Assembly: GCA_003218395.1 (NCBI GenBank)
Contig: QHNJ01000009.1
Span: 1-41,224 of the forward strand
DNA from: Verrucomicrobiota bacterium
GTDB taxonomy: Bacteria; Verrucomicrobiota; Verrucomicrobiia; Chthoniobacterales; UBA10450
Length of the DNA: 41,224 nt
Direction of reading: 5' to 3'
Made by a program: the position numbers and the translations under genes. The notes beneath the pieces were generated by a model that was given only the letters and a program-made list of their open reading frames with translations, made no database searches and had not been told where the DNA came from. Positions 1 through 41,224 of this stretch are shown here, piece after piece (the first letter of the stretch is position 1; each line of letters begins with the position of its first letter).

Positions 1-339
1 AATCGCGATGGCACGGATGCCGCCGCGCGCGTTGACCGCCGCGACGGTTTTATCATCCAGCAATGTGATGCAATCCCAGAGTAGATTTCCGTCGGGCGAT
101 TGCAAAAACAATGCGCGTTGCCCGATTGCAAAATCGGGTTCGGTGCCGATCCCCACAAGTTGCGCCGCTTCGTTGTCGAAGCGGTTACAATGATTTGCCG
201 CCAGTCGTTCGAGCGTCGTCCATTCTTGGCCGGCGTGACGAACGAATTGCCGTTCATCTTCGCAGATGGGGCAGGAGGACGGCGGTTGGGCGCTTTCAGC
301 AAACTGTGTTCCGCATTGCATGCAGATAAAGGGTTCCAT
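1..339 (-). CDS. MBL-fold metallo-hydrolase with N-terminal zinc ribbon (partial)
   Basis: Only the first 113 codons are present; the gene runs off the left edge. The protein starts with a zinc-ribbon-like knuckle pair, CMQC near residue 6 and CPIC near residue 28, followed by an acidic linker and a segment ending in GGIRAIAI. This arrangement, a short rubredoxin-like ribbon followed by a hydrolase start with a WDC motif and a GG-x-RAIAI strand, matches a family of metallo-beta-lactamase-fold hydrolases as I know it. The metal-binding HxHxDH motif would lie just outside the window, so catalytic function is inferred. It is divergent from the small Cys-rich peptide gene at 465. Confidence 0.7.
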   Translation of the reverse strand, partial: MEPFICMQCGTQFAESAQPPSSCPICEDERQFVRHAGQEWTTLERLAANHCNRFDNEAAQLVGIGTEPDFAIGQRALFLQSPDGNLLWDCITLLDDKTVAAVNARGGIRAIAI

Positions 340-464
340 TTACAGTTAAGGTATCCGGCCGTCCGATCCGCGAAAGCTGTAGCCGGTTCCCTGCGCGCCA
401 TGCCGTAGTGAAAGATCTAATTTTTTCGCTAGCGCCGGATGACATCGCGAACAAGACTAATCAC

Positions 465-620
465 ATGAAAAATTACGCTAAGATTCTGTTCTCGATCCTG
501 GCGGCCGTGATTTGCACGGCAGCTCTTGCCGCCGACAAACCGAGTTGCAAAAAGACCGGCAAGAACTGTCCTATGAACGACAACAAGGCGTGCAATTGCG
601 GGAAGAACTGCGACTGTTAA
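465..620 (+). CDS. Small secreted cysteine-rich peptide
   Basis: A 51-residue product. Residues 1-23 form a clear signal peptide (MKNYAK, then a hydrophobic run ending in ALAA), so the mature peptide is about 28 residues, exported to the periplasm or beyond. It has six cysteines, with a C-x6-C pair early and CNC and CDC pairs at the C-terminus, plus many Lys and Asn. The density and CxC pairs suggest metal binding (metallothionein-like) or disulfide cross-linking. No family is recognised. The ATG at 465 is preferred over the one at 408 because the signal peptide begins there. A weak ribosome site is the main doubt. Confidence 0.6.
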   Translation: MKNYAKILFSILAAVICTAALAADKPSCKKTGKNCPMNDNKACNCGKNCDC

Positions 621-724
621 GGCGGGAGGAGCATTCCGCTCGATGCTGATCATTCGACGCGCCCGCGGCGCCATTGTTGGCATCGCCCGCGGAGAGGCCG
701 ATCCATCTACGCAAACAATATAGC

Positions 725-1372
725 TCAGTCGCGATGGCGAATGCTTCCTGCCCCGCTGATATGTTTCTCGATTGCCTTCGGATTGCCGGAGTAAGTGACT
801 TTTCCTGCACCAGTGATTGCCACTTTGAGTGTGTCGGCAACTGCAATTTCGGCGTCAGCTGCGCCTGTGGTGGAGATTTCGCTGGTTTTTGTTTGCAGGC
901 CACTCGCATTTAACTCGCTCGCGCCAGTCATATCGGCAAGGAGCTCGTCGATACTCCCATCCAGTGTGACCTGCGCTGCGCCTGTCGATTCAAGAGCGAA
1001 TTTCGGACCGGCGATTTGATTTGCAATGAGCTTCACCGCACCGCTAAGCTTTGCCCCGGCGCGCGTAGGACTTGAGATGACGACCTTGATTCCGTGCGTC
1101 GGCCAAATTTGCTCGTGCATGCGCAAGCGCAGTGTGTCGCCGGAAATGTGATTATCGATGTAGGGAAGAAGATTTTCATCCGTCGTGATGCGGAGAGCAG
1201 GCGGCCCACTTTGCCATGCGATTACGAACGCCCCGCTGGCGTCGATGTTGGCAACGGCGCTGATCGCGCGTTCGTCGGTTTTGATATTGCCGTTGCCTCG
1301 AATTCCGATCCATCGGCAGCCAGCGAGCAGCACGATGCATACAGCCAGAAATACAAGCGTGATCTTCTTCAT
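725..1372 (-). CDS. GIN-domain (DUF2807-like) lipoprotein
   Basis: A 215-residue lipoprotein: MKKITL start, hydrophobic stretch, then the lipobox LLAGC, so it should be lipid-anchored. The rest is a repetitive beta-helix-like sequence with recurring short strands and turns (GAVKLIAN, GAAQVTLDG, GASELNASG, GAADAEIAV, GAGKVTYSG), which is the signature of the putative auto-transporter adhesin head GIN domain. Function in this family is poorly known; cell-surface adhesion or envelope integrity is usually suggested. The ATG at 1372 is chosen over 1405 because AGGAAG sits about 10 bases upstream and the lipoprotein signal starts there. Confidence 0.8.
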   Translation of the reverse strand: MKKITLVFLAVCIVLLAGCRWIGIRGNGNIKTDERAISAVANIDASGAFVIAWQSGPPALRITTDENLLPYIDNHISGDTLRLRMHEQIWPTHGIKVVISSPTRAGAKLSGAVKLIANQIAGPKFALESTGAAQVTLDGSIDELLADMTGASELNASGLQTKTSEISTTGAADAEIAVADTLKVAITGAGKVTYSGNPKAIEKHISGAGSIRHRD

Positions 1373-1496
1373 GTGAATGTGCTTCCTGTTGTTAAGATGC
1401 GACAACGCTGAGATTTGGATTCAGGAAAATTCTGTGAACGCCCTTTTTAAATAGCGTTGAACTGTTGAAGCGTTAAATCGTGAATACGATGCAACG

Positions 1497-1527
1497 AATC
1501 CCTTCACTTTTGACAAAGTGAGGGATT
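1497..1527. repeat. Imperfect hairpin in a spacer
   Basis: An inverted repeat with arms AATCCCTTCACTT and AAGTGAGGGATT, one bulged base and a short loop. It lies in the 211-base spacer between the two minus-strand genes at 725-1372 and 1584-2600, so it could end transcription of the upstream gene, but no T-run follows. The rest of the spacer holds a short GTTGAA/GTTAAATCG-rich tract near 1455-1485, similar to the spacer repeats at 15178 and 38105. Confidence 0.5.
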
Positions 1528-1583
1528 CCTCCCGCCTTCACGTTGGTACGGCGCGGCAGGCGACTCTGGTCGGAATGACAGAT

Positions 1584-2600
1584 TCACTTCACAATCTTCA
1601 GCTTCACCGTCTCAACTAGAACGTCGTCGACGTAGAACTCCGCGCGATAATCGCCGAGGGCCCAGCCATCGTCGGGCCGCGATAGGGTAAATACTCCGTG
1701 AGCAGTTGGACTCTCGGCAATCGCGGAAGCTTCATCCGCCTTATAGTCCGGCGGAGCATCCTCGCCGATATTCTCAGCGATCCAGACCGCGCGCACCTTT
1801 GCGCCTTTCCGTAGGCGCTGTCCCTGCCAGCGGACATAAATCTGAGATGTATCCGACGAAAATGTCGTGGTTGCCTTGCCGAACTGCTCCTTGGCAAGAC
1901 TCACGGAAAGCTTCTTCGGCGCTGCGCCGGGTTTCACCTCCGGTCTGTCGACGATTTTTGGGCGTTCTGCCAGTTCGAGGGAAATGCGCTGGAGCAAATC
2001 GCCATTGCTAGCGCGCATGGTTGTGACGTCTTTGACGATTCCAGTGCCGGTCGCGAACCAGCGGTCAATTGTCATCGGGCTGGGCGATGTCTGCTCTCCG
2101 CGAATCCGGAAAGCCTGAAATTCTCCTGCCGGTACTTCGATATCTTCCTCTCCGGTTACCTCGTAGTGCTGATGCACTTTCAAGTCGCCGACCTGGCCAT
2201 CGAAACTCCAGTTCGCACCCTGCTTCAGCGGCATGGCGATCATCGTCTGCGGCGGACTAAATTTGACGAATTCGCCGTCGACGGTAATCCGAGCCCAACA
2301 AATTATTCCGCGTTCGTCGACAGTAAGAAGGTCTGAGCGTGTGATCACACCGGCCCGGTGCATCTCAAATTTGAGAAGCTCCTTCCCATCGACGTTCTCT
2401 GTTCCCTCGACGCGGTACAACACCGGGAGGCGAATTTTCCCGTCCGCGTCTGGTTTTACATCGGAAACAGTGAGTCCTTCACCCACTTCTTCCGTCATGT
2501 TGTAGCGCCAGGCTGTCCCCGGTGCAGTGGGAATAATCGGGTCCGCGATCGCGCAAACGAGCGGAACAACCGAGAAAACTACAACAAAAATTCGACCCAT
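1584..2600 (-). CDS. Secreted protein of unknown function
   Basis: 338 residues with an N-terminal signal peptide ending near CAIADP. The body is rich in beta strands. Residues about 25-200 look like a DUF3108-type sandwich: an opening W-x-Y, a segment with LLKFEMHRAG and a lone G-x-W motif (GANWSFDGQVGD). Residues about 220-338 form a second sandwich with WQGQRLRKGAKVRAVW and a terminal EFYVDDVLVE strand. No catalytic motif is visible. It is probably an exported or surface protein. It stands alone on the minus strand and shares direction with the GIN lipoprotein. Confidence 0.7.
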   Translation of the reverse strand: MGRIFVVVFSVVPLVCAIADPIIPTAPGTAWRYNMTEEVGEGLTVSDVKPDADGKIRLPVLYRVEGTENVDGKELLKFEMHRAGVITRSDLLTVDERGIICWARITVDGEFVKFSPPQTMIAMPLKQGANWSFDGQVGDLKVHQHYEVTGEEDIEVPAGEFQAFRIRGEQTSPSPMTIDRWFATGTGIVKDVTTMRASNGDLLQRISLELAERPKIVDRPEVKPGAAPKKLSVSLAKEQFGKATTTFSSDTSQIYVRWQGQRLRKGAKVRAVWIAENIGEDAPPDYKADEASAIAESPTAHGVFTLSRPDDGWALGDYRAEFYVDDVLVETVKLKIVK

Positions 2601-2680
2601 CGAAAGACGCTAGGAGACAACTTTAAAGATCAACGTGCGATTTGCCAATCTCGGTGCACCTCCTTCGGCTCCCTTCTGCT

Positions 2681-2718
2681 ACGGGGGGCAGGCACGACGG
2701 GCTCGGGTCGCGCCTACC
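2681..2718. repeat. GC-rich palindromic repeat (single hairpin)
   Basis: Contains the hairpin AGGCACGAC / GTCGCGCCT (2690-2715, one mismatch, loop GGGCTCGG) bounded by CTACGG and CTACC words. It resembles the CTAC/GTAG-ended cloverleaf repeats elsewhere in the window but has only one internal hairpin. It lies just upstream of the phosphatase start, where it could form a leader structure. Confidence 0.55.
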
Positions 2719-2749
2719 AATCTCCGGAAATCTGGCTACGCTCGTGAAC

Positions 2750-3811
2750 ATGTTTTTCAAGTATCGCGTAATTGTGCGCATCTTCGCGCCGATTCTATGC
2801 GCGCTTTCAGCAAGCAGCACCCTGCCGGCCGAGAAACCTAAACCCAACCGACATGTGGTAGTTGTGGTTTGGGACGGGATGCGCCCGGATTTTGTCAGCG
2901 AGAAAAATACGCCCGCGCTTTGGAAGCTTGCGCATGAAGGAGTCATTTTTCGTAATCACCACGCAGTTTATCCAAGTGCTACAAACGTAAACGGAACGGC
3001 GCTGGTGACGGGCGTTTATCCAGGCCACAGCGGCCTGATCGCAAATCATGAGTATCGGCCGGAAATCGACCGTAACCGATCAATTGACGTCGAAATTCCG
3101 GAAGTGGTGGAGAAGGCAGATGAATTGTCCAACGGAAAATACATTTCCGTGCCGACCATCGCCGAGCTTGTGCAACGTGCAGGCGGCCGCACGGCAATTG
3201 CTACTGCAAAAACCGTCGGCCTTCTATTGGATCGACACGTCGATCTCGGCCGTGCGGAAAACTGTGTCACGCTTTTTGCGGGAGAATCGCGCCCGCTGGA
3301 CGCGCTCACTGCCATTCTTGCCGCGCTTGGTCCGTTCCCATCTGCTCATTTGCAACAGGACGCCTGGACAACAAAAGCACTAACAGATTTTCTTTGGAAA
3401 GGCGGCGTGCCGGCTTTTTCGCTTCTTTGGTTGGGCGAGCCGGACCTTACGCAGCATGAATCTGCGCCCGGTGCGCAACAGGCGCTGGCCGCAATCAAAT
3501 CCTGTGATGAAAATCTTGCGGCCGTCCTCTCGGCGCTGGATCGACAGGGACGGAAAATCTTAAACGATGCGGGCTTTGGCGCGACGACCGAGTTCGCGGA
3601 TGAACCGAGATCCGGAGATATCATGGTGGCTGGGAATTCTGGTACGGTTCTTTTTTATACTGAGGGCCGTGACTCCGAAGTTACGCGCCATCTTGTCGAA
3701 TTTTTGCAGCAAACAGATTTTGCCGGAGTCATTTTTACGAAAGAGCCGATGCAAGGGACCTTCGGTCTTGAGCAAGCCAGATCGACAATCAACACGCGCC
3801 GGATGTGGTGA
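2750..3811 (+). CDS. Alkaline phosphatase/nucleotide pyrophosphatase family protein, N-terminal part (frameshifted)
   Basis: Starts at the ATG of MFFKYRVIVR, which opens a signal peptide ending near TLPAEK; upstream in-frame codons belong to a repeat. The sequence HVVVVVWDGMRPDF is the metal-binding strand of the alkaline phosphatase superfamily (type I phosphodiesterase/nucleotide pyrophosphatase), followed by NTPALWKL and the catalytic Thr region YPSATNVNGTALVTG (nucleophile Thr or Ser near here). Later come WLGEPDLTQHE and SCDENLAAVLSAL. It should hydrolyse phosphate mono- or diesters in the periplasm. The frame ends early, at codons RMW-stop, because of a likely one-base deletion near 3781; the next segment completes the protein. 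Confidence 0.85.
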   Translation: MFFKYRVIVRIFAPILCALSASSTLPAEKPKPNRHVVVVVWDGMRPDFVSEKNTPALWKLAHEGVIFRNHHAVYPSATNVNGTALVTGVYPGHSGLIANHEYRPEIDRNRSIDVEIPEVVEKADELSNGKYISVPTIAELVQRAGGRTAIATAKTVGLLLDRHVDLGRAENCVTLFAGESRPLDALTAILAALGPFPSAHLQQDAWTTKALTDFLWKGGVPAFSLLWLGEPDLTQHESAPGAQQALAAIKSCDENLAAVLSALDRQGRKILNDAGFGATTEFADEPRSGDIMVAGNSGTVLFYTEGRDSEVTRHLVEFLQQTDFAGVIFTKEPMQGTFGLEQARSTINTRRMW

Positions 3812-4236
3812 TGGCTTTCCGCTGGAATGATGCCAAAAATCAATTCGGTATTCCAGGAATGATCGACGCGGATTGGCAACGGCAAGCGGGGCAGGGGACT
3901 CACGCCACTCTCAGCCGATTCGACATGCACAACACCTTGATCGCGGCCGGTCCGGATTTTCGCCGCGGTGGGGTGGACGATTTGCCAACCGGAAATGTCG
4001 ATCTTGCGCCGACGATTCTGCAAATTCTCAGAATTAACCCGCCGCAACAATTGGATGGCAGAATTTTGTCCGAAGCCATGGTTAACATCGATCCGTCGAC
4101 TGTGAAGCCGGAAACTAAGACGATCCAAGTCATCAAAGCCTTACCGTCAGGAACGTGGCGGCAATCGCTTCAAATCTCACGTGTCGGCTCGACGATTTAC
4201 CTCGACGAAGGCAATGGTGCGTTTGCAAAGAGGTAG
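3805..4236 (+). CDS. Alkaline phosphatase/nucleotide pyrophosphatase family protein, C-terminal part
   Basis: Continues the protein of 2750-3811 in another frame. Reading this frame back from 3805 gives IDNQHAPDVVMAFRW beginning at 3781, so the two halves join there if one base is restored. The segment holds GTHATLSRFDMHNTLIAAGP, the conserved GxHG-like metal site (here GTHA), and DVGNVDLAPTILQ-like GNVDLAPT, which are the C-terminal metal ligand and helix motifs of the superfamily. The end (EGNGAFAKR-stop) is supplied by the first bases of the palindromic element at 4232. The gene may be intact in the organism if the shift is an assembly error. Confidence 0.75.
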   Translation: MVMAFRWNDAKNQFGIPGMIDADWQRQAGQGTHATLSRFDMHNTLIAAGPDFRRGGVDDLPTGNVDLAPTILQILRINPPQQLDGRILSEAMVNIDPSTVKPETKTIQVIKALPSGTWRQSLQISRVGSTIYLDEGNGAFAKR

Positions 4237-4283
4237 CGACAGCGCGGTGCGCTGTCCGGACGCCGCAGCGTGGCGTCCCTACC
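4232..4283. repeat. Three-way-junction palindromic element, copy 1
   Basis: Outer stem GGTAG (4232-4236) with CTACC (4279-4283). Inside are two adjacent hairpins: GACAGCGC/GCGCTGTC (8 pairs, loop GGT, 4238-4256) and GGACGCCGC/GTGGCGTCC (one wobble, loop AGC, 4258-4278). The TAG in the left outer arm is the stop codon of the phosphatase. Its last 26 bases differ at only two positions from those of the copy inside the cyclase gene at 26579. Confidence 0.85.
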
Positions 4284-4309
4284 ACGATTGACATCGTGCA
4301 ATTCGCTTA

Positions 4310-4591
4310 CTAGCCTCGCAATCGTGTTTTGCTTCGCTGGCCGCATCGCCACAATCCTCGCGCTTTGTTGTGCGATTGGTTTGCACTGGATCGCTTTGCA
4401 GTAAATTCCGAAAAAAAGTCTGATCTCCCGTCAGCGACGCCGAAGATCGACATGATCTGTGCGCCACGCACAACTTCTTTGACGCCGCCTTTTGTCAGTT
4501 TCGCGTACCCGAGAATTTCCTTCGCGTTCTCTGCTAGTGTGCGCGCACCGCTTGTTCCTCCGCCGAGGACATTCTTGAGCTAACGAGCCAT
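4310..4591 (-). pseudogene. Decayed gene fragment, minus strand
   Basis: Reading the minus strand from 4591, the frame gives MAR, then TAG, then LKNVLGGGTSGARTL and further protein-like sequence ending GAQIMSIFGVADG near 4427, after which composition looks non-coding up to a stop at 4310. The protein-like stretch has a plausible amphipathic pattern, while its plus-strand shadow looks random. CAG to TAG would explain the nonsense codon. I do not recognise the family. It may be a remnant C-terminus of a lost gene. Together with the plus-strand fragment at 4618, this 510-base stretch between the phosphatase and the outer-membrane protein holds only debris and a palindromic element. Confidence 0.3.
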
Positions 4592-4617
4592 CGGGTCGAA
4601 CTGCAGCTGCGTCGCGC

Positions 4618-4749
4618 GTGTGGGCGTTGCCGCAGCTTGCATTCTATCATCGAGCACCGGCGTCCCTGACGCGCGTGAAGCTCAATTACCGCAGAAATCC
4701 GGACGAAAACCCGCTGCTGCTGCGCAACCCAAAGGAGTTCAAAAAATAA
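4618..4749 (+). pseudogene. C-terminal remnant of an upstream gene
   Basis: In frame from GTG 4618 the product reads VWALPQLAFYH..., then LTRVKLNY and NPDENPLLLRNPKEFKK, ending at TAA 4747-4749. The second half looks like a genuine protein C-terminus, and its stop overlaps the predicted start of the next gene by two bases (ATAA), the arrangement expected for translational coupling. The frame is closed upstream by a TGA, so what remains is a truncated end. The family is not recognised. Confidence 0.35.
4731..4748 (+). promoter_or_regulatory. Ribosome-binding site pointing to an ATA start
   Basis: AAAGGAG at 4731-4737, followed after eight bases by ATA at 4746, which is in frame with the outer-membrane protein. 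From that codon the product begins (M)KIAFVRSIVISIF, a textbook signal-peptide start. No ATG, GTG or TTG occurs at this spacing. Confidence 0.6.
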
Positions 4750-5744
4750 AAATCGCGTTTGTTCGTTCTATTGTTATCTCGATTTTCTTACGCACCGCGT
4801 TGCCGGTTGCTGTCTTCCTCGCTGCGCTTGTTGTTTCGAGTAACAACGCTTTCTCGCACGGTTTTGCCGGCAACCGCTTTTTCCCGGCGACGCTCTCCAC
4901 GGATGATCCATTCGTATCCGACGAGCTTTCGCTTCCCACCGTTTCGAGCATCGTCACGCCGGACGAAGGCGGCACGCGAGACACCGAACTTTCGGTGGAC
5001 ATCGCCAAGCGCATAACGCGCGATTTTGGCATCGAGGCAGGCGAAACATTTCTGACGCTTCACCCGCGCGACGAGCGCTCAGTGAGCGGCTTCGGCAATC
5101 TCGAACTCGGCGCCAAATATGAATTCTTCGAGAATGATGAACACGAAAGCATCCTTTCGTTGGGTCTTGGCGTAGAAGTCGGTGGCACAGGCAGCGAGTG
5201 CGTGGGTGCAGACCCGTTTAGCACGTGGACTCCGGCGCTATTCTTTGGCAAGGGTCTGGGCGATTTACCGCAAGGCCTTCCACTGCTCCGTCCGCTTGTG
5301 ATCACCGGTGTCATTGGCGTTGCGATTCCCACGAGCGCAAGCACGTGCACATTCGGTATGAACCAAGAAACAGGTGAGAACGAAGTCGACATTGAGCGCC
5401 ACCCCAACGTTCTGCAATACGGCTTCGCTGTGGAATACAGCCTTATCTACCTGCAGGAGCAGGTGAAGGACATCGGCCTCCGGGCGCCTTTCGATCACCT
5501 GATTCCGCTCGTTGAGTTTTCCCTGGAAACGGCGCTCGACCGCGGGCAGGGCGGGCAGACCACGGGGACCATCAACCCTGGCGTCATCTGGTCGGGAAAA
5601 TACTTCCAAGTCGGCGCGGAAGCAGTCATTCCCATCAATTCGCGCACTGGCAGCAATGTCGGTTTCATTGCGCAGTTGCACTTCTATCTCGATGATCTTT
5701 TCCCTCACAGCATCGGCCGTCCACTCTTCGGAGGAAACAAATGA
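4746..5744 (+). CDS. Outer-membrane beta-barrel-like protein in the copper cluster
   Basis: About 332 residues. The first ~37 are a signal peptide (KIAFVRSIVISIFL to NNAFSHG). The mature part alternates hydrophobic and polar residues in strand-length blocks (LELGAKYEFF, SILSLGLGVEVGG, YGFAVEYSLIYLQ, YFQVGAEAVIPIN) and ends in a strand near FIAQLHFYLDD, the look of an outer-membrane barrel. The frame is open back to a GTG at 4620, but the strong AAAGGAG site and the signal peptide favour a start at the ATA at 4746. The stop overlaps the CopC start by four bases (ATGA), and CopC and CopD follow, so a role in copper or other metal passage is inferred. No named family is recognised. Confidence 0.7.
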   Translation: MKIAFVRSIVISIFLRTALPVAVFLAALVVSSNNAFSHGFAGNRFFPATLSTDDPFVSDELSLPTVSSIVTPDEGGTRDTELSVDIAKRITRDFGIEAGETFLTLHPRDERSVSGFGNLELGAKYEFFENDEHESILSLGLGVEVGGTGSECVGADPFSTWTPALFFGKGLGDLPQGLPLLRPLVITGVIGVAIPTSASTCTFGMNQETGENEVDIERHPNVLQYGFAVEYSLIYLQEQVKDIGLRAPFDHLIPLVEFSLETALDRGQGGQTTGTINPGVIWSGKYFQVGAEAVIPINSRTGSNVGFIAQLHFYLDDLFPHSIGRPLFGGNK

Positions 5745-6100
5745 GATGCACGATAGTCAGTTTATTTCTGATTGTTTTGACTGGCGCGGTGCGAGTTGAA
5801 GCGCACGCTTTTCTCAAGAACGCGGAGCCGGGCGTGGGTAGCACAATCCAGACATCGCCTAACGAAGTACGAATCCGGTTTACGGAAAACATTGAACCGA
5901 CCTTCAGCAGCATCCAGGTATTCGAAACGTCTGGGAAGGAAGTGGACAAACGCGATGTGCATCTGGATCACTCCGATCGCACGCTCCTGCACGTGTCTCT
6001 GCCGCGACTGAAAGCAGGAATCTATAAAGTCGTCTGGCGCGTTGTTTCTGTGGATACCCACGTGACAAACGGAAGCTTCACGTTCCGGGTCAGTCGTTAG
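5741..6100 (+). CDS. copC: CopC-domain copper-binding protein
   Basis: 119 residues. The signal peptide (1-21, ending RVEA) is followed directly by His22 of HAFLKNAEPG, the N-terminal copper ligand typical of CopC. The rest is a compact cupredoxin-like beta barrel: VRIRFTENIEP near 44-54, YKVVWRVVSVDTHVTNG near 95-111 with the D-x-H pair that completes the Cu(II) site, and a closing GSFTFRV strand. The protein should carry copper in the periplasm and hand it to the membrane partner CopD encoded next. The start is fixed by GGAGG seven bases upstream and the ATGA overlap with the preceding gene. Confidence 0.9.
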   Translation: MRCTIVSLFLIVLTGAVRVEAHAFLKNAEPGVGSTIQTSPNEVRIRFTENIEPTFSSIQVFETSGKEVDKRDVHLDHSDRTLLHVSLPRLKAGIYKVVWRVVSVDTHVTNGSFTFRVSR

Positions 6101-6124
6101 GCGCTCGCACTTCGGAGGGAGGTA

Positions 6125-6694
6125 ATGCTTATCGCGCTGCTCATTATCGCTCGCGCCGCGCAGATCGGCGCATCGATCGTCCTCGTCGGAACCTTTACGT
6201 TTGAGCTGGTCGCGCTTGGCCCGGCAGGGCGGCCCGCCAGCGACGATTTGCTCGATGTCGAGCGGCGCTTACTCCAACTAGCCCGGTGGAGTCTGATTGC
6301 GGCTCTCCTCTCCTCTCTGGTTTGGTTTTGGCTGGAAGTCGCGAACATGAGCGGGTTCCCGCTCACGCGCGCTTTTTCGACGAGAGCGTGGCAGGCGGTT
6401 TTGTTTGAAACGGAATTTGGCCGGGTCTGGCAGCTTCGCCTTGGTCTGATCGCCGTGGCGTTTGTGCTTGCCGCGTTAGGCCTTGCTCGACTACGACGCC
6501 CGTTGATCCTGGCGCTCTTCTTGATCAGTCTTGCTTTGCTCATCTCGCTCGCCTGGATCAGCCATGCTGCAGCTGCCAGAGTGCAACCACTCGGCCTTTT
6601 AGGCGATGCCATCTTTACGCCGCGAGCGCCTGGATCGGCGGGCTCCCACCGCTGGCAATTTTTCCAACGCGCGCCCGTGCATCGTTCTCGTTAG
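6125..6694 (+). CDS. copD: CopD copper resistance membrane protein, N-terminal part (frameshifted)
   Basis: Begins with a strong site (GGAGGGAGGT before ATG). The first ~165 residues hold five hydrophobic segments (MLIALLIIARAAQIGASIVLV, ARWSLIAALLSSLVWF, LRLGLIAVAFVLAAL, LILALFLISLALLISLAW) and the motif ISHAAA near 145, which is a characteristic His region of CopD. It is an inner-membrane protein thought to import copper delivered by CopC. After LLGDAIF (near 6616) the frame becomes arginine-rich nonsense to 6694. The neighbouring frame continues YAASAWIGGLPPLAIF, so one T appears missing from the T-run at 6614-6616. Confidence 0.85.
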   Translation: MLIALLIIARAAQIGASIVLVGTFTFELVALGPAGRPASDDLLDVERRLLQLARWSLIAALLSSLVWFWLEVANMSGFPLTRAFSTRAWQAVLFETEFGRVWQLRLGLIAVAFVLAALGLARLRRPLILALFLISLALLISLAWISHAAAARVQPLGLLGDAIFTPRAPGSAGSHRWQFFQRAPVHRSR

Positions 6695-7332
6695 ACGAAT
6701 GCGCTCTTTCTGTACTCCGGCGCTTTTCCACGCTCAGCCTGAGTTGCGTGGGCGGCCTTATCGTGAGCGGCATTTCCAACCGCTGGTTGTTGGTCGGTTC
6801 GATTCACGCGCTTTTCACGACGCGTTATGGTTGGCTCTTGCTTGTTAAGCTCGCGGCGTTCGGCGTTCTCGTCGGCCTCGGCGCACGGAATCGATTCGTC
6901 ATCAAAACGAAGCTGACCGGAGTTCCAACGGACTCGGATTTGCTGGCTCAGCTCCGCCGCAATGTGATCTGTGAGGCCTGTCTCGGCCTTGCGGTAGTGG
7001 CGATCGTCGCGTGTCTAGGCGTTACGCCTCCCGCGGGAGATCAGAATCGGACAGAACAAAACTGTTCCGCCGATTCCTCCACTGCCGAGACTCACCCTGT
7101 CTCCTCGCCCGGTGTCGCCGACTCGGAAAATCGTCTTGCAAGCAGACTTAAAGCCGCGGAAGGAAGCGAATGGATCCAGACAAGTCACACGGGGTGCCCC
7201 TCGCGATTCGAGCAGAGGAACCCCGCGCGATGCGAACTTCCTCGCGTGGGTGCTCCTTGCCGCCTCGCGCGGCCACCTGTCTCGGGGCTGGTTCGACATC
7301 GCCCTGAATGCGGCAGAAAGCCGGTGTCTTGA
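6616..7332 (+). CDS. copD: CopD copper resistance membrane protein, C-terminal part
   Basis: In-frame continuation of CopD after the one-base shift: AASAWIGGLPPLAIF, LSCVGGLIVSGISNRW, a YGWLLLVKLAAFGVLVG helix, and LGLAVVAIVACLGVTPPA near 7030, where CopD proteins normally end. The frame then stays open for about 100 more codons of low-complexity, unlikely sequence, overlapping the acetyltransferase gene on the same strand to a stop at 7332. I infer that the native stop was lost or shifted. Together the two parts give about 300 residues up to VTPPA, the usual CopD size. Confidence 0.7.
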   Translation, partial: YAASAWIGGLPPLAIFPTRARASFSLDECALSVLRRFSTLSLSCVGGLIVSGISNRWLLVGSIHALFTTRYGWLLLVKLAAFGVLVGLGARNRFVIKTKLTGVPTDSDLLAQLRRNVICEACLGLAVVAIVACLGVTPPAGDQNRTEQNCSADSSTAETHPVSSPGVADSENRLASRLKAAEGSEWIQTSHTGCPSRFEQRNPARCELPRVGAPCRLARPPVSGLVRHRPECGRKPVS

Positions 7333-7837
7333 GTTCCTGAAACACCTGGCGACGACGCAGCCGCCATCCTGGTGGCACTACTCGCGCTTTCTCGTTGCGG
7401 CGATCAACGCCCAGCCCGTTGCAGCCTTGTCCGCATTTCGCGCCGGAGAGGCTTATCCGCTTTCGCAAGCCGCGATGAGTGAGGTAGCCGAAGCCCTCGC
7501 GTTGGCACCGGCAGAGCAAGCGGCAATCTGGCGGCGTGGCAGCTACATCTTTCTCTGCGCGATGGGTGGCCACGACGATTGCTGGACGGTGGAGAACGTC
7601 GCAGTGCTGCGGGCGTATCGCGGGCGCGGTCTGATAAACGCGCTGCTGTCGCGAGCGCTCGAGGACGGCGCCGCGCAAGGACTCGAACAAGCTCAGGTGA
7701 CGTTCGCCATCGGTAACGAGGCGGCCGAACGCGCCTATGCGAAGGCCGGCTTTTCCTTCGGCGGCGAGCGGCGCCATCCTGAGTTCGAAGCGGTTGCCGG
7801 GGCGCCGGGCCTGCGTCGGCTCGTGCGGCAGTTGTAA
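7170..7837 (+). CDS. GNAT-family N-acetyltransferase (frameshifted near its start)
   Basis: The ATG at 7170 has GGAAGGAAG just upstream and begins MDPDKSHGVPLAIRA. Near 7215 the frame must change to continue as GTPRDANFLAWVLLAA; a gene finder would instead start at 7112 in the second frame. The C-terminal half has the acetyl-CoA loop VAVLRAYRGRGLINALL (Q/R-x-x-G-x-G type) followed by a helix and NEAAERAYAKAGF, the standard GNAT ending. It should transfer an acetyl group from acetyl-CoA to an amine, substrate unknown. It follows copD closely on the same strand, but no copper link is evident. Confidence 0.75.
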
Positions 7838-7955
7838 CCTCGGGACGCTCGCAGCCAAGCGTGCTAGATCAGCGATTAGCGGTTATCTTGCATCCAAAGC
7901 TTAAGATGCCCAGCGGCCGGAGCGTCTATCCCTTAGTATCAGTGCTATGACGGCA

Positions 7956-10511
7956 CTACGACCAGGTGATCAGGCGTAGTTCGTGCGCTTGCATCAGATG
8001 CGGATGATTTGGCACAACACGCACACTAAATCCGTAGGTGCCGCTTTCCGTCGCGGGGACTGATCCTTGGTAAATATAATTGCCGCTCCCATCTGCCTGG
8101 CTGCTTTGATTCAAAACAGTCGCGGCTGGATTGCGGACGTCGCCGTTATCTGCCTCGCCGTGGTAGGCTTCCACGCGCACATGGTTTGGATCGACTGCGC
8201 CGAGATGGACTCGCGCGGTGATTTCTAGTGATTCGCCGACCAAAATGTTTTGTCGATCCTTGTTGGCCACTTGCACGTCTGAAATATGTACTTGCGGCCA
8301 ATCCTTCCGGATTTGTGTCTTCCACTGACTCAGTTGGGTGGCCGCGCCGCAACCATTGCGAGAAAAATCCTCGTACGATTTCGCGGCGGGGATATAAAGG
8401 CGCTCGGTATAATCCTTCACCATCCGCTGCGTGTTGAAGACCGGCGTGACGCTTCGGATTGATTCGCGCATCAATTGTAGCCAGGCGAGGGGAAGTTTGC
8501 CGTCGGGCTTCGCATAATAAAGCGGAATGATCTGGTTCTCGAGCAATTGATAAAGGCTGCTCGCGTCTCCTTCGTTTTGGAATTCGACCGTGCCGTTGCT
8601 GATCTCCGCGCCAATCGCCCAGCCGTTGTTGCCGTTGTAACCTTCGCGCCACCAGCCATCGAGTACGCTAAGGTTAATCCCGCCGTTGGGCGCCGATTTC
8701 ATTCCGCTCGTCCCGCTCGCTTCCAGCGGACGAAGCGGATGATTCAGCCAAAGATCGACACCCTGCACAAGACGGCGCGCGATGTAGCTGTCGTAGTCTT
8801 CCAGAAAAACGATGCGATTTTCGAAACCGACTTCGCGGCTGAACTTGTAAACCTCCTGGATAAGCGCCTTGCCGGCTTCGTCACGTGGATGCGCTTTGCC
8901 TGCGAAGATGAACTGCACAGGCCGCGTGGTGTCGTTGAGCAATCGCTTCAACCGTTCCTTGTCGCTGAACAAGAGCGTGCCGCGTTTGTAAGTCGCGAAA
9001 CGGCGTGCAAAGCCGATGGTCAAAATTTCCGGATCGAGAATGCGATTGACTTTGCGAATGGCTTCCGGCGATTCGCCCACGCGCTCGCGGCGTCGTCGCA
9101 CCCGTTCGCGTACAAACTCAATGAGACGCAGTTTAAGTTTTTGATGCGTCTCCCAGAGTTGTGTATCCGGAATATCGATGACGCCGCGCCAAAACTCGGG
9201 CTCAGCCAGATGTTCCTCCCATGCGCCGAGATGCTTTTGATAAAGCGCCGAAAATTCCGGCGCCATCCAGGTCTTGGTGTGGACACCGTTCGTGATGCTG
9301 GTGATCGGGACTTCCTGCACTGGGACACCGGCCCAGACGTCTTTCCAAAGCGATCGAGTTACCTCGCCGTGTAATTTGCTTACGCCGTTGGCGTGCCGAC
9401 TCAGCCGCAACGCGAGGATGGTCATGCTGAATGGGTCGCTCGGATCAACGCGCGTTTGGCCGAATGAGAACAATTCGTCGAAGGGAATGTTCAGTTCTTT
9501 GGCGAATGCGCCAAAATATTTTCGCATCATTTCGCGCGGGAATGAATCGTTGCCAGCGGGAACTGGCGTGTGCGTAGTGAAAATATTTGCCGCCGCCACG
9601 ACCTGGAGAGCGGAGTAAAAATCGAGTTTCTTCTGGATGACGTTAAGACGAATGCGTTCGAGCGCGAGGAACGCTGAGTGGCCTTCGTTCATGTGAAATA
9701 CATCAGGTTGGATGCCGAGGGCGCTGAGCGCTTTCACACCGCCGATCCCGAGCATGATTTCCTGGCGCATCCGCATTTCCAGGTCGCCGCCGTAAAGCTC
9801 AGCGGTGATTAATCGATCCTCAGCGCTGTTTTCCGGAGTGTCTGTATCGAGAAGGTAGACGCTGACTCGGCCCACACGCAGCTCCCAAAGCTTGGCAAAA
9901 ACGTCGCGATCCAGAATCGGGACCGAGACTAGCGAGCTCATGTCGCCGCGGCGTACTTCACGGATAGGCAGGTGATGAAAATTTTGATTGAGATTGATCG
10001 CTTCCTGAATGCCCTCCTTGTCGATCTGTTGCCTGAAGTAACCATGGCGATAGAGCAGCCCGATCGCCACGAAGTTTAGATCGAGGTCGCTCGCCGATTT
10101 GCAATGGTCGCTCGCCAGAATGCCGAGACCGCCGGAATAATTTGGAATTGACTCGTGAAAACCAAATTCGGCGGAAAAATAGGCGATCGGGTTTTTGATC
10201 GTGCTCCCGGCGCCGGTCTTTCCGTAAGTGTCTTTGCGACCCAAGTATTTCTCGAACGCCTCGAAGACCTGCTTCAGCTCGCGGAGAAAAGTTTTGTCCT
10301 GTGAAAGTTCCTCCAGCCGCGATTGCCGCGAGAGCTGGAGCATGCGTACCGGATTGTGATTGGTCCGGTTCCAAAGCTCCGGATCGAGGTGCCGGAAGAG
10401 GCGGCGCGCGGACGGCTCCCATGTCCACCAAAGATTGAAACTCATCTCGCGCAGCGGCTCGAGCGTCGCCGGCAAGGTCGGAGTCACATTGTAAGTTTGA
10501 AAAGTCGGCAT
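7956..10511 (-). CDS. glgP: Alpha-glucan (glycogen) phosphorylase, GT35
   Basis: 851 residues, the short bacterial form. It releases glucose-1-phosphate from alpha-1,4-glucans using pyridoxal phosphate. It opens with the family-specific FNLWWTWEP, continues with AYFSAEFGFHESIPNYSGG (substrate loop), HMNEGHSAFL, ITNGVHTKTWMAPE and ARRFATYKR, and contains SGTSGMKSAPNGG with the cofactor-binding Lys near residue 604. The C-terminal ~120 residues form an Ig-like extension found in this subgroup. The start ATG is clear, without a strong ribosome site. glgB lies at 38178 in this window, so glycogen synthesis and breakdown are both represented, though not linked. Confidence 0.95.
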   Translation of the reverse strand: MPTFQTYNVTPTLPATLEPLREMSFNLWWTWEPSARRLFRHLDPELWNRTNHNPVRMLQLSRQSRLEELSQDKTFLRELKQVFEAFEKYLGRKDTYGKTGAGSTIKNPIAYFSAEFGFHESIPNYSGGLGILASDHCKSASDLDLNFVAIGLLYRHGYFRQQIDKEGIQEAINLNQNFHHLPIREVRRGDMSSLVSVPILDRDVFAKLWELRVGRVSVYLLDTDTPENSAEDRLITAELYGGDLEMRMRQEIMLGIGGVKALSALGIQPDVFHMNEGHSAFLALERIRLNVIQKKLDFYSALQVVAAANIFTTHTPVPAGNDSFPREMMRKYFGAFAKELNIPFDELFSFGQTRVDPSDPFSMTILALRLSRHANGVSKLHGEVTRSLWKDVWAGVPVQEVPITSITNGVHTKTWMAPEFSALYQKHLGAWEEHLAEPEFWRGVIDIPDTQLWETHQKLKLRLIEFVRERVRRRRERVGESPEAIRKVNRILDPEILTIGFARRFATYKRGTLLFSDKERLKRLLNDTTRPVQFIFAGKAHPRDEAGKALIQEVYKFSREVGFENRIVFLEDYDSYIARRLVQGVDLWLNHPLRPLEASGTSGMKSAPNGGINLSVLDGWWREGYNGNNGWAIGAEISNGTVEFQNEGDASSLYQLLENQIIPLYYAKPDGKLPLAWLQLMRESIRSVTPVFNTQRMVKDYTERLYIPAAKSYEDFSRNGCGAATQLSQWKTQIRKDWPQVHISDVQVANKDRQNILVGESLEITARVHLGAVDPNHVRVEAYHGEADNGDVRNPAATVLNQSSQADGSGNYIYQGSVPATESGTYGFSVRVVPNHPHLMQAHELRLITWS

Positions 10512-10671
10512 GCGAACGCAGCGGGGAAACCGAGCGGCAGTTAATCAAGAAAACTCGATCCGGCAAGTCTGCCTTGAATGAAGGAATGTGGCTCCCTCAG
10601 CTGAATAATCGGCAATTGCCAGTTGCGGCGTTCACCGAAGGCGTCCTGCTCTTCCGGAAGGTCGGGCCTTA

Positions 10672-11721
10672 TCAAGTTATCCTGTCAGTCCTTCCTGGGT
10701 CGCCGATCCCGGCTACAGATAGAGTTCGCGGGGCGAGGATAAACCCGAGAACGAACCCGGCGATTAATCCGCAAAGATGCGCGGCCATGCTGACCTGCGG
10801 CGTCGATAGATCGAATGCTGTTTGTATCGCGACGATCATCAAGATATTTGCCAATCGTTGTTTTGCATGCGGCGCGTGACGATGTTGCACCAAGAACCCG
10901 GCCCACGCACCGACGATGCCCATTATGCATCCCGATGCGCCGACGAGCTGAGCCACTTGAATCAGACCAATCATTGTCAAGAGCACTACGCCTGCGCTCG
11001 AGACAAGCCCCGAAATCAAATAACACAAAGCGAATCGCATTGCGCCGATTGATCGCTCCAGCGGCGGGCCAAGAACATAGAGTGCAAAAAGATTGAAAAG
11101 CAGATGGGCGAAACCTGCATGCACGAAGAGCGCGGTGAAAAGACGCCAGTACTGGCCCTGCACCACAACAGCATAAGGCTCCAGTGCGCCGATCCGATGA
11201 AAGACTTCCGGGTCGTTCCAATTGCCGAATGAAATTTCGAAAAGGAACGCGGCCGCATTAAACAGAATCAAGATCAAAACGGCGGGCGCACGCCGGAAAT
11301 AGGGAAGTCGGTCCTGCTGTGTGATTTCGCGCTCGATCGGAACAGAACCGAAAACCGCTCGGTGGTTCTGACGAGATTCCAAATGGCGAAATAATCGAAC
11401 CTGCTCGCGCGACTCAGCGGTCGGGTGCAAAATTTGAAGAGCCGCGGCAAGTCTTTTGGCCGATCTATAATTTCCCTGAGCAGCGAGCTCGGTCATTTTG
11501 CGCAATCCAATTGCCGGGAGAAACAAGAGAGCGAACCAAGCCCCGCCTCCGATGTATCCGGCCGCCGGGCGGAATAGAATCCAGGCGACACCGGTAATTG
11601 CGAGAACGACAAGCGCGGCGATACGCCAGCCATGACACGTTCCACCGGGACGCCATGTCCGCGCCAGCACAAGCAGCGGTGAAACGACCGCGAGAAAAAG
11701 AAAAATGTGGTTCAGGTCCAC
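10672..11721 (-). CDS. Rhomboid-family intramembrane serine protease
   Basis: 349 residues. Two hydrophobic segments near the N-terminus precede a soluble stretch with HPTAESREQVRLFRHLESR, and then a six-helix rhomboid core. The core shows ALFVHAGFAHLLFNLFAL (loop and helix 2), the catalytic serine in GASGCIMG near residue 262, and the catalytic histidine in MAAHLCGLIAG near 312. It would cleave transmembrane substrates within the inner membrane. The N-terminal region is an extra domain compared with GlpG. It is upstream of glgP on the same strand, 160 bases apart. That gap shows no gene. Confidence 0.88.
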   Translation of the reverse strand: MDLNHIFLFLAVVSPLLVLARTWRPGGTCHGWRIAALVVLAITGVAWILFRPAAGYIGGGAWFALLFLPAIGLRKMTELAAQGNYRSAKRLAAALQILHPTAESREQVRLFRHLESRQNHRAVFGSVPIEREITQQDRLPYFRRAPAVLILILFNAAAFLFEISFGNWNDPEVFHRIGALEPYAVVVQGQYWRLFTALFVHAGFAHLLFNLFALYVLGPPLERSIGAMRFALCYLISGLVSSAGVVLLTMIGLIQVAQLVGASGCIMGIVGAWAGFLVQHRHAPHAKQRLANILMIVAIQTAFDLSTPQVSMAAHLCGLIAGFVLGFILAPRTLSVAGIGDPGRTDRIT

Positions 11722-11856
11722 AGCTTTGTTTGAGGCTGGGTATTTCTTGCAGGATTTATCTGCTCGCGTTTTGAATTAAACATTCGAAGTTGGGCGCTGC
11801 TCCCGAAGACTTTCGGAGTTGAACGTTCGGCGTTCAAAGTACAAATCGAAAAAGCT

Positions 11857-12513
11857 ATGCGTATCACGGTTACCTACTATCTCGATGTCATCTCGTCGTG
11901 GTGTTTCTTCGCCGAGCCGGCGTGGGCGGAATTAAAAAAGCGCTACGAGGGCAAAGTCGACTTTCGGTGGAAGATCGCGCTGCTCGATAAAACCGGGCTG
12001 CCGACTTCGCACGAGGAGGAAGAATGGTTTTACCGGCGCAGCGGGACAATCATGCGTTCGCCTTTCATGTTAAGCAGCGAGTGGTTCGAGCCCGGCCGTC
12101 CGGAATATCTCGCGCCAAATTGTGTGGCTGAAGCTGCCAGAGATCTTGGGATCACGGACGATCGGGTGCGTCTCGCGCTTGCCTACGCTGGTTTGCGCGA
12201 AGGACAACATTTCGGCGACTGGAAGATCGCCGCTGAAATCGGAGCGAAGGCGGCCAATCTCGGTGCCAAGGAGTTGCTCGAACGTGCGCGTTCAACCGTG
12301 GTTGAAACGCGTGTCCGGGCAGCCACCGCCGATTTTCATTTGTTGCAAGTGACGCAGCGGCCCACGCTCGTGTTTGACAGCGAAATTGGGGACCGCGCGG
12401 TTTTTTCCGGATTCGTCAGGCTGGAACCGTTTGTCGCGACCATTGACTCGATGCTCGATGACGCTGCCGCTTACGCCGCGCACAAAGCCCATTTCGGCGA
12501 ACCACCACGGTGA
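11857..12513 (+). CDS. DsbA-family/FrnE-like thioredoxin-fold protein
   Basis: 218 residues. It begins with a beta strand ITVTYYLDVISSWCFFAEPAW, the position where DsbA-like proteins carry CxxC, but only one Cys is present (SWCFF), so a disulfide exchange role is doubtful and a glutathione-S-transferase kappa or 2-hydroxychromene-isomerase type role is possible. The helical insert (residues about 60-160) and the cis-Pro-like strand VTQRPTLVFDS near 170 fit the DsbA fold. No signal peptide is visible, so it is probably cytoplasmic. The first 134 bases upstream contain a short CCGAA/TTCGG palindrome. Confidence 0.75.
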   Translation: MRITVTYYLDVISSWCFFAEPAWAELKKRYEGKVDFRWKIALLDKTGLPTSHEEEEWFYRRSGTIMRSPFMLSSEWFEPGRPEYLAPNCVAEAARDLGITDDRVRLALAYAGLREGQHFGDWKIAAEIGAKAANLGAKELLERARSTVVETRVRAATADFHLLQVTQRPTLVFDSEIGDRAVFSGFVRLEPFVATIDSMLDDAAAYAAHKAHFGEPPR

Positions 12514-12893
12514 ACACGATTGAGATTGCGTCCGCCCAGCTAGATTATGGAACTATGAATCCCGGACGGGATCAGGCCAACAGCAGATATCCCCGATCAC
12601 TACGACTCCGTCTCCCCGTTGCACATTGTTTGCCTCGGACGATCGGCGCCGCTGGATTGTTAGAAAATCGACACCTGATTGTCACCAGATTCGGCTTGCC
12701 AGCGTAAAAATGTCGTCTACAACTTCCTCTCGGCTCGCGGTTATTAATGCGAGCAGGTCGTCGTGGTTATCGCAGCTGCGGCGGTGCCAGAGTGTTCCGG
12801 TCGATCTACGCAAGTGGAAGCTGGAAATTGCGATAAAGAAAAACACGGCGTTGCGGCGCACTCCCGTTTCGCCGGCCAGGAGCTTGATTTAAT
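12514..12893. other. Spacer without a recognisable gene
   Basis: A 380-base stretch between the DsbA-like gene and infC. Open frames here are short and have no protein-like character. The last part, near 12841-12890, may be the 5' leader of infC and includes the AGGAG at 12878-12882 used as its ribosome site. I see no tRNA or clear terminator. Confidence 0.5.
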
Positions 12894-13487
12894 CTGCAAC
12901 AACAATTTCGTGTAAACGGTCGGATTCGCGCCCGCGAAGTCCGGGTCATTTTAGGGTCCACTGGCGAACAGCTCGGTGTCATGAAATTGTCGGATGCTTT
13001 GCGCAAAGCGCAGAGCTTTGGTCTTGATCTTGTCGAGATTGCGCCAACGGCAAACCCGCCAGTTTGCAAAATCGTCGGGCTCGGGAAATTCCGATACGAC
13101 ATTTCCAAACACGAGCGGGAGAAGAAACCTGCCGGTGCGAAGCTGAAAGAAATTAAGTTTCGCGTTAATATCGACGATCATGATTATCTGACGAAAATTC
13201 GTCACGGCGAAGAATTCCTCGATCGAGGAAACAAAGTGCGAGTGCAGTTGCAATTCCGTGGCCGCGAAATGGCGCACCAGGAATTTGGCATGCAGCTGAT
13301 GGAGAAGGTGCGCGAAGATCTCTCCGGCATGTCGCAAGTTGAAATGGAACCGAAGATCACCGGCCGCAACATCACGATGACGTTGACACCACTGCCCGCG
13401 AACCGCCGGAAAAGACGATTTGCCCCGGCGCCAAAAACAGATGACACAGGCGAACCGGCGATGTCGCCAAACAGCAGTAATTCGTAA
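12894..13487 (+). CDS. infC: Translation initiation factor IF-3
   Basis: The conserved start of IF-3 is present but without an ATG. From the in-frame TGA at 12885 the sequence reads QQQFRVNGRIRAREVRVI, then TGEQLGVMKLSDALRKAQ and DLVEIAPTANPPVCKI, the IF-3 N-domain. The C-domain follows with EIKFRVNIDDHDYLTKI and VRVQLQFRGREMAHQE. A gene finder would pick the ATG at 12981 and lose about 29 essential residues. I place the start at CTG 12894, eleven bases after AGGAG; rare start codons on infC are well known in other bacteria and serve autoregulation. The normal partners rpmI and rplT are not downstream. Confidence 0.9.
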   Translation: MQQQFRVNGRIRAREVRVILGSTGEQLGVMKLSDALRKAQSFGLDLVEIAPTANPPVCKIVGLGKFRYDISKHEREKKPAGAKLKEIKFRVNIDDHDYLTKIRHGEEFLDRGNKVRVQLQFRGREMAHQEFGMQLMEKVREDLSGMSQVEMEPKITGRNITMTLTPLPANRRKRRFAPAPKTDDTGEPAMSPNSSNS

Positions 13488-13511
13488 CCGCCGACTCGGT
13501 GTGACTGCGAA

Positions 13512-14141
13512 TCAGGGCCGGCCTTTTGCTTGTGGTGAAGTCTTTGGCGAAGCCGCTGGTGGCGGAGACAACGGTGCATTCGCAGATTGCAGTGCTTCCA
13601 GTCGCGACTTGCGACTGAGCGCTTCCTGGTTCTTGGGATCGAGCTTTAGAGCTTTCTCGGTATCCGCCATCGAACTTTTAATGTCTTTTTTTGTTTCGTA
13701 GATGTAGCTGCGATAGAGGTAATATTTAACCTCGTTCGACTTGAGCTTGATCGCCTCGGAATAGTCGGCCAGCGCTTTATCGTAGTCATTTGTCTTCATC
13801 TCCACATAGGCCCGACGCTCATAGATATTTGCATCGTCTGATTTTAGCTTCAGCGCTTCACTAAAGTCGGCAATCGCTTCTGGGAATTGTTTCTGAGTCG
13901 TATATTCCATTCCGCGGTGTTGCAAGGCGGCGACGAGATTTGGCGCTTGCTTGTGGTCAAGCTGCGCCGCCTTGCGAAATGCTTCGACCGCTTTGTCCCA
14001 GTCTTTGTTTTCAGTCGCTTCAAATCCTTCCTTCGAATACTTGGCTGCTTCCTTCGTGTCTTTGCTGGCTTGCGCCTGAACAAATTGCGAGGCGCAAAGC
14101 GCCAGAGCCATAATCAGAGTGAGAGCAGAATATTTTTTCAT
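13512..14141 (-). CDS. Periplasmic tetratricopeptide-repeat protein
   Basis: 209 residues with a signal peptide (MKKYSALTLIMALALC to FVQAQA). It carries about four TPR units, at roughly 30-63 (EGFEATENKDWDKAVEAF), 70-103, 104-137 (AYVEMKTNDYDKALADY) and 138-171, followed by a Pro/Ala/Ser-rich tail. TPR units mediate protein contacts; no partner is indicated. It is convergent with infC (24-base gap) and downstream of the YmdB-type gene on the same strand, 77 bases apart, so co-transcription is plausible. Confidence 0.82.
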   Translation of the reverse strand: MKKYSALTLIMALALCASQFVQAQASKDTKEAAKYSKEGFEATENKDWDKAVEAFRKAAQLDHKQAPNLVAALQHRGMEYTTQKQFPEAIADFSEALKLKSDDANIYERRAYVEMKTNDYDKALADYSEAIKLKSNEVKYYLYRSYIYETKKDIKSSMADTEKALKLDPKNQEALSRKSRLEALQSANAPLSPPPAASPKTSPQAKGRP

Positions 14142-14218
14142 GATTCTTTTGTTAGACGTTGGTCTTTCTGGAGAATTCGAAACTCAGACGATGAATAGCT
14201 GGCTGCAAGTGCAACTCT

Positions 14219-15073
14219 TTAGGTCTGTTCCGGAGAAGGCACTTGCTCCATGTCGATCTTTGGCTCAGGTTCGGGTGCGGCGGAATCAGTTGGTCCCGGC
14301 TCATCCACTCGCGTGATCCGAAGAGCACGACCGGTCGTTTCATCAATCTCGATCAACGCTCCGCGCAGCCGCACTTCGCCCGCAGCGACAGGAAACGATG
14401 CGGGAAGATTGGAAATAAACCGGTTCATGATAGGTTCGATGGCCCGTCCGAGAATCGAATTGATGGGACCGCACATTCCCGCGTCGCACATAAACGCAGT
14501 GCCGCCAGGAAAGATTTGCTCGTCGGCTGTCTGAACATGGGTGTGAGTTCCGATTACGGCGGAGACTTTTCCGTCGAGAAATCGGCCGAGTGCGATCTTC
14601 TCACTCGTGGTCTCGCCGTGCGCATCCACAATAATGTTTGTGGTCTCTTCATGTATCTTCGTTACTGCTGCTTCAGCGGCGCGAAATGGGTTCTCCAGAA
14701 TCGGTTGCATAAACGTGCGCGCTTGGACATTGATGACGCCAATTTTCCCCTTGGGTGTCTCCAGCACGATCGAACCGCTGCCTGGTGCGCCCTCGGGATA
14801 ATTCAGGGGGCGAAGCAAGCGCGGCTCCAGGTCGAGGAATTGAACAATCTCTTTTTGATCCCAAATGTGATCACCGGTGGTCACAACCGACACGCCTGCG
14901 CGTAACAACTCAATTGTAATTTTGCCGGTTATCCCTCGACCGCCGGCTGCGTTCTCGCCGTTGACGATGATGAAATCCAGCGCGTGCTTTTCCTTCAGCT
15001 CGGGCAGTCGCGTGATCACGGCGTTGCGTCCAGGGGTGCCAACGATATCGCCCAGAAAAAGAACCGTTAGCAT
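14219..15073 (-). CDS. ymdB: YmdB-family metallophosphoesterase (TIGR00282)
   Basis: 284 residues. The calcineurin-like metal motifs are all visible: FLGDIVGTPGR near 6-16, VNGENAAGG near 37-45, TTGDHIWD near 66-73, VDAHGETTSEKIALG near 149-163 and GTHTHVQTAD near 176-185. These match the YmdB/DR1281 group, dimetal phosphodiesterases that hydrolyse 2',3'-cyclic nucleotides and, in Bacillus, influence biofilm and sporulation. The last ~30 residues are a proline- and glutamate-rich tail beyond the usual length. The protein is cytoplasmic. Confidence 0.92.
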   Translation of the reverse strand: MLTVLFLGDIVGTPGRNAVITRLPELKEKHALDFIIVNGENAAGGRGITGKITIELLRAGVSVVTTGDHIWDQKEIVQFLDLEPRLLRPLNYPEGAPGSGSIVLETPKGKIGVINVQARTFMQPILENPFRAAEAAVTKIHEETTNIIVDAHGETTSEKIALGRFLDGKVSAVIGTHTHVQTADEQIFPGGTAFMCDAGMCGPINSILGRAIEPIMNRFISNLPASFPVAAGEVRLRGALIEIDETTGRALRITRVDEPGPTDSAAPEPEPKIDMEQVPSPEQT

Positions 15074-15119
15074 TCTGCGACCATCGTATTAAAGGAAGCG
15101 AAATCCAAACGCGGATGTT

Positions 15120-15243
15120 GGGTAAAATGACGAAGCTCGAATGACGAATGACGAAATCCGGGGGGACCGCGTAATTAGTTACACCGTTACACTGTTACAT
15201 CGGATTTACGATTTAACGATTCAACGATTTAACGATTCAACGT
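15120..15243. repeat. AT-richer spacer repeats (AATGACGA and GTTAC/TAACG words)
   Basis: The words AATGACGA occur repeatedly at 15126-15155, followed at 15178-15243 by a run of GTTAC, ATTTACGATT, TAACGATT and TCAACG words. The stretch GTTACATCGGATTTACG with TTAACGATTCAACG corresponds to the reverse complement of the tract at 38105-38166. The run lies in the 5' part of the frame of the next gene, which makes that gene's annotated N-terminus suspect. Confidence 0.6.
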
Positions 15244-16526
15244 GGCGGAGCCATTCGTGTTTCGTCATTCTTTCGCCATTCGTCCTGATCTTTCCCGCGG
15301 CCAGTCACGCCGCCGAAAATCTTGGAATTCTCGGTGCGCATCCCAAATGGGGGGTTTTGGAAAATTACCAGGCAACAATTACCCACGATGATTTCATCCG
15401 GCTAATTCGGGACGTTTATTGCACCCACGGGTTAGCTCCGGATTTGATCGAAATAAACGAGAAGACCGCGCGGATTTTGATGAATCGGGATGCGCAAAGG
15501 TTTTTCAGCTTGCGATTTGCAGAGAAGGACGCCTCGCGTAATCCCGTGCCGCGGCTTTGGCGACCTGCGAAATCTCTGCCGCCCACGAAACCTGAAAAAC
15601 AGCTCTCGGGTTTGCGGATTGCGCTCGACCCCGGGCATCTTGGCGGGAAATGGGCAAAGATGGAGGAGCGCTGGTTCCAGGTCGGAAACAGCGCGCCGGT
15701 GGAGGAAGGCGATCTGACTTTGCGCGTAGCACGGCTGCTAGCGCCGCGACTGCGACAATTGGGTGCGAAAGTTTTCTTTATCCGCAACAGCGACGAACCG
15801 GTTACGCCGAAGCGTCCGGACGATTTTATACTGGTTGCCACAAAAATTCTGATTAGAAACGGCGTGCCACAGCCACGGTTGGATGTTCTTGATCCAAATG
15901 ATCCGGAAAAAGAACAAACGATTCGCTGGCAGAGCGAAATCTTGTTCTATCGCTACAGCGAGATACGTCGCCGGGCAGTGCTCGTGAACACCAGATTACA
16001 TCCTGATCTCGTGCTTTGTTTGCATTTCAATGCCGAAGGCTGGGGCGACTCGAACAACCCGACGTTGATCGACACCAATCATCTTCACCTGCTTGTGAAC
16101 GGTGCATATTTGCAGGAAGAGCTCGAGTTGGACGATGAGCGCTTCGAGATGATTCGGCGACTTTTGAGCCGCGCTTACGACGAAGAATTGCCGCTCGCTG
16201 ATGCGATCGCTGGAACCATGGCGAGCGAAATGCAATTGCCGCCATATCAGTATCCAACCACGCAGAACGTGACGAAGGCCGGAACGACTGGGTACGTTTA
16301 TGCGCGCAATTTGCTCGCCACACGGCTTTATCGTTGTCCGGTGGTTTATTGCGAGCCGTACGTCATGAACAGCCACGATGTTTTCGCTCGTATCCAGGCC
16401 GGGGATTACGATGGGATGCGCAACGTCAACGGCACAGAGCGCAAAAGCATTTTCCGTGAATATTCCGACAGCGTCTTGGATGGGTTGATCCAGTATTATC
16501 GCGCCGCGCGAAACAAGGACGATTGA
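15141..16526 (+). CDS. N-acetylmuramoyl-L-alanine amidase (Amidase_3-like)
   Basis: 461 residues as drawn, but the first ~38 are read through spacer repeats; the real product probably starts near the hydrophobic signal stretch CFVILSPFVLIFPAASHA. The C-terminal half is the amidase: the zinc His in RIALDPGHLGGKWA near 160, Glu in VEEGDLTLRVARLL near 188, His in VLCLHFNAEGWGD near 295, and the late catalytic Glu in PVVYCEPYVMNSHDV. Compared with AmiC-type enzymes it has a large insert between the Glu and the second His. It should cleave the bond between muramic acid and the stem peptide in the periplasm. A second, shorter amidase lies at 32322. Confidence 0.82.
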   Translation: MTNDEIRGDRVISYTVTLLHRIYDLTIQRFNDSTWRSHSCFVILSPFVLIFPAASHAAENLGILGAHPKWGVLENYQATITHDDFIRLIRDVYCTHGLAPDLIEINEKTARILMNRDAQRFFSLRFAEKDASRNPVPRLWRPAKSLPPTKPEKQLSGLRIALDPGHLGGKWAKMEERWFQVGNSAPVEEGDLTLRVARLLAPRLRQLGAKVFFIRNSDEPVTPKRPDDFILVATKILIRNGVPQPRLDVLDPNDPEKEQTIRWQSEILFYRYSEIRRRAVLVNTRLHPDLVLCLHFNAEGWGDSNNPTLIDTNHLHLLVNGAYLQEELELDDERFEMIRRLLSRAYDEELPLADAIAGTMASEMQLPPYQYPTTQNVTKAGTTGYVYARNLLATRLYRCPVVYCEPYVMNSHDVFARIQAGDYDGMRNVNGTERKSIFREYSDSVLDGLIQYYRAARNKDD

Positions 16527-16540
16527 CCGGGTGGTTCGTT

Positions 16541-16592
16541 TTGTAGGGCGTTTCTGCGAAACGCCATGGCGTCTGGTACAGACGCCCTACAA
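16541..16592. repeat. Three-way-junction palindromic element, copy 2 (between convergent genes)
   Basis: Outer stem TTGTAG (16541-16546) with CTACAA (16587-16592). Two perfect 8-pair hairpins inside: GGCGTTTC/GAAACGCC (loop TGC) and GGCGTCTG/CAGACGCC (loop GTA), separated by AT. The aroB stop codon lies in the right arm. Placed between the convergent amidase and aroB genes, it could act as a two-way transcription terminator. Confidence 0.9.
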
Positions 16593-17663
16593 TTCATCAA
16601 CCGCTTCGCGGATGTCGTCGAGCGTCACGTCGTTGGTGATGTGCGCGGTGCCGATGCGTGGCGTAACAATAAACCGAATGTGTCCGCTCTCGATTTTTTT
16701 GTCGTACGGAAGGGCAGCGAAAATCTTTTCGCGCGGAAAATTCGGCGGCAATTGGGTCGGTAAATCGAACCTCCGTAAAAGATCGACAATTGCATCCCGC
16801 TGATTGGGCGGTAGTCCGGCCTTCTTAATTGAGATGGCGCATGCCGCAACAATTCCGAGACTTACCGCTTCACCATGAAGAAATTTCCGGTAATTTCCGG
16901 CGCGCTCAATTGCGTGACCGACGGTGTGCCCGAAATTGAGAATAGCTCGCTCGCCAGTACGATCGCGCTCGTCGCGCGCGACGATTGCCGATTTAATCTT
17001 GATGTTGCGCTTGATGAGTAGCGCAAGTTTGGAACTTGCACTCTCATTGGCGCGCAACTTGGGCTGTTGCGCAAGTATTTCGAACATTTCGCGATCGGCG
17101 ATAATGCCGTGCTTGATGATCTCCGCGAAGCCTTGATTGAACTCGCGCCCAGGCAGCGTCTTCAGAACATCGACATCATCGATCACGAGTGATGGATGAT
17201 GCACTGCGCCGATTAGGTTTTTCCCGTCAGCCGCGTTGACCCCGGTTTTTCCGCCAATCGAGCTGTCCACCATGGCGAGCAGCGTGGTGGGAATCTGGAC
17301 GTGCGGAATGCCACGATGATAAATCGCCGCGACAAATCCGGAAATGTCGCCAATCATCCCCCCGCCCAGGCCAATAACAAACGACTGTCGGTCGAGCCCC
17401 GCAGTGATCATTCGGTCGCAGATCGCGCCAGCTTGCTCAAGCGTCTTAGATTTTTCGCCCGCTGGGATTGTGATCACCATTGACCTAAATTCGGCTGACG
17501 TTAGGCTTTGTTTTAAGACGTCAGCATATTCCGGAGCGATATTTGTATCCGAAACAATGACGCATTGGCCGAAGAGCCCGAGTGCCCGACACCTTTTCCC
17601 GGTCTGCGGCAACAACTGCTTACCGATTAGGATGCGCCCGGTACCGGTACGCACAGAGATCAT
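16587..17663 (-). CDS. aroB: 3-dehydroquinate synthase
   Basis: 358 residues, usual length. It converts DAHP to 3-dehydroquinate, the second step of the shikimate pathway, using NAD and zinc. Visible motifs are IGLGGGMIGDISGFVAA (NAD site), RGIPHVQIPTTLLAMVDSS, GKTGVNAADGKNLIGA, and the zinc-ligand regions QGFAEIIKHG, LNFGHTVGHAIE and LHGEAVSLG. It is cytoplasmic. The stop is TAG inside the palindromic element at 16541-16592. The prepilin-like gene starts upstream on the same strand with a 13-base gap. Confidence 0.96.
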   Translation of the reverse strand: MISVRTGTGRILIGKQLLPQTGKRCRALGLFGQCVIVSDTNIAPEYADVLKQSLTSAEFRSMVITIPAGEKSKTLEQAGAICDRMITAGLDRQSFVIGLGGGMIGDISGFVAAIYHRGIPHVQIPTTLLAMVDSSIGGKTGVNAADGKNLIGAVHHPSLVIDDVDVLKTLPGREFNQGFAEIIKHGIIADREMFEILAQQPKLRANESASSKLALLIKRNIKIKSAIVARDERDRTGERAILNFGHTVGHAIERAGNYRKFLHGEAVSLGIVAACAISIKKAGLPPNQRDAIVDLLRRFDLPTQLPPNFPREKIFAALPYDKKIESGHIRFIVTPRIGTAHITNDVTLDDIREAVDEL

Positions 17664-17676
17664 GCGAACGCGTTTG

Positions 17677-18351
17677 TTACTTCGTTGGATTCCAGTGTTT
17701 CTGACCGAGCGGATCTGACATGGTGTCTTTGAAGGAGCCTAGCTCCGGGCTGGCGCTGGGACCGAATGTCATGGTTTCGGCATGTAAGTCGCAGAATAGC
17801 GCATTAATTTGCGTGCCATTGCGTTGCGGACCGATTGTCATCCCCGCGCCTCCTCCGACAGCTAGATTGGGTACATTTGTGGCAATGCCCGTCCATGAAC
17901 TAGCTAGTGCAGGATTTCCTGAGTACCTGGGCGCCATCAGTATCGTCGACGCCGGAGAGACCACCTGTGCCGTGTTGCCATTTATCAAGTCGTACATGTT
18001 TTGGTTAATACCGTAACTGACCGGCGCAGTGTCCGTTTCAGAAGCGGCTCGCGTGTCAAAAGGCGACTGGAAAACTCTTCTGGTCGCGATGTATTTCGGG
18101 TAAATGACCGGGTTTGCGTTCGTGCCAGTGCCAGGCGCAGCATTTATTACCGGAAGAATGTCATCCTTGTCGTTAAGGTATGTTTGCATCGCAAGTCCGA
18201 TCTGGCGCAGATTGCTCATGTCCTTTGTCGCTTTCGCGCGCTCGATAACGCCGGAGGAAACAGAGACCACAAGCGCGCCGAGAATGATGATGATTGCCGT
18301 TACGACGAGCAATTCGATCAGCGTGAAGGCGCGGAAACAATTCTTGGCCAT
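17677..18351 (-). CDS. Prepilin-like (type II secretion/pseudopilin) protein
   Basis: 224 residues. An N-terminal type IV prepilin signature FTLIELLVVTAIIIILGALV with Glu at position +5 follows MAKNCFRA, where the residue before the cut is Ala rather than the usual Gly. A helix (ERAKATKDMSNLRQIGLAMQTYLND) follows, then a beta-rich head with NALFCDLHAETM and a final LGQKHWNPTK. This matches the large prepilin-like families of Verrucomicrobia and Planctomycetes, whose function is mostly unknown. The TTG at 18363 is an alternative start. It precedes aroB, probably without functional linkage. Confidence 0.85.
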   Translation of the reverse strand: MAKNCFRAFTLIELLVVTAIIIILGALVVSVSSGVIERAKATKDMSNLRQIGLAMQTYLNDKDDILPVINAAPGTGTNANPVIYPKYIATRRVFQSPFDTRAASETDTAPVSYGINQNMYDLINGNTAQVVSPASTILMAPRYSGNPALASSWTGIATNVPNLAVGGGAGMTIGPQRNGTQINALFCDLHAETMTFGPSASPELGSFKDTMSDPLGQKHWNPTK

Positions 18352-18537
18352 CCGTCTTTTCAATTGAGCGTCACGATATTGGTTCCTGCCAGAGAATGAA
18401 AGCGAAAAAGCCTACATACATCGGAAGGGACGAAGAGGGGGAACTGCGAATCTTTCATAGCAATGGTTGCCTTTGAGTTTCATCCTCACGGCGCAAGATT
18501 GCTTGACAATACGTTGGTCATTTTGTGTACGTAGTCC

Positions 18538-18975
18538 ATGCCCGACCCAACTGATCCGAGCCAACCACCGCCACCAAGTCCCGAACCCGAGCCCAGCGGA
18601 GCATCCACATCGACCGGTTTACCGTCGAACGTGGCTGCCGCCATCGCCTGCATTCCACTGATCGGCGGCATCATTTTTTATATTCTCGAAAAGCGCGACA
18701 GCTTCGTCCGTTTTTACGCAATGCAGTCGATCATCTTTGGCTGCGCGTGGTTTCTCTTTAACATTGTCTCGGCGGTCGTGCATGCCGTGTTTGGCGCAAT
18801 TCCGGGTATCGGTGGTATCCTCGTATTTTTCTGGGCAGTCATCGCGGCGCTCGTGCATCTGGCGTTTCTGGTGATCATGATCATTACTATCGTAAAAGCG
18901 TTCACGGGCGTCCGCTGGGATATCCCGTACATCGGGCCGATTGCGCGCAAACAAGTGGAAGGTTCCGCACCGTAA
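18538..18975 (+). CDS. DUF4870-family small membrane protein
   Basis: 145 residues. A Pro-rich cytoplasmic N-terminus (residues 1-28) precedes hydrophobic segments: AAAIACIPLIGGIIFYIL, IIFGCAWFLFNIVSAVVHAVF, and a long ILVFFWAVIAALVHLAFLVIMIITIV. The motif RFYAMQSIIFG after the first helix and the ending YIGPIARKQ are typical of the DUF4870/Tic20-like group. Function is unknown in the family. It is convergent with holA across the palindromic element at 18980. Confidence 0.82.
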   Translation: MPDPTDPSQPPPPSPEPEPSGASTSTGLPSNVAAAIACIPLIGGIIFYILEKRDSFVRFYAMQSIIFGCAWFLFNIVSAVVHAVFGAIPGIGGILVFFWAVIAALVHLAFLVIMIITIVKAFTGVRWDIPYIGPIARKQVEGSAP

Positions 18976-18979
18976 AAAT

Positions 18980-19030
18980 GTGGGAGGGACCTTGGTGTCC
19001 CGATCATCGCGGCACTAAGGCCGCTCTCAC
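18980..19030. repeat. Three-way-junction palindromic element, copy 3 (holds the holA stop)
   Basis: Outer arms GTGGGAG (18980-18986) and CTCTCAC (19024-19030), one mismatch. Internal hairpins GGGAC/GTCCC (18986-19001) and GCGGC/GCCGC (19009-19024). The last codons and the TGA of holA lie within it, and the DUF4870 gene stops five bases before it, so it may terminate both transcripts. Confidence 0.75.
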
Positions 19031-20272
19031 ATTGTCTGTCCCGAGCAATTTCACGACAACCTCGGTTAAAATCAGCTCATGGTCGAGCTGCGTGGTGACG
19101 AGCTGAAGATTTGCCTCGAGACACGCCTGCATAGCTTCAATCAATTGTTTGGTCTCGAACTGATGCGCATGCTGCGCTGCGATCCCCAACGCGTAGGCAT
19201 TGATCGAACCATCTTTCTTGCGAGGTAAGTGATCTGTCGCCCCAGCGGGCAAGCGGTTGATTGCAGAGATAAATTGGAATGGCGAGTGCGGGCAGGCGAG
19301 GCGATGACGTTCCATCAAGTCGTTGGCGAGTAGCAAATTTCGGAGCGTTGGAACGATCGCAACGAGTAAAATACCGATGGCACTTTCGCCTTGATCCAAT
19401 AATCGTCGCACAAGTCTAAGCGCGAGTTCCAGGTCGCGTGTCGCCAGCGCATTGCTTAACTCGAAAATGACACCCGCCCTGGAAAGCGGCACCAGGTCCC
19501 GGACAAGATCGACGGTAACTCGTGGCACAGGCGCCTTCTGTGGCACGGCCATCTTGGCTGTGGGACTGGCGGGCATCGTGCCTGCCGGTTCGGAGTCAGC
19601 AGGCGAGACGCTCGCTTGCCCCACAGGCTGGAAGCCCGTGCTACGGCCGCCCACGAGAAAGATGTCGATTTTCTCCAGTTCGTTCTCGATCTGGCGTGTA
19701 TCACCGCCAGTTAGCAGCACGAAAAGATCAAGCGCTTCGTCATCGAATTGCAGTTTTCGTTTTTTCGCGCGGCTTCGAACGATCTCGCTGGCTTCCTCCT
19801 CCCAGCCGCTCCGGCTGGAATCAAACCGATCGAAAATTTGCAACTCCGCCCGTTTGACCAGCAACCGATAAAACGAGCGACGCTTGTCCACTTCGGTGGC
19901 GCTGATCAGAAAGGTCACGTCAGAGCCGAGGCCGTTTTCGATCAGGTCTGATAATTCCTCGAGCGCGAACTGAACGCTTGTGGCGCAGCTGAGCTGGGTG
20001 TCGCCGAGAAAATTCGCGCTCTTCAACCACACGACCTTTGTGCTGCCGAAGAAAGGCAACGTTTGCAGCGCCTCGATTGTCGATCTTATGCGCGCCGCCG
20101 CCTGGTCGGCGTTTTCGGCCACGCCATCAACGATTTCCAATCCGAAATCGCCCGCCTCTGGCGGTGTCAGGCTGGTCGCGAGGTCGGAGGCCACGCGTTT
20201 GACTTCGCTTTCGTCCGAGCCCATCACCGCATAGAGATTGCCAGTTGCCGTTTTTGTTTTTGTTTTCGGCAT
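19004..20272 (-). CDS. holA: DNA polymerase III subunit delta with inserted palindromic element
   Basis: 422 residues from the ATG at 20272 (MPKTKTKTATGNLYAVMG), longer than the ~340 of E. coli. It is the clamp-loader arm that opens the beta sliding clamp. The order fits: NLYAVMGSDESEVKR, LPFFGSTKVVWLKSANFL near 72-90, the sensor/linker EALDLFVLLTGGDTRQIENELEK, and a C-terminal helical collar with LLDQGESAIGILLVAIVPTLRNLL. Residues about 210-244 do not fit the family and are encoded by an exactly 105-base palindromic element (19540-19644). The ending lies in another element (18980-19030). uvrB lies upstream on the same strand. Confidence 0.85.
   Translation of the reverse strand: MPKTKTKTATGNLYAVMGSDESEVKRVASDLATSLTPPEAGDFGLEIVDGVAENADQAAARIRSTIEALQTLPFFGSTKVVWLKSANFLGDTQLSCATSVQFALEELSDLIENGLGSDVTFLISATEVDKRRSFYRLLVKRAELQIFDRFDSSRSGWEEEASEIVRSRAKKRKLQFDDEALDLFVLLTGGDTRQIENELEKIDIFLVGGRSTGFQPVGQASVSPADSEPAGTMPASPTAKMAVPQKAPVPRVTVDLVRDLVPLSRAGVIFELSNALATRDLELALRLVRRLLDQGESAIGILLVAIVPTLRNLLLANDLMERHRLACPHSPFQFISAINRLPAGATDHLPRKKDGSINAYALGIAAQHAHQFETKQLIEAMQACLEANLQLVTTQLDHELILTEVVVKLLGTDNVRAALVPR
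19540..19644. repeat. Three-way-junction palindromic element, copy 4 (in frame in holA)
   Basis: Exactly 105 bases (35 codons). Its ends are imperfect inverted repeats, GTGGCACGGCCATCTTGGCT and the reverse complement of GTAGCACGGGCTTCCAGCCT, about 20 of 27 positions matching. Two short hairpins lie within: GGCA/TGCC around TCG (19572-19582, extendable) and GCGAG/CTCGC around ACG (19603-19615). On the coding strand it encodes STGFQPVGQASVSPADSEPA and onward. Confidence 0.75.
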
Positions 20273-20339
20273 TGGAGATTTCTTCGCACGCGGGGCGAGG
20301 ATTACAAGATTGGGTCGTTCGAGCGCGGATTTGGGGAGC

Positions 20340-20356
20340 ACAGGCTGCCAGCCTGT
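20340..20356. repeat. Short perfect hairpin upstream of holA
   Basis: ACAGGCT/AGCCTGT around GCC, about 70 bases upstream of the holA start and 45 bases past the uvrB end. Its bases echo the STGFQP-coding half of the element inside holA (CCAGCCTGTG), so it may be a partial copy of that repeat. Confidence 0.55.
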
Positions 20357-20400
20357 TGTCGATGGCGGCTTGCTGATGACTCCCTACGCGCCCCAGAAAT

Positions 20401-22722
20401 TCAGACGCGCGAGCGCCGGCGGCCCGCGTTGCGCGTGTATTTCACCAGCCTTCGTTTCGGTTCGATCCTAGTGATGCCAGCGCCACTTTTCACTTCCATG
20501 ATTTGATCCCGTAAAAGCGCCGCGCGCTCGAATTCGAGATTGGCCGACGCTCGCTGCATTTCATCCTCTAGTTCGCGCAGCAGCTCGGTTATGTTGAAAT
20601 CGCCGCCGGCTTCCTGAATGACGGAAGCGGCGATTTCGCGTCCGCGCAAAATTGTGTGCAAACTCTCTTGCACGGCGCGCCGAACGGTTTGCGGCGTGAT
20701 GCCGTGCTTTTCGTTGTATTCCATCTGCCTGGCGCGTCGGTATTCCGATATCGACATCAGCGCTTCCATGCTTTGCGTGACCTGATCGGCGAAGAGCACG
20801 ACTTCGCCGTTCACATGCCGCGCCGCGCGTCCCGCCGTCTGGATTAGGGAAGTTTGGCTGCGCAAGAAACCTTCCTTGTCCGCATCGAGAATGCAGACGA
20901 GCGAGACTTCTGGAAGATCGAGACCTTCGCGGAGCAAATTGATCCCGACTAGGATGTCGAAATCAGCCGCGCGCAGCCCACGCAAAATTTCGACGCGCTC
21001 TATCGTGTCGATGTCGCTGTGGAGATAGCGCACCTTCAATCCGACATCTCGCAGATAATCTGCCAGATCTTCGGCTGTTCGTTTCGTCAGCGTTGTCACG
21101 AGAACTCGCTGGTTCCTTTCGACACGCTGACGGCAGAGCTCGATTGTGTCGTCGATCTGATGCTTTAACGGCTTTAGCGTGATTTTTGGATCGAGCAGCC
21201 CGGTAGGACGAATGATCTGTTCGATCACGAGCGCCGCCCCCGCCGTGCGAACGTCGAATTTTCCCGGTGGCTCGTCGGTACGCGAGAGCACTTTTTCTGG
21301 GGAGCGCACGCGCCATCGCTTGCTGTTTGACGCGCCTCGCGTCAAACTCTCTTTTCTCGATTTATGCGCAGAAGGACCATCCGGGGAGGCGCCGGATGGA
21401 GTACGCGAGGGCGCATGCGCTCCCCGATCCGATTTTCCGGGCAGCACGAATGGAATGGGCTCATCTTGCCCGATCCGCTGTCGCTTGTGCGGAACGTAGC
21501 CCTCATTTTCGACCACGCTGTTTTGAATTTCGAATTCCGCCGGTGTGGCGCTCACGTAAATGAGCTGATTCGTCATCTTCATGAATTCGTCGAAATTGAG
21601 CGGCCGATTATCGAGCGCGCTAGGCAAACGAAATCCGTACTCGACCAGCACGGTTTTGCGCGAGCGATCGCCTTCGTACATGCCACCGATCTGCGGAATC
21701 GTGGCGTGCGATTCATCGATCACCACGAGAAAATCTTTCGGGAAGAAATCGATGATTGTGTATGGCTTCGATCCGGGTGGCCGTCCCGATAAATGCCGCG
21801 AATAGTTTTCAATCCCGTTGCAGAAGCCCATTTCCTGCAACATTTCGAGATCGTACTCCGTGCGCATTTTCAGCCGCTGGGCTTCGAGAAGTTTGTTCTG
21901 CGATTCCAGCACTTTGATTCGATCTTCCAGCTCCGCGCGAATCGTGCGCAGCGCTCGATTCAATTTGTCCGCCGGTGTCACGAATTGTTTCGCAGGATAG
22001 AACGTGATCACACTAAGCGATTCACGCGCGTGACCGGTTAAAGGATCGAAGCGCGTGATCGCATCGACTTCGTCGCCGAAGAACTCGATGCGGATCGCTT
22101 CCTCATCCGCGGTCGCCGGATAAATCTCGACGATATCGCCGCGAACACGGAACCTGCCGCGCGCAAAATTGATGTCGTTGCGCTCGTATAACATGTCAAC
22201 CAAACGACCGAGCACGGCTTCGCGACTGATCTGCTTGCCCCGTTTTACTGTTAGCAGCATGTTCAAGTAATCTTCCGGCGATGTGATGCCGTAGATGCAT
22301 GAGACGCTTGCTACCACGATCGTGTCACGGCGTGAAAGCAGCGCGCTGGTCGCAGCGAGCCGCAAACGCTCGATCTCTTCGTTAATCGACGAGTCTTTCT
22401 CGATGTAGGTGTCGGAGCGAGGAATGTAAGCTTCCGGCTGGTAATAATCGAAGTAGCTGACGAAATACTCGACCGCGTTGCGCGGGAAAAATTGCTTGAA
22501 TTCGGAGTAAAGTTGCGCGGCGAGCGTTTTGTTGTGCGAAATAACAAGCGTCGGCCGATCAAGCTCCCGGATCACATTGGCGATCGTGAACGTTTTTCCA
22601 GAACCGGTCACGCCGAGCAATGTCTGGTGACGGTTCCCCGCTTCGACCGACTTGAGCAGCTTGGCGATCGCCTGGCCCTGGTCGCCCCGTGGCTTGTAAT
22701 TCGATTCGAGGTGAAACGGCAT
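20401..22722 (-). CDS. uvrB: Excinuclease ABC subunit B with inserted palindromic element
   Basis: 773 residues; UvrB is usually 660-700. It is the damage-verifying helicase-like subunit of nucleotide excision repair. Walker A GVTGSGKT is at 37-44, the damage-inserting hairpin lies near [20 protein letters not shown], then [50 protein letters not shown] and [11 protein letters not shown]. The C-terminal UVR motif is [20 protein letters not shown]. Between EFEIQNS and [10 protein letters not shown], where most UvrB proteins join directly, there are about 90 extra residues. Part of these (about 433-475) is encoded by a 127-base palindrome; the remainder may be a lineage loop. The frame is intact, so the protein is presumably functional. 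Confidence 0.95.
21299..21425. repeat. Three-way-junction palindromic element, copy 5 (in frame in uvrB)
   Basis: Ends are inverted repeats: GGGGAGCGCACGCGCC (21299-21314) against GGGGAGCGCATGCGCC read from 21425 inward, with one mismatch, and the match continues with TCGC. Two hairpins lie inside: TTTGACGCG/CGCGTCAAA around CCT (21326-21346) and CATCCGG/CCGGATG (21378-21398). The coding strand reads [20 protein letters not shown] and onward. Confidence 0.85.
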
Positions 22723-22927
22723 CCATCATTCTAGCATAAGATCGGCAATGAAGTCCGACCCCAGGGTGCGATTATCTTGCCGAATCCTCATATTGGACAA
22801 TCGTGCCGGCAGTATGGCTGTATGTCGGAACCGATGGCGAAGGCGCTCGCCTTGTCGGGCTTTTTCATGCTATATGCCGGTGGACCGCTTGTGATCTCGA
22901 AGGAATTAGTGACAGAGCTAGCGCGAT

Positions 22928-24109
22928 ATGTCGGCTGAACTTCAGCCAGGCGTTCAATTGGAGATTGGTCACGTCTTGTTCATGGACGTGGTTGGTTATT
23001 CGAAACTGCTGCTCGACGAGCAGCGTGAGCTCCAACAACAACTGACTCAAATCGTCCGAAACACCGAGCAGGTCCGCGCTGCGGAATCGGCGGGCAAACT
23101 GATTCGGATTCCCACTGGAGATGGAATGGCGCTCGTTTTCTTTAACAGCCCGGAAACGCCAGTTCGCTGCGCGATCGAGATCGCCAAAAAGCTAAAAGAA
23201 CATCCTGAGCTGAGACTGCGGATGGGTATTCACAGTGGACCGGTCAACGAGGTTCGAGATGTCAACGATCAGGTCAACATTGCTGGAGCCGGGATCAATA
23301 CTGCGCAGCGGGTGATGGACTGCGGAGATGCAGGACACATTCTTCTCTCCCGACATGTCGCCGACGATCTGAAGCACTACCGACAATGGCAGCCGCAGCT
23401 GCATGACTTGGGCGAGTGCGCGGTCAAACACGGCGAGCGCGTCAATGTGGTCAATCTCTACAGTGGAGAACTGGGCAATCCACAATTACCGGAAAAATTC
23501 AGACGAGGCAAACGCTGGAAAATGCTGCGACCGAGGTCAACCTCCGGACGGGATGGGGGAGCGGCGATAGGCCGTTGGGCCTTTATTGCTGTGGCCGTTG
23601 CGATCATTGGCGCGGTTGCCGTTGGTGTTCCGCTTTTTTTTCACCGGCTAGCGATTAAATCGGAAAACGCTTCTCTTTCGAAGTCCTCTCCTTTTCCCGC
23701 GTCGGCGATTCCGGAGAAAAGTATTGCTGTGCTCCCATTCGAAAACCGGAGCGATGAAAAGCAGAACGCTTATTTTGCGGATGGAGTGCAGAACGAAATT
23801 CTGACCGATCTCGCCAAAATTGCAGATTTAAGAGTGATCAGTCGCACCAGCGTCATGCAATACAAAAGCGGGGCGGAGCGAAACGTCCGTGAGATTGGTC
23901 AACAACTTGGGGTGGCACATCTGCTGGAGGGAAGCGTTCAGCGATCCGGCAACCGCGTCAGAGTAACAGCTCAGCTCATCGATGCCCGGTCAGATGTGCA
24001 ACAGTGGGCAGAGCGCTACGATCGTGATCTAGGAAAAAGCGCGCGTCGAAGAGATACCGACAGCGAACACGGACGCATACGTGTTCTATTTGCGGGCGAA
24101 CCAGATTGA
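22928..24109 (+). CDS. Class III nucleotidyl cyclase/TolB-like/TPR protein, N-terminal part (broken)
   Basis: Residues about 10-170 form a class III cyclase domain: metal Asp in VLFMDVVGYSKLL, second Asp in IPTGDGMALVFF, and the transition-state Asn and Arg in GINTAQRVMDCGDAGHIL, so activity is possible (cAMP or cGMP from the triphosphate). A linker and one membrane helix (AFIAVAVAIIGAVAVGVPLF, ~217-237) follow, then a TolB-like domain beginning KSIAVLPFENRS. After AERYDRDLG near residue 369 the frame ends in arginine-rich nonsense; roughly 25 codons that paralogues have here (FAI-x-SEIA region) are missing. The TPR part continues at 24036 in another frame. Confidence 0.85.
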   Translation: MSAELQPGVQLEIGHVLFMDVVGYSKLLLDEQRELQQQLTQIVRNTEQVRAAESAGKLIRIPTGDGMALVFFNSPETPVRCAIEIAKKLKEHPELRLRMGIHSGPVNEVRDVNDQVNIAGAGINTAQRVMDCGDAGHILLSRHVADDLKHYRQWQPQLHDLGECAVKHGERVNVVNLYSGELGNPQLPEKFRRGKRWKMLRPRSTSGRDGGAAIGRWAFIAVAVAIIGAVAVGVPLFFHRLAIKSENASLSKSSPFPASAIPEKSIAVLPFENRSDEKQNAYFADGVQNEILTDLAKIADLRVISRTSVMQYKSGAERNVREIGQQLGVAHLLEGSVQRSGNRVRVTAQLIDARSDVQQWAERYDRDLGKSARRRDTDSEHGRIRVLFAGEPD

Positions 24110-25304
24110 GCGGAATCCGGACACGCTGCTCGAGGATTACAAAGCCGCCGAGCAACTTTACATGCAAGCGATTGAGCTCGATCCCAAGTTCGCGCTCGCC
24201 CACGCGCACCTTGCATCGACCTGCGCAGAGATTTTCCATTTTGACGAGCCGACCGAAGTTTGGAGAACGAAAGCCTACACCGAAGCGGAAATTGCTCTGC
24301 GCCTCCAACCGAACCTGCCAGAAGCACACTTTGCACTTGGTCAATGCATTTACTGGATGGATCAGGATTATGAGCGCGCTCTCGAACAATTCGAGATCGC
24401 TTCTCGCTTATCGCCGAGCAACGGAGACATTGGCCGGTTGATCGCGGCGATTAAACGCCGGCAGGGCAAATGGGAACAATCGCTCGAAGCGTACGAAAGG
24501 GTTGCGAAGATCGATCCGCAAAATCCGAATACCGTCCGCGAACTTTTCTTTACGCTCACGGCGATGCGTCGCTGGCCCGAAGCTGCCAAATGGGGCGAAC
24601 GAATGCGCGCAATTGCTCCGGCGTCGCTCGTCGCCAAAATTCAAAGCGGTTATGTCGATTTCTGGTGGAAAGGCGACACGCGCCTGCTCAAATCATTACT
24701 CAGCCAGGTGCCGGCAGGAACTGATCCAGACGGCGTGATAACGTCGTGCCGGTGGGACGTGGCCATGATCGACCGCGATTTTGTCGCGGCGCGCACGGCT
24801 TTGCAAAGCTGCGGCCTGAACGAGGTCTCCTACACGACTGGGAGCGCAACACCGAAGAGTTTTCTCCAAGGCTTGATCGAGCTGGCCGAAGGCAAACAGG
24901 CGCAGGCTCAGAAATTCTTTGAATTAGCGCAGCCGAATTTTGAAAAAGCGGTCGAGGAGGCGCCCTTGAGCGCTGATCGTCACGCCAATCTCGGTTGGTT
25001 CTACGCGTTTGCAGGTCGAAAGGACGAAGCTATTCGCGAAGGGAAACGCGCAGTGGAATTAAAGCCTGAGTCGAAAGATGCCTTAGATGGCGCGATCATG
25101 AATTGCTACCTCGCGCTGATCTACGCTCGTGTCGGCGAAAACGATCTTGCGATTCCGGTTATCGAACGATTGCTAAAAACGCGGGGCGCGGTCGACAGTG
25201 CCGATTACAGCATCACGATTAACGACCTGAAATATCGTTGGGAATGGGACCCGATTCGGAAGGATCCGCGTTTTCAGAAATTGATTACGAACAACGCGCT
25301 GTAA
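24081..25304 (+). CDS. Cyclase/TolB-like/TPR protein, C-terminal TPR part
   Basis: Reading this frame back to 24036 gives KARVEEIPTANTDAY, which in relatives follows the TolB-like domain. The annotated part starts at GTG 24081 with FYLRANQIERNPDTLLEDY and contains several TPR units (LYMQAIELDPKFALAHAHLA, AEIALRLQPNLPEAHFALG, LEQFEIASRLSPSNG, EAYERVAKIDPQNPNT, AVEEAPLSADRHANLGWFYA). It ends with KYRWEWDPIRKDPRFQKL, the shared C-terminal motif of this protein type. It is the sensor or scaffold half of the cyclase protein at 22928, separated from it by a deletion. Confidence 0.8.
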   Translation: MFYLRANQIERNPDTLLEDYKAAEQLYMQAIELDPKFALAHAHLASTCAEIFHFDEPTEVWRTKAYTEAEIALRLQPNLPEAHFALGQCIYWMDQDYERALEQFEIASRLSPSNGDIGRLIAAIKRRQGKWEQSLEAYERVAKIDPQNPNTVRELFFTLTAMRRWPEAAKWGERMRAIAPASLVAKIQSGYVDFWWKGDTRLLKSLLSQVPAGTDPDGVITSCRWDVAMIDRDFVAARTALQSCGLNEVSYTTGSATPKSFLQGLIELAEGKQAQAQKFFELAQPNFEKAVEEAPLSADRHANLGWFYAFAGRKDEAIREGKRAVELKPESKDALDGAIMNCYLALIYARVGENDLAIPVIERLLKTRGAVDSADYSITINDLKYRWEWDPIRKDPRFQKLITNNAL

Positions 25305-25335
25305 GCAGGTGGCTGGCCGGGATGAATTATTATAG

Positions 25336-25704
25336 TTAGGGAATCGGAGTGAGATTGGCGTGGCAAATCCATTGCCAGCCGCTCGCTCCTTTTTTCCAGA
25401 CACTCAAACGCGGCGCTGGCTTCGTCGGCAATCGCTCCAGATCGATCGTTTCCTGCGCCGAAATCATATACGTAACCACAATGTTGTCGCCGTTCACGGC
25501 CGATTTAAGATCGCTCAATGCCGTCTCGCCGACGTTCAAGTTCTTGATTAACGATATTTCCGCAGCCCGATCACGCGCGCCATCGGGATGAACGGACTGA
25601 AAACCGTCAGCGATTTTACTTTCCACCGCTTTCCAATTCTTCGCCTTGATGTCTTCCCACATCTGTTTTTCCATCTTTTCGCCGTCGTTGGTTGTTTGGT
25701 CCAT
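25336..25704 (-). CDS. NTF2-like (DUF4440/SnoaL-type) protein
   Basis: 122 residues with a compact alpha+beta cone-like pattern: a helix MEKQMWEDIKAKNWKAVESK, GFQSVHPDGARDRAAEISLI, a strand NIVVTYMISAQETI, and a final LSVWKKGASGWQWICHAN strand. These match the DUF4440 type, often extracytoplasmic in relatives. Here no signal peptide is present and TGA blocks the frame just upstream, so the N-terminus may have been lost. It sits between two cyclase/TPR genes on the opposite strand, convergent with the first (31-base gap). Confidence 0.75.
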   Translation of the reverse strand: MDQTTNDGEKMEKQMWEDIKAKNWKAVESKIADGFQSVHPDGARDRAAEISLIKNLNVGETALSDLKSAVNGDNIVVTYMISAQETIDLERLPTKPAPRLSVWKKGASGWQWICHANLTPIP

Positions 25705-25871
25705 TTTCGATCAGTACTATCGGGCTGCTGTACCTGTCAAACTTCAAATCTGTGGACTGCCAATCGCGGAGGAAATACGAGCCTTGATCCGACCGATTCC
25801 GTCGCCTAGCAGGAGTCCTGGCGTTCCATTGACCGCCGTTAGGGCAGTGCGATTCTGCGTAGGTTGATTTG

Positions 25872-28037
25872 ATGGCCGCCAAGCTAAAAACCGATTCGCA
25901 CCTTGAGATTGCTCACGTCTTGTTCATCGACGTGGTGGGCTACTCGAAGTTGCTCGTCAACGAGCAGCGAGAAGTGGTTGAGCAACTTAATCGAACCGTA
26001 CGAAGAACTCCTCAGTTCCGGAAAAGCGAAGGGGCCGGCAAGCTAATTCGGATTCCGGTTGGCGACGGGATGGCCCTCGTCTTCTTCCAAACTCCGGAGG
26101 AGCCAGTGCAGTGTGCAATGGAAATTGCCAGGGCGCTGAAAAACCATCCGCAGATTCGGCTGCGGATGGGCGTCCACAGCGGCCCTGTCGATCAGGTCAA
26201 AGATGTCAATGACAGATCAAATGTCACTGGAGTGGGAATCAATATCGCGCAGCGAGTGATGGATTGCGGCGATGCTGGGCACATTCTGGTCTCCAAACGC
26301 GTGGCCGACGATCTCGCGCAAGACAGTCTTTGGCAGCCGCATCTGCACGAACTCGGTGACGTCGAGTTGAAACACGGTCAGAAGGTCGGAATCGTCAATC
26401 TTTACACTGAGGAACTCGGCAACCGAGAGTCGCCGCAGAAGTTCGCTTCGGCAAAGAAGCCGGAAGCGAAGCTCGAAAAAGCGCAGAGTGCTGATTCGAA
26501 GATCTGCCTGAGACGGTGGATTATCGGAATCGCCATCGGAACTGTTCTCGCGATCGCAGCGGCGAGATTTTATCGAATGGTAGGGACCGACCGCTGGGCC
26601 GTCCGCCCAAATGCTGTCGAACAAGGACGCCGCGGCGCGGCGTCCCTACCTGTTCCGAATAAATCGATTGCGGTGCTTCCGTTCGTGAACATGAGCGCGG
26701 ACAAGAACGACGAGTATTTGAGTGATGGCGTCAGCGAAGAGTTGATCACCGCGCTCTCGAAGATCACTGGTTTGCAAGTCAAGGCCCGGACTTCATCGTT
26801 CGCGTTCAAGGGCAAGAACGAAGATATCGAGAAAATCGGCGAGCTACTGCACGTCAGTCATTTGCTCGAAGGCAGCGTCGCCAGGGCTGGCAATAAATTG
26901 CGCATCACAGCGCAGCTCATCCAGGCCTCGGACGGCAACCATCTTTGGTCGGACACGTACGACCGCGAGATGCAGGACATCTTTGCGGTCCGCAGCGAAG
27001 TGGCGCAGCAGGTGGCGGCGACCTTGAAAATCCGTCTGCTCGGCGAGGAGAAGAAGCGCTTGGACCAGAAGCCGACGGAGAATATCGAAGCTTACAATCT
27101 CTACCGGCAAGGACGCTACTACGCCGACAAATTTTCCCAAGACGGTTTCAAAAAGGCGATCGGTTTCTATCAGCAGGCTATCGAGAAAGATCCTCGCTTC
27201 GCGCTCGCTTACGCCGGAATGGCCGACACTTACGTGCTGGCTGCGGATTTTTACATCCCGCCGCGGGAAGCGTTTTCAAAAGCAAAAGAGGCCGCGCTCA
27301 AAGCCATCGAAGTCGATGAGACTCTGGCTGAGGCCCATGCTTCACTTGGGTTCGTTCACTTCCATTACGACTGGGACTGGGCCGCAGCGGAAAAAGAGTT
27401 CAAGCGCGCGTTGACTCTCAATCCTCAATCAGCGCAGGCGCATTTACTCTATACGGAGTATTTGGCGGGAATGGGACGATACGACGAAGCATACAGTCAG
27501 GGTCGGCGAGCGCTGGAGCTTGACCCGCTTTCAATTTCAGCACGCTGGTCGCTGGGCTGGGCATCCCTGCATGCCGGTCGCAGCGATGACGCGATTCAGC
27601 AATTTTCCAAGGCGGCGGAACTTGATCCGAACAACGCTTGGGTGCGGCTATACTTAGGGCGCGCGTACCTGAGCAAAGGAATGGGGCAACGCGGTATCGA
27701 AGAAATGGAAACCGCCCAACGTCTCGAGCCCGACCATCCGATGGTGCTGGCTTTCCTCGGTTACGGCTACGCGGTCACAGGCCGACGCGCCGACGCGTTG
27801 AAGTCACTTCAGACTTTGGACGAAATAGAAAAGAAACATTACGTCTCGCGCATCTCCCGTGTTTACGTTTACGCTGGACTCGGAGACAAGGACAAGGCGT
27901 TTGAGTGGCTGGAGAAAGCTTACCAGGAACGCTCGGACTTGCTGGCGTGGTTTCGCAAAGACCCGGAATCGAAAAACCTTCAATCCGATCCGCGCTTCGC
28001 TGCGTTGATGCGGAAGATTGGATTTACAGAACCGTGA
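25872..28037 (+). CDS. Class III nucleotidyl cyclase/TolB-like/TPR protein
   Basis: 721 residues, intact paralogue of the broken gene at 22928. Cyclase domain 10-172: VLFIDVVGYSKLL, IPVGDGMALVFFQTPE, GINIAQRVMDCGDAGHI, so the metal Asp pair and the Asn/Arg pair are kept. Membrane helix ~215-235 (WIIGIAIGTVLAIAAARF). TolB-like domain from ~264 (KSIAVLPFVNMSADKNDEY, LLHVSHLLEGSVARAGNKLR, DIFAVRSEVAQQVAATL). About eight TPR units from ~400. It ends LQSDPRFAALMRKIG. Residues ~237-260 are encoded by a 72-base palindrome inserted just after the membrane helix. The ATG at 25872 follows a TTG. Confidence 0.9.
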   Translation: MAAKLKTDSHLEIAHVLFIDVVGYSKLLVNEQREVVEQLNRTVRRTPQFRKSEGAGKLIRIPVGDGMALVFFQTPEEPVQCAMEIARALKNHPQIRLRMGVHSGPVDQVKDVNDRSNVTGVGINIAQRVMDCGDAGHILVSKRVADDLAQDSLWQPHLHELGDVELKHGQKVGIVNLYTEELGNRESPQKFASAKKPEAKLEKAQSADSKICLRRWIIGIAIGTVLAIAAARFYRMVGTDRWAVRPNAVEQGRRGAASLPVPNKSIAVLPFVNMSADKNDEYLSDGVSEELITALSKITGLQVKARTSSFAFKGKNEDIEKIGELLHVSHLLEGSVARAGNKLRITAQLIQASDGNHLWSDTYDREMQDIFAVRSEVAQQVAATLKIRLLGEEKKRLDQKPTENIEAYNLYRQGRYYADKFSQDGFKKAIGFYQQAIEKDPRFALAYAGMADTYVLAADFYIPPREAFSKAKEAALKAIEVDETLAEAHASLGFVHFHYDWDWAAAEKEFKRALTLNPQSAQAHLLYTEYLAGMGRYDEAYSQGRRALELDPLSISARWSLGWASLHAGRSDDAIQQFSKAAELDPNNAWVRLYLGRAYLSKGMGQRGIEEMETAQRLEPDHPMVLAFLGYGYAVTGRRADALKSLQTLDEIEKKHYVSRISRVYVYAGLGDKDKAFEWLEKAYQERSDLLAWFRKDPESKNLQSDPRFAALMRKIGFTEP
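26579..26650. repeat. Three-way-junction palindromic element, copy 6 (in frame in a cyclase)
   Basis: 72 bases, exactly 24 codons. Outer stem GGTAG/CTACC (extended GGTAGGGAC/GTCCCTACC). Hairpin GGACGCCGC/GCGGCGTCC around GGC (26625-26645), perfect, and a weaker left hairpin in GGACCGACC...GGCCGTCC. Its right 26 bases match the copy at 4258-4283 at 24 positions. It lies between the membrane helix and the TolB-like domain and encodes VGTDRWAVRPNAVEQGRRGA and onward. Confidence 0.85.
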
Positions 28038-28065
28038 GCGTCGCATCTTCTTCGGAGTACGCTCA

Positions 28066-28188
28066 GTGAAACTTCGCAGCTTCTTCGCCGAGCTAAAGCA
28101 GCGCAACGTTTGTAAAGTTGCGATCGCGTACGCGATCGGCGCGTGGCTGCTCATTCAGTTCGTGCCGCAGAATGCATCGTCGCAATGA
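28066..28188 (+). pseudogene. Truncated paralogue N-terminus (40 codons)
   Basis: From GTG 28066: KLRSFFAELKQRNVCKVAIA then YAIGAWLLIQF, ending VPQNASSQ-stop. This copies the first ~30 residues of the next gene (NSRNFFAELKRRKVYSVAVT, then YAVVGWLLIQ), the opening helix typical of TolB-like/TPR proteins, and then stops. Its TGA overlaps the ATG of the following gene (ATGA). It looks like the leftover of a collapsed tandem duplication, although a 40-residue membrane peptide coupled to the next gene cannot be excluded. Confidence 0.55.
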
Positions 28189-29906
28189 ATTCAAGGAATT
28201 TTTTTGCCGAGCTAAAGCGGAGAAAAGTTTATAGCGTCGCGGTCACCTACGCAGTCGTTGGCTGGCTGCTGATCCAAGTCGTCACTCAGGTTTTTCCACC
28301 GTTCGAAATACCGAACTGGGCTGAGCGGCTCGTCATACTTGCAATCATCATCGGTTTCCCAGTTGCGTTGGTTCTGGGGTGGCTTTTCGATTTCACGCGA
28401 CACGGAATTATTCGAACGGCGGATCTATCTTCCGACGCCCGGATCGACGTCTCCCCGCCGGCGGATTCGAGAGAGAAATCGATCGCCGTTTTGCCTTTCA
28501 ACGATTTGAGCCCGGCAAAGGATCACGATTATTTCAGCGATGGTATTGCAGAGGAGCTTCTGGGAGCTCTGGCCAAAGTCGATGGGCTGCGGGTAGCAGC
28601 GCGGCGGTCTTCATTCTGGTTTAAGGACAAAGAGGCCGAGCTCAACGAAATCGCATCGAAGTTAAATGTGGGACACGTGCTAGAAGGCAGTGTTCGGCGC
28701 GATGGCAATCGTGTACGCGTCATGGCGGAACTGATCGACGCGTGCGACGGATTTACACTTTGGTCGGAAACGTACGAGCGCGAAATGCATGGGATTTTTG
28801 CGCTACAAGATGAGATTACGCGTTCCATTGTCGATGCGCTAAAGCTGAACCTCGATATTTCACCGCCACCTGCATCACGTAGCACCGAAGCTTACGATGC
28901 TTATTTGCACGGTCTCTTTTATTCGGACAAGAGCACCGAGGACGCATTGCGCAGAAGCCTCGAATTTTTTGAGCGCGCGCTGGAGAGAGATCCCAAGTTT
29001 AGTCGAGCGTGGACTGGAATCGCAAAGGCGTGGCTATGGTTGGCGGACGCTTACCTGCCGCCGCTCGAAGCTTATCCAAAAGTCCGTGATGCCGCTGTTC
29101 GCGCCTTGCAGCTAAACGATGAGGAGGCCGAAGCGCACGTATATCTCGCCGAGAGCAAACGCATTCTCGACTGGGACCTCGATGGCGCCGAAGCGGAATT
29201 TAATCGCGCTGTCGAGATAGACCCGAATTCGACGCCGTCGAATTACTTCATCGCTGCTCTCTACGCTGCACGCGGCGACCGCGACAAAGCGCTGGCCTAC
29301 CTGCAGCGTACGTCGAAAATCGACCCGGCTTCACTCTGGGTCAGCAACTTTGCCTGCGAGCTTTACCGTTATTTCGGTCTTTACGACGAAGCGATCGCGG
29401 CCGGCGAACGCGCGCTGCAACTTGATCCGACATTTGCCCATTATGGCGAGCCGGCCCTGGCAGCGCTTTATCGCGAGATAGGACGCTTCGATGATGCGAT
29501 TGCACTCTATAAAAAGGCACATGATTTGACGGGCAGACCAGGGTTCGGTCTGGCGATCACCTACGCGCGCATGAGCCGCCACAAGGAAGCGCTGGAAACC
29601 CTCGAAGGGGCCATCGCGGGCTGGGGCTATCGCCCGGGCGATGCAATTGCGCATGTGCATGTCGCACTGGGAGCGTATGATGACGCAATTCGCGACCTCG
29701 AACGTGCGTGCGAGCAGCGCTCGTCATCGTTGCACAGCGTGGGCATCGCGCCTGAATTCGTACCCCTTCGTTCGGATAAACGTTTCCTGTCGATCCTGAA
29801 AAGAATCGGGATCGAACCGGAGAAAGTCTTTGCGGCGACAGCGTCTCGATTATTGCACAATCGCGTCTCGTCCGTGGCCGTGGGAACGCACACCGTATTT
29901 GTTTAG
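28185..29906 (+). CDS. Membrane-anchored TolB-like/TPR protein
   Basis: 573 residues. N-terminal FFAELKRRKVYSVAVTYAVV and two hydrophobic helices (YAVVGWLLIQVVTQVF and LVILAIIIGFPVALVLGWLF) anchor it in the membrane. A TolB-like domain follows from ~100 (KSIAVLPFNDLSPAKDHDY, NVGHVLEGSVRRDGNRVR, GIFALQDEITRSIVDAL). TPR units then run from ~240 (EFFERALERDPKFSRAW, AEFNRAVEIDPNSTPS, AGERALQLDPTFAHYG). No cyclase domain is present. The final ~19 codons overlap the convergent site-2 protease gene by 57 bases. It probably acts in signalling through protein contacts. Confidence 0.88.
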   Translation: MNSRNFFAELKRRKVYSVAVTYAVVGWLLIQVVTQVFPPFEIPNWAERLVILAIIIGFPVALVLGWLFDFTRHGIIRTADLSSDARIDVSPPADSREKSIAVLPFNDLSPAKDHDYFSDGIAEELLGALAKVDGLRVAARRSSFWFKDKEAELNEIASKLNVGHVLEGSVRRDGNRVRVMAELIDACDGFTLWSETYEREMHGIFALQDEITRSIVDALKLNLDISPPPASRSTEAYDAYLHGLFYSDKSTEDALRRSLEFFERALERDPKFSRAWTGIAKAWLWLADAYLPPLEAYPKVRDAAVRALQLNDEEAEAHVYLAESKRILDWDLDGAEAEFNRAVEIDPNSTPSNYFIAALYAARGDRDKALAYLQRTSKIDPASLWVSNFACELYRYFGLYDEAIAAGERALQLDPTFAHYGEPALAALYREIGRFDDAIALYKKAHDLTGRPGFGLAITYARMSRHKEALETLEGAIAGWGYRPGDAIAHVHVALGAYDDAIRDLERACEQRSSSLHSVGIAPEFVPLRSDKRFLSILKRIGIEPEKVFAATASRLLHNRVSSVAVGTHTVFV

Positions 29907-30722
29907 ATCCTGCTGCGCCACGTGCATTCCAAAGAGCAACACCGCAATCAGACCAAAGTACAAGATCGACATTGTCCAACGCTGCGATGGCGTGACTTCG
30001 AAGTACCGTTGCTCTTCCTCCGTTCGTTTGCGGAAGAGCGAGTAAATCCGGGGCAGCGACAAAAGTATGATCAACCAGACAATAAAATTCGGATACTTCC
30101 ACCCGAACCAAAGGAGCAGGGCGAACCCGGGCAACCAAAGCCAGCGGGACAACGCGGTTACGATGCGTCCGCCATCCAGCATTCCAACCGGCGTCAGATT
30201 AAACAGATTAAGAAAATACCCGAACCAAGCGAGCGCGATGAACAGCGGTGCGGCGAACATTTCGCCCAAGGCGTTGCAGACCAATGCGCCAAAGCTGCCC
30301 AGCATTGGGCCGCCTATTCCCACGCATGCCTCCATCCAAGCGTTGCGCGGCGCTTCCTTGAGCGCGATGAACGCGCCCATGAACGGAATAAAAACAGGCG
30401 CGCCGACCTTGAGTCCGAATTTTTTCGCGACAAGCAAATGACCGGATTCGTGCACGAACAAGAGCAGGACAAATCCGAGCGCGAATTGCCAGCCCCAGAG
30501 CCGAGTGTAAACCCAGACCATCAGCAGCATGGTGCCGCCCGACTTGAGCAGGATTGGCAGGAACTTGAGGAGCGGCAGCAGAACAAACTTCAATTTCGCG
30601 AAAAACTTTGCGATCACGACGCCAACTACTGCAATTGGGCCAAACGCTTTTTTCACCCGGCTCCAAGCGGTCTCGGTGGATGGCGCCTTGTATTCCTCGG
30701 TTTTTTCGGTTTGAAGATTCAC
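29850..30722 (-). CDS. Site-2-protease-type M50 membrane metallopeptidase
   Basis: 290 residues with several hydrophobic helices. The zinc motif HESGH is at 91-95 inside FVLLLFVHESGHLLVAKKFG, and the third-ligand region is LFNLTPVGMLDGGRI (a D-G-G form of the family's NPxPxxxLDG) near 190. Before these, a conserved-looking turn PVFIPFMGAFIALKEAP. The family cleaves membrane proteins within the bilayer, often to release regulators. It is the last gene of a minus-strand run (10 bases after the NAD(P)HX gene) and overlaps the convergent TPR gene by 57 bases. Confidence 0.85.
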   Translation of the reverse strand: MNLQTEKTEEYKAPSTETAWSRVKKAFGPIAVVGVVIAKFFAKLKFVLLPLLKFLPILLKSGGTMLLMVWVYTRLWGWQFALGFVLLLFVHESGHLLVAKKFGLKVGAPVFIPFMGAFIALKEAPRNAWMEACVGIGGPMLGSFGALVCNALGEMFAAPLFIALAWFGYFLNLFNLTPVGMLDGGRIVTALSRWLWLPGFALLLWFGWKYPNFIVWLIILLSLPRIYSLFRKRTEEEQRYFEVTPSQRWTMSILYFGLIAVLLFGMHVAQQDLNKYGVRSHGHGRDAIVQ

Positions 30723-30731
30723 TGGAGAAAA

Positions 30732-32321
30732 TTAGACCGTCACGCTGTGCAATTCATTAAACGCGTCGCCCAGATGATCGAGAACATCGCGAGGCAATAA
30801 TGATTGCTCACTTTCGCTACCATTAAAAATCGCGATCTCCGCAGCGCGCCCGCATACCCACGCGCCGAGTCGCGCCGCATCGTAAAGAGATAGACCCTGT
30901 CCCACCAAACCGGCGCAGACGCCGGTGAGAATATCGCCCATTCCGCCGGTGGCCATTCCCGGATTGCCGGTTGTGTTATAGCTCAATGGGCGATCACGTT
31001 CAGCGACGATCGTTCGACTGCCTTTCAACAAAAGCGTCACCGGAAAACGGTGACAGAATTTCGTAGCCGTTTTAGCCCGCGGCTCTTTCTGGCTTGGAAA
31101 AAGGCGTTTCATCTCGCCCGGATGCGGCGTGAGTAGCCGTTCGCCTTTGCAACGCCTGAGCACTGAGGTTTTTTCTGACAAAATGTTGAGCCCGTCGGCA
31201 TCAAGCACCATCGGTTGCTTTGCTTTTTCGATCAGCTCGAGAATTTGGGCAGCGCGTGATTTTCCAAGACCAGGCCCAAGCGCCCAGACGTCGGGTTTTT
31301 CCTTGAGCAAGTCGTCGTAGGATTTAACTGGCTTCACCATCGCTTCCAGGGGTGCGGTGCTGGCAACGACCTCGTAGATTTCTTCCGGCACAAAAACTTC
31401 AACCAGACCTGCGCCTGCTCGCAACGCGCCCTGCGACGTCATCAGAGCTGCGCCGACGAATCCCTTGGAGCCAGCTACTACGCCAATGCGACCAAATTGA
31501 TTTTTGTATGCGCTGAATTTCCGACGGGGCAAAAGTGGCCCAAGAGAATGCGGGGCGGCGATCAGTTCATTCGACGCGCCTTCTGCCGTGAGATCGGGAA
31601 GTGGAACTACCTCTAGGCGACCGATGAGATCGAGCGCATTATCTACAACCAGGCCGCGCTTCGCGAAACCGATCGTGACGGTGAAATCGGCGATAATGCA
31701 GTCGCGATCGGCTTTGCCAGATTCGCCATCGAGACCGGTCGGAAGATCCACCGCGAAAACATAAGCGCCACTTTTCCGGCGTAGCTCGCTGATGTACCGG
31801 CAGGCTGTGCGCACGGGTTCGCGGAGGGGCGGTTTGGCGCCCAACCCAAGCAAGCCGTCGAGAACGATGATCGGAGAAGCGTTGCCCAGATATGTTTCTT
31901 CCGCCACGGCGTCCTGTGCAGCCGACGACTGATCGGCGACCTCTGCCCAAAGCTCGACAAGGGTGATGCCGAAGTCTACACCTTCCTGTGGTCGCGCACC
32001 CAAAATCTCGGTTGGCCTGCGACGCAAGCTTTCCAGCTTTTTGCGCATGAGGCCGCTGCAATCGCTCTCTTTGAAGGCAAGGCGGACTTCGATTTTCCAT
32101 CCGCTGCGTCGCAAGCATTGCGCGGCGACCAGCGCATCGCCTGCGTTATGACCTTTTCCGGCGAAAACGATGCACGTCCCGGGGCTGGGAAAAAATTTGC
32201 GGACTGCTCGCGCAACGCCCGCGCCTGCTTGATCCATTAACGCTTCGACTTCGACGCCCCGCGCGAAAGCCGCCTTTTCCGCGTCTCGCATTTGCGCCGA
32301 AGTTAGAATTGGCGAGTCCAA
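30732..32321 (-). CDS. nnr: Bifunctional NAD(P)H-hydrate repair enzyme
   Basis: 529 residues with two domains. Residues ~1-225 are the YjeF_N epimerase: FAGKGHNAGDALVAAQCL near 50-70 and VDLPTGLDGESG near 205. Residues ~240-529 are the ribokinase-like dehydratase: GRIGVVAGSKGFVGAALMTS, ALGPGLGKSRAA, LDADGLNIL, LTPHPGEMKRL and the nucleotide motif NPGMATGGMGDILTGV. It restores hydrated NADH and NADPH. The start is TTG 32321, directly after the amidase stop, with GGAGGG at the end of the amidase gene serving as its ribosome site. Confidence 0.95.
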   Translation of the reverse strand: MDSPILTSAQMRDAEKAAFARGVEVEALMDQAGAGVARAVRKFFPSPGTCIVFAGKGHNAGDALVAAQCLRRSGWKIEVRLAFKESDCSGLMRKKLESLRRRPTEILGARPQEGVDFGITLVELWAEVADQSSAAQDAVAEETYLGNASPIIVLDGLLGLGAKPPLREPVRTACRYISELRRKSGAYVFAVDLPTGLDGESGKADRDCIIADFTVTIGFAKRGLVVDNALDLIGRLEVVPLPDLTAEGASNELIAAPHSLGPLLPRRKFSAYKNQFGRIGVVAGSKGFVGAALMTSQGALRAGAGLVEVFVPEEIYEVVASTAPLEAMVKPVKSYDDLLKEKPDVWALGPGLGKSRAAQILELIEKAKQPMVLDADGLNILSEKTSVLRRCKGERLLTPHPGEMKRLFPSQKEPRAKTATKFCHRFPVTLLLKGSRTIVAERDRPLSYNTTGNPGMATGGMGDILTGVCAGLVGQGLSLYDAARLGAWVCGRAAEIAIFNGSESEQSLLPRDVLDHLGDAFNELHSVTV

Positions 32322-33176
32322 TCAGCCCTCCCCCTCTTTCGGCGTTGCGCTCGACTTGGAGTCGACTGGTTTCGATGATTTCTTCTTCTTCGACGACTTA
32401 GAGCTTGAGCGTTTCTTGTGTGAACGTTTTGATCGAGAGCGCTCGGAGCCACGCACGTTCGTTTGATCGATGTACGATTGGAGTGGAATACTTTCAGCAG
32501 TGGCCACTCGTGTCGCGCTCAACGCACTGGTCACCGAAAAACGCCCGCGGACTCCGGCAGCAATCTCTTCGGCGAGTTTTTGTCGGTAGGTGGCATTCTG
32601 GGCGTATGCCGCTTCGGTTGGGTTGGTAAGGAAGCCGCACTCCACGAGTACTGCCGGGACCTTTGTCTTTCGCAAAACATAGTAACCGCGGCGCCGCACT
32701 CCGCGATTCGGCGAAGGCGCGCCGCCTGCGACAAAATAATGGACGGCTGAGGCGAGCGGCAGGCTGTCGCGGCTGTAAAAATATGTCTCGATGCCATCTG
32801 CACCCGCCCGTTTTGTCGAATTGAAATGGATACAAACGAAAATGGCGTTGCGATACGAGTTCGCGATCGCAACCCGCGTCGGCAAGGGGACAAAGACATC
32901 GCTCTCCCGGGTCATGACGACGCGATAGCCATTGGCCGTAAGAACGCTTTTGAGTCGCCGCGCGACGTCAAGCGTCATCTCCTTTTCTGGGATCTTCTGG
33001 CCGGGAATACCACCGCGGTCGAAACCGCCGTGGCCGGCATCGATCACCACAATCGTGGACGAGCCGCCGCCTTGAGAATCACGGCTTGCCTGTGCCGCGG
33101 AGGAAGTGCCGCAGGTCAGGATCACAATCGACAAACCGGCAATAAGTAAACGCAATCGGCAAAATTTTGTTGGCAT
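32322..33176 (-). CDS. N-acetylmuramoyl-L-alanine amidase (Amidase_3)
   Basis: 284 residues. Signal peptide to ~30 (LLIAGLSIVILTCGTSSAAQA). Catalytic domain: zinc His49 in VVIDAGHGGFDRGG, Glu64 in IPEKEMTLDVARRL, His near 116 in IFVCIHFNST, and catalytic Glu near 179 in AVLVECGFLTN. The C-terminal ~50 residues are unusually Ser/Lys-rich (SERSRSKRSHKKRSSSKSSK), a basic tail that may bind the wall or nucleic acid-like polymers. It cleaves the stem peptide from muramic acid. The ATG overlaps the stop of the preceding gene (TAATG). Confidence 0.92.
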   Translation of the reverse strand: MPTKFCRLRLLIAGLSIVILTCGTSSAAQASRDSQGGGSSTIVVIDAGHGGFDRGGIPGQKIPEKEMTLDVARRLKSVLTANGYRVVMTRESDVFVPLPTRVAIANSYRNAIFVCIHFNSTKRAGADGIETYFYSRDSLPLASAVHYFVAGGAPSPNRGVRRRGYYVLRKTKVPAVLVECGFLTNPTEAAYAQNATYRQKLAEEIAAGVRGRFSVTSALSATRVATAESIPLQSYIDQTNVRGSERSRSKRSHKKRSSSKSSKKKKSSKPVDSKSSATPKEGEG

Positions 33177-34084
33177 TACCGGTCATCTTTGGGCAACCCA
33201 GGCGGGCGGTCCGAAAGTTTCGGCGTCGTGCCGCGTGCGGTTTGCGCGGCCGGCGCCTCGATCACACCGCCGCGCACCGCTACGTCGCCATTAGCGGCGT
33301 GCACAAGACGTGGGCGCGTTTTTGTTTCCATGAAAGAAGAGTGCGCAAGCAGTTCACCGTTTAAGCCAATGCGCGAATAGGACCAGGCGCGTGGCGCCGC
33401 GCAATGGAGAACATGCAATTGATTCGCGCGATCGATTTCTGCCTGTGGTTCCTCGAAAGCGATGGTCCGGCCCAACGAATAAGTCGCATAGACGGTTCCG
33501 CTGTCCCTGTCCTGCACGCGTACATACAAAGAGGTATGGTCCGGAAAGCGGTTTGTGAGTAGCGCGTAGGTGCGCGCGTTCCCGGGCGCGGCAACGCCGT
33601 CGGGAATACCGACTGTCTGCTGCCAGATCGGCCGCGCATCGGTCACTTCGAAAACGCGCGTTCCCGAATAAAAAAATTTCTCCAAATCCGCGAAATAAAT
33701 ATGCGCACGAACGTGATAGGTGCCGAAATCGTGCACCGGATAAAGCGGAGTAAGATTGATCCGCTGTGTCACCTTTTGCCCGGCTTCAATTTTCAAGGGC
33801 GGTTGCGCGTTATCTGTCGCGATGGGCGGAATCGGCTGACCTTCGCTTCCAGTCACCTCGAATCCAAACCACGATTGCCCATCGGCATCGTGAAGGTCCA
33901 CATCGCGTCCGGCCAGATTGGTAATGGCAAGTGTGGCTACCACCGGCTCGTAAGCGATGTACTGCAATCGCTTGAATTTCAGGTCCACCTGAATTTGCGC
34001 TTCTCCTGTGACCGCAAAGAGGAAAACGCATACAACCAGCAGGATATATTTTATCACACGGTAAAATAACGCAATTGGTAGCAT
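33176..34084 (-). CDS. Secreted protein of unknown function
   Basis: 302 residues from the ATG at 34084, which opens a hydrophobic signal (LPIALFYRVIKYILLVVCVF to VTGEAQ). An in-frame start 93 bases further upstream exists. The mature protein is beta-rich, with YIAYEPVVATLAITNLAGR (an Ig-like opening also seen in proteins that begin with a transglutaminase or BsuPI-like domain), VTQRINLTPLYPVHDFGTY and YATYSLGRTIAFEEP. No catalytic motif is seen. It overlaps the amidase start by one base (TAATG), so the two are likely translated together. Confidence 0.65.
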   Translation of the reverse strand: MLPIALFYRVIKYILLVVCVFLFAVTGEAQIQVDLKFKRLQYIAYEPVVATLAITNLAGRDVDLHDADGQSWFGFEVTGSEGQPIPPIATDNAQPPLKIEAGQKVTQRINLTPLYPVHDFGTYHVRAHIYFADLEKFFYSGTRVFEVTDARPIWQQTVGIPDGVAAPGNARTYALLTNRFPDHTSLYVRVQDRDSGTVYATYSLGRTIAFEEPQAEIDRANQLHVLHCAAPRAWSYSRIGLNGELLAHSSFMETKTRPRLVHAANGDVAVRGGVIEAPAAQTARGTTPKLSDRPPGLPKDDR

Positions 34085-34222
34085 AAAAAATTGGCGCCCG
34101 TTCTGGCTTGGTTGCTTCGTCACCGCGTTCCCTCGCAACCCGCAATCGTTGCCTGTTGTATTCTTTCGCCGTCGCACCAGTTGTTTGCTGATGTCGCGTC
34201 GCGGTGCATGCTGAGCATTACA

Positions 34223-35383
34223 TCACGGTGACGAGGTACTCTCTGTAGGAGGAAAAAGCTGCAGCAGCCGTGCCGGTTCCGCCTGAACGGCTTGCAATTT
34301 ATCATTGTAATAAACCAAAATCCTGTACCCCAAATACCTTCGCTCACCAGCTCCTGCCAAAGAACCTGCCTTCGCCGTCCGACTCTTCTGTCCCGGTTTG
34401 ACCGCTGACGCCGTCTCAGAAAGTGCTGCCTCAGATGAGACGCCCCTCATTTTCGGGCGCAGATAATTCACAGAGAGTATCTCCGGGTTTGTGTCCGTCC
34501 AATCGTGCTTCGGTGTTACCCATTCGTAGTTCACGTCAGCGTCAGTCAGCTTAATATCTTTGTCATTTACAGTGTCGTAAAAGAACACCTGAATTTTCAC
34601 TTTGGTGTGATCAATTGCGGTATTGGGCTGTTTTCTTATGCCGATCCGGAGCGTCAGGTTAGTCTCTGCGTCGGGTTCGGGCGTTTCCGTCGTTTTGACT
34701 TCGGTAATTCCGAAGGTGGAGCCCTCCGGGATACCGGCAACATCCTTGCGTGAGGCGGTGGTCCCGAGTACCGCGCTCGTCATACCAGCTTCGGCTGGAG
34801 CTGGAGTGGGCACCCCCAGCTTCAAGCGCCGATCTGCCAATTCATACGCCGCGCCAGCCGACGGGCCCATTTCCTGAAGCTTGCGCCACATCTCATTCGA
34901 ACGGTCGAAGAGTTGCATTGATTCATAGGTCTTGGCTGTTTCCTCGAGCACTGTTGCGTTGTTTGGCTCGCTTTCCAATGCTTCCTGCAAGCGGGCCAGC
35001 GCATTTGTCGTGTCGCCCCGGTCGCGTAGTTCGACGCCTTCTCGCAGCAGCTGATCAACCAGCGACGGGGCCGGGGTCGGGGCCGCCGCTTTCGACGAAA
35101 ACTCTGACTGCGGTACCGGTGCCGGTGTTGCAGAAGCGGCAGAGGCCGGAGGGCGGACCACAGTTGCAGTGATTGCCTGTGTCGATGTTCGAGCAGCGCG
35201 AACCCCGCCAACGTAGTAAAAGGTTGCGGCGAGGATCTCCGCTACCGCCAGAATCACGATCAAGCCGAGCCCAACGCTGAAACTCGGATCGACCTGCGTA
35301 GCGCGTGAGAGAAGACTTCGCATGGGGCGGTAGACCCGTTTCTGTAAACGCGCTTTCGCAAAGCTGTCAACTCCTGCAGTCAC
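34223..35383 (-). CDS. Membrane-anchored TPR-containing protein
   Basis: 386 residues from GTG 35383; the ATG at 35323 is an alternative. A single membrane helix (FSVGLGLIVILAVAEILAAT) lies near 34-54, then a Pro/Ala/Thr-rich linker, about two TPR units (LVDQLLREGVELRDRGDTTN near 107-127, EALESEPNNATVLEE), and a beta-rich C-terminal domain with LRIGIRKQPNTAIDHTKVKI and GYRILVYYNDKLQAVQAEP. The last part resembles a BON/Ig-like wall domain but I cannot name it. It precedes the unknown secreted protein and amidase on the same strand, hinting at an envelope role. Confidence 0.65.
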   Translation of the reverse strand: MTAGVDSFAKARLQKRVYRPMRSLLSRATQVDPSFSVGLGLIVILAVAEILAATFYYVGGVRAARTSTQAITATVVRPPASAASATPAPVPQSEFSSKAAAPTPAPSLVDQLLREGVELRDRGDTTNALARLQEALESEPNNATVLEETAKTYESMQLFDRSNEMWRKLQEMGPSAGAAYELADRRLKLGVPTPAPAEAGMTSAVLGTTASRKDVAGIPEGSTFGITEVKTTETPEPDAETNLTLRIGIRKQPNTAIDHTKVKIQVFFYDTVNDKDIKLTDADVNYEWVTPKHDWTDTNPEILSVNYLRPKMRGVSSEAALSETASAVKPGQKSRTAKAGSLAGAGERRYLGYRILVYYNDKLQAVQAEPARLLQLFPPTESTSSP

Positions 35384-35445
35384 GGAATGTCGGTGCGATG
35401 GAGAGATGAATGAATGATCATTACTCCATCGTCGTGGAGCTACGC

Positions 35446-35916
35446 CTACCGGGAAATATCGATCTGACTAAACATTTTGAATCCTTCGCCCATCAGCACT
35501 GAAGAAGCGCATTGCGTATCTTCGACATGCAGGGCGATCGCGGCAAAGCCGCGTGGCCGAATGAGCAGAGGATATGTGAAATGGACATTGACTTCGGCCA
35601 TCACCAACGCGGCGAGCAGCTTCACCAGCTGTGTGGCCACTTCTCGCACTTCAACCACCACCACCTCGCAAACACCGAAAGCAACGTTTTTTTCCCGAAA
35701 CAATTTCTCTACGCGACCTGGGTCGCTCACGATAATCCGGGCGATGGCCGAGTCGGTTGACTCAGACACGCTCAGGGCCACTACGTGAGTATTCTGCGTA
35801 TTGAGCAGCTTCACAACCTCCAGCATAGCTCCCACCTTGTTCGGCAGAAAAACGGAGAACTGCTTTACCAGCGGCCCTCCCATCTTCGAAGTTGTTTCCG
35901 GTAAATCGACAGGCAT
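35446..35916 (-). CDS. ACT-domain regulatory protein
   Basis: 156 residues with two ACT-like units: residues ~17-85 (VKQFSVFLPNKVGAMLEVVKL, VVALSVSESTDSAIARIIVSD) and ~85-156 (VVVVEVREVATQLVKLLAAL, NVHFTYPLLIRPRGFAAIAL). Tandem ACT proteins bind amino acids and sense metabolic state. The DPGRVEKLFREKNVAFG linker is characteristic of small stand-alone ACT proteins. The ATG at 35883 is an alternative start. It lies 213 bases from lysS on the opposite strand, in a divergent arrangement. Confidence 0.8.
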   Translation of the reverse strand: MPVDLPETTSKMGGPLVKQFSVFLPNKVGAMLEVVKLLNTQNTHVVALSVSESTDSAIARIIVSDPGRVEKLFREKNVAFGVCEVVVVEVREVATQLVKLLAALVMAEVNVHFTYPLLIRPRGFAAIALHVEDTQCASSVLMGEGFKMFSQIDISR

Positions 35917-36002
35917 GTGAGTGGCACGGCGCCGATGAAAAATCGGCGTAGCGCTCCGGCAACTATCTCATTGTCAGTCTTTCCTTGGCAAACCCAATGT
36001 GA

Positions 36003-36068
36003 ACGTAATTCGTTAAAAGTTACATCGTTACATCGTTTTAACTTTTGTAACTTTATAACCCTGTAACG
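36003..36068. repeat. GTTAC/TAACG-word spacer repeat upstream of lysS
   Basis: ACGTAATTCGTTAAAAG, then GTTACATCGTTACATCG, TTTTAAC, TTTTGTAACTTTATAACC, CTGTAACG. The words ACGTAATTCGTT and GTTACATCGTTACA recur after lysS at 37587-37640. Confidence 0.65.
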
Positions 36069-36128
36069 CTTTCCAGCCTCTTTCAGGCTGTTCATTTCGG
36101 CGCGGCGCTTTACATTCGCTCGCCGACG

Positions 36129-37583
36129 ATGGACGAAGAGAATGAGCTGATCGCGCTGCGGCGCAAAAAACTCGACGCGCTTCGCTCGAAAGGGGTCGAA
36201 CCATTCGGGGCTGGTTTCGAACCAAGCGGATCTATCGCGGAGGTGCGCGAAAAATTTAAAGAACGCGAGACCCTTCGCGCGGCTGGCCGCATCACTGCGC
36301 ATCGCGACATGGGCAAAAGCCACTTTCTCGACCTGCGCGACGCCACCGGACGGATTCAAATTTATATTCACGCGAAAGAAGTTGGCGCTGAGCTGGTCGA
36401 TCTTTTTCGCCTGCTCGATATCGGGGATCTCGTCGGCATCGAGGGCACATGCTTTCTCACGAAAAGCGGGGAACCGACGATCAAGGTGCGCACCCTCCGG
36501 ATGCTCGCGAAAGCTCTGCGGCCGCTGCCTGAAAAATGGCACGGGTTGCAAGCCATCGAGGTCCGCTACCGACAGCGTTATCTCGATCTTCTTACGAACG
36601 AGCGTTCCCGCTTCGTGTTCGAAAAGCGGATCGCGATTGTCCGTGAAACCCGGCGCTTCTTTGAGGAGCGCGGCTTTTTGGAAGTGGAGACGCCGATTTT
36701 GCAGACCATTGCCGGCGGCGCCGCGGCCGAACCGTTTTACACCCATCACAAGGCGCTCGGCCTCGATCTGTATCTGCGCATCGCGCCAGAGCTTTATTTG
36801 AAGCGTTTGCTCGTAGGCGGGTTTAACAAGGTCTTCGAGATCAGCCGCAACTTCCGGAACGAAGGCATCTCCCGAAAACACAACCCGGAATTTACCATGC
36901 TCGAAGCTTACTGGGCATATGCCGATTTTGAGAAGATGGCGAATTTGGTCGAGGAACTAATTACTCATCTGGCGCAAGTCGTCTGCGGTTCCCTGCAAAT
37001 CGAACATGGAGATGGCGATGGAAAAATCACCTGCACGATCAACTTGAAACGGCCTTGGCGGCGCGCGCGCTACTACGATTTAGTGCGCGAAGCTGCAGGA
37101 AAAGATTGGTTCAAGCTATCGAGCAAACAGCGACGCGAACGCGCCATCCGCGAATTCAAATTAGAAATTTTGCCGCAACTCGCCGATTTCGAAGTGACCC
37201 AGCATGTCTTCGAAAAATTAGTCGAAGAGGCGACGGTCGATCCGCTCTTCGTCACGCATTGCCCGAAAGAGCTAGTGCCGCTGGCGAAACAAAACGCGGA
37301 GGACAATTCGCTCGTCGACGTTTTTGAGCTCATCATCAACGGCACGGAGATCGCCCCTGGTTACAGCGAGTTGAACGATCCGCTTCTGCAACGTCAGCGT
37401 TTGCTCGAACAAGCAGGTGAAGAGACGCAAAAGATCGACGAAGAATTTCTGCTCGCGCTCGAGTATGGTATGCCGCCGGCCGGCGGCTTTGGCATCGGCA
37501 TTGATCGGCTCACCATGCTGCTCACCGGCGCAGAATCGATCCGTGACGTTATTCTCTTCCCGCTGCTCAGGCCGAAGAAATAA
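36129..37583 (+). CDS. lysS: Lysine--tRNA ligase, class II
   Basis: 484 residues, usual length ~490-500. The N-terminal OB-fold anticodon-binding domain spans ~50-140 (AAGRITAHRDMGKSHFLDLR, IQIYIHAKEV). Catalytic motifs: motif 1 around RRFFEERGFLEVETPIL near 180, motif 2 FEISRNFRNEGISRKHNPEF near 240, and motif 3 GFGIGIDRLTMLLTG near 455. It charges tRNA-Lys in the cytoplasm. GTTAC-type repeats flank it on both sides. A large minus-strand open frame (35865-36881) across it is a shadow. Confidence 0.96.
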   Translation: MDEENELIALRRKKLDALRSKGVEPFGAGFEPSGSIAEVREKFKERETLRAAGRITAHRDMGKSHFLDLRDATGRIQIYIHAKEVGAELVDLFRLLDIGDLVGIEGTCFLTKSGEPTIKVRTLRMLAKALRPLPEKWHGLQAIEVRYRQRYLDLLTNERSRFVFEKRIAIVRETRRFFEERGFLEVETPILQTIAGGAAAEPFYTHHKALGLDLYLRIAPELYLKRLLVGGFNKVFEISRNFRNEGISRKHNPEFTMLEAYWAYADFEKMANLVEELITHLAQVVCGSLQIEHGDGDGKITCTINLKRPWRRARYYDLVREAAGKDWFKLSSKQRRERAIREFKLEILPQLADFEVTQHVFEKLVEEATVDPLFVTHCPKELVPLAKQNAEDNSLVDVFELIINGTEIAPGYSELNDPLLQRQRLLEQAGEETQKIDEEFLLALEYGMPPAGGFGIGIDRLTMLLTGAESIRDVILFPLLRPKK

Positions 37584-37585
37584 CG

Positions 37586-37692
37586 AAACGTAATTCGTTG
37601 GCGAGCCAACGTGATTTGTTAAAAAGGTTACATCGTTACAACGGAAGACAATCCGCTCTTGTAACCATTGTAACTTTTCTAACGATTTAACG
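37586..37692. repeat. GTTAC/TAACG-word spacer repeat downstream of lysS
   Basis: Repeats the words ACGTAATTCGTT, GTTACATCGTTACA, TTGTAACCATTGTAACTTTT and TAACGATTTAACG found before lysS, so lysS is framed by related tracts. Confidence 0.65.
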
Positions 37693-37707
37693 CCGCGAAG
37701 CCGTCAA

Positions 37708-37725
37708 CCCCGAAAGCTTTCGGGG
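37708..37725. terminator. Perfect palindrome at the end of the dodecin gene
   Basis: CCCCGAAAGCTTTCGGGG, an 18-base perfect palindrome immediately after the dodecin stop (minus strand). It could form a terminator hairpin for lysS and dodecin, which converge here, but there is no clear T-run. Confidence 0.6.
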
Positions 37726-37938
37726 TCAAGCGCCGCGTTCCAAATCGAACGTGACTTTAGCGTTGATGCGATAATTGCTCACTTTCCCGTTGTCCACTTC
37801 GGCGGTGAATTCCTTGATGTAAATCGAGCGAATATTCCGCAATGTTTTCGAGGCTTCGTTCACCGCGCCCTGCGCGGCGTCTTCCCAGCTCTTGGACGAT
37901 TGTGACATCAGTTCGATGACTTTAACGACTTTGGCCAT
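37726..37938 (-). CDS. Dodecin flavin-binding protein
   Basis: 70 residues (MAKVVKVIELMSQSSKSWED then AAQGAVNEASKTL and FTAEVDNGKVSNYRINAKV), the whole length of a dodecin. Dodecins form hollow 12-mers that store or buffer flavin; the SWEDA and KVxxYRI positions fit. The open frame runs upstream to 38139, but the GGAGGAGAA site eight bases before the ATG at 37938 fixes the start. It converges with lysS. Confidence 0.93.
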   Translation of the reverse strand: MAKVVKVIELMSQSSKSWEDAAQGAVNEASKTLRNIRSIYIKEFTAEVDNGKVSNYRINAKVTFDLERGA

Positions 37939-38104
37939 GGTAATAATTCTCCTCCGTTTATCTATCGCGGATCGGAGGTAGATCGCGTGTTCCATGGCGC
38001 GACGATTCTTTTTCGACCGCGGTGTCAGCGGGGTCACGTCACGGGCAATCAAAATGATTCGTTGAAACGATGAAGGGGTGAAGCGACGAAGCGTTGGCTT
38101 CGCC

Positions 38105-38166
38105 ACGTCAAGTCGTTGAATCGTAAATCGTAAATCCAATGTAACGATGTAACGTTTTAACGTTGG
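38105..38166. repeat. GTTAC/TAACG-word spacer repeat upstream of glgB
   Basis: CGTTGAATCGTAAATCG, TAAATCCAATGTAACG and ATGTAACGTTTTAACG. It is close to the reverse complement of the 15178-15243 tract, so the repeat occurs in both orientations. It ends about a dozen bases before the glgB start. Confidence 0.65.
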
Positions 38167-38177
38167 AACACATAACT

Positions 38178-40382
38178 ATGAAACCTTTCCAAATCGCCGG
38201 ATTGCCGCCCGACGAATTGACCAGTTTTCTCACCGGAACACATTCCGATCCGTTCCGCATTTTGGGACCACACCGAGTCGGGGACGATTTGGAGGTCCGT
38301 GTTTTCCGGCCCGACGCGCGAAAGATCGACATCGTCCTAAATCAACAGCTAAAAGAGCCGATTGCGGCGGAGAGAATTCACCGCGACGGTTTCTTCTGCG
38401 CAACTGTGCTGGGAGCTAGGCGCGACCTTGATTACCATCTGCGCCTCACAGCGTGGGACGGGTCGGAGTCTCTGACGCGCGATCCGTATCAGTACGGCCC
38501 GATCATGGGCGAGGTTGATCAACATTTGTTCGGCGAAGGACAGCACTGGCAGATTTACGAAAAGTTTGGCGCACACCTGCGCACTATCGGCGATGCCGCG
38601 GGCGCTTACTTCGCGGTTTGGGCGCCCAACGCGCAGCGGGTCAGTGTGACAGGCGATTTCAACGGTTGGGACGGCCGCGTCAATCCGATGCGCAAACTCC
38701 TTGGCGGCGGCGTCTGGGAATTATTTTTGCCCGGCGTTCTTGAAGGCGCGCACTACAAATTCGAAATTCGCACCCAGACGGGCGCGCTTTTGCTCAAGAG
38801 CGATCCCTTCGCCTTTTTTAATCAGCACGGATTATCGACCAGTTCTCTCGTTTACAATCTCGACCGTTATCAATGGAGCGACGCCGAGTGGATGGAATCG
38901 CGGCGGAGACGGGATTGGCCGAAGACTCCGGTCAGCATTTACGAAGTACACCTCGGCTCATGGCGTCGTCACGCGGATGAAGGACGCCAGTTCAGTTATC
39001 TCGAACTGTCCGAGACTCTGGTGCCATACGTGCTGGAGATGGGTTACACTCACATCGAGTTGCTGCCCATCGCCGAGCATCCGTTCGAAGGCTCCTGGGG
39101 TTATCAAGTCACCAATTATTACGCTCCCACCAGCCGCTTCGGCTCGCCCGATGAATTCCGTCATTTCATCGACGCATGTCACCGAGCCGGGATTGGCGTC
39201 ATCATGGACTGGGTGCCGGCGCATTTCCCGAAAGATGCGTACGCCCTGGCCGAGTTCGACGGCACCGATCTCTACGAACACATGGACCCGCGCCAGGGTG
39301 AGCACCAGGATTGGGGGACGCTCATTTTTAATTATGGCCGCCCCGAAGTCCGCAATTTCCTTATCGGCAACGCCCTCTTCTGGCTGGACAAATATCACAT
39401 CGACGGTCTGCGCGTGGACGCGGTGGCCTCGATGCTTTACCTCGATTATTCGAGACAACCAGGGCAATGGATCCCAAATGTTTATGGCGGCCGCGAAAAT
39501 CTCGACGCGATCTATTTTTTGAAACGCTTCAATGAAGTTTGCTATGAGCGTTTCCCCGGGATCATGACCATCGCCGAGGAATCAACCGCATGGCCCGGCG
39601 TGTCGCGCCCGACTTACCTGGGCGGGCTCGGGTTCGGTTTCAAATGGAACATGGGCTGGATGCACGACTTCCTCCAGTACATGAGCCTCGATCCGGTTTA
39701 CCGGCGCTATCATCACGGGAATATCACCTTCTCGCTGCTCTACGCGTTCCAGGAGAATTTCATTCTAGTCCTCAGCCACGACGAAGTAGTTTACGGCAAG
39801 CGTTCGCTATTATCGAAGATGCCCGGCGACGAATGGCAAAAGTTCGCCAATCTCCGGATGTTTCTGGCGTGGATGTACGGGCATCCCGGCAAAAAACTGC
39901 TCTTTATGGGCGGCGAATTCGGCCAGCGCAACGAATGGAACCACGACGTAAGTCTCGACTGGGATTTGGTGCAGTTGCCTCGCCACGACGGATTGCGCCG
40001 TCTTGTTCAGCATCTCAATCACACCTACAAAAACGAGCCCGCCTTATGGGACCAAGACGACACCAATGAAGGGTTTGACTGGATCGATTTTCACGATGCC
40101 GACAACAGCGTAGTAGCGTTCCTGAGAAAATCGCGCGACGGCGACATGATCGCGTTCGTGGTAAATGCTACGCCGGTGGTGCATCATAATTACCGCCTCG
40201 GCGTTCCCGAGTGCGGATTCTGGCGCGAGATCATCAATACCGACGCCGAGACCTACGGCGGCAGCAACCTTGGCAATTACGGCGGCGTGCAGAGCGAAGA
40301 TCGGCAATGGATGGGTCGCCAGCATTCGATTCTGATCCATCTGCCGCCTCTGGCAACCGTGGCATTCAAGCTGGAAAGATGA
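38178..40382 (+). CDS. glgB: 1,4-alpha-glucan branching enzyme
   Basis: 734 residues from the ATG at 38178 (a TTG at 38163 is also possible). It adds alpha-1,6 branches to glycogen. An N-terminal N1 domain (FLTGTHSDPFRILGPH near 15-30) and a CBM48 module (AYFAVWAPNAQRVSVTGDFNGW near 145) precede the GH13 barrel. In the barrel: YEVHLGSWRRH, HIELLPIAEHPFEGSWGYQ, DGLRVDAVASMLYLDYSR (nucleophile Asp), MTIAEESTAWPGV (acid/base Glu) and LSHDEVVYGKRSLL (third Asp). The C-terminal beta domain closes with HLPPLATVAFKLER. It pairs metabolically with glgP at 7956 but is not adjacent. Confidence 0.96.
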   Translation: MKPFQIAGLPPDELTSFLTGTHSDPFRILGPHRVGDDLEVRVFRPDARKIDIVLNQQLKEPIAAERIHRDGFFCATVLGARRDLDYHLRLTAWDGSESLTRDPYQYGPIMGEVDQHLFGEGQHWQIYEKFGAHLRTIGDAAGAYFAVWAPNAQRVSVTGDFNGWDGRVNPMRKLLGGGVWELFLPGVLEGAHYKFEIRTQTGALLLKSDPFAFFNQHGLSTSSLVYNLDRYQWSDAEWMESRRRRDWPKTPVSIYEVHLGSWRRHADEGRQFSYLELSETLVPYVLEMGYTHIELLPIAEHPFEGSWGYQVTNYYAPTSRFGSPDEFRHFIDACHRAGIGVIMDWVPAHFPKDAYALAEFDGTDLYEHMDPRQGEHQDWGTLIFNYGRPEVRNFLIGNALFWLDKYHIDGLRVDAVASMLYLDYSRQPGQWIPNVYGGRENLDAIYFLKRFNEVCYERFPGIMTIAEESTAWPGVSRPTYLGGLGFGFKWNMGWMHDFLQYMSLDPVYRRYHHGNITFSLLYAFQENFILVLSHDEVVYGKRSLLSKMPGDEWQKFANLRMFLAWMYGHPGKKLLFMGGEFGQRNEWNHDVSLDWDLVQLPRHDGLRRLVQHLNHTYKNEPALWDQDDTNEGFDWIDFHDADNSVVAFLRKSRDGDMIAFVVNATPVVHHNYRLGVPECGFWREIINTDAETYGGSNLGNYGGVQSEDRQWMGRQHSILIHLPPLATVAFKLER

Positions 40383-40406
40383 TTTGTTAGTCTCGCTAAA
40401 TCTTGA

Positions 40407-40694
40407 TCACGTTGTGTCAATAGTAAGGACTTCTCTGAAAGCTAGTGTCAAGCGGTGAGGCGGTGAGGTGGTTAGTAGTGGTGGTTCGACACGCTCGAGC
40501 CGATCGTAGATCGCCTGCCAGTTCCAGCATGCCTCAATCACCACCCGGCTCTTGCCGCCCAACGAGCAAAAAAATTGAGCGAAACCAGCAGCCAGATTGC
40601 CCTCGATGCGGGCTTCGCCTAGCCGCCGGCCTCGCTCGTCCTGCGCAACACAAACACTGTAGCGTTTGTGGATATCGATTCCAACGTAATTCAT
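40407..40694 (-). mobile_element. IS110-family transposase remnant
   Basis: The first ~70 residues match the IS110 DEDD transposase N-terminus: NYVGIDIHKRYSVCVAQDER (first catalytic Asp) and SRVVIEACWNWQAIYDRLE (Glu region). The frame then turns into PLLTTSPPHRLT and LAFREVLTIDTT-stop, which does not fit the family, so the rest of the ~330-residue protein is gone. The remainder of the fragment may be the element's far end, brought close by internal deletion. Not functional. Confidence 0.85.
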
Positions 40695-40705
40695 GATAGC
40701 ATCTC

Positions 40706-40735
40706 CTTTCGGTTGCCCAAACGCTCCACCGAAAG
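40706..40735. other. Hairpin upstream of the IS110 transposase start
   Basis: CTTTCGGT/ACCGAAAG, 8 perfect pairs with a 14-base loop (TGCCCAAACGCTCC on plus). It lies 12 bases before the transposase ATG, in the non-coding end where IS110 elements encode their bridge RNA, but no core-recognition loops can be assigned from one copy. The 150 bases beyond it carry no gene. Confidence 0.55.
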
Positions 40736-40841
40736 AGCGATGCTTTCATGCTACCTGACCCCATTTTCCATTCCCGGTTCGGGCGTCGAGTGCAAAATAC
40801 AGAAATACGGATCGACAAATCGCGCCTGGCAAGGTTGTGGC

Positions 40842-40895
40842 GGGTAGGACGGTTCATCGAACCGCCCAAGCCGATTGTGGTCAATCGCCCTACCC
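40842..40895. repeat. Three-way-junction palindromic element, copy 7
   Basis: Outer stem GGGTAGG (40842-40848) with CCTACCC (40889-40895). Internal hairpins CGGTTC/GAACCG (loop ATC, 40850-40864) and CGATTG/CAATCG (loop TGGT, 40872-40887), all perfect. It ends two bases before the stop of the partial TPR gene. Confidence 0.85.
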
Positions 40896-40897
40896 GA

Positions 40898-41224
40898 TTA
40901 TTTCGGCGCTGACGCGCTAAGTTTTTGGAAGCGTGGATCATTCCGCAGCGGATCGAACATTGGATCGAGCCGGAGCAGCGCAGGAGTGAGCGGCACGTTT
41001 TCAGCCAGCGCGCCATTGTACGGTATCGAGAGCAGCTTCTCTAACGCGGCCATGGCGCGGTCGGGCTCCCCCATGCGCGCCGCCACCCGGGCCAGGATCT
41101 CGATCGGAAAGGGGCCATCTAACGCGTCTTTCTCGATAGGGACCACAACCATCGCTCCCTCGATCAGTTTGAATGCGGCGCCTTTGTCACCAAGGCCCAT
41201 ATTGGTCAGCGCGAGATCGCCCAT
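40898..41224 (-). CDS. C-terminal part of a TPR protein (partial)
   Basis: 108 residues at the right edge; the gene continues past the window, so the ATG at 41224 is not necessarily its start. It contains one recognisable TPR unit (LALTNMGLGDKGAAFKLIEG), PIEILARVAARMGEPDRAMA, and the ending LRLDPMFDPLRNDPRFQKL, which is the same type of C-terminal motif as at the end of the TPR genes at 24081 and 25872. It is probably another cyclase or kinase/TolB-like/TPR protein. It ends beside the cloverleaf repeat at 40842. Confidence 0.78.
   Translation of the reverse strand: MGDLALTNMGLGDKGAAFKLIEGAMVVVPIEKDALDGPFPIEILARVAARMGEPDRAMAALEKLLSIPYNGALAENVPLTPALLRLDPMFDPLRNDPRFQKLSASAPK

Follow-up and report, generated by a model that had tools for sequence, protein, structure and literature searches.

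REPINs and RAYTs in other bacteria

The closest described systems are the REPINs of Pseudomonas and E. coli, in which inverted doublets of REP units adopt a hairpin or 'clover' fold and form dispersed families tied to RAYT genes, with singlets as decay products (Bertels and Rainey 2011, PMC3116915). As far as the available text of Di Nocera et al. (2013, PMC3733652) goes, GTAG-tagged REPs supply TAG stop codons to adjacent ORFs, and dimers lie inside repair genes such as uvrA of O. terrae and uvrB of R. conorii, the latter with a repeat type of its own. The same text describes repeat-specific REPtrons as well as RAYT-like genes flanked by terminal inverted repeats (TIRYTs), and names O. terrae (Verrucomicrobia) as highly enriched. 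TnpAREP of E. coli is a HUH/Y1 RAYT whose substrate consists of a GTAG motif plus a stem-loop (Corneloup et al. 2021, PMC8266576). A survey of the RAYT family excluded a small number of proteins that were longer than expected, regarding them as gene fusions or annotation errors, according to the part of it drawn on here (PMC6006769).

The window considered here (the whole stretch of 41,224 nucleotides that was analysed, from the Verrucomicrobiota genome G000) contains seven palindromic elements. With a probability of about 0.93, these are REPINs: short non-autonomous mobile elements moved by RAYTs encoded elsewhere. The window elements belong to this known kind, sharing the inverted doublets, the clover fold and the RAYT-tied families with the REPINs of Pseudomonas and E. 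coli; unlike the latter, as the accessible part of PMC3116915 presents them, they have a Verrucomicrobiota host, several families per genome and three intragenic copies among the seven of the window. The GTAG tag, the donated TAG stops, the repair-gene insertions and the RAYTs flanked by terminal repeats recall the GTAG REPs and TIRYTs, from which the elements differ, on the available text of PMC3733652, in their type sequences and in their turnover at orthologous sites within one genus. The perfect palindromes of the window resemble the group 3 REPs of PMC8266576. In-frame palindromes in protein genes are also a feature of the Rickettsia palindromic elements (cited in PMC3733652), unlike which the present elements are associated with RAYT genes and bear tags of GTAG-like sequence. 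The surprise lies in whole RAYTs that sit in frame inside housekeeping genes, an arrangement that the available text of PMC3733652 does not describe.

This soil Verrucomicrobiota genus offers dozens of species in which to compare several REPIN families, their RAYTs and sites that are empty, refilled or swapped, so that the movement of REPINs and the persistence of RAYTs become testable questions.

The elements and their gene context

The features of the window are as follows, where R1 denotes the covariance model of type A.

4232..4283, no strand assigned: type A REPIN (GGTAG...CTACC, two hairpins); strict scan, fold and R1 match (E 1.8e-16)
16541..16592, no strand assigned: type B REPIN (TTGTAG...CTACAA); strict scan and fold
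16587..17663, minus strand: ORF with its 3' end in element B; orthologues in 23/31 genomes of the genus
18980..19031, no strand assigned: type C element (GTGGGAG...CTCTCAC); fold and relaxed scan (18977-19033)
19004..20341, minus strand: holA (DNA polymerase III delta), TIGR01128 133.5 bits; hosts element D, 3' end within element C
19540..19652, no strand assigned: type D element, 113 nt; in frame within holA, about residues 230-268 (translation)
20401..22722, minus strand: uvrB, NF003673 1028 bits in two stretches; hosts element E
21299..21427, no strand assigned: type E element, about 129 nt; in frame within uvrB, about residues 432-475, linker (translation)
26579..26650, no strand assigned: half-decayed type A REPIN (72 nt), R1 match (E 5.7e-7); right hairpin 26625-26650 intact
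40842..40895, no strand assigned: type F REPIN (GGGTAG...CTACCC); strict scan and fold

The sequence-only reading had proposed one family with a shared design. The fold does recur, but the elements are several REPIN families of different RAYTs and have two architectures: GTAG doublets (A, B and F) versus terminal-repeat-like elements (C, D and E). The inverted arms of the former carry GTAG-type tags (A GGTAG/CTACC, B TTGTAG/CTACAA, F GGGTAG/CTACCC), and the variant tags of the latter (GTGGGAG, GTGGCACGG and GGGGAGC) fit the REPIN tag only loosely.

Counted over the window, three of the seven elements are in-frame parts of ORFs and another three overlap the end of a gene. ORF 3805-4236 takes its TAG stop (4234-4236) from the type A REPIN at 4232, the minus-strand ORF 16587-17663 (which we take to be aroB, 3-dehydroquinate synthase, from its protein sequence) ends at a TAG within the right arm of type B, and the last codons of holA with their TGA stop fall inside the type C element. 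Type F is located just beyond the TAA codon that terminates the minus-strand ORF 40898-41224. The second type A copy is, by translation, in frame within a TPR/adenylate-cyclase-like ORF (25869-28037). Residues 403-497 of UvrB are without counterpart in the best solved UvrB chain. The insertions in holA, uvrB and the TPR/cyclase-like ORF may persist because they are stop-free and keep the frame and, for uvrB and holA, because they fall between structural blocks that align.

Folding and comparison with shuffled sequence

It had been claimed that each of the seven elements consists of an outer repeat enclosing exactly two hairpins. All seven exist and fold better than shuffled sequence: as single-stranded DNA, the z-scores are -4.2 (4232), -7.1 (16541), -3.7 (18980), -3.2 (19540), -7.7 (21299, folded as 21299-21440), -2.6 (26579) and -4.4 (40842), and none of 200 shuffles folded as well for six of them (1/200 for 26579). 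The count of hairpins, however, does not hold exactly for every one of them. The minimum-energy fold of 18980 is a single long hairpin, with two hairpins in the relaxed scan only; in 26579 only the right hairpin is well kept, and the outer arm is unpaired in the minimum-energy fold though closed in the centroid; and 19540 and 21299 measure 113 and about 129 nt, the fold of 21299 including a small third inner helix.

In a strict scan (both hairpin stems of at least 6 bp, outer stem of at least 5), the window gave three matches, all of them elements noted earlier (4232, 16541 and 40842), which are near-perfect palindromes of an outer stem plus two hairpins. The shuffled window gave a mean of 0.14 and a maximum of 2, so that three were reached in 0/400 shuffles. 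With 5-bp stems, six matches were obtained (four of the elements noted earlier, 8341 and 33949), compared with a mean of 1.88 and a maximum of 6 in 100 shuffles; since this maximum equals the observed number, architecture by itself counts for little at loose thresholds. The relaxed scan for structure was dropped as non-specific. In a 360-kb sample of other contigs, the strict scan found five matches against a shuffle mean of 1.15, a marginal excess that 1/40 shuffles reached. The proposal that such junctions exceed those of shuffled sequence thus withstands the strict threshold, with a tie at the loose one. By eye, just one of the five strict matches in the 360-kb sample is REP-like.

Copies and covariation

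The hairpins differ between types and a mixed MAFFT alignment is meaningless; type A was therefore treated alone. R1 detects at least 30 loci at E<=0.01 in G000, a number that includes the nine copies used to build the model and comes from scoring 150 of 1320 first-look candidates. Eight of these nine copies (4232 included) had been found via BLAST and one via end motifs. In the genus, R1 matches 25/25 of the genomes searched, versus 2/14 of the others of the order.

Compensatory changes, whose absence from the stems would have counted against the earlier reading, are real. Among the nine G000 copies, 9 pairs and 21 cells were changed on both sides (shuffled means: 4.3 and 6.4). Across the genus, 97% of the stem cells pair in 45 distinct copies, and 120 cells are double-changed compared with a shuffled mean of 28 and maximum of 40; this 45-copy count leans towards structure because R1 matches are picked by structure, the 9-copy test less so. 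The hairpin stems covary, and the GGTAG/CTACC arm is nearly invariant. The similarity reported for 4258-4283 and 26625-26650 was likewise reproduced (24/26 identical), the best of 100 base shuffles giving 20/26.

Dispersed multicopy status is best supported for type A. Across about 0.45 Mb from elsewhere in G000, types B, C and F have 1-2 further matches each and type D several; for type E the same sample gave no second good copy, the best being a 14-nt match. Numerous type F copies occur in G007 and G013.

Linkage to RAYT genes

In congeners, types A, C, D, E and F border RAYT genes at distances of 0-101 bp (C and E weakly), which agrees with the idea that a shared process makes the elements. 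Type A adjoins the RAYTs of G004, G014 and G013 and a RAYT remnant on G000:C154. The RAYT on G004:C9 (151 aa; NF047646 104.6 bits) has 4er8, 'TnpArep', as its sole PDB match (E 2.7e-11); a type A REPIN lies upstream of the gene at about 20 bp and a second one overlaps its stop codon. The broken relative of this RAYT on G000:C154 is in two frames and also has a type A REPIN. Type F adjoins the RAYTs G021:C110, G010:C128, G013:C16 and G016:C50. Type D matches, at 85% over 48 nt, the end of a RAYT embedded in carB of G043. Type E shares GGGGAGCGCACGCGCC at 16/16 (BLAST E 0.008) with the ends of metH-embedded RAYTs (G008, G014 and G007), a linkage that rests on a 16-nt core, and type C weakly matches the flanks of the RAYTs G019:C29 (E 0.044) and G003:C300 (E 0.04-0.16). 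A search of the RAYT loci examined gave no cognate of type B; some of them share just the TTGTAGGGC/GCCCTACAA arms. Cognate RAYTs are thus present for A, D and F and weakly indicated for C and E, all in congeners. G000 itself (assembly 88% complete) has six RAYT-family matches, and among these a link to a window type exists only for the broken type A one. Within the RAYT loci, type D repeats are in addition present at a distance of 0.9-2.3 kb from the RAYT (7/11 matches).

By analogy with relatives that have been studied, a mechanism can be proposed. A REPIN consists of a pair of inverted REPs bearing a GTAG-like tag, and as a single strand it folds into a stem plus two hairpins (the 'clover'). 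The RAYT, an HUH/Y1 transposase, would recognize the tag plus hairpin on single-stranded DNA, cut beside them and then move or copy the REPIN. The types have RAYTs of their own: stand-alone ones bordered by REPINs for A and F, and ones flanked by half-elements for C, D and E, so that the window copies of these three resemble the same ends minus the gene.

Orthologous sites in relatives

A look for empty sites in close relatives had been suggested, and orthologous sites are indeed empty or differently filled among congeners. In seven relatives aligned by eye, the element at 4232 is present in G002, absent from G042, G044, G023 and G007, and decayed in G039 and G014. At the type B site, other palindromes or a RAYT unit fill the same place in the relatives listed. 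The sibling G013 has a different type at both the B and C places, an F-like REPIN (by eye) occupying the latter. Type D is absent from holA in the 14 aligned relatives listed, 13 of which have both halves of the gene in one open frame, and type E is present in 2 of 14 aligned (G000 and G013).

Alternative explanations

The palindromes might be retained chiefly through selection on the RNA fold, serving the host as terminators, mRNA stabilizers or a regulatory RNA family, with any mobility confined to the past. This could coexist with REPINs but is unlikely as the main explanation. Three of the seven elements overlap gene 3' ends with a fourth just past one, and covarying stems are expected under this reading too. 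It accords poorly with the three elements inside coding genes, with the exchange of type at the B and C places of G013, with the match between the types and transposase-gene ends, and with a near-invariant portion that is the GTAG-bearing arm; a search of the window against Rfam at gathering score gave no match.

That the inverted repeats arose by chance in a window of 55% GC, two of them being similar by coincidence, is scarcely credible. The tie at the loose threshold and the modest excess in the 360-kb sample would allow it, and the extra relaxed matches at 8341 and 33949 remain candidates for chance. The strict scan, the genus-wide multicopy spread of type A and the linkage to RAYTs argue against it, and multicopy matches weigh against chance for A, B, D and F. 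Another reading, in which the palindromes are passengers of ordinary IS200/IS605 elements and not of RAYTs, is very improbable. G000 does contain IS200-type Y1 transposase genes, above the cut-off at C4 and C328 and weaker at C154. No window type was matched around the C4 or C328 genes (L017 and L018), however, and the nearest copy on C154 is more than 1 kb from the IS200-type gene; with no matching ends close by, these transposases were set aside as movers. Matching ends instead adjoin RAYT genes, and of the stand-alone RAYTs scanned against NF047646 (cut-off 80 bits) 6/7 pass, the seventh scoring 74.8. REPINs moved by RAYTs are hence the preferred reading.

RAYTs embedded in housekeeping genes

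RAYTs were found in frame inside RecG, MetH (two sites), CarB, AlaS, TsaC and RarA-like genes, and the window types D (holA) and E (uvrB) resemble the ends of such embedded RAYTs. The RecG-embedded RAYT is under purifying selection; HxH is present in 11/11 and the motif tyrosine in 10/11 (H in G001). For CarB, codon statistics tell little, with a finite dS for the RAYT in 1/10 pairs (0.22, above the 0.048 of the host).

An 'embedded' way of life, to which we give even odds, is conceivable for part of this REPIN system: complete RAYTs would be translated as domains of host proteins and kept working by purifying selection, their loss being constrained by the host frame, and their offspring REPINs (D and E) would be stop-free and insert in frame into the linkers of holA and uvrB. 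If true, the host gene would offer a stable address and a promoter to a transposase that does not spread on its own. One concrete answer to why RAYTs persist is suggested by those that lie in frame.

The RecG alignment leaves out G002, G020 and G017 (partial or split), G000:C129 and G022:C178, as well as G009, which has no RecG match. A RecG-RAYT fusion on G000:C334, first taken as the window genome's own, was set aside as host evidence. Its RecG is 100% identical over 907 residues to that of G007, and a second, empty RecG is present in G000 at C129; G000:C334 is therefore probably a mis-binned contig.

Architecture of the elements

By the features tested, the palindromic elements of the window are REPINs (two inverted REP units with a GTAG-like tag and a clover fold) belonging to several families of RAYT, the REP-associated tyrosine transposase (HUH/Y1; model NF047646). 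GTAG REPs are already known in this phylum (PMC3733652). Their fold and doublet structure, the repeat-specific RAYTs, the supply of stop codons and the copies inside genes are all known for REPINs. Six types are distinguished at seven places:

4232, type A: its GGTAG supplies the TAG stop of the ORF 3805-4236
16541, type B: its CTACAA arm at 16587 supplies the TAG stop of the aroB-like ORF (16587-17663, minus strand)
18980, type C: holA ends inside it
19540, type D: in frame in holA
21299, type E: in frame in uvrB
26579, half-decayed type A, 72 nt: in frame in a TPR/cyclase-like ORF
40842, type F

REPs that supply stop codons or lie within genes, repair genes in particular, have already been described (PMC3733652).

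The seven places were extracted and folded as DNA, and the architecture was scanned against dinucleotide-preserving shuffles. The sequence-only reading had given all of them one design, an outer inverted repeat around exactly two hairpins. This design stands for 4232, 16541 and 40842, which are clean (outer stem of at least 5 bp, two hairpins of at least 6 bp), but not for three others: 18980 has 5-bp hairpins and a single long hairpin as its minimum-energy fold, 26579 keeps one good hairpin with a decayed partner, and 21299 carries an additional small third helix. Both 21299 and 19540 are larger and nested, an outer stem enclosing two main hairpins.

The strict scan finds three objects in the window, a number reached by 0 of 400 shuffles. 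With 5-bp stems the count is six, which is unexceptional (100 shuffles: mean 1.88, maximum 6). In a 360-kb sample from other contigs of the same assembly (G000), the strict scan finds five; the shuffles average 1.15, and one of 40 is equally high. The architecture by itself is therefore persuasive at strict thresholds only. The weight of the case lies in the sequence families and the comparison.

Further two-hairpin objects were also seen:

L027 (G000:C40) 5362-5417: matches R1, the covariance model of type A
L065 11857-11906: palindrome of GTGGCAGCC type
window 8341-8387 and 33949-33999: found at relaxed thresholds only, and may be chance

Type A as a sequence family

A BLAST search of the 4232 region against its own genome returns 12 matches. 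One is 4232 itself; seven are near-full-length doublets, spread over six other contigs; the remaining four, among them 26625-26650, are shorter. The eight doublets and one more from an end-motif search were aligned, with the structure written by hand. In this nine-copy alignment 95.5% of 198 cells are paired (shuffled mean 83.9%), both sides change in 9 of 22 pairs (shuffled mean 4.3), and 21 double-change cells are found against a shuffled mean of 6.4. When the partners are slid by 1-3 columns, 34-58% of cells are paired and 0-3 pairs show changes on both sides.

The covariance model R1 was built from this alignment. It finds at least 30 distinct loci in G000 at E<=0.01 (150 of 1320 candidates scored), nine of which are the training copies. 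In a search of 39 genomes it matches every one of the 25 from the genus; of the 14 from elsewhere in the order, two give weak matches. The 100 strand matches in 51 sources were reduced to one strand for each of 51 loci, and merging of identical sequences left 45 distinct copies. These were selected by R1, and hence biased towards its structure; 97% of their 985 cells are paired, with 120 double changes (shuffle mean 28, maximum 40). The compensatory stem changes by which the sequence-only reading had proposed to check the fold are thus present in type A in both sets. The GGTAG/CTACC arm is near-constant and the hairpin stems vary in step, as would be expected were a protein to recognise the tag by its sequence and the hairpins by their shape.

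RAYT genes beside the elements

A RAYT remnant adjoins the type A doublet of G000:C154, and its protein finds relatives in 14 of 39 genomes. In the related genome G004 (contig C9) a RAYT of 151 aa (NF047646, 104.6 bits), whose sole solved-structure match is 4er8 TnpArep, lies about 20 bp downstream of one type A doublet, and its stop codon is overlapped by a second. A type A doublet is also located at the RAYTs of G014:C131 and G013:C16, as at the broken G000:C154 copy. The upstream flank is common to G004, G000 and G013, which makes the type A RAYT of these genomes look like one inherited locus.

The comparison of the window elements with RAYT loci covered 90 records containing a RAYT (several duplicate one place) and 40 more. 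Of the 14 type A matches, two are 2.7 and 4.4 kb off; the other 12 are no more than 77 bp from a RAYT and, once duplicates are removed, represent five places in four genomes. RAYTs of G021, G010, G013 and G016 have type F at 10-101 bp, and RAYTs of G019 and G003 have type C at a distance of 17-60 bp (E 0.04-0.16). The RAYT inside carB of G043 has a type D match at 50 bp (85% of 48 nt, E 3e-5); seven of the 11 type D matches stand 0.9-2.3 kb from a RAYT. For type E, 16 of 16 nt are identical (E 0.008) at 33-49 bp from the metH RAYTs of G008, G007 and G014. For type B, no convincing RAYT partner was found among the loci compared. By eye, whole doublets adjoin the gene in types A and F; in types C, D and E each side of the RAYT corresponds to half of the window element, and the window copies resemble such a pair of ends with no gene between them.

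Other RAYT genes of G000 have flanking palindromes of their own:

L021 (G000:C95) 2380-2841: AGGTGGATCGAGCAGTC type
L022 (G000:C3) 2623-3045: TGTAGAGGCGCGTGTCC type

Orthologous sites in relatives

Empty sites, a further check put forward from the sequence, do occur in relatives. Element D is absent from 14 aligned relatives among the rows listed; in 13 of these the HolA halves form one open frame, and G002 has an N run there. Short remnants are seen in G003 and G039, and the HolA matches of G013, G042, G023 and G044 run across the region. HolA aligns to 3zh9 in two stretches, with the insert between them; the second stretch is not significant alone. At 4232 (seven relatives aligned), the type A element is shared by G002 and decayed in G039 and G014; G042, G044, G023 and G007 lack it.

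Among 14 aligned sequences, E is common only to the window and G013, the closest sibling among the genomes met (HolA 95% identical). Several species of the genus have different palindromes in the uvrB linker and some a short linker. Residues 403-497 of the window's UvrB are without counterpart in the best solved chain, but relatives lacking E also vary in linker length. The linker (window ~21285-21461) is a place tolerating in-frame insertion.

At the end of the aroB-like ORF 19 rows were aligned. Among the 11 listed, type B is common to G002, G023 and G020, other palindromes are seen by eye in G013, G044, G014, G007 and G016, and G003 carries a whole RAYT unit. This 3' end (window 16541-16592; L314) is a repeated landing place, with at least four palindrome types by eye. 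At the holA end, G013 has an F-like REPIN in place of C, and a B-like copy is present in G042 and G039. Mobile units turning over at reused places would leave such site differences.

The TPR/adenylate-cyclase-like gene at window 22928-25304 is split into two overlapping ORFs. G013 has 74 nt extra at 24030, from which the window copy seems to be broken by a small deletion.

RAYTs embedded in housekeeping genes

NF047646 finds matches in 29 of 31 genomes of the genus. Among the matches listed, at least 36 lie in open frames of at least 500 aa, including the probably mis-binned G000:C334 and one with an internal stop. Family scans of six examples identified the hosts as RecG, MetH, CarB, AlaS, L-threonylcarbamoyladenylate synthase and a RarA-like AAA protein. 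Read as single open frames, these are predicted fusions.

L259-L278 and L345-L355 (and L020, probably mis-binned): in-frame RAYTs in RecG, MetH (two sites), CarB, AlaS, TsaC and RarA-like genes

At one RecG site, 26 aligned sequences comprise 11 with a full RAYT, one with a RAYT cut by the contig end (G041), two with only REPIN-like in-frame sequence (G008, G040) and 12 with nothing comparable. Of 55 pairs, those with a finite dS have a median dN/dS of 0.096 in the RAYT, 0.067 in RecG and 0.63 in the REP-derived flanks. Saturation of dS is frequent; the six pairs with RAYT dS <1.5 give 0.091 (RAYT) and 0.064 (RecG). The HxH motif is present in 11 of 11 RAYTs embedded in RecG and the motif tyrosine in 10 (H in G001). 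RAYT dN and RecG dN are uncorrelated (r 0.007), and the RAYT that G014, G042 and G044 have at this site clearly belongs to another lineage. At MetH sites 1 and 2 the RAYT dN/dS is 0.07 (one pair each); in CarB, one of ten pairs has a finite RAYT dS, giving 0.22.

No description of whole RAYTs in frame within housekeeping genes was found in the parts of the open-access literature consulted. One survey mentions that a few unexpectedly long proteins were set aside as fusions or annotation errors (PMC6006769).

Assembly and kinship

The window is contig C39 of the G000 assembly, which spans 2.95 Mb in 335 contigs and is 87.8% complete. Among named relatives of its UvrB, the best-segment identity is highest, at 84-86%, for AV56, AV95 and AV54, Verrucomicrobia assemblies of soil type; further ones, Chthoniobacter among them, reach ~70-73%. 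This places the host in the Verrucomicrobiota, close to Chthoniobacter. Two recG genes are present, on C334 and C129. The C334 RecG is 100% identical to that of G007 over 907 residues, so this contig is probably mis-binned.
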